Origin: Liolophura sinensis
Lineage: Eukaryota; Mollusca; Polyplacophora; Chitonida; Chitonidae
Direction of reading: 5' to 3'
DNA length: 64,000 nucleotides
Assembly (NCBI RefSeq): GCF_032854445.1
Contig: NC_088300.1
Span: forward strand, 33,215,608 to 33,279,607
This document shows, in pieces, positions 1 through 64,000 of this stretch; position 1 is the stretch's first letter, and each line of letters starts with the position of its first letter. The notes beneath the pieces are model-generated. The model ran no database searches, had not been told where the DNA came from, and saw only the letters and a program-made list of their open reading frames with translations. Made by a program: the position numbers and the translations under genes.

Positions 1-161
1 AACCCAGTCAATGAATACTGACACAAGGTTGACCAGTGCTAAGGAGCAACATTAATAATGTGATTTTACAAACACTAAGAATAATATTCAAAACTGGATT
101 TACCTTAACCCCAAATCATCACACTGTACATGTATCGAGAGCCAAATAATAATTTAAATTT

Positions 162-222
162 TTTTAACATATTTATTTATTTGATTGGTGTTTTCTCAAG
201 AACATTTCACTTATACGATGAC
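162..222 (-). mobile_element. SINE-A tail fragment
   Basis: Reverse complement of the 3' tail of the main SINE family (see the copy at 3281): TTTATTTATTTGATTGGTG followed by the block read forward as AAGTGAAAT-TTCTTGAG. The head is lost. Confidence 0.7.
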
Positions 223-400
223 AGTGCAAACATGTTCTCATCGGAGTTTAATATACTGATGTAAGAATTTGAAAAGTATCTCTTGCTACATTACGTGTCA
301 GTTTGTCTTGAATTAGGAGCACTTGAGCTGACTGACTACCCACTTAACTGGGGGTTTATGTACAGCTTGATGCACTCAACCATCTCTGATGGCACATTAC

Positions 401-461
401 CTGGTATTTTTGGCATAATCTTCATCTGTCTCATCCTTGCGTTTTCTACGAGGTTTTAATG
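401..461 (-). CDS. FBXO41: FBXO41 exon 8: basic segment, last exon visible
   Basis: Acceptor TTTTCTGTATTCAG and donor ACCAG|GTAATG enclose 61 bp. The frame is LKPRRKRKDETDEDYAKNTR, matching the vertebrate FBXO41 pattern LKPR…(E/D)EYA(R/K)(S/N)TRG. The first codon is completed by the single base left over from exon 7. The exon ends two bases into a codon, so at least one more exon must follow, left of position 1; nothing fitting is seen in 1-400. Confidence 0.88.
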
Positions 462-3400
462 CTGAATACAGAAAATACAAGGAGCATAATTTATTTTGGG
501 CAAGAAAATCTCATCCAACTTTGTAATCATTTTACAGCATACACAAATGGACTTTCATCATAGTATTAGGATAGGCAGATGATGGCTGAAAGATAGGCAG
601 ATGATGGCTGAAGGATGGGCATAAGGTGTCTGAAAAAAAAAAAAAGATGATGACTGAAAGGCGAGCAGATGATGGCTGAAGGAAGGGCATATGATGGCTG
701 AAAGAAGGGCATATGATGGCCAAAGGAAGGGCATACGATGGCTGAAGGATTGGCATATGGTGCAGATGATGGGTGAAGGATAGACAGATGATGGTTGAAG
801 GATGGGCAGATCATGCCTGATGGATGGGCAGATGATGGCTGAAGGATGGGCAGATGATGGCTGAAGGATGGGCAGATGATGGCTGAAGGATTGGCATACA
901 ATGGGTGAAGGATTGGCATATGATGGGTAAATGATGGTTGAAGGATGAGCAAATGATGCCTGACGAATTGGCAGATCATGCCTGACGGATGGGCATGGAT
1001 GGGCAGATAATGGCTGAAGAATATGCCGAAGAAGGCTGAGGGTGACATGTGAACGTTGAAGGATTGGCACACTGTGCAGATGGGCAGACGATGGTTGAAG
1101 GATGAGCAGATGATGGTTGAAGGATGGGCAGATGATGGTTGAAGGATGGGCAGATAATGGCTGAAGGATGGGCAGATGATGGCTGAAGGATGGGCAGATG
1201 ATGGCTGGCTGACGAGCAGACGATGCCTGATGGATGGGCAGATGATGGCTGAAGAATATGCCGAAGAAGGCTGAGGGATGTACAGATAACGGCTGAAAGA
1301 TGGGCATATGTGATGGCTGAAGGATTGGCATATGGTGCAGATGGGCAGATGATGGCTGAAGGATGGGCAGATGATGGCTGCAGGATGGGCAGATGATGGC
1401 TGACGGATGGGCAGATGATGGCTGACAGATGCGCAGATGATGGCTGACAGATGGGGATATGGATCAATATCTTTGTATCATAACCTTATTGTTACTCTAT
1501 GTAGATACAGGAAATGTAATCAGATTGGCCTCTTACAAGAATGTCATTGCCATGTATGCTCCAGATGAGCCATATGGGTCTGCCCATACCATCCATTGCC
1601 TTGTTCATCATTCTGACATTGTCCATCAATGACTAGGACAAATTTGTAAATGTTAGATAGCTGTTTCACCACTGAGACACTACACACGTTTAAGACAACA
1701 AATGATGCTGCGGTACACACATACATTTTAAATGCCCTAGAACAGATGGTCATCCAATACATCCAGAAACAGAGCACAAGAACAAATAATTAGGCTACGT
1801 TACATTACCATCAGTAAGATAAGGAAGCCATTAAAAATGAAATCGCTAACACAGTTAATATATTAATGAAGAAAAGAACACGCAACAAAGACATACACAC
1901 TCATAAAAACACAGAGGGCTGGCTTGAGTTTCGACGTACGGAGTAATTACAGGCTGACTCATACCATGTAAGACAAATCCAAGCCAAATCAATGTCTGAG
2001 CTCAAGAACATGTATTGATCAGCCAGACGGACAGGGTCACCGTTGTTGTTTTTCAGCCTGGTAGTACATATGGAGTCCTGAGTAAGCCAGATCAAAGTCT
2101 GTACAGGGTATACATGTATCAACTGGCACCATGTATGCAACAGGGGGAATTCACAAGAGTGAGACAGTAAAGGAGAAGGAAATTTGTGAGTATTCAACCA
2201 CCCAAGACACAACCACATGAATATGCATACATCATTAAAACACTGCAACAACAGATTTTGATGAAATTTTCGAGAACAAAACAACTCATTGTATGTCCTG
2301 ATAAAGCGAGATGTAAATTCTGAATTTTGTTTCTTTTTGCAGTGCACACTGCTTAGTTTTCACGGCTTAACCTTTTGAGTCTCATCTGACTGCGCGAGTA
2401 CTTGTAAATATATTTCCAATGGTCTTCATTTACTTATGCAAGATGTTTTAATCTCGCAAATTGTATCAAATTTGAAAAAAAAAAACAACCAAAAAAAAAA
2501 CCAAAAACAAACAACAACAACACAATACACAAAGTAAAATGCACCAAAATGTATTCAATGACAATTTCTAGTAATCAATAAGTACAGTGCAAACACAAAC
2601 ATAGAAGGGAAAAAGTTTTTGGCCAAGCTTACCCCAAACTGAAACCATGCAATACCCATAGTGCACCTGTGACTTGCCCACACACTGTAATGGCGAATAA
2701 TGACATGTTCTGGTATACACGATCAAAACTCTTTTTGTGGGTGCACATATGCCTTTATATTTACATTATATACCAGTGACCAGGTTTTCAAATAAAAATA
2801 AACAAATAAAAGCAAAAGCAAAAATCTCACATCACACTCCTTAACGCTAATGTTATCATATTAATACCCTAATTCTTCAATCTCTTTTCTTTTTTTGGGG
2901 CTGGTTGTTGTTTGTTATTTTTCTTGTACTTCTGATGTAACAAATTTTAGTATATCTCAGTGTACCTACATACAAATGTAACAATACTGCTAGTTGCATA
3001 CATACATGCAAATGATTTTCCATACACGTGCATGTACAATAGCTCTGAGATCAGTTGTCCAAGTTCACACCTTAGCTTCCATATTAACTGCCCTAAATCA
3101 TTACATGCACAAAAATGTGATCTTAAAACGTAGTTCTGAGATCATATCACTTCTTTATGTGAAAATAATAATGGCCTTAGCCTCAGAATTAACACAAATT
3201 TAGCAAACCACCATTTTCAAATCACGTGCCTCCACTGCCAGGGCACACTCTTCTGAAAATTCCTTCATGTGGCAAACAAGGGGCATCCGTGGCTCAGTTG
3301 GTTAGCGCGCTAGCGCAGCGTAATGACCCTCAAGTCTCTCACCAATGCGGTCGCTGTGAGTTCAAGTCCAGCTCATGCTGGCTTCCTCTCCGGCCGTATG

Positions 3401-6400
3401 TGGGAAGGTCTGTCAGCTACCTGCGGATGGTCATGTGTTTCCCCAGGGTTCTGCCCGGTTTCCACCCATCTTAATGCTGGCCGCCGTCGTATAAGTGAAA
3501 TATTCTTGAGTACGGCGTAAAACACCAATCAAAAAAAAAAAAAAAAAATCATGCGGCAACAGTTGTTAATAGTTCCTTACTATCCAAAAATTAAAATTAG
3601 ACATTTTAAACAAGTAATCAGTTGACCTTCTAAAGGTGTAAACTTTCTTTGTTTCCATCTAACCATTCCACGGGACGATGCCAAATGCTGGTGACTCGTA
3701 TCGAAAATGGAACGTAGCAAAGTTTAGCTTGCTTTTGGCGTGACAGGTACAATTGTATTAATTGTAATGTTATGAGAACTATCATTCAGAAGTAACATTA
3801 TATGAAGTTAGAATTAATGCAGGATTAAAGACAACATGTTTTTGTAGCATACAGCTTTGACATTTTAAAGTTAGCACATTCAAAAAGACTGAGTTCTGAG
3901 CTAAGCCTGGCATAATGCAAATGATCTCAGATCTAACAGGGCTGATCTTTAAGGCTGATGTGTTAAATTGACCATCTTATCACACTTGTGAGCCATATAC
4001 ATATACCTGTGCATATATCTACCCCACATGAGCTAAAATTTCGCCCATAAAAGTGCATTTTTAGAGGCAAATAAATGTCACAAAATATTATTTTTGGTGC
4101 TGAATCTTACAATTTTCCAGTAGAATATCATCTCATGTTCCAAGCAAACCTCAAAACATCTTTTTAAAATCAATATAACTCTCAGAATAAAGATCTTAGA
4201 ACTGGTAGATAGGCTACCAATGAGCCCACCTGTATGTGACACATGAATGCAAAACTTCAGCTCAATGCATTAAAAACTGAAATCGTAAATCTGGTAATGT
4301 ATGGTAATTAATATGCTCAAAGAGCATCAGGTATGGAATATCCCCATTTTGTCATTGTGCTTTGTAAGCACACAAAACTTCAGTTCAATACACACTTTTT
4401 ATGATACCCACTCTAACGATTTGTTTATCCATGATTCTAATACATCATTCACTAAGCAAGGAATTCAGTAATTTACAGTATTTAATATGCTAACACCCAA
4501 TCAACGATGTGTTACAAGACCCTGAGCTCATGCTACATGCTGTACTTCTTGAGATACCACCCCCTAACTCTTTGTTTAACGTCAGCTCTAGAACACAACA
4601 CATTACGTCAGGAATTCAGTAATTTAAGGTACTTAATATGTGTATACTGAATCAATGATGGAATATGACCCTTGTGCTATTCTACTCTACATGTGTGCAA
4701 GCCCTGAGCTCCATACATGCAGGACTTTTTGAGTAACCACCCTTAACACTTTGTTTAACACAGATTCTTATACACAATCCACTACTTCAGGAATTCAGTA
4801 CTTTACGGTACTAAATATGCACACATCCCATCAATGATGGGATATCTCCCTTGTGCTGTTGTGCTCTACATTTATGCAAATCCCGCGCTCAATACCTGCA
4901 GTACTTTTTAAGATATTTTTTTTTAGCATTGCTCTCTGTATTATTGGACACCAACCCAAATGCTCAGGGTACAACATAAGCTATGCTTGTACTATACAGG
5001 TGAGCTAAAAAGGGGTAAGTAAGTCCTGGATGAAATTTATGGTTATTTAGGGTATATCACACATAGCAGCTGTTGGTAACAACTGCTGCACATATCTATA
5101 CGTATACAGTGCCTACACCAATTTGTGCATCCATGTGCACAGGAATTTTAACGTCACAAGCCGTTCATATAATACAGGTTTTAAATTTCAACCTGTTGCA
5201 TGCTGCAGTCAAAAATTGATCTCGTATCATTGTTCATGTGTTCAAATGTGGGTCACTCTTAGAGCAGTGTTATTCTACAGCCATGTTTGCTGTGGAAATG
5301 GCAGCCTTTTGAAGTAGATGTACATGCTGAGAACAAGCTGTGCAAATATCTCACAGGTTTCTGTATTGTTAGCAGCACTGAAACATTAGACCTGAAGTAA
5401 AGGTGTGTATGGATAGCAGATATTGCATTACTCATCAAGAACTGGACAAAAATGGTGAATTTTTATACTGATGTTTATGAGGACATACATGTATGTTTAT
5501 ATAACAAATGTTTATATAACAAATGTTAATATTGACATATATGTTTATATAACAAATGTTAATATTGACATATATGTTTATATAACACATGTTTACTTTG
5601 ACATATGCTTACATGCATATTGAAGCACATAAAAAGCACAGATTTTATATGGTGTAACCAACCAGCTTTACCATACACCTGCATGGTTTCAGAAAGCCAT
5701 CTCGACAGTCCCAAACAGCGTGACATAAGTGCTCTATGCCTTGTAACATGGTCTTGAAACAGAAAGCTGAAGTATTATTCCTTCCTCAAAGTGTCCCTTA
5801 TATGTTTTAAATACTGACAGGCAAATCCAAACTGATTTACATCTACATGTATACATGCACACATATTCCCTTTTGCATCATATACCTGTGGTCACAAAAT
5901 TTCAAGAAAACTTTAATCTCATCCTACCATTTCACCTGAATCAACAGTAAAAATTGACCCATCATAAAATGCAATGCAATGATCAATACTAAGTGTAAAT
6001 GCTCAGTGCAGCAGCTGCTATACATGTGTATCTCTATACATCACCGAGAAGGAGTATCTGCACTCTGGTATAGTACATATACGAGATATTACTACGATCA
6101 TGTACCTGAGCTCTCGTACACAGTGTGATATCACGGAGAACAAGCAGCTGACACATTGTACACAGTGCAATATCACAGAGAACAAGCAGCTGAGCTCTTG
6201 TACACAGTGTGTTATCATTGGGAACAATAGGCTGAGCTCTTGTACACAGTTTGATATCAAGGACAAATGTAGTTGAGCTCTTGTAGACATTGTAATATAT
6301 CAAAGAACAAGCAGCTGAGCTCTTGTTCTATGTGAAATCATTGAGAACAATAGGCTGAGCTCTTGTACAGAGAGATATCACAGAGAAAAACAGCTGAGCT

Positions 6401-9400
6401 CTTGAACACAGTGTGATATCACCGAGAACAAGTAGCTGAGGTCTTGTATACAGAGCCTGATGTTACAGAGAACAAGAAGAGGAGCTCTTGAACACAATGT
6501 GATATCACAGAGAGCAATACACTGAGCTCTTGTACACGGTGTGATATCACAGAGAACAACCAACTGAGCTCTTGTACATAGTGTGATACTGTTCAGACCA
6601 GGAACCCAAAATCATGTACATGTACCTTTATGATGGGTGCAGTTACATATAACAGAGTGGTATGTAAAATCAAAAATGCCAACAATCACCAAACAAACTG
6701 ATGAACAGAGCAGACACTATTTATATAAAATTTTAACATGGGAATAGGATATGCACCAGGAGATGCATAAAACAATGCAAGGAAGGAGGCTATCCTGAAC
6801 CAGTCAAACCCATGCCCAATGTATCACATTTTGATCTTAACTTGGATAACACACGTCCTGCCAGTCAACAGACCAACTATATAATTACTCACCCTCTAAT
6901 GTTAGAGACTCCAGCTGAACACACCATTTTGATATTGTCATTAGATACTGCAACAGAACACAGATACACGTTAAACTGCTGCTTTAATACATGTATGCAA
7001 ATACACGTGTACAATACCTTGGTGCTAATTCAGCTATTGAAGCTACCTGGAAAACAAAATGGTGATCTTTTTGGGAAAGGGAAATGGGAAAGAGATATTT
7101 TCACTAGGTTGATGTTCTGGTATGTTTTTTGTCTTCTGTTTTTAAACAAATGTGTATACTGAAAAATGACAGCATGAGATGCCCTTCATTATCCTGTCTA
7201 TATAGGCAAGGGTAGGCCTATACTCAAGCTAGGCCAGTTGGCATGCCCATATCACCCACTGTGAGGGCTTAGCGGGAGATTACAGTGATCTTCCCACTTA
7301 CTTTCAGTGTGTCTCAATTAGCGAGTGTCTGTAATTATTGAAAAGGTATGGTACATGTCATTCAACACTACATACGTATACCACTATGGTCAGTAACAAC
7401 TAGTTTTGAATTCAGGTCATGGAGTAATTTCACATTTAATGTACAAGTAATGGCATTTGGAATTCCTTACATTCACCTTTACATAGTTCTTTTATCAGAC
7501 AACTTGACTGATTAGAATTTCTACAAAAAAAAAAATGGACAACTATCACAGAATTCTATAGAAATGGTGCTGAAGATTAAAGATTAAAGCCTTAAGATGA
7601 TGTGAGAGCATTAATTTATAACATGATTATTTATAACATTTATATAATCAGAGAAAAAGGATGTTTTAAAAATGCAAACATGCTGAAATTCTGTTAGTAT
7701 TTTGTCTTTAGTATATCTATTTGATTGGTGTTTTATGCCGTAGTCAAGAATACTTCAATTATACGATGGCAGCCAGCATCATGGTGGGAGGGACCGGGCA
7801 GAGCTTGGGAGAAACCCACAACCACCCGCTGGCTGCTGTCGGACTTTCCCACTTGCAACCGGAGAGGAAGCCAGGTCTTTCATACATAAAAGATCAATGT
7901 ATTTGTGTGCATAGTGTAGGTTGGTATCCCTTCCAAACCATAAAAAACTATGTGTCAGGAACAAATGGACACCCCACTTCCTTGTTTTAACATTGTACAT
8001 GTAACTTAACAACAACCTACAGTTAGTAAAAAAAAACTACCTAGTTATTTTAAAATGAGTGATGAGTGGTACTATGACATCCAGTCACAAAGCTACAGGA
8101 ACACCCGAGGTGTTCTGAATACTTACTTCATACTTATACGATGGCTGGTTCATTCAGAGGTATACTCTTACCTTAGATCCTATGCGTGCGTTCCTCAGTC
8201 TGACCCTTCTCCAGAGTGCCGGGTGTCGGCTGACCACTTTCCACTCCTTACACACCAAGGATAGTTGACTGAGGGTCTTGGTGTCCAGGTACAGGAATAC
8301 ACACATCAGGGTGAGGCGGCGCCGTTTAATCTCCTCCACACGGGCAGAGGGCTGCGGGCCTGACGGACCCACACCTGTGCAGGGTAGAGGAAAGATTCAT
8401 TACAGCAGTGGCATACACAAGGCCAAATATAGCTTTTTAATTTGGGGACCCTTTCGTTAGTCTTATCTAGCCTAAAATATTTTCAGATACCAGTATTAAG
8501 AAACCTGAATTTCATTGTCAAAATTGCACATAAAATCTTCATACAGTAAAACTTTTTCAAACATTTATATTGATTTTATCAGGTTTTAGGGTGTGTTGTA
8601 TTTTGTCACCTGAAAACATTCTTCATATTTGACCCTGATACAGTTATGTTAATGAAATTCGAAATTTATTACTGTTCTTCCATTCAAGTCACATTAATCA
8701 GCAAACCTTCAGGATTAAAAATGTGCCCCATCTGAATTATATATACAAGTATGTTGTCTTTTTAGCATTTTTTTCAAGACCTTAAAAGCATTTGTATGCA
8801 TATGTTACAATGCAATATGACTCAAAATTGGGGGCCTCCATGGCTCAGCACCAATGAAATAAATAAATAAAAACGACTCAAAATTTTACTAAAATAAAAA
8901 GAAAAAATCCATCCAGGAAGCCAGGCAAGAAGAACAGACATGTTTTTACTTCGTTATATTTTGTGTGTATCAAAATTTACCTAACACCTGCCAATAAACA
9001 CAAATCATCCGAGTTTGGTTACTGGTCAGGTCTGAACAACTTTCATATCTTAGACATTTTAATAGTAACCCCAGTGAATATGTGCCAAAATCTGAGTTTG
9101 TAACCCGTTAGGTCTGGACCAACTTTCTTCTCTTGGAGTGCCATACCCAAAAAGTATAATCATATAAACTTATGACAGTACTGACATCACTTTCCACATG
9201 ATGATATCCTTATTTTCAGCTAAAATGTATCCGGAATCTGTTAGATGACGAGTGAAATGGGGGCTGATTACCTACCTACCATGCAATAGGTGACTGGCCT
9301 ACAAACTCAGTTCAGTGTGGGGAAGTTTTAAATTTTCATAACATTTGGAATAGACGCACAAATTAGTGACAATGACTCACAGCCTGTAATTGCATATGCT

Positions 9401-12400
9401 GAGTGAAGAATTGATCCACCTACCACATGTTACTTGCATCATTTTACCCATCCCATCTATATGTATGAAAATCAATGCTTCCAAACACGACAATCAGTAT
9501 AACAAGAAAATTAAATATACATGTAGACAGTAGACATTTTTTTTTATGTTCACAAGGTGAGTAAAACTCCAAAGCTGAGAATTTTTACACACAGAAGATG
9601 CAAAATTAACCATGTAAATAAATCGAAAATTCTATGCTTTGAAAGTTTCGTTTGTTTTTGTCCATATGATTGCATCACTTAGCATTTCGCATATGAAAGA
9701 GCAACCTTCAGTGCGATTTGTGAACATTTTAATGTTGATTTTGGAGACAAAACTACATGTACATTAGTTGAGTTGGTGAACTTCAGGGCATCACAAAGAG
9801 TGTAATTTCATTAGTCTACACAGAATAATGCCTTCAGAATATACTTGTATGAACACCTTGTAAAAAAGTTGAGGTAAGTATTTCCATGTCTTTACATTGG
9901 AGTTGAACCCACTGACCAAGGGGTCTAAATACTTGATGATTCAAGCTCATCACAGTCATGACCTTGACAACAGATCAACCAAAATGATTTATTTGTGAGA
10001 ACTGCATATGTATTAGATTCAATTTAGCGACATTCTAAAAAGTAACATGGAAATGAGTGAAATACACCAAACCATTATTTACAAGTGTGTCTCAAATTAT
10101 GAATATCTGAATGATTGTCTGATGAATTGGGCTCAGTTTTTATTTTGAGCTCTTGATCTAGCATTTTGACTCCTGTAAACCATTTTAACGCTTGTCCTTA
10201 TGACTGAAAGACAAGCATCTTTATCACCATGACCACGAGGTTCACTTCTACTGTATGTATACGTATGGTGTTGCTTCACTATATATCCTCCTGACAACCT
10301 GTAAACTGTTTCAACCCTTGACCTAATGACTGAAAGACAAGCATCTTTATCACCATGACCACGAGGTTCACTTCTACTGTATGTATACGTATGGTGTTGC
10401 TTCACTATATATCCTCCTGACAACCTGTAAACTGTTTCAACCCTTGACCTAATGACTGAAAGACAAGCATCTTTATCACCATGACTACGAGGTTCACTTC
10501 TACTGTATATATACATATGATGTTGCTTCACTATATATCCTCCTGACAACCTGTAAACTGTTTCAACCCTTGACCTAATGACTGAAAGACAAGCATCTTT
10601 ATCACCATGACTACGAGGTTCACTTCTACTGTATGTATATGTATGGTGTTGCTTCACTATATATCCTCCTGACAACCTGTAAACTGTTTCAACCCTTGAC
10701 CTAATGACTGAAAGACAAGCATCTTTATCACCATGACTACGAGGTTCACTTCTACTGTATGTATATGTATGGTGTTGCTTCACTATATATCCTCCTGACA
10801 CCCTGTAAACTGTTTCAACCCTTGACCTAATGACTGAAAGAAAAGCATCTTTATCACCATGACTACGAGGTTCACTTCTACTGTATGTATATGTATGGTG
10901 TTGCTTCACTATATATCCTCCTGACACCCTGACACAGGCAAACATTGCTTTTATTTGGCTTGGACTGCTTATTGGCTTTTCATTCACATTTAATTTATTA
11001 ATTTTTTTCATTGTCATTTAATGCCTCACACCAGAATTTTTAACTTTAACCACTTGGCTGAGGTCAATGCGTTAACATGAACAACCTGTATGATTACACA
11101 AGGTTTTCCATACCTGCATCATGTAGCGTTGGGTCCTCTTCCACGTCTGTCATCATCTGTAAGTCTTCCATCTGGATGCGGATCGGGGACACACTGTGGA
11201 TGGAGTCCTCAGGAATGTTAACACTGAGGTCACGGGACAGTTTGGGCTGGAGCTGACCACGTTTAGGACTGGCTGCTTCATCAGGTGTCTTCACCCCAGT
11301 GTTCACAGGAGCAGGCGAGGCCTTGGCCTTGTCTGATAGAGTCTGGCTGTTGTCATGGCTTGTTGTTGATCCCGTGGATGACTGGCGTAATGGTTTCGGA
11401 GGCCGATCCGTGCTGTTGATTTTTCCAATTGAAGGTTGCTTTTTGATTGATTTTTGTTTGACTGTTTCAAAACTGATGTCTGTCGACTCGCTAGTTAAAG
11501 GAGTGTCGGAAGAGTTTGACAAATGTTTCTGAACATTTCGCGAAGGAAGTGAATTGAACTGAGGCGATTCCTCCTTAACCTGCAGGAGGTGTTCAGACTT
11601 TTCACGATCGCGCGGAAAGCTCCCATGGTTTCTTGTTCCCCCCTTGGAACCATCTTCCTCGGGGATGGCATGAGCTTCAGATTTCTTCCCCCTTTTGGCA
11701 GGAATGGGGCGTTTCAGAGTTTCCGCTGTATCAGAGTCACTGAGAGTAGCGTTCACATGAACGTCGGCTATTGCTACGAAAACATTACCACTATTTAGTG
11801 ATGATTTAGATTTGGGGGTCGCATTATCCCCAGAAGAAGAACTATTTTGTCTTGACTTGGACTTTTTGCCATGATCAGATTTAATATCACGTTTGTCTTT
11901 TGATTTTGCACGCGTTGCACTGGCAGTGGCATCTGTGCTGGAAGGGCTAGCGTTAACTCTAGCATTGTTTTTCACAGACTTAATATAATCTTCTTTATTG
12001 TATGGCTGTTCATTTTTGGAAGACACTGATTTGTTTGCATTTTTACCACCTGATCCCGTTGGTGATGCATACTTGGAAGGCGAAGGCTGATTTATAGAAT
12101 TTCTTCTTGAACTGGACTGATGTGGAAAGGGCGGTTTCTGAGTGGTGGAAAAAGATGTCCGAGCCTTGATTGTGTTGGCGTATATGTCCGCCGGAGTGTT
12201 CGTCTGAATTACCTGTCCCCCTGACTCGCTGCCTGAGGGACTCGTACGATGGAGTCCCGCACGTTCCGTTAGGGCTTTCCCGCTGGATAAAACAGTCTCA
12301 TCCCACAGAATGCCGTCACTGTCTAAATAATAATCTGGGATACCTTCGTCACTGCTATGATAAAACTCATTCGGTGAGTCAGATTCGTTTCCGAGCATAG

Positions 12401-15400
12401 CAAGATTCGGAGCATCTGATTGGCTAACGCTGTAATCCTCATTATCAAATGCATCCGTGGGTCTGTAATCCTCATAATCAGACTCATCCTCGTAACCGTA
12501 ATAAGTCCTCCTCGCTGGTTTCTGAAGAGGGGTATGGGATACAGCTTTGTACTTTTCCGCCTGTACCACATCCTCTGGAATTCCACTGTCTCGGCTACGT
12601 ATTGACTGTGATGGGGAAGCCTGAGAACAGGAAAGGAAAATCCTTTGACATAAATCTGGCCGTAGGGATATTTCAGCACAGATTTGCATGCAAATCAATT
12701 TTAAAAATCCACCCTAGCACAGTTTAACTCTAAAACTTGATTCTGAAATATGTTAAGAAATATATTCTGTTCAAAGAAATGTACTAAGACAATTTGTCTT
12801 ACATTTACCTATTTACTTTATCAGTGTTCAGTTGTAAAGTGGAAGTCAGTTTTATGGGTGAAGGAAAGAGGAATTGTCCCTAGTAAACCACCGCCTTTCG
12901 CCAGTTACCTGACTAAAACTAGTAAGATTTGGATTAGCACCCGCAATCTTTATCATGGGCACCAAGTGTCATGTAAATTCTAGCATGGATTTATCACTAC
13001 ATAAAGATTTATTTCACAGAGAGATACGAAGTCATGGCATAATTTACCGAATGCTACATTAGTTATGACAAATGATTTTTGTCAACAGACACTCATGTGC
13101 TTTGTACGCTATATTTAAACAGCATTATGATAATAGCTGTGCTTGTGCATGTGAAATTACCCCACACAAAGTGGTGCTGTGGTTCTCAATTATGTTATAA
13201 TGATAACCATTAATCATTAATAATAAATAATATTATTTATTATTAATGAATGAGTAAATAACAGACATTCTTACTGACATCATAATTTTGGGTCATATAC
13301 ACCATTTGGTGCCAGAGAAAACTATGAGGCAGAGTCCAGTATTTAATAATTATTTCATACTTTTCCAGGACATTTTTTTCTGCCAGAACGGCAGAGCCTG
13401 AGGAAAAAAAAAAAAAAAAAAACTGAAAAAAAAAAAAAACTGAAAGAAAAAAAAAACAACATAACACCCAAACCTTTGCATAACCAGAGAAACCATAAAC
13501 TGTACTATAAAAAAGTGCTCAGTGTTTTCCTAAAGTGGAGTACTTAAAAATATCTGAATTCTCCAAAGAAATTCCAAAGTGTACATGTAAATGTATGCGA
13601 TCCAGACCAAGTGCTGAGCATTTACCTGACAAAAACATAACAATTTTATATCAGCAGACTAAGCTGACTAACCATAGCTTCATCTCTCTGTGAAAAACAA
13701 AGAAAAATAAGACTCTTACATAAAATTTCAAACTTCATTTGTACATGTACATGTGGCTTGTAACATGTACATAGAAATAATTGTGTAAAGTAGCAAGAAC
13801 ATAGTTTTGTTATTTTGAAATTAACTATGTATACGTAATACAAATGGACTCATCAGATGTTCAATCAGAAAGTCACGTGGTTATCAGAGATTGAGGCCAA
13901 CTCCAGTTAAGCTGAATCGTGTCTTAAGCTACTGGTATGCAGCGTTTAAGCCACAAAGTTCTAAGAAGGAAGAAGGCATAAACGCCTGTGATAAATGCTT
14001 ACTCTAACAAATGGTACTAGTGTAATCTACCAGTAGGCATACTGTCCATACATGAGGAAAGCACTAGACCAATAAAAGCAAAAGGTTTGACAATATCAAG
14101 CCTTGTCAAAGTGAGAATTGTGCATCAGATCGCATGTACAGAATGGGTCATACAGTACAATAACTGGAAGGGCTAGCGTTAACTCTAGCATTGTTTTTCA
14201 CAGACTTAATATAATCTTCTTTACTGTATGGCTGTTCACTGATTTGTTCGTATTTTTAACATGTGGCGGAACATATCTGGAAGTCAAAAGCTGTTTTATA
14301 GAATTTCTGTTTTTTTTTCCTCTGTATTTTTCTCAGTATTTGACTAGAAACTATGCTTGAGTCCCTATAAAGCTTCAGGTGTCACGAAGATTCAAAATAC
14401 ATGAAATTTTTGTAAATTGCATGTCCAATCTTCAACCTTTTTTACCTTTAAAATACTTTCTTCAGTGGAATTAATGCATTACAATTATTAAGAAAAAGAT
14501 GCGAAAAAAAAAAATGATTTGTTTGTGTAATTAAAGGTGAATGCTTCATAAAACTGTGCGAATTATTTCTCTTCACCCCATAGTTCTCTCAAAATGTTTC
14601 AAAATATTGTGGCAGTGGTGGTGAAAAGTTCAAAGAATTAGGGTAGATGTGACATGCACACCTTATACTGCTCTAAGTCACGCACTCAAGCTGGTGTTCA
14701 AAGTGTGTCAAGAATGTGTTATGATCATAGCAGACACTGTACTGCTGATATCATGTCTGTTCAATGTGTGTCAAGAATGTGTTATGATCACAGCAGACAC
14801 TGTACTGCTGATATCATGTCTGTTCCAATGTGTGTGAAAAAAAGTGTTATGATCACAGCACACACTCTGTACTGCTGATATCATGGCACATGCATTTACC
14901 TTGTTTGGTTGTCTAGGTTTACCTATGCACTGGTACCTTGTTGTACTCTACTGGTAATCCTTGTGGGGGAACTGTGGGTGAGTCATACTTAGCATTTATA
15001 AACGGCATAGGTAGGCTCTGCAGGCACTGGATGGGCTCTTTGGGGGGACAGGACTGAAATTAATTGATGAAAACAAGTGCTGGTATATAACTTCTTTATT
15101 TGAGTTGTGTTTTACGCGGTACTCAAGAATACATTGTATTTCACTTATACCATGCCGGCCAGCATTATGATAAGAGGAAAACGGGCAGAGCCCCAGGGGA
15201 AACCTAAGACCATCCGCAGGTTACTAGCAAACCTTCCCACGTACGGCTAGGACAGGAAGCCAGCATGAGTTCACTTGAACTCGGACTTGAACTCACAACG
15301 ACTGCATTGGTGAGTGGTTCCCTTGGTCAGTGCACTGCTCTGGAAAACTAACCTCGAAGGCCCCTACTGTTATATAATGACATTAAATGCAGTTACATTG

Positions 15401-17886
15401 TATAAACCAATGCAGGAATGGATTAGCAGGGATTTAGCTGAGATTCAGAGATCAGACATGCGTGTACAGCCAATCAGGGCAGCAGAAATGTAACCAATCA
15501 GAGATGCAGGCAGCAGTAAAAAAAAAAAAGAAAGAGTTAATCAGGTTAGAGTAATTACAGCCAATCAGAGAAAAGTAGCAGTGGTTTTGCATCCAATAGA
15601 ATTATATGTAGACCTGCTGCTGCATATATGGAAACTTCTCTCAGCACACATGGCTCATTCAGCCACTTGGAAGTGCTGAACATAGATGTACTTACCTTTG
15701 AGGTAGAGGCTGTGCTTGTTTGCTAGGTCGTGTGTGAGCAAGGTAGTTCAAGACATCCTTGGGGACTGGCTGCAAAACATTTACAATAATATAGCATGTA
15801 TTAGTTACGACTTATTTTCAATTACACTGTACACATCGAAAAATAACTAAACATGATATATTAATTTTTTTTGTACTCTTAAAGCCTTTTTCACAACTTG
15901 CATGAAAAATTGATTATTCTGAAGGATATTCATTCCCAAATAGATCACTGACTTTTCGAAACTTTTCGCACTTAAAGTGAAGCAAATTTGATCTAAACTA
16001 AAGTTTTTATATAGTATACATACAGTGCCTGTTACTCATTACAGGAAATCAATGCTGCACATGCAGTTGGCTTAATAGCACCAATAATGATTCTTAACAA
16101 TCAATGTACACTGCAAAACTTGAAGAAGTGTAACTACATGTATTTTTTTTTTTTGTTTTTTAAGTTTCTCAAAATATAAAAACACTTTACTATACCGGGG
16201 CATTCATTTGGTTCTTAATTTGATGTAGCTCTTGTTCTGCTTTCTCCGCTCTATCTAAAATGCCATTAATGAAATCTTCAGTTTTTCTCTGGCCACAGAC
16301 TCCTTTCTAGCAGCCCCTTCTAGAAATTTCATCAGCTCCTTGTGCTCTCTAGAAAAATATTAAATAAAATACATCAGAGTACATGAATAGATATTGTTGA
16401 ATTTTAGTACATTTTAAAAAATCAACCCCCCCCCCCCCAAAAAAAAAACCAAAACAAATTCAGTTGTAAAAATGTAATTTTTCCCAGTTTTATAACATGT
16501 TACTGCATTTCTCCTTCAGTGAATTCCTCGCTTGTTTTCATTTATTTATTCATTTAATTATACATCATTGTTTTATGCTGCACCCAACACGGCTGTACAA
16601 GTATTTCACGTAAAGTTTAGCTGTTTCTGAATTCACACATTTTGCTTGATTCAGATTTATTCACCCCCAATATAGAGCCACTTAATATTTTTTCTCATGT
16701 TTGATTCATTCTTACGTATAGTCCTGGCACCAAAAGTATCATTTTAAGGCCTTACTGTGCTTCTGAAAGTACGTTTTTACATATTTACACATCATACTAG
16801 GTGAAATACAGTATTACTCAGGCCTAGATCACTGTGATTGAGGTTTATTGGTGAAGGAATCAGAGCTGAGCACTAAGGAAACCACTATACCTTACAAAAT
16901 AAATCTGTAACCAAGTCAGCCCTGGGCCAATTCCACATTTGTGACTAACGTCAGAACTTAAAATCTTGTCATAATGTATATATTTTAATACTAGAAGTAG
17001 AAAATTTGGCTTTGTCAGAAATGGCTTTGTTGAATTGGCCCCAGGAATAGAATTGAGCAAAGAATTTCACCGACCAATAGTAAGTTTCCTCTGAAGAGAA
17101 CCCATTTCCCTGACATGCCTATAGTGGGTACACCCCACTGAAAATTGAACGGAACCATCTGTGAGAACTCAACAACAACAAAAATGCGCAATTTTGCTCA
17201 AACACACACCTGTCTTTCTGTTTAAGCATCTCTGTCTTCTCCCTCATCTGTGACTCAAGGTTAGTCACTTTGCCTGAACTCTCTTCCATACGCTGCGCCA
17301 GCGCCAGTTTCTCTGCCTCCAGTTTTATCCTCTCTCGCGTCACGTTCTCCAGGTCCTTGTTCACTTTGGACAGGTTCCGCTCTTTCTGTTCCAGGTCATT
17401 TTTGAGCTTCGCCACATTTTCCGTCTGCTGCTTGCTCTGTTGGTCTGCAGACAACTGTAACCCTTCCAGAACGTCTTGGCTGTGATACAGGGCGTCTGCC
17501 GTGTTCCACTGGTTCTGCCGCGCCTGCATGACGTCCCGACTTAGCATTGTGATAGTGTCGTTCAGATGATTGTGCCCATTTGGCTTCACGCTGTGGCCTA
17601 ATCTGTGTGCGCTCTCTGCCTCTTTGGCCCTCTTCAAGCGCTCCTCCAATGCCCGTGCGTCTTCGCTGAGGCTGAGAGAAAGTGGTGACAGTCTTCCCGA
17701 GTGATTGCGACGCGACGCGTACTTCTGCTTAGAGAGTGGTGTGAACACTCTACTCCTCTGACGCTCCTGCATGCTCCTGAAAGAGTGTTCCTCATCCAGG
17801 TGCATCTTCAGCTCCCGCAAAGATGGAAAACTTTTCAAGTCTCCGCACTTTGGGCAGCGATACGGTACTTTGCTTATGTACGACAT
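401..17886 (-). CDS. FBXO41: FBXO41-like F-box protein gene (eight exons, 3' end outside window)
   Basis: Assembled by eye from eight minus-strand exons: 17886-17210, 16348-16196, 15769-15696, 15053-14937, 12620-11114, 8374-8172, 6947-6893 and 461-401. The order of domains is that of vertebrate FBXO41: a C2H2-like finger at the N-terminus (Cys11, Cys14, His29, His34), a long coiled coil, a disordered middle, an F-box, a short segment with a Trp-Cys pair, and a basic segment LKPRRKRKDETDEDYAKNTR. The C-terminal leucine-rich-like domain is missing and should lie left of position 1. By family knowledge the F-box binds SKP1 and makes the protein a substrate receptor of an SCF (CUL1) ubiquitin ligase; vertebrate FBXO41 is mainly neuronal. 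The related ZNF365 shares the finger and coiled coil but has no F-box, so it is excluded. About 950 residues are coded here. Splice phases agree at all junctions except two single-base discrepancies, in exons 16196-16348 and 14937-15053. Confidence 0.92.
563..1457. repeat. 22-bp minisatellite
   Basis: About 35-40 imperfect copies of GATGGGCAGATGATGGCTGAAG, many in the form GATTGGCATATGATGG-TGAAG. A longer unit (GAAGAATATGCCGAAGAAGG near 1015 and again near 1253) shows a higher-order duplication of about 238 bp. Because 22 is not a multiple of three, all minus-strand frames show the same HPSAIICPSFSHHLPILQ-like peptide; these are not genes. Confidence 0.9.
3281..3548 (+). mobile_element. Full-length SINE-A with target-site duplication
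   Basis: A tRNA-derived SINE of about 268 bp. The head carries a polymerase III A box (TGGCTCAGTTGGTTAGCGCG) and B box (GAGTTCAAGTCC). The body includes CTTCCTCTCCGGCCGTA and ACCTGCGGATGGTCATG, and the end is GAGTACGGCGTAAAACACC followed by AATCAAAA and a run of A. It is flanked by an imperfect direct repeat, TCATGTGGCAAACA at 3265 and TCATGCGGCAACA at 3549, which marks retrotransposition. I call this family SINE-A; copies like it are familiar from mollusc genomes. Reading frames inside it are not genes. Confidence 0.9.
4046..5090. repeat. Dispersed repeat with internal degenerate tandem units
   Basis: The left end (4046-4163, from AAAGTGCATTTTTAGAGGCA) and right end (about 5020-5090, GATGAAATTTATGGTTATTT) match a compact copy at 38110-38312. 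Between them lie three to four diverged units of 150-180 bp, recognisable by GGAATTCAGTA-TTTA at 4460, 4611 and 4790 and by an ACTCTTTGTTTAAC-type string before each. Confidence 0.65.
5488..5603. repeat. 33-bp tandem repeat, AT-rich
   Basis: About three copies of a unit with AACAAATGTTAATATTGACA followed by TATATGTTTATAT. Confidence 0.8.
6040..6592. repeat. 41-bp minisatellite
   Basis: About 13 copies of a unit built on GAGCTCTTGTACACAGTGTG and ATATCACAGAGAACAAGCAG, 40-42 bp each. Minus-strand frames across it are spurious. It lies in the FBXO41 intron, 300 bp from the 55-bp exon. Confidence 0.9.
6893..6947 (-). CDS. FBXO41: FBXO41 exon 7: 55-bp exon after the F-box
   Basis: A very short exon between acceptor TGTTCTGTTGCAG and donor TTAGAG G|GTGAGT. 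It reads YLMTISKWCVQLESLTLEG in the frame left by the F-box exon. This lines up with the vertebrate FBXO41 segment with FLAMLAQWC…SLTLQ directly after its F-box. It starts on a whole codon and ends one base into the next, which fits the start of the exon at 461. It is too short to stand out as an open frame; an unrelated plus-strand frame covers it. Confidence 0.9.
7716..7878 (-). mobile_element. SINE-A, head missing
   Basis: Read on the plus strand it begins with the reversed tail (TTTGATTGGTGTTTTATGCC) and continues through GCCAGCATCATGGTGGGAGG to GAGAGGAAGCCAGG, where similarity stops before the tRNA-like head. It lies in the FBXO41 intron between the F-box exon and the 55-bp exon. Confidence 0.85.
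8172..8374 (-). CDS. FBXO41: FBXO41 exon 6: F-box
   Basis: Acceptor CTACCCTGCACAG and donor ATCTAAG|GTAAGA; 203 bp, in phase with exon 5 (split Gly codon) and ending on a whole codon. It codes VGPSGPQPSARVEEIKRRR and then the F-box, with key segments FLYLDTKTLSQLSLVCKEW and VVSRHPALWRRVRLRNARIG. The YLDT-TL, VC-(D/E)W, RHPA-W and NAR--SK matches to vertebrate FBXO41 are what identify the gene. The F-box is the SKP1-binding surface. The exon is more GC-rich than its surroundings. Confidence 0.95.
8829..8872 (+). mobile_element. SINE-A with internal deletion
   Basis: Only the first 18 or so bases of the head (GGGGCCTCCATGGCTCAG) joined directly to the tail (CACCAATGAAATAAATAAAT). About 220 bp of the body are gone. 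Confidence 0.75.
9680..9876. repeat. Dispersed repeat, copy 1
   Basis: Matches 62482-62668 in the same orientation over about 190 bp, including TCTACACAGAATAATGCC and AGAGCAA-(C/A)TTCAGTGC-ATTT. No coding potential or terminal repeat is seen. Confidence 0.8.
10190..10937. repeat. 126-bp tandem repeat, six units, open on the minus strand
   Basis: Six near-identical 126-bp units lie in the intron between FBXO41 exons 5 and 6. As 126 is a multiple of three, the minus strand stays open for 294 codons (11017-10133), with a 42-residue period containing SGGYIVKQHHTYTYSRSEPR and GDKDACLSVIRSRVETVYR. The flanking exons already join in phase without it, and read-through from exon 5 stops at once, so it is more likely a minisatellite than a coding exon. 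Confidence 0.85.
11114..12620 (-). CDS. FBXO41: FBXO41 exon 5: large disordered region
   Basis: A single open exon of 1507 bp after acceptor CCTGTTCTCAG, ending GATGCAG|GTATGG and leaving one base of a split codon. It codes about 502 residues of low-complexity sequence. First comes an acidic, tyrosine-rich segment (YYGYEDESDYEDYRPTDAF, then DEGIPDYYLDSDG). Long Ser/Thr/Lys/Pro stretches with basic patches (KSKDKRDIK, KRGKKSE) follow, and the end is acidic (MEDLQMMTDVEEDPTLHDAG). Vertebrate FBXO41 also has a long disordered linker between coiled coil and F-box, although its sequence is not conserved. A plus-strand reading frame opposite it is a shadow. Part of this exon is copied in the neighbouring intron at 14163-14310. 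Confidence 0.9.
14163..14310 (-). pseudogene. Partial copy of FBXO41 exon 5 in the upstream intron
   Basis: The segment matches 11938-12112 in the same orientation: about 65 bases are almost identical (CTGGAAGGGCTAGCGTTAAC onward through TAATATAATCTTCT). There is then a 13-bp deletion and a more diverged stretch ending TTTATAGAATTTCT. There is no splice site at its ends, and the deletion shifts the frame, so it is a non-functional exon fragment left by a local duplication. Confidence 0.85.
14697..14883. repeat. 63-bp tandem repeat, three units
   Basis: Three copies of GTGTGTCAAGAATGTGTTAT … GCAGACACTGTACTGCTGAT … ATCATGTCTGTTC; the last is the most changed. Confidence 0.88.
14937..15053 (-). 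CDS. FBXO41: FBXO41 exon 4: proline-rich linker, phase one base out
   Basis: Acceptor TTAATTTCAG and donor AACAAG|GTACCA enclose 117 bp. One frame is open through the whole exon: CPPKEPIQCLQSLPMPFINA, then KYDSPTVPPQGLPVEYNK. That frame runs in phase into the large downstream exon, but not from exon 3, which ends two bases into a codon. Adding one C to the run of six C at 15043-15048 would restore a continuous frame (SPVPPKEP…). A second possible donor, CATAG|GTAAAC, lies 16 bases downstream but gives the wrong phase for the next exon. Assignment rests on splice sites and the open frame, not on recognised homology. Confidence 0.65.
15090..15366 (-). mobile_element. SINE-A, near full length
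   Basis: The whole element can be followed in reverse, from TTTATTTGAGTTGTGTTTTA to the head, AACCTCGAAGGCCCCT. It has several small insertions and substitutions, so it is an older copy. It sits in the intron between FBXO41 exons 3 and 4. Confidence 0.85.
15696..15769 (-). CDS. FBXO41: FBXO41 exon 3: short linker exon
   Basis: A 74-bp exon between acceptor ATGTTTTGCAG and donor CAAAG|GTAAG. The only open frame reads PVPKDVLNYLAHTRPSKQAQ and then PLPQ, ending with two bases of a split codon. The start phase matches the end of exon 2. No domain is recognised; it is a proline-containing linker after the coiled coil. Confidence 0.8.
16196..16348 (-). CDS. FBXO41: FBXO41 exon 2: coiled coil, apparent one-base deletion
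   Basis: The acceptor TTTTTCTAG precedes the exon, and the donor is CCCCG|GTATAG. The first half continues the frame of exon 1: R EHKELMKFLEGAARKESVAREKLK. The second half reads FINGILDRAEKAEQELHQIK in the next frame. It corresponds to the FBXO41/ZNF365 segment with FIE-LL-RA--AE-QL, so both halves are clearly homologous but one base is missing near 16275-16280 (CTGAAGATTTC, where CTGAARGATTTC is expected). Read literally, the frame ends in a stop a few codons later. With one base restored the exon ends on a complete codon and joins the next exon in phase. Confidence 0.85.
16349..17209 (-). other. FBXO41 intron, 0.86 kb
   Basis: Contains a run of 13 C followed by A-rich sequence (16426-16448) and a doubtful SINE tail. 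No exon was found. Confidence 0.7.
16545..16625 (-). mobile_element. Possible decayed SINE tail
   Basis: TTTATTTATTCATTTAATTA followed by a TTTTATGC-GCACCCAA-ACGGCTGTACAAGTATTTCAC string resembles the reversed SINE-A tail, but is too diverged for certainty. Confidence 0.4.
17210..17886 (-). CDS. FBXO41: FBXO41 exon 1: zinc finger and coiled coil
   Basis: Starts at the ATG at 17886 and codes 225 residues plus two bases, ending at a donor (GACAG|GTGTGTG). Residues 8-36 carry the finger PYRCPKCG…FPSLRELKMHLDEEH, with Cys11, Cys14, His29 and His34; the FPSLRELKxHL stretch matches the FRSLSSLRAHL signature shared by FBXO41 and ZNF365. Residues about 72-96 and 150-225 are highly charged and heptad-like, as expected for coiled coil, with Lys/Glu-rich segments such as LKNDLEQKERNLSKVNKDLE. 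Upstream of the ATG are short AUGs with quick stops, and no further coding exon was seen. The start is chosen because the finger lies only ten residues after it, as in the vertebrate proteins. Confidence 0.92.
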
Positions 17887-18584
17887 AGTGCTTGGTTTAC
17901 AATTAAATCCTCACCATGCAACCATCTCAAACTAGTCTCAAACTACACACGATCAACTCTTCTCCATTGCGTTTTAGTTATTTCATTTTGCGACATCTGA
18001 CTGAAGACAAAAAAAAAAAAAAAAAAAACAGAAAATAATCACTGATTAGAAATTAGCCAAATTTTGCTTCATGTACATGTAAATAGAGTAACTCTTCTAT
18101 TCATGGAGGTGTCAAAGAAGAAAAACTGGGATCCATGCTACAGTGAATACAAATGATCTGTTGTTGGCTTAATATACACGTAGGTAGATCTGTATATGTG
18201 TAGGTCACACTGTTGTTGCAACCTACCAATGCCCTACCTTTTCAAACCAACAAAAAACTCCAACACAACAGACTGATCAAATGAAATTTTACCTGTACTG
18301 ATTACAAGTTCAAACTGACATGTTCAAGAGCAAGTGCTCAGTTTATATTGATCTCGCTCAGTTTATATTGATCTGCTACAGAGAGCATTAGTCAGTGTTT
18401 AATAACATGTCATATCTAGTACACTTAAACAAGAGCACCATGCATCAACTGATTACACAGCTGAATCCAGTGACAGTTCAGTGTATCGATCCATTATTGA
18501 TCACATTGGTAATAATGTAAACTACAAGAACAATGTCCATGCATACTGTTCACCTGATACTTTTGGGTCACTTCTCACTATTAG

Positions 18585-18631
18585 GTTGGGGTGGGGGAGG
18601 CGGGAGGGGGGCGGGGGAGGTGGGAGGGGTG
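18585..18631 (+). other. G-rich tract with quadruplex potential
   Basis: Seven or more runs of three to six G separated by one or two bases (TTGGGGTGGGGGAGGCGGGA, then GGGGGGCGGGGGAGGTGGGA). It lies 0.7 kb upstream of the FBXO41 ATG, with the G-rich strand being the template strand for that gene. Confidence 0.8.
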
Positions 18632-18818
18632 TGCAGAAGTGTGATCAATAATATCTGCCTCATATATGTACATGTTGTCCAATACACATTGTCAACCTGT
18701 CAACAAGAACTTTTACAACTATGATCTGCAATTAATCCATTTTTCCTAGTGTATTTGTACATGGCCAGAACAGTTACTCAAGGTGTCAAAAAAAACACCA
18801 AACATATCTGCAGAATAC

Positions 18819-18963
18819 TATTTATTTATTTATTTCCTTGGTGTTTAACGCCATACTGAAGAATATTTCACTTATATGACAGGGGCCAGGATTATGGTGG
18901 GAGAAAATATGGCAGAGCCCGGGGGGGACCCAAGGCCGTCCGCAGGTTGCAGACAGACCAGAA
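18819..18963 (-). mobile_element. SINE-A fragment, left arm of an inverted pair
   Basis: Reversed tail and body (TTTATTTATTTATTTCCTTG … GTCCGCAGGTTGCAGACAGA). The head is missing. A plus-strand copy starts 68 bp to the right. Confidence 0.85.
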
Positions 18964-19030
18964 ATTTATTAATCAATGGACTTAATACAACTGTATTATA
19001 AGCATCAATGCTATAGCTTAAAACAATAAT

Positions 19031-19246
19031 GCGACAGTGGTTAGCTTGCCAGCGTGGCGCAATGACCCAGGGGCCTCTCACAAATGCAGCCACTATGAGT
19101 TCAAGCCCAGCTCTTGCTGGTTTCCTCTCCGGCTATAAATGGGAAAGTCTGCCAGTAACCTGTGGATGGTCGTGGGATTCCCCAGCCCCCCCAACCCCCA
19201 CCATTTAAGTGAAACACTTTTGAGTACAACACCAATCAAATAAATG
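19031..19246 (+). mobile_element. SINE-A, right arm of an inverted pair
   Basis: Starts inside the head (GGTTAGCTTGCCAGCGTGGC) and runs through ATGAGTTCAAGCCCAGCTC to the tail, AACACCAATCAAATAAATGA. It has a C-rich expansion (CCCCCCCAACCCCCACC) where other copies have CCCGGTTTCCTCCCACC. Confidence 0.85.
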
Positions 19247-20624
19247 AATAATGCACTGCAAGAACTGATAAAAAGAAGAAGAAGTAAAAAGGGGTTTGGG
19301 GTCACCTAGCCAGGTACCTGTCAAAATTTCAAGCTTAAAATCGTAGCCAAACTAACAACGCTGGAACCTTATAGGCCAAAACAGTATTTCTGAGATCTCA
19401 CAAGTTCATGCAGGTTAATAGGGAAGATAAGTTGGGTTCACTTGCAAACGAAGGCAGTTAAAAGACAGACTGGTGAGGTTTGTGAACTGCTGATTCAACT
19501 TTTAAGCTAGCAAGGGTCATTGATTTTCTTTAAAGGAAAAATACTTTTGGAAAATTCTAAAAATGCACTGTCACTTTTCTATACCTGGATACACATACAA
19601 ACTACCTGAAGGAGTTAACAATTAGTGTTAAACACTTACAAAATTTCAATAAAAAAAATCTAGTTTAACTTTTCCCATAGGTACTGCAAACTTGTGATAC
19701 CTGGTAATTATTACAACAAATAGACGTACAGTTGAATGTACCTGTTTGATGACCTTCACAATGATGTCTTCAAAATTTTGATCGGTCAATCTCACATCAT
19801 GTAAACGGCTTACCTGAAAATGCAGTACAGGTAAATCCATGGCTAACGCTGGCTGCTGTACATGTACCGGTGGTATGTATGAACGCATAACCAACTGGTT
19901 CAGGCTACGGCAGGGCCCTATGAAAACACATAGCGAATAGCGGTACAGAGTAACAGGTGTGGAGCTTTACCACATGTACATCTATATACATACACTCTTG
20001 AGCTACTGGTCTGCCCATGGCGCCTATCGTCTGAGTTACTACAAGTGAAGTGGGTGACAATGCTGACACCATATGGTGATGACACACTCTTGTTAAAACA
20101 CCTAGCCAACTAGATGTACATGTAAGCAGCATCTACCCACATGGGATGACGGCATATGCATTCTGCCCCCCCTACCCTCTCAACTCTGCTGATATACATG
20201 TACGTGCATGCATTCAGGCAGAGTTTACTACCAGGGGGAATATTGATCTATCACCACTGACAATTCACTCCAGTTTCAATAAACTTGATTAGGATCAGGA
20301 TGATAGCAAATTAGCATGTCATGTTTATTCATGAGGTGCAGGCAACAGGAGGAATTTGATCCTGTTTTAAGGACAAATATATATAGTCTGAAAATTCCTC
20401 TACATTGAATGGTTTATTTTTATCTCTTTGACCCAGAGGTAAAGATATCAGTTTGTTACATGTTTTATTCACAAATACGAACAATATATGCATTTATTCA
20501 CCTTAAAAATACCTCACTTTGTACACTTTAGAGAGCGAAGTCAGCTTTGCAGGTGGGGCAAACGGAGGAGGCTCCTAAACACTGCCAGGAATCTGGTGCA
20601 GTTAAAGAAGTTTTAATATTGTTC

Positions 20625-20670
20625 ATTTATTTATTTATCTAATTGGTGTTCTACGCCATACTGATGGAAG
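20625..20670 (-). mobile_element. SINE-A tail fragment
   Basis: TTATTTATTTATCTAATTGG followed by TGTTCTACGCCATACTGATGG matches the reversed tail only. Confidence 0.65.
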
Positions 20671-20919
20671 CCAGGAAGAGTCTGGAGATTAACATTGTTA
20701 AATTACTCTGGCTTAATGAACGGCTGCACTTGTACAATGGCGATCAGGTTTATATTCAGTGCAAGACACAGGGCTCATCCTCCTGTCTTAACGCCACAGC
20801 CCTGCCAGAAAGCTTTGGACTGGAATGCCCAATTAAGGCCACCTACACGTAAACTGTACATTTTTATTTTTTATACAAATGGCTGACAGGTGCTGTTGAC
20901 CATTTTTTGCCACCAAGGC

Positions 20920-20941
20920 CCCATACCTTTGGAGGTATGGG
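20920..20941. other. Perfect 8-bp inverted repeat
   Basis: CCCATACC, six-base loop, GGTATGGG. A short hairpin with no gene context to give it meaning. Confidence 0.6.
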
Positions 20942-21465
20942 TATCTCAAATCCATGTATATGTGTAAATTTACTTTCCTAGACATGCAAAGTTAGTATGT
21001 AAAAACACAACACGAACCTGTGCTAAATCAAAACCTTTCAGCTCATGACAGTAGGGTCCCTCAGTTACATATAAGTATCAAATACTTGCACATTATTACC
21101 CTGTATTCAGCAGTAGTGCAGACTGTGCTGTGTTTAAAGAAAACCGATTCTCTTTTACCAATGAATTCCTTTGTTTGGTTTATTTCTGTGTGTGCTTGTT
21201 TTGGGTTTTATGCCGTACTTCATATTTTTCAGTCAAATTACAATGAAGAGTTATTAGGTCACTGGGTCCTCTTGTCATGCCGAAAACAAAAGACACCCCA
21301 CCCAGTCACACTATACCGACACCAGGCCAACCAGTCCTGTTTTCTTTCTCGAGCCTCCCAGTGTTGAGCGCCAAGCAAGGCAGCAACAATTACCATTTTT
21401 AAAGTCTTTGGTCTTTCATTTTGGGTGATTTGTGTATATTTCCTCGGACTATTATATACTAGTCC

Positions 21466-21650
21466 CTCGCTGTGAGTTCAAGTCCAGTTCATGCTGGCTT
21501 CCTCTCCGGCCGTACGTGGGAAGGCCTGCCAGAAACCTGCGGATGGTCATGGGTTTCCTCCCAGCATAATGCTGGCCGTTGTCGTATTAGTGAGATATTC
21601 TTGAGTACAGTGTGAAACACCAATCAAATCAAATAAATAAATAAATAAAC
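21466..21650 (+). mobile_element. SINE-A, 5' truncated
   Basis: Begins at the B box (GCTGTGAGTTCAAGTCCAGT) and is well preserved to the tail (CACCAATCAAATCAAATAAA, then further AAATA units). Together with the minus-strand copy at 21764 it forms a tail-to-tail inverted pair about 115 bp apart. Confidence 0.88.
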
Positions 21651-21763
21651 TAGTCCCAGATATTACATACTGGTAGCGCACTGTGCTTGAAGATATTTCA
21701 CTAGAATTATGAAAGTTTACTGGTACAAAGAACATTTTCACACACAGATGATACATTTTCTTT

Positions 21764-22029
21764 GCTTATTTATTTGATTGGGTTTTTTTATCGTACTCAA
21801 GAATATATCACTTGTATGATGCCTGATCGGGCCCAGCATTATGGTGGGAGGAAGCTGGGCTCTGCCCGGGGGGAAAAAAACACTACCATCCGCAGGTTCC
21901 TGGCAGAGCTTCCCACGCTCAGCCAGAGAGGAAGACAGCATGAGCTGGACTTGAACTCACAGCGACCGCACTGGTGGTAGGCTCCTGGGTCATTGTGAGG
22001 TGCTGGTATTCTAACCACGGAGGTCCCCC
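21764..22029 (-). mobile_element. SINE-A, near full length
   Basis: Reversed tail TTTATTTGATTGGGTTTTTT through GACTTGAACTCACAGCGACC to the head, AACCACGGAGGTCCCCCAA. Both boxes of the tRNA-like head are recognisable. Confidence 0.88.
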
Positions 22030-22853
22030 AATACATTTTCAGCCTGAATAAAAGCACAGTCCTCAGAAGTCATGTGAGACTGAGCCCAGAACACCATGAT
22101 AAATCATGTTACACACATGTACAAATACATTGTGCATACATGTGGTAGCAAATCTAATAAGAAAAGACCAATTTCTTCCAATGTCAGCAGAAATGCTTTT
22201 TCACTCCTGTCATTGAATTTTCTAATTGAAAGAAATTAAAAAAAAATACAAAAAACAACAACAAAAAAAGAACGACTGTAATACTTGTCCTTTACAACTG
22301 AATACCGCTTTCATAGGTCGTACAGTTCTGGTACGACACAGCAAGTCTTATTCCGGCCGCTTGCATAAGCTTCAAAGACTAACAGTTTCTAAGCAACAAC
22401 AATCACCCTCTGAAACACTATACACAGAAATCTGATGTAAGAGCACAACCAAATAACTATGGCATCAATCCCTAATAGCCAACCGTCGTGTCAGGTTGTA
22501 CATTTTGAAACAGTCAGTTCTTTGTCTTTTCCCAAGATTATGAGATCAAAGTTTTGTTTGGGATATAGTAAATGTTGGGGGCAAAAACATGGTTCATGCA
22601 GTTGTTTTTGAGTATTACCAGGGAGGTAGACTTCCCTGTATATGCGCAAATAAAGAGTTTGATGATTAATCGTCTGTGACAGTATGATGACTCACAGTAG
22701 AAAGACAAAAGAAGGCGGAACTTGCATCAATGAAAACAAAAAGAGCCTTTTAAATGTCACTGTCACCTGATATCATTAGAGGGAGAATTTTCCACGAACC
22801 ACTAAGCGGTAGCCATACTGTGCAAAGTTTGAATTATACAAGTATAAAATCTC

Positions 22854-23110
22854 GGGACCTTCATGGCCGAGGTGGTTAGTGTGGCAGCATATCACAATGA
22901 CCAAGGAGCCTCTCACCTATGCAGTTGCTGTGAGTTCAAGTCCAGCTCAATCTGGCTTTCATGGCAGTACATGGGAAGGTCTGGCATCAACCTGCTGAGG
23001 GTCGTGGGTTTCCCCTGGGCTCGGCCAGGTTTCCTCCTACCATAAGTCTGGCCGCTGTAGTGTAGGTGAAATGTTGTTTAGTACAACATAAAACACCAAT
23101 CAAATAAAAC
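22854..23110 (+). mobile_element. SINE-A with perfect target-site duplication
   Basis: Head GGGACCTTCATGGCCGAGGT, B box GAGTTCAAGTCC, tail CACCAATCAAATAAAAC. It is flanked by the perfect 13-bp direct repeat AGTATAAAATCTC at 22841-22853 and 23111-23123. Confidence 0.92.
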
Positions 23111-24229
23111 AGTATAAAATCTCTCATGGGACTGATGTTAGTGACTCATGCACATTAGCAGTTGACCAATTTTCGTTACTATGATCGTTACAAATTCAAC
23201 ATGGCAGTTTCAGTGAAATTATTTCAAACTTGACAACTGAAATCAGGGATTATAATCCGTGCGGGAATTGCATCACTACAATGAATTTCCGTGTTCACCT
23301 TAAAAAAGTGAGGCAAAAATCATGCATTACTCAAGTCAAGCCGCCACAACACAAACTTCATACGTCCCCGGCTGATGCATCGTTATCAATGGTCTGCAGT
23401 CTGCTTACACGAGCAAACCGTGGAAAACTGTCAACAAGCTCTGCTGCCATGCAGTTGTACCTTTCAACATGCTGACTGATGTCACAGCAAGACATGTTTA
23501 TATTTAAAGAAAATCTTAACACAAAGTTATAGATATGTTTGTTTATTTTCTTAAGACTTGTAAGTAGTAGCCTTTTATTCCCTCTTATAAGTTATATCGA
23601 CTTCTAAAATCAAAAACAAAAAATAGCTAATGTAACAAATAAGCAGGGAATGCCATACAGTTCAACACCTTTCAGCACTGATAGACTAGAGTAAAGCGTT
23701 TTGACAAGCTGAAAATTACTATGTACTTCCAAAACCCAAATAAATCAATTCTTCAGAATTAACAACTAATTTTGTGCAGATGTAAGGATTTATTTGCCTT
23801 GCATTAAGCAGTGGTATATTGTCACATGTATTTGTGGAAATTCGAAAAATCTTTAGCTTAATTTATCAGAAAATTTTCTGTCTGCACAGCAGGCTTCATC
23901 AATTCCAATTTACACTGTAAGGCATTTTGTACTCACGTTTGACAAAAAAGTGGTTTAATGAAACCGGTACCCACACTTTATTTGATATAATTTTTTTTTA
24001 TTCCAGTGATGATTTTTTGAAATTTAGCAAATTAATTAAATTGGTGGTAGTAAATTAAATTCTATACATGTCTAATATCTAGTGTAAATATAGTAGTGCA
24101 TATACCTTAAGAAGTGTCAGGTAAAATTTTGCTTGTATAAAGGCGTTTTATATGCTCATTAGACAAATAAATATTTTGGTGATCCCAAGTTTTACCCAGG
24201 GTAGAAGCAGAGTTTTGCGAGCAGTATTA

Positions 24230-24310
24230 CACGCTGAAAGGAGTTTGATCGGAAATCACCGGAAAGAGCCGAACGGGTCACAAAGGGCAAGGTCACAGTG
24301 TAGTGGCAAA
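24230..24310 (+). promoter_or_regulatory. Possible promoter or 5' UTR of the plus-strand gene
   Basis: CpG-containing segment with GATCGGAAATCACCGGAAAG (two GGAA cores of ETS type, one as CCGGAA) and GGCAAGGTCA (an extended nuclear-receptor half-site, AAGGTCA). Motif matching only; no transcription start can be fixed. Confidence 0.3.
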
Positions 24311-24466
24311 ATGGAGGGGCCAACAGCGACACGTAAACGAAAGCGGGAAATTCAAGGCGATGACGATTGTTTCCTGAACAGTCCAACCGTTGTTGGATGT
24401 GGTGTCTCAGCGAAAAGAACGCGATGTGCTCTGACTGAAGCAAACAATGCTCGCATGCCCGTGAAA
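24311..24466 (+). CDS. Exon 1 of a plus-strand gene, possible NET1/ARHGEF3-like RhoGEF N-terminus
   Basis: Codes 52 residues from ATG 24311 (GGCAAAATGG, a good start context) to donor GTGAAA|GTAAGT, ending on a whole codon. The protein begins MEGPTATRKRKREIQGDDD and later carries AKRTRC. These two basic clusters, separated by an acidic DDD, recall the two nuclear-localisation clusters of vertebrate NET1 (KRKR-E-DDD … NKRVRP). The surrounding 24200-24480 is richer in CpG than the rest of the window, as expected for a promoter or first exon. The frame is also open upstream to an ATG at 24152, which has a weaker context and is probably 5' UTR. The gene identity is an inference from short motifs; the catalytic DH-PH part is not in the window. 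Confidence 0.6.
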
Positions 24467-24713
24467 GTAAGTATTTTGTGATTGGATCAAGACGGTCTGC
24501 AGGTTTTGGCACAGGAAGTGGTGTTTGAAATTTGAAACCCACAAATCATAAGAGCAAACAGGTGTTGATGTTGTCTTGCAATGGAAGTCATGCGTGCTTT
24601 GTTATGTCAAGCTAGTGATTGTGTGTTTATATTACAAAAATGATGGAAAGTATATACCCTTTTTATTTGCTGTATGGACCCCTCTTCTCTAATTTTTATA
24701 TGGATGCGGAAAT

Positions 24714-24862
24714 TATTTATTTGTTTATTTGCTTGGTGTTTCACACTGTACTCGGGAATATTTCACTTGTACGACGGCGGCCAGCATTATGGTGCGAGGA
24801 GGCCGGGCTGGAGGAAACCTACGACAATCCACAGGTTGCTGACAGACCTTCCCATGGATGTG
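24714..24862 (-). mobile_element. SINE-A, head missing
   Basis: Reversed tail (TTTATTTGTTTATTTGCTTG) through GCGGCCAGCATTATGGTGCG to GCTGACAGACCTTCCCATGG. It lies 250 bp into the first intron of the plus-strand gene. Confidence 0.85.
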
Positions 24863-25456
24863 GAAATTAAAATGTGAACAAATTTGCTGATGCTTGGATG
24901 TTTACATAGGAAAAAATTGAATCAATATGAACGACTCACACTAAGATAGTGTTAACCTGACTTTGTACTTGCACAAATTTCCCGTAAAAACCATAACTTT
25001 TGCATGATTCATCGTAGAACGGGATCAGACCAACTATAGTTCAACAAGTCAAATGATACACTGCTTTTTGCCATTGCAATGTTTGACCACTTAACCACAT
25101 GGGCCACGTGGCACTTTCAAAGGACTAATAAATTGAACATACCTAAATCAATATCCATCCCTGTTGCCAAAAGAACATTGCCTGGCTTCAGTGTGAAACA
25201 TACCGTATTCATTTTACTATATAAATGAAATTATTTGATCATCGGCTGTCACCTTCAAGGCACCATAGTATTGCTCCATTTAAACTTGAACCATTCAAAA
25301 ACCATAACCCAAATCTAAATAGCTTGAGCATAACTGAAAAACGAAAAAGAGTTTACTCGGATCTTCTATCGTGTGTTTTAAAGTTGTGAAATGACATGTA
25401 CAATAACAGTTTCATAAACAGACTGGTACGAAAAGTAACATTCCATATGTGTTATG

Positions 25457-25459
<3 letters not shown>

Positions 25460-25508
<49 letters not shown>
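25460..25508. repeat. (AT)n microsatellite
   Basis: An almost pure TA run of about 45 bp. Confidence 0.95.
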
Positions 25509-25510
<2 letters not shown>

Positions 25511-26446
25511 TTACATCTGTAAGGACACTTTCATGTACATACATATATGTATATTAGAATAGACTCAACATACATGTATTTAAATAGACTGGTCAGACTA
25601 TTTCCGAACACTGACGAAGGATTGCATTCCAGATGACATACTGAACTTTTTGTACTATTATTTTACAGCTAAAAAATACCTAGACTGTATTCAGTAATTT
25701 TTGAACTAGCAATCTCTGAAAAAGAGGGCTCATTTACCAAATTTCAAATGGTGTTTTCTGTAATTCACACAAACAGCAAATGGCCTGTAACCATTTCATG
25801 AGACATATGTATCTCACCTTGGACTAATTGATGGTGTGTGGCGTGCTTGTGATAATAGGAAGGGTTAATTTCTCATTTTGTGAGACACTTCTAGTTTGTC
25901 AACTGAACCTGAATTTACCAAATGTTTGTTACCGGTACTGTAAAATGTATCGCTGTTGTTGCAAATGTATTCAGCAATGTCCTTGTCAGAAAAAAATGAA
26001 TTTCGGATTGGAAGCTTTCCTTTCAACGTAACAACAGGGATAACATCTGGGACAACGTTATTAAACACCAAGGAGGATGGTATATTCAGCATGTTTCAAG
26101 TTGCATGATATGAAAATAAAGTGAGATGATGACTGTTCCAGTGAACAGATAACGCCTACATAACATTGATCTTTGATATTCAATATACATGTTCGATATA
26201 TTAGAGACATGGTATATGTCCCATGTATTATTTCAACTTGTGATACATTTAGTACATTTGCTACACTCAACCAAAATGTGGAGTCATTTGCCTAAATGTC
26301 TGTTTCAGTGTTTATGCAACAGGTATGCAAAACTTTTCCATGGTTTATACTGTAGTAATGTGTTGATGTGCATTTTTATATTCAGGATATTTGGGTCAAT
26401 ACATTGAAAGTCAATGAAACGAGACAACTTAATATGCTTTTTAGAT

Positions 26447-26565
26447 TATTTGTTTATTCCAGTGGTGGTTAACACTGTGTTTAAGAATTTTTCACTGATA
26501 TGATGTTGGCCAGGGCCAGAGATGGAGGAAAAGGAGTGCTCAGAATAGAGCATTGACCACTGTAA
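26447..26565 (-). mobile_element. Decayed SINE-A fragment
   Basis: TTTGTTTATTCCAGTGGTGG, TTAAGAATTTTTCACTGATA and TGTTGGCCAG follow the order of the reversed SINE-A tail and body, with many changes. Confidence 0.55.
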
Positions 26566-26580
26566 TGGAACAATTATACA

Positions 26581-26583
<3 letters not shown>

Positions 26584-26640
<57 letters not shown>
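26584..26640. repeat. (AT)n microsatellite
   Basis: A pure TA run of about 55 bp directly after a decayed SINE fragment. Confidence 0.95.
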
Positions 26641-26642
<2 letters not shown>

Positions 26643-27129
26643 AATCTTCACTTTAATATTGTTACTCCGTGATGTTTTTTAATAACCCTAATATCAGGTT
26701 CGATGTTTACATTAACAACAAGGGAAATAGCTGAACAGTGAGTGCGACTTTTCTGCCACACCAAATGGCAGCTCGAAGCTGTGACTGAGACCAGCTGGTG
26801 TTTGGATCTTTTTGTACATACTCCTCAACAGCGCATGCGTCGCTCCCTACCTTTCGCTAACTTTGGCAGTGATGTATGCTTGTTGTATTCTGTAAGAAAC
26901 TAGAGACCACAAAATCTCCATAGTAACAGACGGCATGGGTGAAATATTGTCCTCGTAATGTTATATCATAGGAAAATGGCTATTTTTCAGTCACTGTCAG
27001 CCATAGTGTATTCATTGGATTTGTATAATTTTTAGATTTCCAGTCATAATCCCGAGTATTTCTGTAGAGCTTACGTGATGTCTTCTTGTACAGATAGGCT
27101 TACTCATGCAGTGGAAATCATAGACCTTT

Positions 27130-28150
27130 ATAATAATAATAATAATACTTTATTTTTTGAGGGAGATCAATTAGTTTACAAAACCAATTTTCCTTGAGTT
27201 CCTCATGCATACACACATTCACACAAAAGGTTATTTACAAGATCTATACAGTATATATAAATTATAGGTGAATCTGATTTGAGATGATCATACTATATAC
27301 AGTGTAGTGAATCATAGACAGTTTCACACTTAATCAGCAGAGGCCTATTTTGACATGATAAACATTTCCATTTCTCTTTGAAAGCACTGACATTCTCTGA
27401 TTTTTAGGTGTAAGTAACATGTATAGGTAGTCAGTTTCCACAATGTCACCCCAGAAAATCTAAAACAAATTTTAATGGCATTGATTCTAGGTTTTGGGGG
27501 GATGAGGTTCATGGAGGACAGGTTGTAGATGGAAGGTTAGTTTGATAGGACAGTTGCAGCGTAGGTAAACCGGCTGAAAAGGTAGCTGGAGTCAAACCTT
27601 TAAGGCATTTAAGCATTAGTACAGCTTTGTGATTCTTTCAAATATTGTCATCCATTTTGGTTTTAAACAGTTCTTGACTTGGTGTCATATATTGTGCATT
27701 TAAAGTAATCCGTGCTGCATGTTTCTGGAGGCATGACAAACATTCAGTGACTCTTTAGAACCATTGCCCCATGTTGTGCAACATTAATTCAGCTATGGTT
27801 GTAAATTCTGTAAGCATTTTAAAACAAAATTGGTGTAAATATTTGTTGATCTCCTGTAACAATGTAAGCTTTGGTGATATAAGTTCATACTGATTCTCAG
27901 TTTATTTCTCTCAGGTCAACGCATCAGCGGTTGTTACACCTAGAAGCTTTGTATACTTAACATTTCAGTTTCTTTTCCATCAATTTCTAAGTGGAGTTTT
28001 CTCTCCAACTTAGCTATGCACTGCCACAAACCAGCTGTCATGCATCTTGTTTTAACAAGGTTGATTGTCATGTCATTACCGTTGCACCGCTGCAGTATTC
28101 TTTTGCTTTTGTTCCCTAGTGCTCGTCTCTACACTTTCTAATGCTTGGGC
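27130..28150 (-). mobile_element. Decayed LINE fragment: C-terminal reverse transcriptase and 3' tail
   Basis: On the minus strand, interrupted by stops and frameshifts, one can read KYTKLLGVT (27932-27958) and, downstream, QKHAARITLNAQYMTPSQEL (about 27675-27735). Weaker matches follow to the HKAVLM-KCL and SGVTLW segments that end many Jockey/CR1-type LINE polymerases. The minus-strand 3' end is an AATAAAG plus (TAT)n tail (plus strand TAATAATAATAATAC at 27131), typical of such elements. The fragment is 5' truncated near 28150-28200, in the first intron of the plus-strand gene, antisense to it. It codes nothing intact. Confidence 0.75.
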
Positions 28151-29271
28151 TGATGTTGATATTGTTTTCTCCCTATGCTTCAGCAGGGGGTGGCCATTTT
28201 GTTTTCAGCCATCATGATAAACTGTCATGGCAGCTGCATGATTTGGGACCCATCCATGGCTGATCAGAACCAAACGTCAGAGTAATCTCGGGACTATATG
28301 CTTCATTACTTAAATGCACTATATTTTGTTCTCCTATGCTATACTGGTACTGGTAGTGCATTTAGTTCAGTTAAAAATTTGACCTCGGCGTTTTATTCAA
28401 TTGAGCTATAGTTCATGTAGTAATCGAGAAGGTGTTCAAACCTAATGGTGTGCAATTGGAAGCAATTGTGACATAATGTACATGTAGGTCACATTACCAC
28501 CATCCCAACAGGTGATAATGTAGATAAATGCGGCATCATTAGCGTACTTTATGTATTCGAGATTGCCCACATCCACATACTTTACTAGCCTGGCTAGCGG
28601 AAGACGAAGTGAAAAGTAACATGGGAAGGGTATTTTGAAATGAACGACAGTGGATAATATTTTGTGAACTGTGCATTACAATATCCTGAAATTATAGTAT
28701 CTTATATGATACCAAAATAGTGTGCACAGATTATTTGAAGTGTGGCCTTCAAGAAATATAGTTTTGGTTTTATTTTGTTGTGAAATGAAGTTTGGTAATA
28801 AATTCCATGTTGTTCAGAAAACACTTTCATGTTTGTGCATGCATCAGTATTTAAGGCAAATAAAATGGCAAATTGTTGTCCTTGATCTCGAATAATGGAT
28901 AATATGCTCTTTTGTAATGTATGGTCACTGTCCTGTTGTATTTATCAGCTTTTCATTTTCAAATGGAAAGAAAAATAAACAGGTCTAGAAGTTGAATGCA
29001 GTTTTTAAATTTACAATTAATAAAAGTCATGTTATTTTTCTGACTTAGTCCATGGACACTTCTGTTTCTCCCGCTGATGAACCTCAACCAGTGAAAAATT
29101 ATTGGGTTTTTCATCAGACGCCAATGAAATAAGGAACTAAATAAATGAAAGAAAAAGAGAAATGAGACACCCCCCCCCCCCCCAAAAATGCTAGTCCTCC
29201 TTCACAACCATGCATATAATGTCGTGCATGCTCATTTATTTGTTTCTTTGTTTTTTTTTTGTTTGTTTTAG

Positions 29272-29502
29272 AATTCTACTTCATTTTTTACAACCCCTTC
29301 AAAGAGGTGGAAACAGACTATCAGAAAGAAGGTCTCACACAGCATCCGTCGTCAGAAACTGAAGAATCTGACTGACTACTCACTTCCCGTGAATCCTTCG
29401 GGTAACGTCCTGCGAGCCTTGAGTGAGAACAGTCTTAAGAATCTAAGTGAGGGTGGAAAAGACAGCATGGGGTCTCCACAGAGGAGCGTCCCTGATCTGA
29501 AG
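29272..29502 (+). CDS. Exon 2 of the plus-strand gene, basic region
   Basis: Acceptor TTTGTTTGTTTTAG after a pyrimidine-rich tract, donor CTGAAG|GTAAGA, 231 bp, whole codons at both ends, and in phase with exon 1. It reads NSTSFFTTPSKRWKQTIRKK, then VSHSIRRQKLKNLTDYSLPV, and ends SPQRSVPDLK. The piece TPSKRWKQTI resembles TPLKRFSQTL of ARHGEF3 and RRFGQTI of NET1, which follow the nuclear-localisation region in those proteins. There is no initiator ATG near the exon start, which fits an internal exon. The next exon in this frame was not found up to 64000. Exon status is well supported; family assignment is tentative. Confidence 0.75.
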
Positions 29503-31064
29503 GTAAGAGCTATTCCCCTTTCCTGTTCACCTGCAGCCACATTAACTATTCAGGACCATCAATAAAAATATGAGGGGTTTTTTTTTGTTTTATATCTGAC
29601 ATTCCTGAGAAGGGTCCTACTCTTAAGATTTAATATTGATCTTTGAAACAAGCATCTTTTCTTCCAATGTTAATTTCTTTAAATCGCCTTGTCATTAAGG
29701 CCACACCAATTTAAATTGTTGTTTTAAGGGAAGAATAAATCTTATTTTTTAGGTAATAGAATAAACATTGAATAATCATTTAAGTCGAAGGTAATGTAGA
29801 CTATTGCAGCATTTTTTCCAGTTTGAGACGTATTTACTTGATCTGAAAGCCTTGAAAAACATGCATATCCTAAAATCGTCAAGATTGAACAAAATGGAAA
29901 GGTAGATTTTCAGTTTTAGTTTTAATCCATTTTAGGATTTTTTGATGTCTGCATGCCCATAAAACACGAGATAAAATCGTCTCACCTAATCAGAATGATA
30001 ATGCAAAAAAAAAAGCAGCATAATTCATTATGATAATGGATGTCTCTGATATTTTTTTGGCAAAATTGGACGCATAGTATGCTTAAGATACAGCTGAGTA
30101 TACTGGATCCCTGAATAAACTTGTGACCTGTAAACTTTTAGACCAGTATTCTTCGTCAAAACTCTACATGTACATTAATTTCTTCTACATTTGTCTTGAT
30201 TGCAAATAGCAATCATCATTAGTTTGTTTGTCATTTAGCATAAAGAGAATTCTGATGATACTGCATACACCTATCCAGACTGACAGTTTTCTCTTATCGC
30301 TTTATACAAGTTATACTCTATGTACCGTTACCAAAATATAAAATAATGATCAAGGGAGGTAACAAACTCAAATTTGTAAGTATGTGAGAGGGACAGTTTA
30401 AGTGAGCAGTAACCTCCCTTGATTCGCTTGGTTACAGGTGTCCTGTATTGAAAAAATTGAATGTTTTGATTGTAAACTCAACCTGAATTTTCTACATTGC
30501 GAACTGAAATGATGCCCTGAATGGAAGAAATTAATGTCAACATCAAGCTTTAAATTGTTAAACTATCATTGTTAAACTATTGTCCATTTACTTTCATTGT
30601 TTTTGCCGCATTCAGTCATTTTCCAGAACTAAAAAAGTTCTGGATAATAATATTGCCTAAACTTGTTAATATGTTGAGGGTATTTTTAGATGATTAACGA
30701 AAACAAATGTACATGTAGAAGAAATCAGTGGCATAAGCTAATTAGTTATAACTCTTTAATGATACGATGTCTTATCAGAATCAGAGCACAAATCACACAC
30801 ATGTATGAATCTCTCACGTCATGACATGGCAGAAATAGTGATTATGGTGCTTGCTTTTACATGATAAAAGAACACAAGGTGCAGATCCAAGTTTGGCCTT
30901 GGACAGGGATTTTGAGGCTTACCCCCATTCTCGCTGTTTGAAACTTTGGTGTCAGTAAGCGGTCAAAGACCCTCAGATGGACAGTCCTACTGTTCGCTAG
31001 TACAGTGGTTTCACAGATATGCATGCTGTACGTGTATCTAAATGTTACCCATGAAAAAAGTTTG

Positions 31065-31203
31065 TCAGTAACAATCCAGAGGTTGGTGGTTTTTCACCCG
31101 TCAGGCATCTGTCCTTTTTCCACCCATAAAACTTACTGCCAACATATAACATATGTGTATAAGTGACAAAATTTTGATGCAGCAATCAAATAAATAAATT
31201 TAA
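31065..31203 (+). mobile_element. Decayed SINE-A 3' half
   Basis: A GGTTTTTCACCCGTC … CCTTTTTCCACCCATAA … AAGTGACAAA … CAATCAAATAAATAAAT series matches the order of the SINE-A 3' half at low identity. Confidence 0.5.
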
Positions 31204-32466
31204 ATGTGTCAGATTTTCAGCTTTGTGGCAAAATGTTGCATGTCAAAACCTCATTAGTTGATACATGTGTTCAGAGCGCTGTATGTGGATATTGAGTGGA
31301 ACTGTATGACACTTGTCGCTCACAATTACAGGTACATGTACATGTCATCAGTACTTCATGACATGTTCTTCTGGGGTCACTTTATCAAGACATCAATTAC
31401 AGTGTACTGCGAGCAGGAAGGAAATTGTGCTCACGAAGAGTAGGACATTTATGTATTGTGGAAATTGCTTTTGATAAGGCTGTATGTATAGTGGAATTAA
31501 ATTATCATGGTTAGGCAATAAACCATAGTTGAATTCCCTGTATATGTTTTTAAAAAATGTCATTAATAAGATGGAAAGTTTGGTTGTACCATTATTCATC
31601 AGAGCTCTTCCTTTTAGAAGCATCAAACACACCCTAACCCTATAATCCCAGCAGGGCATTGACGTGAATCATGCAGTGCATGGCCCCAAAACTATAATTT
31701 TGTATAATTTACAAAGGCTTGGTGGTGTAACATTATTAAGGAGGCTAGTGAAACACTTTCTAGGGTGGAAAGGTATACATGTACTGTAACACATAGGCAG
31801 ATCTGATTATAGGGTCCTAAAATCAAATGTCAATGTAGCCACACCCCTTTCCTCCTCCACTCCCATTGCTGCACTGTCTGGTATTTTACATGAATGGCCA
31901 AGGATCCCTAGTTTTTAATTCAGGAAAGGAAGTACATGTTTGTATATCATTGTTATGAACACCTGCTTGGAATAGTGAAAAGCTGGTAGATCAGCTTCTC
32001 AGGATACAGTGCTTCAGAAGTTTAAGATGTATCTGTACAGGTCTAGCCTGCTCAGACTTCCTATAACCAAAACAAGTTTGATCGTTTCTTAAATCTTCTT
32101 CTGGTAATGTAGATATATGTGGAAAATCTTTAGTTTCTAATTCTTCCTGATCTGATAATACATGTGTACACTTATGATGAAGTTACACGGCTGTTTTTCA
32201 CCCTGTGAATGTTTGTTTATTTATCAGATTAGCAGTCAACCCTATTGCATCCCATAGGAAATTTATTCTGCTATTTACATGAACATTACATGTACCTCTT
32301 ACAGTGATAGACCAGGCAGAAGGGATCTTCTATGTCATTCTGTGACACAAAACATCACTTTCTTGGTTGATGACAGAACTATTGAAATAAAAGTAAATAA
32401 AAAAAAAGTCTATTGTTCCCCAAAAAAGCTAATGCATGTACTTGTAACATGATTACTGCAGCCTCA

Positions 32467-32664
32467 GGGACCTTCATGGCTGAGGACAATTAAAGTCCTG
32501 GCTGGCCAATGAGGTTGTATGTTTAGCAGTTTTGTCCTGTTTTCTGGTGAGGGCCGTGGATCACTGGGGGCACTCAAGTTAACTCTGCCTGTATTCTGAA
32601 CGCCATCATCCAGGTGCAATGTTCCTGAGTGTGGCATTATACACCAGTCAAATAAATAAGTAAA
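32467..32664 (+). mobile_element. SINE-A, internally deleted and diverged
   Basis: Head GGGACCTTCATGGCTGAGG, then a deletion, then a recognisable 3' half ending GAGTGTGGCATTATACACCA and GTCAAATAAATAAG. Confidence 0.7.
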
Positions 32665-32715
32665 CTTTCTGTTGCATCATCCTATAAAATGTAGGTAAAA
32701 CTTCTCATAGTTCAG

Positions 32716-33272
32716 TCCTGTGAAGGTGCCATGTGCAAATGATAATCTGTGAAGATGCCATGTGTAAATGATAATCTGTGAAGATGCCCTATGTAAGTGA
32801 TAATCTGTGAAGATGCCATGTGTAAATGATAATCTGTGAAGATGCCATGTGTAAATGATAATCTGTGAAGATGCCATGTGTAAGTGATAATCTGTGAAGA
32901 TGCCATGTGTAAGTGATAATCTGTGAAGATGCCATGTGTAAGTGATAATCTGTGAAGATGCCATGTGTAAATGATAATCTGTGAAGATGCCATGTAAATG
33001 ATAGCCTGTGAAGATGCCATGTGTAAATGATAGTCTGTGAAGATGCCATGTGTAAATGATAATCTGTGAAGATGCCATGTGTAAGTGATAATCTGTGAAG
33101 ATGCCATGTGTAAATGATAATCTGTGAAGATGCCATGTGTAAATGATAATCTGTGAAGATGCCATGTGTAAATGATAATCCGTAAATGATCATCTGTGAT
33201 GTGTAAATGATAATCTGTGAAGATGCCATGTGTAAATGATAATCTGTGAAGATGCCATGTATAAATGATAAT
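32716..33272. repeat. 29-bp minisatellite
   Basis: About 19 copies of GTGTAAATGATAATCTGTGA followed by AGATGCCAT, with a few shortened units near 32990 and 33180. Long minus-strand frames with a repeating HGIFTDYHLHMASSQIIIYT peptide are a by-product of the period (3 x 29 = 87 bases = 29 codons). There are no unique spacers, so it is not a CRISPR array. Confidence 0.93.
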
Positions 33273-35261
33273 GATAAATGATGGGATCTCCATAAGTGCA
33301 TTCATGTACAGAAGCTTGTGGACTACAGTCCATGTAATCCTGTGATTTTGTTTTAATGTGAGGAAATAAAATACTGTAATGGATACCGATGCAGAAAAAA
33401 AAAATGATACTTGTAGTTACAGCATTTCTGGGAATATGAAATGTGTACATGTAAAACTAGAATTGAGTATAAGTTCTCTTGGGGTCAAGTGGTTGTCTGG
33501 CTCTTGTCAGATTAAGATGCATGCCCTATGTGACATCTGTGACAGCCTCATATCTTAAGCTGATGAAGGACAGCTGAAACTACCTCAGGCACCTTCAGCA
33601 CTCAGCTGATTCACCATGCTCTTAGATAGGCTGTACACCATGCATACTACTTAAGCCTGTAGGTGTACATGTGCATGGACTATGTGTACATGTAACAAGA
33701 GCTATCCACCATACCACTGCCAGTGGGACATCAGGAGTATGTCTTAAACTGCTGTTGATATTCAATCCCATCTGTCACCACACATTCTTTCTTTGGCACC
33801 AGTCTGCAAAACAGTCTTGAAATTGGGAAACAAGATGTCTGGTCGCCATGGCAACCTGTTGAGGAAATTACTAGGATGTGTCAAATTACCACTGTTTACT
33901 GAATCTGCATGTATGTCTCCTCATTGGAAATGCCCTTCCTGTACCCTTGGCCCCCAATCTTTCAACAGCCTGCCTGAGGGTCCCCTAAGCTCTAGATTAG
34001 GAAGAGATAGCTGTAGATAAGAAAATGTGCCATGTGGTAGTGTTTACAGGTCTTACTTGATCAAGGGGTAGGCTGAGGACCAATGACATTTAGCAGAACC
34101 ACTGTTTGAATTTGAAAGTGGTTATTGTACTTGTACATTGGCTCAGTGCTCACATGTACATGTATACATCATGTGTGTACACTATTGTAGATTTACAACA
34201 TTGCCAAAATGCACACATACATCAGAACTGAAATTGAAATTTTCACAACATTGATGTAACCAGTAGATGCCCATGTACTTCAGAAGTAAGAAACAGCAGA
34301 ATGAAATAAAAACCTCTATGTGGGCAATATTGTATTCATTTAAGGGCATCCTACTCACAAAAATACTTGTACTCAAGAAAATGAAACTTTGCACCCTAGT
34401 GGTACAATGTACATCCAAGATCAGTGGGTGTGGCAGTGAGCTACATGTACATATAGAGTGATATTTGGAGCAGATTACAAATGTATATGAATTTGATTAG
34501 GAAACTAATCAGTACTAAATATATATTCATGATTGCCATTTTTTTTTTTTGACAGTGGAAAGGCTTAAGTTATTTGGTGTTAATTCTAACTTCTTTGTTC
34601 AGTTTCAGTTATGTGTGGTGGGACTGATCAAGGAGTACATGCCCTCATTGCCTACTTAAATAAAGGTTTCATTCGTTCATCAGTGTATAGTTCGTAGGGG
34701 AGTAAAGGCCAGCTAGGAAATTGATAGTGGTTATATCTGCTAATCTTTATACTGAAACATTCACCCTTCTTTTGTTATAAGCTGGTATGACCAGTATAAA
34801 TTATCACGCACCTGCGACAGTGTTAAGAGCATATAGATTTTCGGTGAGAAAAACAGAGAAGTTTGTGTTTTTGATCAAGGTGACATGTATCAATATTTAG
34901 TAGGTTAATTCCCTGTACACTTGTAAGGAAGTGTGAGGATCTATATGTGTACATGATGTACGTGAACATGTGTTCATTTGCATTGTCATACCATGGTATG
35001 TGTACCTGTGCTGTGAAAGCTTTGATCACCAAATATAAAGTACCAGTGGTAATCACTATGGAAGTTAAAAAGTGGTTGGAGGTCAGTATAATGCCTATTA
35101 GTTGTGGTTAGTGTTACAGAGGTTAGAAATTGGTTAGTGAAAAAGTTGGAAATTGGTTTCAGGCACTCTTCAGTGAGTCTTAAGTTCTTTGGGTGAGATA
35201 CATGCATGTAAAGGGTATCAGTTGAGATAAATTTGCTAAACACTGGTATGATACATGAATG

Positions 35262-35282
35262 GATATATATATATATATATAT
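35262..35282. repeat. (AT)n microsatellite
   Basis: A short TA run of about 20 bp. Confidence 0.9.
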
Positions 35283-38109
35283 CTGGTTCTTGTTAAGGTA
35301 TTTAATTTTAAATTGTAAGGAAAATTTTATGTTTGGACTTGTTCAGGGTATGTTGCCTACTTGTAGTACCCTGTCAAATTCTCTTTTGAGTGTTTGGGCT
35401 TTTCAAAAACAAGGTTTGAAGTGGGGAAATTTCCAGTAAATGCTGAAAAATATATGTGTTTGATTATGATGTCTGGCCATCCACCTAAATATGAAAATTT
35501 AAGAAGCCTTGAAAAATGATATTTTATGGTGATAAGTTCTATGAATTTAAAAATGCTACATGTATTGCTGACTATGTCATAAGGATAACGTGAAAGTTTG
35601 CTTTGGACGGTTTGTTGGGTACGCTTATTAGTGTCATTAACAATTTTCGTACTAAAGGTCTTGCAAGCATGTATTTATACATATTTCACTGGTATTGTAA
35701 GCTGTGTAGGTTTAGAATTTAGCATTATGGATTGTCAAGTAAATTGACAAGGAAATGTGGTAAAGTTGTATATGAGCTTATTTCAAAACAAAATATTTAC
35801 AGTGGGCATATTTACAGTGCGAGGCATTCTAAGGAGTAAATATTACAGTTGTAATGTGCATAGCTATCCTCCAGTGTTATTGGCAGTGACTCACTCTGCC
35901 TTGCTTGTAGAGTAAATTAACAGATATTACTTTCACAGGTAAACATCAGTGAGTTTGTACTCTACATTGGATGTCAGTGTTCACAAAACGTTGATTCATC
36001 AGAAAAAGCTTTGCCAAGCACTCGGTTAAAACTATCTAAAGCCAAAAATCACTAGGATTATATGTCAAGGAAATTTGCCCTTAAGAAGGATTTCTGTTAA
36101 GATTGACTTTTTTTTTAATAGTGGGAGAAATGTAAGGAGAGTGTGAGACTTGGCCTGTGAGCAGGAGTCTGGATATTGATTTTGGGGAAGTCCCAGTGCT
36201 TTGCTCAGCTGTATTTAACAGAAGTCCAATCTGTCTGGCTGTTGAAGTCTCTAGGGAGGGGATTAGACAGAGTAGCCTGGCTGTTCCCTTAGCCTCCTAC
36301 TGCACTGGGTAAATGTATTACTACATGGCTGAAGGTTTGCCCCAGTCACCTCCCATTGACACAGTGGACAGCTTCAGTGGAGCTTGGCAGCTCTTGTCAC
36401 ATAGGCCTATTATCACAGTAGTGGCTGTGGAGAGGAGTAGATTTCAGCAGCCCTCTGACTAGAAAGTGGATACTTCCTTATGGTTAGAGAGAGCATGGTC
36501 AGGAGCCAGCCACCCTTTATCCTTAGTACTGCACTGCCTGGTACTCACTGATTCCAGAGCTCATTAATGACTGCTGGCTGAGGCATATGTAAGGAGTGGC
36601 GGAACTTAGGCCAGGCTGTGCATAGAGGACTTCACCACTGCTGAGGGTGATTTTGTGCCAAACCCCCTCAAAGAACCCCAGCTGATCATTTCCCAAGAGG
36701 GTCCTGTCCCCCCTCCTGACTCTTGTATGGGGCCAATAATTTGAGCTGATATTTTCTAGCTTCTGTTTTTAAACAGAGGCTGGTGGGCAGAGATTTAGCT
36801 ACAGCTTTATCCTCTCAGGCAGTCATTATCCTGTTCAACCCAGAAAGCTTGTCATTCTGCAGTGTTTCATGTATGTCTTGGTTTTTGGATCTAGGTACAT
36901 GCACATAGATTTATGCCAACCGGATCTTCCGATATTTACGTCTGTGGATAATTCATTCCTTGTCACCCAATCCAAAGGTGGGGAAAGCTTATCCTGGTGT
37001 ATGCTTAATTTTCTGTGTTTTGTGTGTGTGTTTCGCTGGTGGATTCAGTTGTAATACATAATCTGAGGCGATTGTTGTGCTGATGGTGACCACGTCTGTT
37101 AATCAAGGAATATCATCAGCCTTCAGATCATGTGTGTGTGTTCATGCAAGAATTGACCACAACTGACCAGCCACTATTCAGTGCCTGGGCATTCTTCAGG
37201 GAGCGGTGGACCAAGCTTTGCTTGAATTAGTTCTTAACCCTGGTTCCGATATTCTCTGGCAACCCTGACATGCACAGTATAGCTTTGCCCAGATGAAATT
37301 TCTGGTTCAAACAGCTCTGGAGTCCCCTTTGACAGTATTACGTTTCTCAGCTCTCTACATATGAAAGGCAAAGGGGAGACGAGAACAATGACTGGCATCA
37401 GTGATGACAACATGATATTAAAGAGCCTGGCTGGCACAAAGGTAATGTATGACTAATACTATGGCTGTTCAGCACCATTGTCCTCTTGTTGGCTCTAACA
37501 GCCTCCGTTGTCAACCAGTGTCCTTGTAAAGCCTGTTCTGCCTGCGTCAATGCTGCTGACGAACCTGGGCTCGCCTCCATGCTTGATATTAATGCAGCAG
37601 CAAGCCTGCCCTACTATGGTGACTTCCATTATGTTTGATGTGTGATAAATTATGGTTACTCTGATACAGACCTTTGAATTTACTTTGATTCTTCATAAAC
37701 TGTTGTCATGTGTATACATCTTAATGTCCACAATCAGTTTAAACACAGATGTGGATATTGACAGTTGGGGTAAATATTGCACAAAGCTTTTTAAAGCCAA
37801 CAGCTGTGATCTGGTTTGTTCTGGTTGTTCATGCTCATATCGTGAACAAGCAAGATATGTTAAAACTTGACGTGTGGCATGCTATTATGCATTCATTCAA
37901 GCACCAAAATAAATTATCAGTTATTTTGAAACTGGGCCTTTAATTTGTACAGAAACACTGACCTTAAATACAAATATCATATTTGAGACTCAGCGGTGAA
38001 AATCATCCACATTACCCTGTTAATATATACTCATGTATACTCTTATATGAAAGTGTTATGTGTTTTCTTTTTATTTCATTATTAATCAGACTTCCTTGGT
38101 CTTTCCCAA

Positions 38110-38312
38110 CACAAAAGTGCATTTTTGTGGGCAAATAAATGTCACAGAATATTATTTTTGGTGTTGAAATCTACATTTTTCCAGTAGGGCATAATCTTAC
38201 CAAACAAACAAACCTTAAAGCATATGTCTATTATAAGTCAAACTTTTACAATCAGAAAAAATGAGCGAGTTAATCATGGACGAAATTGATGGTCATTTGG
38301 GGTATATCTACA
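38110..38312. repeat. Second copy of the 4.05-kb dispersed repeat, lacking the internal units
   Basis: AAAGTGCATTTTTGTGGGCA through TTTTTCCAGTAGGGCATAAT matches 4046-4163, and GGACGAAATTGATGGTCATT matches about 5028. The roughly 850-bp tandem interior is absent. Confidence 0.7.
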
Positions 38313-38459
38313 TCTGCATCTGCGACAGGCATTACCCTAGTTCCTTACAGTCCCTCATGAAGTTAGTATAGGTCACGTACTGTACATATAGTATACTGGT
38401 GTATGTATAGATCTGTATACATATACATGTGTATAACTCCAGTTGGGATTATATAGCTC

Positions 38460-38503
38460 TAGATATTCTTGAGTACGATGTCAAACACTAAATAAATATA
38501 TAT
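38460..38503 (+). mobile_element. SINE-A tail fragment
   Basis: GATATTCTTGAGTACGATGT followed by CAAACACTAAATAAATATA is the 3' end of the family, directly after a copy of a different dispersed repeat (38110-38312). Confidence 0.65.
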
Positions 38504-40112
38504 AGCTCTAGATGGAGTCAGTGTGGTTTTGGTTTTGGGATGAGACCAGCTAATGTGGACAGCCTTTACTGTGGAAGTACATGTTTTTAATGTTAGGCGG
38601 ATGGCCATGTGAGCCAGGTGGGACATCCTGTAGGAGCCATTGGCTACTCAATGGTGTGTGGCTGTGTGCTCACATCCACTTTGCTGCATTACATATTGAT
38701 GTTGTTGACATCTGGCTGTGGAGATGCAAAGCTCAGATATTGCCTTTTATCATTTGACCAAATCTCAGGGTTTTTGGCACACAGACTGAAACATTGTATG
38801 GTTTGTTACATGGACATGTATACTAGCAATTTTATGGATAAAGTGGTGTATTTTACAAAATATCCTAGTCATGTATGACACCCTGCCTGTAGTGAAAGGA
38901 AAAATGGCTATTGAATGTTTATGTTGCAACAAAGAGAAAAACTGAGTTTTTACCTACATGTAAGTTTTGATATGTGTAAATAGTGCACTTTCAAAAGCAC
39001 GTAAAGGCATTAAATAGATACTTTTGATGTCAGTACGTATGTTATTATGATAAGAATTTAATAAAACTTCATGGAAAACTCTTAAATGACGCTACGCGCT
39101 GAATGAATCCATGAGAATGAAACAAACTGTTTCACTTCGAAAATGCTAAATTTTAGGTGAAATACAGCACATATAGTTCTGGTAAACCACAGTAAGTGAT
39201 TGGATGTGATTTTTATTTGTCTATTGGTGAGAAAAAAATGTGAAGAAATTGCCTGAAGTAGTTCCACTGAAGTACGATGTGCCGGGGTGCCTTACAAAAT
39301 AGACTGTGCTGTGGTCAAATATTAGCTTTGTTTCGTGATGTTTACTTCATTGTATTGTTGGGATTTATACATGTATGTTATGCATTGAGCAAAAATTTTA
39401 ATGATGTTTGGAGTTGTGCTTTCATTTTCTATTCGTTTAGTTTCATATCATAAAAGGTTATCAAATGCGCTTGCTCTTTTTTTAGGTACGAGTAATTGTC
39501 ACATACTAGTTAGTACCTTGTTTGCCCTTGGTAGAGTATGTAGCGAAAAGTTTTATGTAAGGTGGCCTGCATTCATGTATTTAACAGCTCCTAATAATAT
39601 TTAGGCCTACCTTACAACAATTGAGTGCCTTTTTAGTCACCAAAATGGTAAAATAAAGAATGTGGCAAGTCGTAATTCTGGGAAATCGACATGTACATAT
39701 ATATACTTGCAGTCCCTCTCTTGGAAAAGTAGGGAGTGCTGCACTATCGTTGAAAATTATCTGAAGCACTGCTTGACCCCTTGGGTTGTTTGATCTTCCT
39801 AATTGCGTGAATGCAAACAAACTTATTATGCAAAGTTTTTCGTGGTCCGTTGAAGAAGTTATTTGCTAAATTAATTGTGGAATGAGCTGTTAGTAGTCGT
39901 TTGCTCTATGTGATGAACATTTGGATATAATTCTGAAAAGATTGAAAAAAAGGTTGACAGGTTGTACATGTGGTTTATGTGTCTTTGCCATCTTTGTACT
40001 GTTGAGATACAACTATACAATGTAAGGACCAAAACATGTCCTTTGCTATATGTTGTCTTGATCTGTTGCCACATAAGGCAGTGGTACAAACAGTGAAGAT
40101 TTTGAAGATAAT

Positions 40113-40334
40113 GATCCGAGAGCCTCTCACCAATGCGGTCCTATGAGTTCAAGTCCAGTTCATGCTGACTTCCTCTCAGGCCGTATGTTGGAAGGTTTGC
40201 CAGCTACCTGTGTATGATCATGGGTTTCCCCCGCCCTCTGCATGGTTTCCTCCCACCATAATGCTGGTCGCCGATGTATACATGAAATATTCTTGAGTAT
40301 GGCGTAAAGCACCAATCAAATTAATAAATAAATA
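40113..40334 (+). mobile_element. SINE-A, 5' truncated
   Basis: Starts GAGAGCCTCTCACCAATGCG and continues through the B box (ATGAGTTCAAGTCCAG) to CACCAATCAAATTAATAAAT. It is well preserved apart from the missing A-box head. Confidence 0.88.
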
Positions 40335-43226
40335 TTATTTCAATACACGTAAGTATACCTTTACACATATGATTATTAACATTTTCTTCAAGTCAAGAAA
40401 ACATCTGTCTTCTAAGGTTTACTTTACACTTTCATGCTTTTTGCTCATATTTAGGTTATGATACATGTAAATCCCCTGCAGATTTTTTCCTGCCAAGCAA
40501 GCCTCTTTTAAAACATAATTGCATCTCAGTGATGAGCTATTCATAGTCTTAGTGTCTACAGGGCAACTACTTAAAACAATCATCAGGCAACCACCTGATG
40601 GCAGCCTTCCAAACAAAGATCAAAACCTCACCTACATGTATGTTATTCTCCTGTTATTCTACCAAGGCACTTCTTCCTGGGAATAAAAAGCTGGTGGTGA
40701 TAGGATTTTCTTTTTGTGCCTTACTCAAGAGCACTTCACTAACATACTCAAGTTTATTAGTGAAAGGAAGGCTACCCACATTTCCAAGTAACAGAGAAAT
40801 CTCAATATGCCATTCCACAGCTGGATCCAAAGCCAACAAGGACAGGATTTGAACTCAGTCTCTTGAATAGCTATTTGTGTGGGCTGCAGCAGTCTATACC
40901 TGTTGGTTAGGTATTCATGTGTACATGTATGTATATATATTTATATATGCATGCACATTTCTCCTTTGGCTGTGTGTTTCTTTCTGTTTGTATTTCACTA
41001 TCTATTTGAATCAGCTAAATTTCTAAGGATAGACATGTAAATGTTGTTTTAATGATGATAAAGCCATCTTAGTTTAGAGCAGAAAAAAAACATGCAAGTG
41101 TAGTACATAATGTACATTTGTAATTAAGTATACATAGAGTTACATATGAGCATGTCCTTTATAAAGAATAATAAATTATTTGTGCCAGATGCATGTACAC
41201 GCACAATAGTAACTAATATAAAGATCAGTCCACATGTATTTGCTCTACCCAAACTTTCACTGTTAGCATTTAAAATTCCATGTGGTTTTTTTTTGTTTTT
41301 TTTGATAACGTATAAAAAACAATGCTGGTGAACTGAAAACAATTAAAGTTGATACAGAGGTAATTTTACACTGATCCTAGCCAAAATAACATTATTGTAA
41401 GAACAATCCCACCATTTACTGTACATATCGCTTTTTGGTGTGCTTAGTAGCATATGGGTTAAAATCACAAGCCTCTGTTTGTTTCCTCAACTAGTATCAT
41501 CACATTGGTCTGTGGATAGGAACATTTTGATTGCCATGTCAGTGTTTATTAGAGAATGTGAACCGGGAAACTCTAAACCAAAAAATGTAAGATCATCACT
41601 TGCATAAATCTGGAATGTTTACTTTCCACATTAGTTAGATTATTGGACTGCTCTGCAGCATAAAAAATTAAAAAAAAAAAACAAACAAAAAACACATTAA
41701 AGATTTAGTTTCATGAATTCATTAATTTCTCTGACTCTCTTGGGTGCTCATGCTGTGTGTCTGTCATACTATAGATTTAGTGGCATCAGAAGCAGTACGA
41801 CCATGATTGTATCACTTTTCACCCCCCCCCCCCCCAAAAAGGGAGAAATAAATAAATCAAAAGTAAAGTTAAACAAATTTAATGGCCACCAACAAAATGA
41901 AGGCACTTGATGCACACACATGTGCACTGTGGACTGTTAAGCACAGAACACTACAATGGATCTATGTGAAATACAAAAATCCCATAAAACAATTTCAGGG
42001 CATTTCCAGCCATCTAGCATCCCAAAGCTTCCAGGGCCTAGATGTCCTGTGGACCTTCACCTTTTTTGCTGGGATAGTCAATCGATGGCTGTACCACTTT
42101 CAAATTGCTTCTGTGGCGCCTGACGTATGACGGCTATAAACTGCACAGTATCATGTTGGTGCATAGATGTTTTTGATATTTAAAATCTGATTATATGTGT
42201 ATCATATCACATTAGGATAGCTATGTAGAATTTATTTTAGAAAGGAAACAACTCTGCATTGCCAAGCACTTGAGATATCTCACAACACAGAGCCAAACCA
42301 GACTGTACAAGAACTGGATTTGAGCTCACACCCATTCTATTCATGCCAGTGTTCTAACCAGGCTCTCCTCATGTCCTTCAAACAAATTCTTCCAAAAAAA
42401 TTAAGGTGGCAAAATCAAAAGGATGTGGCAGAAATTTACTGCTGTCGTGATGTTTCCGTTTCTTAAGAATCCAGTGATATAAACTTCACACTGGAATCAT
42501 TCTGATAGAACCCACTTTTTGTCTGTCGACTGTCTCTCCCCCCCACCCCACCCCACCCCCAACACACACACACCCACCAAAAAAAAAAAATAAATGCATC
42601 TTTTTTTTAAATTATTTTTTATGCAATCCTCCTGTCCATGTACGATATAGATGTTCAGTGAATTTGTATGTGTCTGTTTGTAGTGATGACTATATTTTAT
42701 CTTACAAACCACATTTGTGCTGTTGTTTAGTGTTCTCATCAATACAATCCAAGATCAATTCTCTCTTCCCATTGTATCAACAGAAATGGGGAAACATGCC
42801 CAGGTTTGTTAGTCAGCCAGAACGCCTTCGGGTATTTCAGGATGTATTGATCACTATGGTCTGCTATACTGTACACACACACACACAGAGCATGGGGTGG
42901 GGTGGGGGGTGGGGACTTAGCCTGGCATATCTGGGACATCTTTTGTTCAGGAAAACATCACTCAATTTGTCCCAGTTCAGCTTTCCCCTCTGGCCTAATG
43001 GCATCACGCTCGGTCTCATGTTCTGATTTTGCACAAATGATATTTTGTACAGGCTGGTATTGTTGTGATCTCTTTCTGTGATTTTGATGGTTCGATCCTC
43101 ACATCAGAGGTTCATGGTGTCTGAAAGCAAAAATGGAATCATCTTTTGCTTTTACTACATGCATACAGTTACTAGGTGACGGTATTCTATGATACATACT
43201 CAAGTTTATTAGTGAAAGCTTAGTAT

Positions 43227-43440
43227 GGAGGGAGCCTATGGCTCAGTGGTAAGATATGCAACTATAAACTGCTGGTGCTCAAGGTGAGGGTTCTGTTCCA
43301 GTGTTGGTTAGGGAATTCCAAGCCTCATCTGCTCCTATTGTTCATGGCCCCTGCATTAACATGTAAGTGACAGTAAGGGGCCTTTTACTCAGTCTCACAT
43401 GTATTGGAAGTTCAGAATTATTAGTAATAATAATAAAAAA
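43227..43440 (+). mobile_element. Possible third SINE-like element
   Basis: GAGCCTATGGCTCAGTGGTA resembles a polymerase III A box, with GAGGGTTCTGTTCCAG as a weak B box about 50 bp on; the segment ends in an AATAATAATAAAAAAAAA tail. Only one clear copy was found in this window, so the call rests on structure. The preceding string ACTCAAGTTTATTAGTGAAA at 43199 also occurs at 40746. Confidence 0.45.
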
Positions 43441-44816
43441 AAATTGCAGGAGTTAAATCATATACATGTATTTATTTTCAGTTTTGCCCTTTATGTGGTC
43501 TGTTAACCATTGCGCTGATTTTGCTGATCTCGGTGTATTTGAAGAACATGTGTTTTTGTGTAGGTGAGCTGTATTTATATGTTGCACCCGAAGGACGTAT
43601 CACTGCATTGCATTTTTAATGCAGGATAAAATTATAACTTTCAGAGATGTACTTTGCTGCTTTAAGCAATATCAGATGAAGCCATTACATGTTTGATCAT
43701 CAGGAATCAATGATGTCATGACCTTATTTCTGCTTCTGTTTGTGTACGCAAGCTTACGGGCACATTATAAATACTTGTGTAAAGAGTGTAACAACAGCTG
43801 TTTCTGAAGCTGACTGTTATATCACAAACATATATATGGAAACAGGCTATGATGTACGAGCAGACAGGAAACCACTGATGTGGCCCTTCACCCTGTTCTT
43901 GTCCCCCTAGCCAGCATATCCTGCCAGTTCATTATGAGGGCCTGTTGTAATTGGTGTAACACTGGGTCTGGTCCGCCCTCTCAGATTGCCTCTTATTAGT
44001 CTAGCACCCAAGGGGATTATAAAGGTCAAAGAGCATAATCACATGTTCTGTGTGTGACATGTGCAAGTCTGTGTATGTATTCATATGTGTACATGAATAT
44101 TATATGAACCTGCACACAACTGAAGCTCTTTAGAGCCAAATAAATGCTGATTCATGAAATACTGATTAATGAACTATTTTTAAAAAAAGCTGCAGTTGAG
44201 CCTTGTTTTGATGTGAAAAATAGCTGTGAATGAATGTGTTTTTGAAAGATTGTATAAGGAAACAAATGTATGTATGAAGAATGCAATCCAGCTGTTTCCG
44301 TAATAGAATACAGACCTACAAGTGAAATATTTTCAAAATATCATCAACCCTACAGTTGACCGTATGGATGATCGGCCTAATAAGAACATGTATGCAAGAG
44401 TAGATAAGGTTCATGTTAATACCATGCGTACCCTCTCGCATGGCATTTGATAATTGCCAAAAGTATGCATGGATTAGAGCTAAAGTGGTCATATCAATGA
44501 TAGTATAGTACATTATTTTAGGAACTGTTTTTACAAATGGAAAGCCATAAACCTCACTGGCATATGGCAAACATCATTAAATGCCACAAATGTACATGTA
44601 TACATGGTACATGTATAAATAAAACTTATGAAAAATTCCATTATTATTGTGTTTACCTTCATATTTGATATCCACTGAACTAGCTGGTGACATTTATATA
44701 GATTTAAGCTCATTTGGGCACTGGGTATATCTTGAAACCCACAGTGTACATGTATATGTAATGTAACAGAGTGATATATAAGTGCCGTCTATTTCTTGGC
44801 TGGAGGGAAATTCCCT

Positions 44817-44887
44817 TTAGTCTAGTAGTCAAAGCGTGGGCTCCAAACCCAGAGGTCGTTGGTTCAAATCCCTAGCTGTTAGGCCAT
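44817..44887 (+). pseudogene. tRNA-like sequence, anticodon loop CTCCAAA
   Basis: TTTAGTCTAGTAGTCAAAGC fits a polymerase III A box and GGTTCAAATCC a B box. An anticodon stem TGGG/CCCA closes a 7-base loop that would show anticodon CCA (Trp). The T stem pairs poorly and no clean acceptor stem can be drawn, so it is a tRNA-derived repeat head or a tRNA pseudogene, not a working tRNA. Confidence 0.5.
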
Positions 44888-46644
44888 CACAGTAAGTCAA
44901 CTAATGTTGACTTTTTTAAGATATGTAAACAAGCGCATGTGTATGTTGATGATGATTTTGAAAACGAGCTCTCTTTTATGAAATAAATTTGATGTTCACT
45001 CTCATGTACATCATACATATACGTCATGATAACCTTAAATAGACTGATGAGTAAAGACGAGCTATTTTTCAGCTCACTATCTACCTTCAGGCTTTTGGGC
45101 TACATGCACTTATAACAGGAGTGTTAATGTAAAAGAAACCTTAAATGTGAAGTAAGGGTCATCATACAGACAACTGAAAACTATGCTTAAAAGTTTTCAG
45201 ACTTTTTATAAGTGTTGAAAGGCATTCAAATATTTGAATACTATGGTGGGCTTTATGAGCCATACTGACAGTATCTAGAAACATCACCTTCTTTCCCCTC
45301 ATGTCCACCAGAAGGATTGAATTTTTGGGGACTTTATTTCAGTAATCTTTTACTTCTGGGTAGAAAGAGTTTTTCTAACATTCAGTGTGATTAGACTTCG
45401 AAAAACTTCCTGTGACAACAGTCATTGAACTCTAGTAATATGGTCCATAAAACCTACCTTAGAATTCAAATGTTTGAACGCCTTTAACTCTTATCACAAA
45501 AATCTAAAAAAATAAAGTATATGTTTTCCATATAGACAGTGCAGTTGCATGGCTGTTTTTTTATACCATCAATAAAACTGAACTCTGTGGTAAATAAGAT
45601 ATATGTATGCTTTTTATTATTGATAGATAATTAATATAAGTAGATAAATGGGAGAAGCTTTCTTAGAAATACATTCAGGGGAGGTAATTCTTCACACCAT
45701 AAGTTTGAAGGGAAATAACCTTTTGATATAAGGAGACAAAAACATGACAAAAAAAAACCATTCAGTACATGAATAATGAAAGTCAACATATATACCTGTG
45801 TTTATGAAGTCTTTTCAACAAATAGTTGATTTCAGTATAGTCCTGCATTTGGTATATGACATGCAAGCATGCAGTATGTTTCATGTAAACTATCCCCTCT
45901 TTGCAGATGTAAAAATATGTGTCTTTCAATAATAAAGTACAGGAGTACTTAAGTCTTCATCAATCTGATAATACTGGACAGGATTTTCTGTATCTCGCAA
46001 GAATGAAACTCTTTGAAGAAGTTAAAAATCTAAACAGATTGTTGCCTATGACGTCAAGGAAGCTAAAGCTTAAACAGATGGGCGATTCTGTGACCTAAGT
46101 GCACGTGTACACATTGACGTTAGAGCAGGGCTCCATAACAGTGTGTGGGTGAGTGCGGAAATACAGAATGAGTCATAGTTGAATATATCAGTGATTAATC
46201 CATTTTTTGTGGAACTGGCAACAGCTGGTAGATTGTAACGTGTTCTTCCCATTACTGCTTCAAGGATATGTTTGAGTGGTGAAATATCTAGGCCAGTGCA
46301 CTTTGTATTGAAGACTTTCTTTCTAGATTCTCAATTTTACAATGAGATCACTTTCATTTTTATTTTACATCTACAGATAACTGAAAATGCATACATGTCA
46401 AGCACTGGCTCTGAAAGCTTAATAAATGTTAAAATTTCTTTATAGAAATTTATATCTGGAAGTTGACATTATAAACCTTGGGTATAAATAGCATTTTGTA
46501 CTGGGGAAAACACACTAGGAAGCCAGGAGACACACTTTAACATGTGACAATTATCATTGTACATTGACTACAAGAATTTTCAAAACTTGGAGCTTGTATG
46601 CTTTTACCAAATTACAAAATATTGTGTCCACATTGTATGTTTTT

Positions 46645-46905
46645 GTGAATTTTGATTTGAAAGTAAGAGAGAATGAATGAATGAATGAATGATTATGGTT
46701 TGATGCCACATCAGCAATATTTCAGCCATATCGTGGTGAGAGAGAATTAATGTAATGTCCGCCTGTGTGTGTGTGTGTGTATATATGGGCGAACAGCAAT
46801 TGTCAAAGGAGACAAGCGACAGAGCATGGTGTACCTGTACAATTAGCAGAAGCTGATTCATGTATAAATTTTGATTTGAAAGTAAGAGAGAATGAATGTA
46901 ATGTC

Positions 46906-46945
<40 letters not shown>

Positions 46946-47467
46946 GGGGAACAGCAATTGTCAAAGGAGACAAGCGACAGAGCATGGTGTACCGGTACAA
47001 TTAGCAGAAGCTAATTCATTTATTTTGATTTGAAAGTAAGAGAGAATGAATGTTATGTCCACCTGTGTGTGTGTGTGTATGGGGGAACAGCAATTGTCAA
47101 AGGAGACAAGCGACAGAGCATGGTGTACCTGTACAATTAGCAGAAGCTAATTCATTTATTTTGATTTGAAAGTAAGAGAGAATGAATGTTATGTCCACCT
47201 GTGTGTGTGTGTGTATGGGCGAACAGCAATTGTCAAAGGAGACAAGCGACAGAGCATGGTGTACCTGTACAATTAGCAGAAGCTGATTCATTTATTTTGA
47301 TTTGAAAGTAAGAGAGAATGAATGTAATGTCCACATGTGTGTGTGTGTGTATGGGCGAACAGCAATTGTCAAAGGAGACAAGCGACAGAGCATGGTGTAC
47401 CTGTACAATTAGCAGAAGCTGATTCATTTATTTTGGTTTGAAAGTAAGAGAGAATGAATGTAATGTC

Positions 47468-47517
<50 letters not shown>

Positions 47518-47914
47518 GGGGAACAGCAATTGTCAAAGGAGACAAGCGACAGAGCATTGTGTACCTGTACAATTAGCAGAAGCTGATTCATTTATTTTGA
47601 TTTGAAAGTAAGAGAGAATGAATGTAATGTCCACATGTGTGTGTGTGTGTATGGGGGAACAGCAATTGTCAAAGGAGACAAGCGACAGAGCATGGTGTAC
47701 CTGTACAATTAGCAGAAGCTGATTCATTTATTTTGATTTGAAAGTAAGAGAGAATGAATGTAATGTCCACCTGTGTGTGTGTGTGTGTGTGTGTGTATGG
47801 GGGAACAGCAATTGTCAAAGGAGACAAGCGACAGAGCATGGTGTACCTGTACAATTAGCAGAAGCTGATTCATTTATTTTGATTTGAAAGTAAGAGAGAA
47901 TGAATGTAATGTCC

Positions 47915-47955
<41 letters not shown>

Positions 47956-48070
47956 GGGGAACAGCAATTGTCAAAGGAGACAAGCGACAGAGCATGGTGT
48001 ACCTGTACAATTAGCAGAAGCTGATTCATTTATTTTGATTTGAAAGTAAGAGAGAATGAATGTAATGTCC

Positions 48071-48111
<41 letters not shown>

Positions 48112-48659
48112 GGGGAACAGCAATTGTCAAAGGAGACAAGCGACAGAGCATTGTGTACCTGTACAATTAGCAGAAGCTGATTCATTTATTTTGATTTGAA
48201 AGTAAGAGAGAATGAATGTAATGTCCACATGTGTGTGTGTGTGTGTGTGTGTGTATGGGGGAACAGCAATTGTCAAAGGAGACAAGCGACAGAGCATGGT
48301 GTACCTGTACAATTAGCAGAAGCTGATTCATTTATTTTGATTTGAAAGTAAGAGAGAATGAATGTAATGTCCACATGTGTGTGTGTGTGTGTGTGTGTGT
48401 ATGGGGGAACAGCAATTGTCAAAGGAGACAAGCGACAGAGCATGGTGTACCTGTACAATTAGCAGAAGCTGATTCATTTATTTTGATTTGAAAGTAAGAG
48501 AGAATGAATGTAATGTCCACATGTGTGTGTGTGTGTATGGGGGAACAGCAATTGTCAAAGGAGACGAGCGACAGAGCATGGTGTACCTGTACAATTAGCA
48601 GAAGCTGATTCATGTATAAATTTTGATTTGAAAGTAAGAGAGAATGAATGTAATGTCCA

Positions 48660-48703
<44 letters not shown>

Positions 48704-48790
48704 GGGGAACAGCAATTGTCAAAGGAGACAAGCGACAGAGCATTGTGTACCTGTACAGTTAGCGGAAGCTGATTCATTTATAAAGGCTGA
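46645..48790. repeat. About 14-unit tandem array with embedded (GT)n
   Basis: Each unit of 135-165 bp has a constant part (GAACAGCAATTGTCAAAGGA, GACAAGCGACAGAGCATGG, TGTACCTGTACAATTAGCAG, AAGCTGATTCATTTATTTTG, AAGTAAGAGAGAATGAATGT) and a (GT)n tract of about 12 to 46 bp. The constant parts differ by only a few bases, while (GT)n length differs in nearly every unit. The first unit carries a short insertion; the last degenerates near 48785. Confidence 0.93.
46679..46738 (-). mobile_element. Short insertion inside the first unit of the 46.6-48.8 kb array
   Basis: Unit 1 of the array is interrupted by AATGAATGAATGATTATGGT … TGATGCCACATCAGCAATAT … CCATATCGTGGT. GCCAC-TCAGCAATATT-CAGCCATAT is a string I recognise from a mollusc repeat family. 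It is flanked by near-identical copies of the unit sequence GAGAGAATGAATG and GAGAGAATTAATG, as a target-site duplication would give. Confidence 0.6.
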
Positions 48791-49083
48791 TATCTGAGGT
48801 AGGGTATTCGGGGCAACTGGGACAGGTGCTGTGTTTGTGTAGTGATGTCATTGTAAACAGGTGGGGGTTATCCTTAAAGGATATTCGTCACTCATGTCAA
48901 ACAAAAGATTTCCCTAGGGCCTTTCCGCAAGAGCGCAAGGAGATGTTCTGTACAGGGTGTCTGGCTTAGGCTGAAAAATTCTTTGTTGCCAGTAATCCAA
49001 CCCTATCAGAAGAAAGCTTTCAGATTTTGTAAATATGTCTTCATACTGTAGTAGATTTTTTTGCTTATGCTGATTTCATCTCC

Positions 49084-49218
49084 TATGCGGGAAGGTCTGG
49101 CAGCAACCTGCAGATGGTTGTGGGGTTTTCCCCGGCTCTGCCCAGTTTCCTACCACCATAATGAATAAATGAAATATTCTTCAGTATGGCGTAAAAAACA
49201 ACAACCTAACAAATCAAA
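49084..49218 (+). mobile_element. SINE-A 3' half
   Basis: GCGGGAAGGTCTGGCAGCAA to AATATTCTTCAGTATGGCGT, followed by an altered A/C-rich tail. There is a deletion after CACCATAATG. Confidence 0.8.
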
Positions 49219-50980
49219 CAAGTATATACCTTTGTACATACATGTACATGTGCATGCGCTCTCCAAGGACAGCTAAGTACACGTAGTTCCAGGTAATAAG
49301 ATACTTATTAGGGTTCATAATGTCCATCAACAACCAGATATAAACCTATATACCTTGGAATATTGTGTTGGATTTGTGTGGCTTTTATGTCCTATCTTTG
49401 TATTTGGTCAAATTTAGTTCTTACTTGACTCTGTCAGATTCAACCGTGTGAAAACTTTGTCCAGTCTGAATAATAATGTTGATTATTGATAAGAATGTAC
49501 CTATGTACATGAGCTTCAGGCTATCATGGACTTCAGACGTGGTGGTATTTGAAGGACAAGATGGCTAAAGACACCAATATTTCTAGAGACACATACACAC
49601 ACTCTGTAACTCAGCAAATAGTACCTTAATTTGGGACAGATATTAGTAGTGTTGAAAGTAGAATACTACATTTCTTTACCTTTTGGAAAAGTAAAGATAT
49701 GAGTGTGTTGTTCATTAGATGGTCTAACCATGTGAGAAAAACAGATGTCCCTAATTTTAGAAGAAGTAGGGTACATCTAGCAAGTCAAATGTCACTGTTG
49801 GATATAAACATTGCAAGTAAACCTTGAGACTTTCCTGTCTACTCTGTACATGTACATACATCTACAGAGACTACATTGTATATATGGTTAGCAAAGACCT
49901 GGTATACCTGTACATGAAAGCATGACCTTGATAAATACATGTACATCCATTCCTGATTTATGTTCAGAAATAAATTCACAGATTGCTGATTTAACAAATT
50001 AATTTAATTCTGAATCATGTTGTAATCAGAAACATTTTTTTTAAAATACCTTTGGTTCAGGTGTAGTGTATGCAAATATGAATTTTTTCCTGTCAAAACA
50101 GTGTGAACATTGTAAAAAAAATACATTTATTTCTAGCACTGTAGGAAATGCTCAGTGGTATGTACTGGACAGGTCACAAAATTTTACAACAAAATACTAC
50201 TTTACCTACATCTATGTATATATTGTTCACCTACATGTACATGTAACCTGTTAAACCAGACTTATTACTGATGACATCATAATAATTGGAACGTTGAACC
50301 ATATGCTCGAAGAGATAGTCTATCTTAGCTCACCTGTGTGGCTCATTTTAATTAGTTTACCTGACAGGGCCCTTAGTTCTATATATAAACAGGTGAGGTA
50401 GCCATGTGTTCGCTAGGTGTCTGGGCAAGAGGGAGTCAGTAGCTAGGCTAACTTACAGAGAGAGAGAGCTGGAGGTTTAGGGGTAGAGAGGTTAATAGAC
50501 ATACTATGTGTTCCTTGTGATACACTAACAGAGCAGCCTCAGATAAAGGTTAGCTTTGGGATAACATCAGTGTGTAAGGAAGTCTTTGACTCTCTAAGCT
50601 GAAGGCCTTTGTGGGTGGTTATGTACATGCACTGAATGACCAGCGGTGAAGTCTTCTGGTTGCAGAGATTATTGGCTTGCCTTAATTGATTTCTGCCCCA
50701 TTCAGTTGACCAAAAGGCAGTGTGACACTGATTTAGAGCCAATAGTCCTTGTTGTACAGGGCCAAGGAAACTGTTATAAAGTTTGCATTGTATAATGGTC
50801 CCCCCACCCCCACCCCAGTAACATACATGTAACTCTTGAGCTGGGGTGTTACATCCCCTAAGGCAATTGTTTAATACAGGCAGCCTTGGGGTACATGTAC
50901 AAGCAGAGCTTACATCTCTTATTATTATATAACATGTGCTGACTTACATCTAGTAATACCTGACTTCTACATGTACTATA

Positions 50981-51068
50981 GTTTTCAGATTTCGTTGATC
51001 GTATGTACTGTCGTTTTCAGATTTCGTTGATCGTATGTACTGTCATTTTCAGATTTCATTAATCAAAG
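50981..51068. repeat. 32-bp tandem repeat, 2.7 units
   Basis: GTTTTCAGATTTCGTTGATC followed by GTATGTACTGTC, repeated with few changes. Confidence 0.85.
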
Positions 51069-52321
51069 GTAGACACTATAGGCACCTGCACAAGTACATG
51101 TACTTGGGCTTGTGATATATATCCATCTGGACTAGTACATTCTTTCGCATGTCTTTTTTTTTGGTATTTCTGTTGGTTTGCTTTTCATGGCAAAGTGGCT
51201 GATATAAGTTTACATATTTACCAAATTGGAAAGGCCCTTTTTTAATGTGAAGTTTCAGGAACACATAATTCCCTATCAAAAGTACAGGTATAAAGTTGTG
51301 TTTTGCCATTACACAGAAAGTGTGATTCATACTTGTAAAAATGAATTAACAAGGCCACATAAAACAGTGTACATGTATGTTATCATAGTATTTTATCTTT
51401 AGTTAGCATTTTGTTGCAAAATGCCATACTGGTACTGTGGTTAGATACCTAAAGGAAAATATCAAAACATACGTGTGACTACCATGTGAAAAGAAAGGAT
51501 GGATAGTATTAATGGTTCTTGGTATGTCTGTGAACTGGTTAAAGCCACATGCAATTGTGTTGTGGTACATTATGTACACGAAAACCTCACCCAGATGCAA
51601 CAAGAAGGCTTCTTGCGTTGCATTGTGGCTGTGTGATGATTTGTCACAGTCATTTCAGTGAGAAAAAGATCAAATACTGATATCTCACATAGCTTCGTCT
51701 CAACTGTGTGAAAGGTTATCAGAAACTGACACCCCTGGGTGTGAATTGCATTCTAGTCATTTTGCCTGTTAATAAAGTTTGTTAGCATCTGGGGATAATA
51801 CTTAAGCTATAATTCCTTTTCTTTAGCTTTTTGCTGAGAATATTTAGCTGGAGTTATAGTGTATGCACTTTAGCTGTATTCATCATCTTGAGGGGCCAGG
51901 CACTATGCAAAGAATTTTAAGTGAGACACCAGATTTTGCACCCATATGGCAAACCTGTGAAAGCCCCACATGGCAGTAGGGATATATTGGTTAACCATCC
52001 TTTCTGTGATATACTGTTATTTCTTTCCAACACAAACACAGCTGGTGCAAAATCCCTATTTAGTCTTCTGTCATTTGAGTTTACTGTCCAGTGTAAACTG
52101 GGCCTCCAAGGTGTTACAGAACGAGTTCAATATGGAGGGAATAGATTAAGATATGAGACCATACGTTATAGGAGATCCATTGAGAATCAGTAAGGAGGTC
52201 AGAGGGAGTGTTGACACAGGCTGTAATGTTATATACTCAAAGAGAGAGGCTGTAATGTTATATAGTAAAGAAAGAGGGGCGTTTGCTTTAATCTCAAGCC
52301 TTTGTTAACTCACTTGTTATA

Positions 52322-52545
52322 GTTCGTTTTCTCAAGGCTTCTGATGATGATAAACTTTGCAAATATTATCGAGACAGGAATGGAGGTTTTGGAGGATATA
52401 ATTGCTTACTAGTATATTTTGTTATATCTGGCTTCAGCTGTAGTCCATTTTCTAAAGGCTTGTTATGATGATAAACCTTCCAAATAATTTCAAGACAGGA
52501 ATAAGGTTTTTGGAGAATACAGTTACTTACATATATTTTTTGAAG
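52322..52545. repeat. Diverged tandem duplication of about 115 bp
   Basis: Copy 1 (about 52322-52430) and copy 2 (about 52440-52545) share AGTTCGTTTTCTCAAGGCTT / AGTCCATTTTCTAAAGGCTT, GATGATAAAC-TT-CAAATA, GACAGGAAT and TTGGAG-ATA. A shorter 30-bp duplication (GGCTGTAATGTTATATA) lies just upstream at 52220-52268. Confidence 0.75.
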
Positions 52546-53716
52546 AGAGATTTATGCCATTTCAGTATTTTGGAAAGCCTGAGTGGATAAGATAAAGGAC
52601 TAGCTGTTTTTCTGGACCACTCCTGGCCTAGTTTGATATTAGCTGGCTGTGCAGATTGTTTCTATCAGTAAGCCACAGGCAACTTAATTGCTCATTGCTT
52701 GCCCCACACTGGTGATTGCAGTTAAATGATTCATACACCTGTGTGTGGGTATTATTAGAGCCACATAGTAGCCTCTAATGTTACAGCAGTTTGAGGTTAT
52801 ATCAAGACTTTCTTTTTTCTTTTTTTTGTGAATTAAGCTATGGGCTAAAAAGTGAATGTCAATCAGATATTATGTGATAGTACCTATTGTGCAGACGTAT
52901 CTCTGGTGATAGTCCCATGTGTACATGTAGATAATGAGAGATAGGCACACACAGCTTGGGACACACAGCCTATCCTGAAAGCAAGCTAAGGTACAAAGCC
53001 AGGCACAGGACAAAATCAATTCCTGCTTGTACATGTAAAACCTCTCTTTGTCTCAGGCCTGCCATGGGCCGGTAGGAAGTAAATCAGGCACATTTTTGCC
53101 CTCTTACCTGGTCTGTTTTTGTGAGCTGGGCTACATGTAGGAAGCTATCTAGAAAGGGGATCTAGGGGATAGGAAATACTGAGGATGCCTCCCCATTGAG
53201 AGCATTGGCTACTACACCTGTGTCCCATAGATCAGATGGGGGGAAAACTGCCCTTGCTTTACTGTATAGGCCAATAGCCTGGCCTCAACAGCTGGTAAGC
53301 TGAGCATCACAGCCAGTAGACAGACTTGGCAGCTTTTTAATCACCTTGGACTCCTTTGCTTATACCCCTTGTGGATTGGCCTAAATGAGAAGGGAGTCTA
53401 CTACTACATGTATATGTACTACTGGAGGATACAGCTTTACCCATTTCTTACTGGGCGCTCTTGTATTCTGCTGGGTCCAGAAATTCAGGGGCTCTGCATT
53501 TGTTCCGAGAATTCTTCTTCTTTAAACATCCTGATTGTGTTAAAGAGTACAGGCCAGTGATAACAGTCAGACCTTATACAGCACAGGTTGGACAGGACTT
53601 CATACATGTAAACTACATGTAGGAACTGGACCAGCTTTTTCCACAGAGAAACAGTCCAGGAGGTCTTCCCCAAGAGAAATCAAGCTGCAGAAATAATTTG
53701 GTGGAAGTGGGCTGTT

Positions 53717-53746
53717 TTTCTCTCTCTCTCTCTCTCTCTTTCTCAG
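53717..53746 (+). promoter_or_regulatory. (TC)n tract ending in a consensus splice acceptor
   Basis: TTTTTCTCTCTCTCTCTC… ends TTTCTCAG at 53746. This is an ideal polypyrimidine tract plus AG, 222 bp before the ATG of candidate exon A. It may be a 3' splice site for a 5'-UTR exon, or a pyrimidine-rich transcription start element. Confidence 0.45.
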
Positions 53747-53960
53747 GGAAGTTAATTTGATATGTTGTATGGTGCATCTAGGATAGCTCGGCTACATGTG
53801 CATGTAACAACAAGTGAAGCAGGCGTAACTTTGCGCTTTTTCCCATGCCAGGCTGCCTGTGTGCGGGATTCTGGAAAGGGTTACAGTACAAGGGTTCTTA
53901 GCCCATTCACCTATATTTCCCTTACACTGTCAGACCTTAGCCCTTGTGTCTGGTGACCAC

Positions 53961-53966
53961 ATGTAA
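53961..53966 (+). promoter_or_regulatory. Start-stop upstream ORF (ATGTAA)
   Basis: A minimal ATG-stop lies two bases before the ATG at 53969. Such elements can hold back ribosomes from the next start. The pentamer ATGTA is very common in this DNA, so chance is a fair explanation. Confidence 0.35.
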
Positions 53967-53968
53967 AC

Positions 53969-54058
53969 ATGGCGGTGGATTTAGAGACCAAATCTACCCC
54001 AATCATTCTGGAGGACATGAGTGTGTTTTACTACCGTCAGCTGGCTACTAGTCTACAG
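53969..54058 (+). CDS. Candidate alternative first coding exon A
   Basis: ATG 53969 opens MAVDLETKSTPIILEDMSVF and then YYRQLATSLQ, 30 codons, ending CTACAG|GTAGGT on a whole codon. An in-frame stop (TGA at 53954-53956) just upstream argues that translation starts here. A pyrimidine tract with (TC)n and a consensus acceptor lies at 53717-53746, so the full exon could be 53747-54058 with a short 5' UTR; it could equally be a transcription start. The donor phase equals that of exons 1 and 2 of the plus-strand gene, so it could replace them. It might also belong to a separate gene. Confidence 0.55.
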
Positions 54059-54755
54059 GTAGGTTCACCACAGTGTACATGTGTAGTTAACAATCACTTA
54101 CTGTATTGTAATGTGGAGGCTCATGCCAAGTAATACTAATGGTATGATTCATGTACTGTTTGGTGAGGATAAGAATGGGGTAGGGTTTGCAAGGTTTATC
54201 TTGATGTTTAGTGACTTAAGAAAATTTTGTGTCATTTGATTTGTGTGTCGCTTCTTCCTCCTAACAGAACAGATGTTGTATAGATACTGCCCTCTTCCAT
54301 GTAATTTACACTCTGCATGTCTAGTACTATACATGGATTTGGTGTAATCATAGAACCATTGGTACCACATGTATTTGCATATCAGTTTCTTCTGGTTCGT
54401 GCACTGTATTCAGGATATTAACACTATGATTTAGTGGTCGAATCTGGTTATTACAGATATATAGGTGATGATGCATAAACATTTCCCAGTCTGGAGAGGA
54501 ATGAATCCTTTATAAACTTGTGCAACAGATTAAATTTTTTCTGTGGGTTATGCCTGTTCAAGAGGGGAAAATGTAAGAATATTATTGTTTACATATTAAT
54601 TTGAAAACCTTATGGTGGATGGAACAATTTTCAGCTAGAAAACATTCTCTACTCGTAGATATAATAATGTATGTATTATACGTGTGGTAATTTCAGTCCT
54701 AACATTGACTACATGGCCTGTGAAAACATACATGTATATGTACCCTGGATTTGTG

Positions 54756-54808
<53 letters not shown>
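54756..54808. repeat. (AT)n microsatellite
   Basis: A TA run of about 50 bp, 700 bp downstream of candidate exon A. Confidence 0.95.
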
Positions 54809-54811
<3 letters not shown>

Positions 54812-57800
54812 GTACATAAGTCATATACAGGTACCTGCTAAACGGCATAGATATGATGTGGAAAAAGACGAAGGTGTTTCTGACGTCTAGGCAGCTAAAA
54901 TTATCCAGTAGAAATAATTAATAGGTTTGAGGATCAGAGTTCATCTGGATTGAAACTTGTACATGTACATGGTTGTTTTCAGGTACAGTTACGTGTATGC
55001 ATGCTGGTACTTCTGCATCAGATCGTACATTGTATCCTACACACACTTGTACACACATTTGTAGAAGTGCTGGACCAGTCCAGTATTGTCATGCAAATTC
55101 ATATATGCGTGGACAGGCAAGGTGTTTCTATTTTATAGTTGACCATATCACACTTACATTGTTAGACATATCATTGTTTTGATTAGGAAATAATTGGAGG
55201 TAAGTATGTTAGATTTTACATTTACCCTCACTGTACACAAATTGTTGGATCTCTAAGCAAAAAATTGCAAAATGTATTGTAATTGGAAACAGTTCATCGT
55301 TATAAACTTGGATGAGAAAAATATAAATGTCCAGTATTTTAACTGATTTTTGGCTGCAGATTACAAACATAAACTTTTAACTTGTACATGCAGTTGGTTA
55401 ATAGATTTGCAAAACCTTGACAGAAGCACTACAGGTGTACATGTTATAAAAGAGATCTGAAGGTGTTCAGAAACACACACGCACACACACAGTGATAACA
55501 AGTGAATTTAAGGTCTGAGTGATTTCCCCTTATCTGACATGTTTGTCAATCATTGATGTACATGTATGTGGTTTTATGGGTTAGGTGTTGAAATATACAT
55601 TTTTGTTAACCTGTGGCCTGACACTGAATAATTCATCAGCTTCCTCTCAAAACAAAATAACTCCTACCTGTGTGTGAGGTGAAAGAAAAAGCCTTAAAGA
55701 GATGAATTTATCTATACATGTATACTACTATGTTAATAGTGAGTTATATTTAAGTGAGAAGTTTGTAAAACTGTATGCAAATTATATATTTTGGTTTCTG
55801 ATCTGTAAATCACACACACTATATTAGTGTGGTATGTGAACTTAATTTTACTTTATATGCTCTTTTGTATACAGGTAATACATTTGCTAAAGAAAATTTA
55901 TATTGCCATAAGATTGAATAGACATTCTACACATGAACACATTTGTTCAGGGCATTAGCAAAGGGCTGTTATATGTCGGCAGGTAAAGTGTTTTGTTAAC
56001 TTCATTTTTCTCTGTCTTAATTAGAGAGAATAATGGATGTATATTAACAGTCATTTATTATGTATGGGGAATACATGTTTTTCTGACTTCACCAGAATTT
56101 CATTGTAACCCCAAAAAAAAAAGGGACAAATCCTGTACATGTGCTGATGTTTTCGTCATGTCATATTACAGTGCAACAGATGTCATTATTATTCTATCGT
56201 GGGAAAATCTAGTTCTGTGTGTCCACATATATGTACATGTCCATGTATAAAGGCACACAGGTAACAAAAACACTAATTCTTCAGTGTACAGGAGTAGCGT
56301 TGTAATTTTAACTGATCAGTATACATTTGCATGTGTGTTGTAAAGATGGTTAGAAACAATATTAACATCAAAGGTCACTCAGATTTACTTCTACACATTT
56401 AGGCCTTCAACTTGTGTGTCAAACACATGTACATGCAGGTACTGGGTATGCAATAGCACATAGTATGTTTGTCATGCACATCTTTAATGCATCATCTGTT
56501 TGCATTTTTAAAAAAATAAGTAATATTTTTGATACATTCAGTTTCATGAAATTTTGAACTCCCTGTTGACCATGCTATACTGGGTTAATGGTTTACACAG
56601 TGCTGATAAACTCCCACCACAAAGTTCAGTGTACATGGTTTTTGTGTTGGACATACAGGGCACTGGTGGTTTGTTGAGGCTATTAGTTTCACCCCCAGCA
56701 GGTTTCAATCCCAGCCCTGGTAGCAACAGTAGCCTGTGCCCTCTGATCTGTTTGTTTATGTATGTTTGGCTGACCACAATCCCCATGTGGTGTAGGAGGG
56801 TCAGCTGTGTAGCCACTGACCCCAGGCATGGCTCTACTCTAGTCTGTACTTCATCAGAGATGTGAGGGGTTTTATAGCTAGTGTACATAGCCCAGTTATT
56901 CACATTTTAGAATACATGTACAGGTGCTTGTACATGTACAGTGCAGTAGTTTTCAAAATACCAAAGTACATGTACCTTACATGTAATGTCAGTCTGTAAA
57001 GATATGTACATGCACACAGATGCATGACGTGTAAAGTTTGAATGAAACCTGCAGCCTGGGCACCTCTAGAACATTATCACCAGTAGTGCAGTTTGAAAAT
57101 TGGTCATGATTCAGTTGTATGTATTAATCTGAAAATAAACTGAATTGAAAATTGAAAAGAATGTAAATTTGGATAAACTGGAATTTTTTGGACTCCTGTA
57201 TGATTATTAAAAACTTGTGATTTCTCGGTAATTATTTTCACCCGCGTGTGTTCGTGCATTTCATTGGCATGTACATGTGTGTATTGTCGTTTATGAATAC
57301 AAGTAGTGTCCACTTCTGCTGAGTAAGCATCATTCAGCTGGCCTTTGTGTGTACTATACATGTATTTATCTCATATATATGCAGCAGTGAAGAGGTGATG
57401 TTTCATGTATATGTACACACTAGCTACATACAGATTTCTTTTCAGTGTTAAAAGATTGTGTAGCAGTGACAAATGGGTACAGTTCGTAAGCTAGAATTTG
57501 TTAATCTCCAGCTTTGCCTGGCAATGCAGCTGTTAAAGTTATAGGGTGAAGTCTTGGATATAATTGTTTATTCCAAGAAGGTTGATGGTTACTGAATTCT
57601 AGAATTTGAATCAGGCATTGCCTTATATGTATGTACATACTGTTTACAGGCATAGCTTGTTTAGCGAGTTTGTGTCAGAGCTGACTTTGACACACTTCCA
57701 CATAAGTTACTAAACATTTGTTAGTGTCAGATGTGTATGCTGATAGTGTCTCTACCCACACAGTAATTTACAGCCTTTTCATCAGATCTCTCCAAACCTC

Positions 57801-59124
57801 TGACCTGTAGGTGAGAGTTCAAATCCAGTTGATCTCATTTTAATTCATTCTACCATATAACTTACTTATGAGTGCTGGCCTTTGTAATCTTAGAATACAT
57901 GCACATGTATATATCAGTTTGATCATGATTATTCACGTGTACTCAGGACTTCAAATTGTAAAGACTGCTTTAATAGTTATATGCAGATCACAAAAGAATT
58001 TGTATGGCTTAAAGTTGTGACTTAATTATGATGCAGACTTTCGCATGTAGTTATGAGGTAGGAGTCCATATACATTGGTTCAGGCAATTAACGTGTACGA
58101 TTACGACCTATATATAAGTATGTAGATCAATATGTTATAACCTAATCTCATTGTAAATTGGGACAGAGTCACATGTGCTCCAGATCCAGTGAAATCAGCT
58201 TGGTTTAGAACAATATTTCGCACCATCAAGCATGGGAACATGACATGTACATGTGCATTGACGTATTCCCTCTTTGTAAGATCAAGATTTCACCAAGACT
58301 TGGCTGAAATACTCCAATAATGGTAGCGATGGTAAACCTCATTCATTCATTCCAATATAGATTAGGAAGCTGATCATGGATGTAGATGACATGTGGCTGT
58401 ACATAGATATGTATTTGTGTCTATACGTCATGCTTGATATAACAAGGCTTGATGTGCCATTTTTTGTCTAGAACATATGGCGTTGGTGTGATTGTATGAG
58501 GAAATTGTCTATTTATGCTCACATACAGATACAAAACTGAGCTACCGTACATGTAATTGTAAAGTAAAGCAACTCCAGTGAAGTTCTGCAGCCTTCTGAA
58601 AAGAGAAGCAAGTCATTCAACTTACGTGTATTTAAAACGCCTGTGTTCTTTATCTTCACAAATAGCAGTGCCAGCTATCATTTTTCATGATCACTGGTTA
58701 TGTCATTGAATTTACTCTCGTTGTTATTCATATACACACATGCTAGAGTACATGGCTGTTTTTATGTAAGTTGTAAGATTTGCTTCCCTTTGTAATGGGC
58801 CACAGAGCCCTATTTTCAGTCATTAATCTCTTCACCCAGATGAAGATAAATGTTTGTATTTCTGATATATCTATTTACAAGTCAATTAATTTGTTACATA
58901 AACTAATGAGGCCAGTAGATGAATCTGGGTCGTGAATATAATAGGCTTATTGAGTGTGAACATTTTTGTTTGTCACTTTGTGTAATGTATGCAGAACCAA
59001 GATACATGTAGGTTTAATAATCAGGCTCAGTGCATTTAATCAAGCGGCTTCACTTTTCTTCAGAACCAGCCTGTATTTGTCCAACATCGTTTGTTCAATG
59101 GACAGATGACTCATGTGCGATATA

Positions 59125-59476
59125 AACTTGCGATGTTTGAGTTCTGATTTATAGACTGAACTTGCTATGTGTGAGTTCTGATTTATAGACTGAACTTACA
59201 TTGTGTGAGTCCTGATTTATAGACTGAACTTGCAATGTTTGAGTCCTGGTTTATAGACTGAACTTGCTATGTGTGAGTCCTGATTTATAGACTGATCTTG
59301 TGATGTGTGAGTCCTGATTTATAGACTGAACTTACAATGTTTGAGTTCTGATTTATAGACTGAACTTGCAATGTGTGAGTTCTGATTTATAGACTGAACT
59401 TGCGATGTGTGAGTCCTGATTTATAGACTGAACTTGCAGTGTTTGAGTTCTGATTTATAGACTGAACTTGCCATGC
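59125..59476. repeat. 34-bp minisatellite
   Basis: About ten copies of TGAGTTCTGATTTATAGACT followed by GAACTTGCAATGTG. Confidence 0.92.
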
Positions 59477-60364
59477 ATGAGTTCTAATCATGCTTTTACG
59501 AGCATGCAAGGTTGAACTGTCCAGTTTGCTAAATAATTGGGTCAGTGTAGTGCAGAATGTCCAGCCTTCTCTGGTTGTTACAAGTTCATCCAGGCTCATT
59601 AATATAGTCCTGTTAGTAATTGGTGTCTTGAATGAGAACCTCTGTTTAAAGGCATCATTAGAATATTAATTACTGTCAATGGATCAGCTTGAACCTTGTC
59701 TGTATAATATGGGATCAATGCATGCATTTCAGCATGGGCATGTTGACATGAATGAAAAAGATAATGTGTTGTAATTCTTCAACTGTTTTGCCTTAATTTG
59801 TATACAATTGTGATTGTAGTCTTTTACGGTTTTGGACAGAGGTACAGTTGTAGTCTACTTGGTTAAAGGTTAATCTGTAAACTGTTTCACATCGGTAAAT
59901 TTGAATATTTTAGTTCAAATGTAGATCGAGGAATTATGCTTTTATTACGATCTAAATGCATCATTTTTATTTGCCCATGTTTGCAGAATTAGAGTATTTA
60001 CCACTTATTGATGTTAATAAGACACCTGTAATCACCTCACGACATACATGTACCTGCCCAGATAGTCTGTATGCTAATATTCAGCTAAAATTAGTCGTTT
60101 CCTGATATTTTTGGACTGTCCAGTTTCCAGGGAACAATCTCTACCATTGTAAATGAGGATGTTGTCTTGGGAGGCTGTGAGACAAATTTACATACTTATC
60201 GTATTCACTGTAACATCAGCAGGTGAACATTGTGTGTTATATATCAGATAGCTATGTGGCCATCAGTGGTCAGTGATACATATACAGTATAGGAACTGTT
60301 CTTTAGTGTTGGCTATGGTCACTTCTCTCCACTCGGATGTAGGACTTCACCGAGACCTTACATA

Positions 60365-60481
60365 ATGGGCAATGCTAATGCAGTCTATCTGATCACAGAT
60401 TCTGACACACTAGAGGCTGATGATTTACAATCACGAGAATACTCCAGATCATCTAAGTTCTTGAGGACATTGGACAAAAAG
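60365..60481 (+). CDS. Candidate alternative first coding exon B, possible N-myristoylation signal
   Basis: ATG 60365 opens MGNANAVYLITDSDTLEADD, then LQSREYSRSSKFLRTLDKK, 39 codons, ending AAAAAG|GTAAAG on a whole codon. Gly2, Asn3 and Ala6 suit N-myristoyltransferase, and basic residues near the end could aid membrane binding. The frame upstream of the ATG is open for about 25 codons, so an internal exon is possible, but the only nearby acceptor (TTCTTTAG, about 60303) would need a different phase from the other plus-strand exons. A SINE lies about 200 bp downstream. Confidence 0.55.
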
Positions 60482-60687
60482 GTAAAGGTCATATGATGGC
60501 ATAATGGATATTTGCAACAATGACAATTACTGGTGTAATATTGCATGTGATCATGTTTACATTTTGGTATTTATGGTCTACTTACTTATAGACCTGTACA
60601 TATTTGCCTTCTGGTTGCTGTGAATTACAGTAGTAATTTGTACATATTTATGCAAATGTGTCTTCTCCTCTGCTAGACTTACCCCGA

Positions 60688-60990
60688 TATCACAGTTGGT
60701 AAAACGTTCGCTTTGAGAAGCAGTAGATTCAGGGTCAATCCTGAGTCGGGTCACACCTTAAGACCTTAAAAGACGAAGTTTTAACTTCTGGTGCAACCAC
60801 TGGTTGACTCGTATCATTATAATGGCTTTGGTAAGTCGTCTCAGTGAGGCAGTACTAGGTAAAAGATCAGTGGAAATCCGTCCTGCAACAAGAAGGCACA
60901 TTGCATGCACTCTGAGGACTCCTTCTTCGTCATGGTTAGTTTCTACATTAAATCTTGAGCACTCACTCATTCACTCACTCATTCTCTTCT
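60688..60990 (+). mobile_element. SINE-B, near full length
   Basis: A second tRNA-derived family. The head reads CCCGATATCACAGTTGGTAA … GCTTTGAGAAGCAGTAG … GGGTCAATCCTGAGTCGGG. The body has GTAAAAGATCAGTGGAAATC and GCATGCACTCTGAGGACTCC, and it ends in a CACTCACTCATTCACTCACT repeat. The distal body and tail match the copy at 63089. Reading frames inside it are spurious. Confidence 0.82.
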
Positions 60991-61919
60991 GGTCATCATT
61001 TTATTATGAGATACATCTATGAAATTGTTTGCTGGGAGTGTTGGTCCAGTTTGGCGAATCTCCATAAGTTACTCATAATGGCTCTCTGGAGAAAACTAGG
61101 CAGAGCCTAAAGAGTCGACTGCACCTCACCTGGAGTTCATGCACCTGACAAATCTCCTGATCTAAAGCTTTAGTCAGACACGCAGAACTCAGGGTCCTTT
61201 GAGCTGTGATCATCTTGGTCAAGGCATAGAGGCATGGCGTGGGCTCATCATCAGAAAGTTTGATGGATACCTGTTTATGTATTTATCAAGGTGTGGTATT
61301 CCTGAGGGCTTTCCCAACTTTATCGCAGCAGTTTTAACCTGACTTTGATATTATGAATGCGGCGAAAGTTCAGTTTTAGACACCGATTGCCGAAATGTGT
61401 ACCTCTGCTTGCACTGTGTATACATGTATATACAAGTGTATTCAAACAGCTCAGGTGATGTAACACACTACATCTAGTTTCATACTCATAGTATGTTTAC
61501 CATACATGTAGGTAATCTGTTAGCAATCAAAGTGTCTGAGTGCTCCATAGTATAGAATTCCTTTTTTGGAATTTTGCAGTCATATGCTTTTGATTGTACT
61601 ATACGTGTACATGCAAAGTACACTTAAAATAATTGATACAATACAGACTGAATTCTCCCAATTTGTCAGCTACAAGTACATAAACTGGTTACTTCCATGA
61701 CATTGTTGTTTGTGGTAGATCGCCACACTGTTACACTCCAAGATAATTAAGTTTTGTTTGACACAGAAAATTTGGCAGGAATTGTAGGTATGTTAATTAT
61801 ATTGGACAGGACTAACCAAATATTGCCAAAAGGGTTTTTGCCTCCAGCAAATTGATTGTCATGATAATGCACATTTACACAAGTACATGTATGTAGGCCA
61901 TTTTATGAAGTTTCTTTGT

Positions 61920-62056
61920 CCATTTTACAGAATCGTATATAGGCTGGGTAACCTGGGTTCTTTCACCAAAGCGCCTAACAGCTATTGTATCAGTGAAACA
62001 CTCTTCAGTGTATGTAAGGCATTAAGCACTAATTAAATAAATAAATAAAATAAACG
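61920..62056 (+). mobile_element. Decayed SINE-A 3' end
   Basis: AGTGAAACACTCTTCAGTGT, then ATGTAAGGCATTAAGCACTA and ATTAAATAAATAAATAAA give the tail; the upstream part is weakly similar. Confidence 0.6.
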
Positions 62057-62481
62057 TAAAATTGCTTTCTTGAATGTTTAGAAATACACGGGTTAATTTT
62101 TAGATTTCCGTTAAAAAAGGTCAAACATGAATACATGAACTGGTACATGTGTATATTTAGCTTAACAGCTGTCAAAAAGGCCTGTGAAAAAAAGTCTTTG
62201 GTTGTAAGGCTGAATGTGCAGTATAATGGAAAGCAGGAAATGGTTTTTAATTTGGTACATGTGTGGCATGAATGGCAAATTTCCCAGCTTGATTTCCACA
62301 GTATTAAATAGATGATAGTGTCCTCATAGTATTAAATAGATTACATTGTCCTGTTCCGCTGAATTGGTGGCCATGGTCAAAATGCTATAGTATAGAGGAC
62401 ATTGTCCTTGTCCTGCTGTTTAATTTCCAAGCTTTTAAATGGCTCTGTGGAGGGCTACATTTACCCAAATTCCTCAACCTT

Positions 62482-62668
62482 TTAGCGCATAAAAGAGCAA
62501 ATTTCAGTGCAATTTATGCATGTTTTTAATTTGAATTTGGAAACATAACTACATTGGTTGAATTGGCCAGTTTCAGGGCTTCACAGAAGGATTAATTTTA
62601 TCAATCTACACAGAATAATGCCGTTAGAATTTGCTTGAATAAGCACCTGGCAAACATGTGAAAAGGTG
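62482..62668. repeat. Dispersed repeat, copy 2
   Basis: The partner of 9680-9876, with small indels and roughly one change every five bases. Confidence 0.8.
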
Positions 62669-63088
62669 GAAGAAATACAGTATGTGTATATTACCCACTA
62701 TGCACCTATGTGACAAGCGCCACAATAAGTGATTGCTGCTCGTGTTTGTATGTTGGTGCACACAGTACTACACACTTGGCCTCTCTGAAGAGCATTAGTC
62801 AATGACTATACCAAGGTCACAGGTGCTTTGTGCAGGCGCCTAGTCAATGATTAACTAATATTAGCATTAGCTGACATTTGCTGGCTGTTTGTGGTGGGAT
62901 TAAGGAAAAGGCTAGCTCCCACTGGTGGGGTTTTACTGTTTATACCTAACGCGTGGCTGGCATAGGGCCAGCTTTAGGTGTGCTGGTAAAAAGGGACTTT
63001 GTACAGTTTGTACATGTATATAGTTTGTGTAAAAAGTACTCACAACTTGTGTACCTAAATGCAGCTTACTAGCCTCCGGTAAAATGTC

Positions 63089-63240
63089 TTGATCAAGCGG
63101 CACTAGATAAAAGAGCAGTGGAAATCCATCATGCAACAAGGCACATTACATGTACATGCACTCTAAGGACTTCTTCGTCGTCATATGACTGAAAAATTGT
63201 TAAGTATGACGTTAAACCCCAAGCACTCACTCACTCACTC
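63089..63240 (+). mobile_element. SINE-B 3' half
   Basis: CACTAGATAAAAGAGCAGTG, then CACTCTAAGGACTTCTTCGT and AAGTATGACGTTAAACCCCA, ending (CACT)n. The tRNA-like head is absent. Confidence 0.82.
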
Positions 63241-63385
63241 TTCATGGATTACTATTTGAAGGAATGATTGTAATTGGTGGTGACATTTCTCCTTTAAACC
63301 AGTTTATAACTTGGTTGTAAGAATCTCAGTCTTTTGGCCATGGATGTGTAGTTTAGCATATATGTATATTATATGATGGGCCAGT

Positions 63386-64000
63386 AAATGAGACTATAAA
63401 TTTGTTGGCTCACCAGGTCTTCCCTGCAAACTGAAAGTATTATGACAATAACAAACCATGCTCACATACATGTAGCAGCTAGATGAGACTATAAATTTGT
63501 TGTCTCACCAGGTCTACCCTGCAAACTGAAAGTATTATGACAATAACAAACCATGCTCACATACATGTAGCAGCTAGATGAGACTATAAATTTGTTGGCT
63601 CACCAGGTCTTCCCTGCAAACTGAAAGTATTATGGCAATAACAAACCATGCTCACATACATGTAGCAGCTAGATGAGACTATAAATTTGTTGGCTCACCA
63701 GGTCTTCCCTGTAAACTGAAAGTATTATGACAATAACAAACCATGCTCACATACATGTAGCAGCTAGATGAGACTATAAATTTGTTGGCTCACCAGGTCT
63801 TCCCTGCAAACTGAAAGTATCATGGCAATAACAAACCATGCTCACATACATGTAGCAGTTAGATGAGACTATAAATTTGTTGGCTCACCAGGTCTTCCCT
63901 GCAAACTGAAACTATTATGGCAATAACAAACCATGCTCACATTCATGTAGCAGCTAGATGAGACTATAAATTTGTTGTCTCACCAGGTCTTCCCTGTAAA
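63386..64000. repeat. 95-bp tandem array running off the right edge
   Basis: Six full units and part of a seventh, spaced exactly 95 bp (AGACTATAAATTTGTTGGCT at 63391, 63486, 63581, 63676, 63771, 63866 and 63961). Units differ by one to four bases, so the array is young or homogenised. Confidence 0.95.

What the first reader, a model, noticed from the sequence alone, without database searches (positions are those of the whole stretch)
24311..60481. Three candidate first coding exons with the same splice phase, giving nuclear-type and myristoyl-type N-termini
Exons 24311-24466 plus 29272-29502, 53969-54058 and 60365-60481 all lie on the plus strand, all but the internal exon begin with an ATG, and all end on a whole codon at a GT donor. 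They could therefore all splice to one downstream acceptor outside the window. The first form carries KRKR and AKRTR clusters like the nuclear-localisation region of NET1; the last begins MGNANA, a plausible N-myristoylation signal. If right, alternative promoters over 36 kb would switch a RhoGEF-like protein between nucleus and membrane. NET1 and ARHGEF3 are known to have alternative N-termini, and NET1 activity is known to be restrained by nuclear import; the myristoylated form would be new to me.
Basis: partly seen in the sequence, partly recalled or inferred. Interest (0 to 1): 0.75.

Follow-up and report, generated by a model that had tools for sequence, protein, structure and literature searches.

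The report
Alternative starts of a rhotekin gene

Summary
The four exons are at the stated coordinates, each ending on a whole codon at a GT donor. I fetched the genome right of the window to test the predicted shared acceptor. The first strong plus-strand exon there is at window coordinate 73444-73640; it starts on a whole codon, with an acceptor at the 99.9th percentile. The gene is not a RhoGEF: its exons encode HR1, anillin-homology and PH domains, that is rhotekin, a Rho effector. No DH domain was found nearby. Exon 53969-54058 resembles an alternative first exon of human RTKN (recalled sequence): 18 residues ending at the junction, 0 of 2000 shuffles as good. That stretch opens the Rho-binding domain, so start choice could alter Rho binding. 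The 24311 + 29272 form has a basic, NLS-like N-terminus matching neither recalled RTKN start. Exon 60365 (MGNANA) is weakly supported and its myristoylation unproven. No RNA data were available. Layout supported, RhoGEF reading rejected; a new variant of a known kind.

The parts
24311..24466 (+). First coding exon of the long form (52 codons), with RKRKR and KRTR clusters and an RxxLxxxxN (D-box-like) motif at residue 38
   Evidence: frame, donor; codon score above all 3000 null segments, donor 98.9th percentile; basic clusters; CpG o/e 0.91, within the richest stretch of the window; motif
29272..29502 (+). Second coding exon of the long form (77 codons), basic, phase 0 to phase 0
   Evidence: acceptor 99.3rd and donor 99.8th percentile, codon score above all 1500 null segments
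53969..54058 (+). Alternative first coding exon (30 codons), likely counterpart of an alternative first exon of human RTKN (recalled); encodes the start of the Rho-binding domain
   Evidence: score 54, shuffle maximum 37, 0 of 2000; 18-residue match ending at the donor, tblastn E 0.28 in 72 kb; donor 99.8th percentile
60365..60481 (+). Possible third first coding exon (39 codons, MGNANA...); weakly supported; may instead be an internal exon from 60343, or no exon
   Evidence: rank 20, noise level; PROSITE-like myristoylation pattern present; no similarity to the recalled rhotekin starts

Best explanation
The exons are alternative starts of the single rhotekin gene of this animal. Transcription from a CpG-rich region near 24.3 kb gives a long form (24311 + 29272). 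A second, CpG-poor start in the following intron gives the conserved short form (53969), and possibly a third start (60365) gives another. All can join in phase to the exon at window coordinate 73444, which opens the HR1 Rho-binding domain, followed by anillin-homology and PH domains; the model ends at 81791. Shown: exon frames, shared phase, the strong acceptor, the domain content, one copy found by genome search, and similarity of the 53969 exon to a recalled human alternative exon. Inferred: that the splices are used, that promoters differ in activity, that start choice swaps the N-terminal part of the Rho-binding domain and so tunes Rho binding or self-inhibition, and that the basic long form enters the nucleus.
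For: Shared exon 73444-73640 in phase 0, acceptor 99.9th percentile of 5787 AGs. No plus-strand exon candidate of score 9.9 (the lowest printed) or more between 60,000 and 73,444; no plus-strand internal exon of score 5 or more between 29,503 and 60,000; terminal-exon candidates in 29,503-64,000 are weak, the best (6.4) in phase 2 and the best in phase 0 at 2.2. Spliced frames are open for all three starts. Pfam: anillin PF08174 E 1e-39, HR1 E 2.3e-5 (below its cut-off), PH E 3.9e-14; the only two PDB hits are anillin, 4xoi and 4xh3. Genome: PF08174 has 3 matches, 2 in this gene and 1 on C9 in an anillin-like gene; the 53969+73444 peptide has 2 matches, both this gene. Exon 53969 against the recalled human RTKN start: 54, shuffle mean 16.7, 0 of 2000. 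Mouse rhotekin residues 7-89 are used as Rho-binding bait (PMC2817642, passages); by the recalled human sequence residue 7 is the first of the 18 matched.
Against: No RNA evidence at all. The 53969 and 60365 starts lie in CpG-poor DNA (o/e 0.25 and 0.24, 32nd and 29th percentile), unlike the 24311 and FBXO41-like starts (0.91, 0.78). 60365 is at noise level in the open scan and resembles none of the recalled starts. The start 24311 is not fixed. The long form resembles neither recalled RTKN start, and scored better against recalled NET1. Without a start-context filter such exons are no commoner than chance. One exon between 75583 and 77520 was not resolved. The human sequences used for comparison, and the human exon junction, are recalled, not fetched; searched blind over 72 kb the 53969 match has only E 0.28.
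Confidence: 0.83

Rival explanations
1. One reading: alternative N-termini of a RhoGEF of the NET1/ARHGEF3 type, switched between nucleus and membrane.
For: The long-form N-terminus scores above most shuffles against recalled long NET1 (3 and 1 of 1000 uniform, 4 of 1000 block shuffles as good) and ARHGEF3 (17 and 9 of 1000 uniform, 3 of 1000 block). NET1 has alternative promoters (PMC4045674, passages).
Against: The downstream exons have HR1, anillin-homology and PH domains. No PF00621 match near the locus; best recalled NET1/ARHGEF3 tblastn E 0.57 over the 136 kb to the right. A and B peptides show no similarity to NET1/ARHGEF3 N-termini (393 to 991 of 1000 shuffles as good).
Confidence: 0.03
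2. The long form (24311 + 29272) belongs to a separate small gene or a transcript unrelated to rhotekin, and rhotekin proper starts at 53969.
For: Neither recalled RTKN start matches it; 24 kb separate 29502 from 53969.
Against: 29502 ends in phase 0 at a strong donor, no good terminal exon follows, and the next strong plus-strand exon takes phase 0.
Confidence: 0.13
3. 60365-60481 is not a first exon: it is an internal exon starting at 60343, or chance.
For: Fair acceptor at 60342 (95th percentile); rank 20 in the open scan; 2 of 37 well-placed open ATGs, itself included, fit the myristoylation pattern.
Against: Strong start context, 117 nt open, phase-0 donor; an internal exon from 60343 needs phase-1 input, which neither 29502 nor 54058 supplies.
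Confidence: 0.55

Closest known systems
Human RTKN (rhotekin) with alternative first exons (sequences recalled)
   Same: Domain order HR1, anillin homology, PH; an alternative start with ILEDxxxxYxRQxAxSL running into the HR1 part at the same codon
   Different: The long basic N-terminus (24311 + 29272) and the MGNANA start match neither recalled RTKN start; the modelled C-terminus ends SSTGT, not the SPV PDZ motif described for mammals (PMC6073136, passages)
Human RTKN2 long and short forms from two transcription starts (PMC13332059, passages)
   Same: Rhotekin-family gene whose start choice is reported to make forms with opposite effects on cell growth and migration
   Different: The passages do not say how the two forms differ in sequence; only the recalled RTKN2 start was compared (24311 exon against it: 65 of 2000 shuffles as good)
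Anillin (PF08174 family; 4xh3, 4xoi)
   Same: Anillin-homology region and PH domain; the recalled human N-terminus has a similar basic, D-box-like motif (24311 exon: 48 of 2000 shuffles as good, weak)
   Different: An anillin-like gene lies separately on C9 of the same genome
NET1 alternative promoters (PMC4045674, passages)
   Same: Promoter choice changes the N-terminus of a Rho-pathway protein
   Different: NET1 is an exchange factor; this gene shows no DH domain

Membership tests
Rhotekin | HR1-type Rho-binding domain near the N-terminus | tested here: met
   HR1 PF02185 E 2.3e-5, 24.7 bits, under the cut-off of 33.1; recalled human RTKN itself scores only 16 bits; 49% identity to recalled RTKN2 over 55 residues of this exon
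Rhotekin | Anillin-homology region followed by a PH domain | tested here: met
   PF08174 E 1e-39 and PF00169 E 3.9e-14, both over cut-off; one exon between the two parts unresolved
Rhotekin | Pro-rich C-terminus with PDZ-binding end (as in mammalian RTKN) | tested here: inconclusive
   The modelled last exon ends SSTGT; other last exons not excluded
Rhotekin | Binds GTP-bound Rho | not testable with these tools
   Needs a pull-down
NET1/ARHGEF3 RhoGEF | DH (RhoGEF) domain | tested here: not met
Anillin | Being the anillin gene of this genome | tested here: not met
   An anillin-like N-terminal exon (44% over 27 residues to recalled human anillin, E 0.002) and a PF08174 match lie on C9
N-myristoylated proteins | Gly2 with permitted residues at 3, 6 and 7 (pattern recalled) | tested here: met
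   weak evidence, 2 of 37 comparable ATGs fit, this one included
N-myristoylated proteins | Actual acylation and membrane binding | not testable with these tools
   Sequence: no Cys; net charge -5 in residues 2-20 and +4 in 21-39

The most novel reading that the evidence does not exclude
One rhotekin gene makes a nuclear, cell-cycle-degraded effector (basic N-terminus with NLS clusters and a D-box-like motif, lacking the first segment of the Rho-binding domain) and a conserved cytoskeletal effector with the full Rho-binding domain, selected by promoter; the short-form exon would be an alternative first exon kept since the common ancestor of this animal and vertebrates.
Probability: 0.2. Interest if true: 0.6.

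Novelty: new variant of a known kind. Interest (0 to 1): 0.38.

Why it matters
If the match of the 53969 exon to the recalled human alternative exon holds, a choice of starts in rhotekin is very old, and the alternative exon covers the start of the domain that is used as bait for active Rho (PMC6073136, passages; PMC2817642, passages). If start choice alters Rho binding or self-inhibition (RBD-PH self-binding is reported in the worm protein; PMC10752531, passages), isoform identity would matter for functional studies of rhotekin. The long basic form would raise the question of a nuclear rhotekin.

Tried and rejected
RhoGEF identity: the N-terminal alignments looked significant, then the downstream exons pointed to rhotekin. 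Shuffle tests on basic N-termini therefore mislead, which also applies to the weak anillin and RTKN2 likenesses of the 24311 exon (48 and 65 of 2000).

DPF1-3_N Pfam hit of the long form (E 0.01, below cut-off) and Uds1 hit of 60365 joined to the shared exon (E 0.0015, below cut-off): taken as chance or coiled-coil hits.

Searches that found nothing: PDB with the long form, 60365 and 53969 peptides (E up to 10) and with 53969 + shared exon (E up to 1); viral contigs and genome contigs with the long form (8 and 36 stretches matched a pattern, none confirmed). Paper searches for rhotekin isoforms or first exons listed 15 of 61 and 10 of 1,665 papers; I saw none on invertebrate alternative starts, which does not show that none is in print. 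An automatic chain of downstream exons chose a wrong second exon; it was replaced by hand from frames and recalled homology. AlphaFold was not run.

Full report
Observation. The exons 24311-24466, 29272-29502, 53969-54058 and 60365-60481 are present as described. All end on a whole codon at GT donors, and all but 29272 begin with ATG. With criteria set afterwards to just include them, they are the only three such ATG exons on the plus strand, all in phase 0; the minus strand has none, and 30 Markov resamples averaged 0.27 with a maximum of 2. Without the start-context filter the counts (9 phase-0 starts on plus, 7 on minus) are no more than chance (mean 6.2, maximum 14). A codon score trained on the neighbouring FBXO41-like gene supports 24311, 29272 and 53969 well and 60365 only modestly (none, none, 0.23% and 2.5% of null segments as good). 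In an open exon scan 53969 was 8th and 60365 20th of 70 printed rows.

What lies downstream. The window is C6:33215608-33279607 of a 609 Mb genome. I fetched about 136 kb to its right. In window coordinates, the best internal plus-strand exon of the scan beyond 60,000 is 73444-73640. It starts on a whole codon, with an acceptor at the 99.9th percentile of 5787 AGs. The exons modelled after it are 74371-74423, 74975-75149, 75424-75583, 77520-77617, 78112-78215, 79532-79681, 80284-80449, 81080-81190 and 81643-81791 with a stop; at least one exon between 75583 and 77520 is unresolved.

Identity. The protein has an HR1 repeat (E 2.3e-5, below the curated cut-off), an anillin-homology region (E 1e-39) and a PH domain (E 3.9e-14). 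Recalled human RTKN and RTKN2 align to these exons in order, the last of them weakly. In the whole genome the anillin-homology family has 3 matches, 2 in this gene and 1 on C9; the C9 locus has an anillin-like N-terminal exon. The gene is therefore the one rhotekin gene found. RhoGEF matches (43 in the genome) include none nearby, and recalled NET1/ARHGEF3 find nothing better than E 1.2 in the window or E 0.57 in the fetched stretch.

The 53969 exon. Its last 18 residues, ILEDMSVFYYRQLATSLQ, align without gaps to ILEDLNMLYIRQMALSLE of a recalled human RTKN start, both ending where the HR1 part begins; searched blind over 72 kb the match has E 0.28. Tested on its own it scores 54 against a shuffle mean of 16.7 and maximum of 37, 0 of 2000; 16 comparisons were made in that call, the other 15 with 48 to 2000 of 2000 shuffles as good. 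By the recalled numbering the block begins at residue 7; residues 7-89 of mouse rhotekin are used as Rho-binding bait (PMC2817642, passages).

The long form. Its start lies in the most CpG-rich stretch of the window (o/e 0.91 around the ATG), and the start of the FBXO41-like gene is also high (0.78, 97th percentile), while 53969 and 60365 lie in CpG-poor DNA (0.25, 0.24). Other CpG-rich windows, for example 11301-12201, are not starts, so this is no proof of a promoter. The form has basic clusters and an RxxLxxxxN motif, which suggest but do not show nuclear import and cell-cycle degradation. It resembles neither recalled RTKN start.

The third form. MGNANA fits a simple myristoylation pattern, but so do 2 of 37 comparable ATGs, itself included. 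It has no cysteine and an acidic first half. The frame is open upstream, with a fair acceptor at 60342. It shows no similarity to the recalled rhotekin and anillin starts (569 to 1758 of 2000 shuffles as good). I give it about 40% as a real first exon.

How it would work. Inferred: start choice decides whether the HR1 domain carries its canonical N-terminal segment (53969), a 129-residue basic extension (24311 + 29272), or another short segment (60365). In worms the Rho-binding region and the PH region of rhotekin are reported to bind each other (PMC10752531, passages), and two starts of human RTKN2 are reported to make forms with opposite effects on cell growth (PMC13332059, passages).

Organism. 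TACATGTA occurs 75 times against 2 expected from base composition, which I recall as typical of marine molluscs; this is a lead only.

Noticed in passing
394-17886, minus strand: An FBXO41-like gene (C2H2 finger PF23165 E 1.5e-11, F-box-like E 1.1e-10) runs head to head with the rhotekin gene; its 3' end is beyond or near the left edge.
   Followed up: partly
L012-L018, window coordinates about 96000-155000, plus strand (right of the window): Exons resembling a RIG-I-like helicase (GSGKT and DECHH motifs; name recalled) occur in two near-identical sets about 24 kb apart and a more divergent third, apparently a tandem array.
   Followed up: no
46739-48781: A tandem repeat array of units of about 136-164 nt with (TG)n blocks in the long intron.
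   Followed up: no
e.g. 3280-3546, 18821-18959, 21467-21641, 21876-22017, 22854-23117, 24712-24808, 40138-40334: Copies of a dispersed short repeat, in both orientations, looking like a SINE.
   Followed up: no
L022, window coordinates about 191325-192454, plus strand (right of the window): Long open frame that looks like an alpha-tubulin (family name recalled).
   Followed up: no
C9:24248627 onward, L030 (anillin locus): A 926-residue open frame that looks like part of a retroelement, upstream of the anillin-like exons.
   Followed up: no
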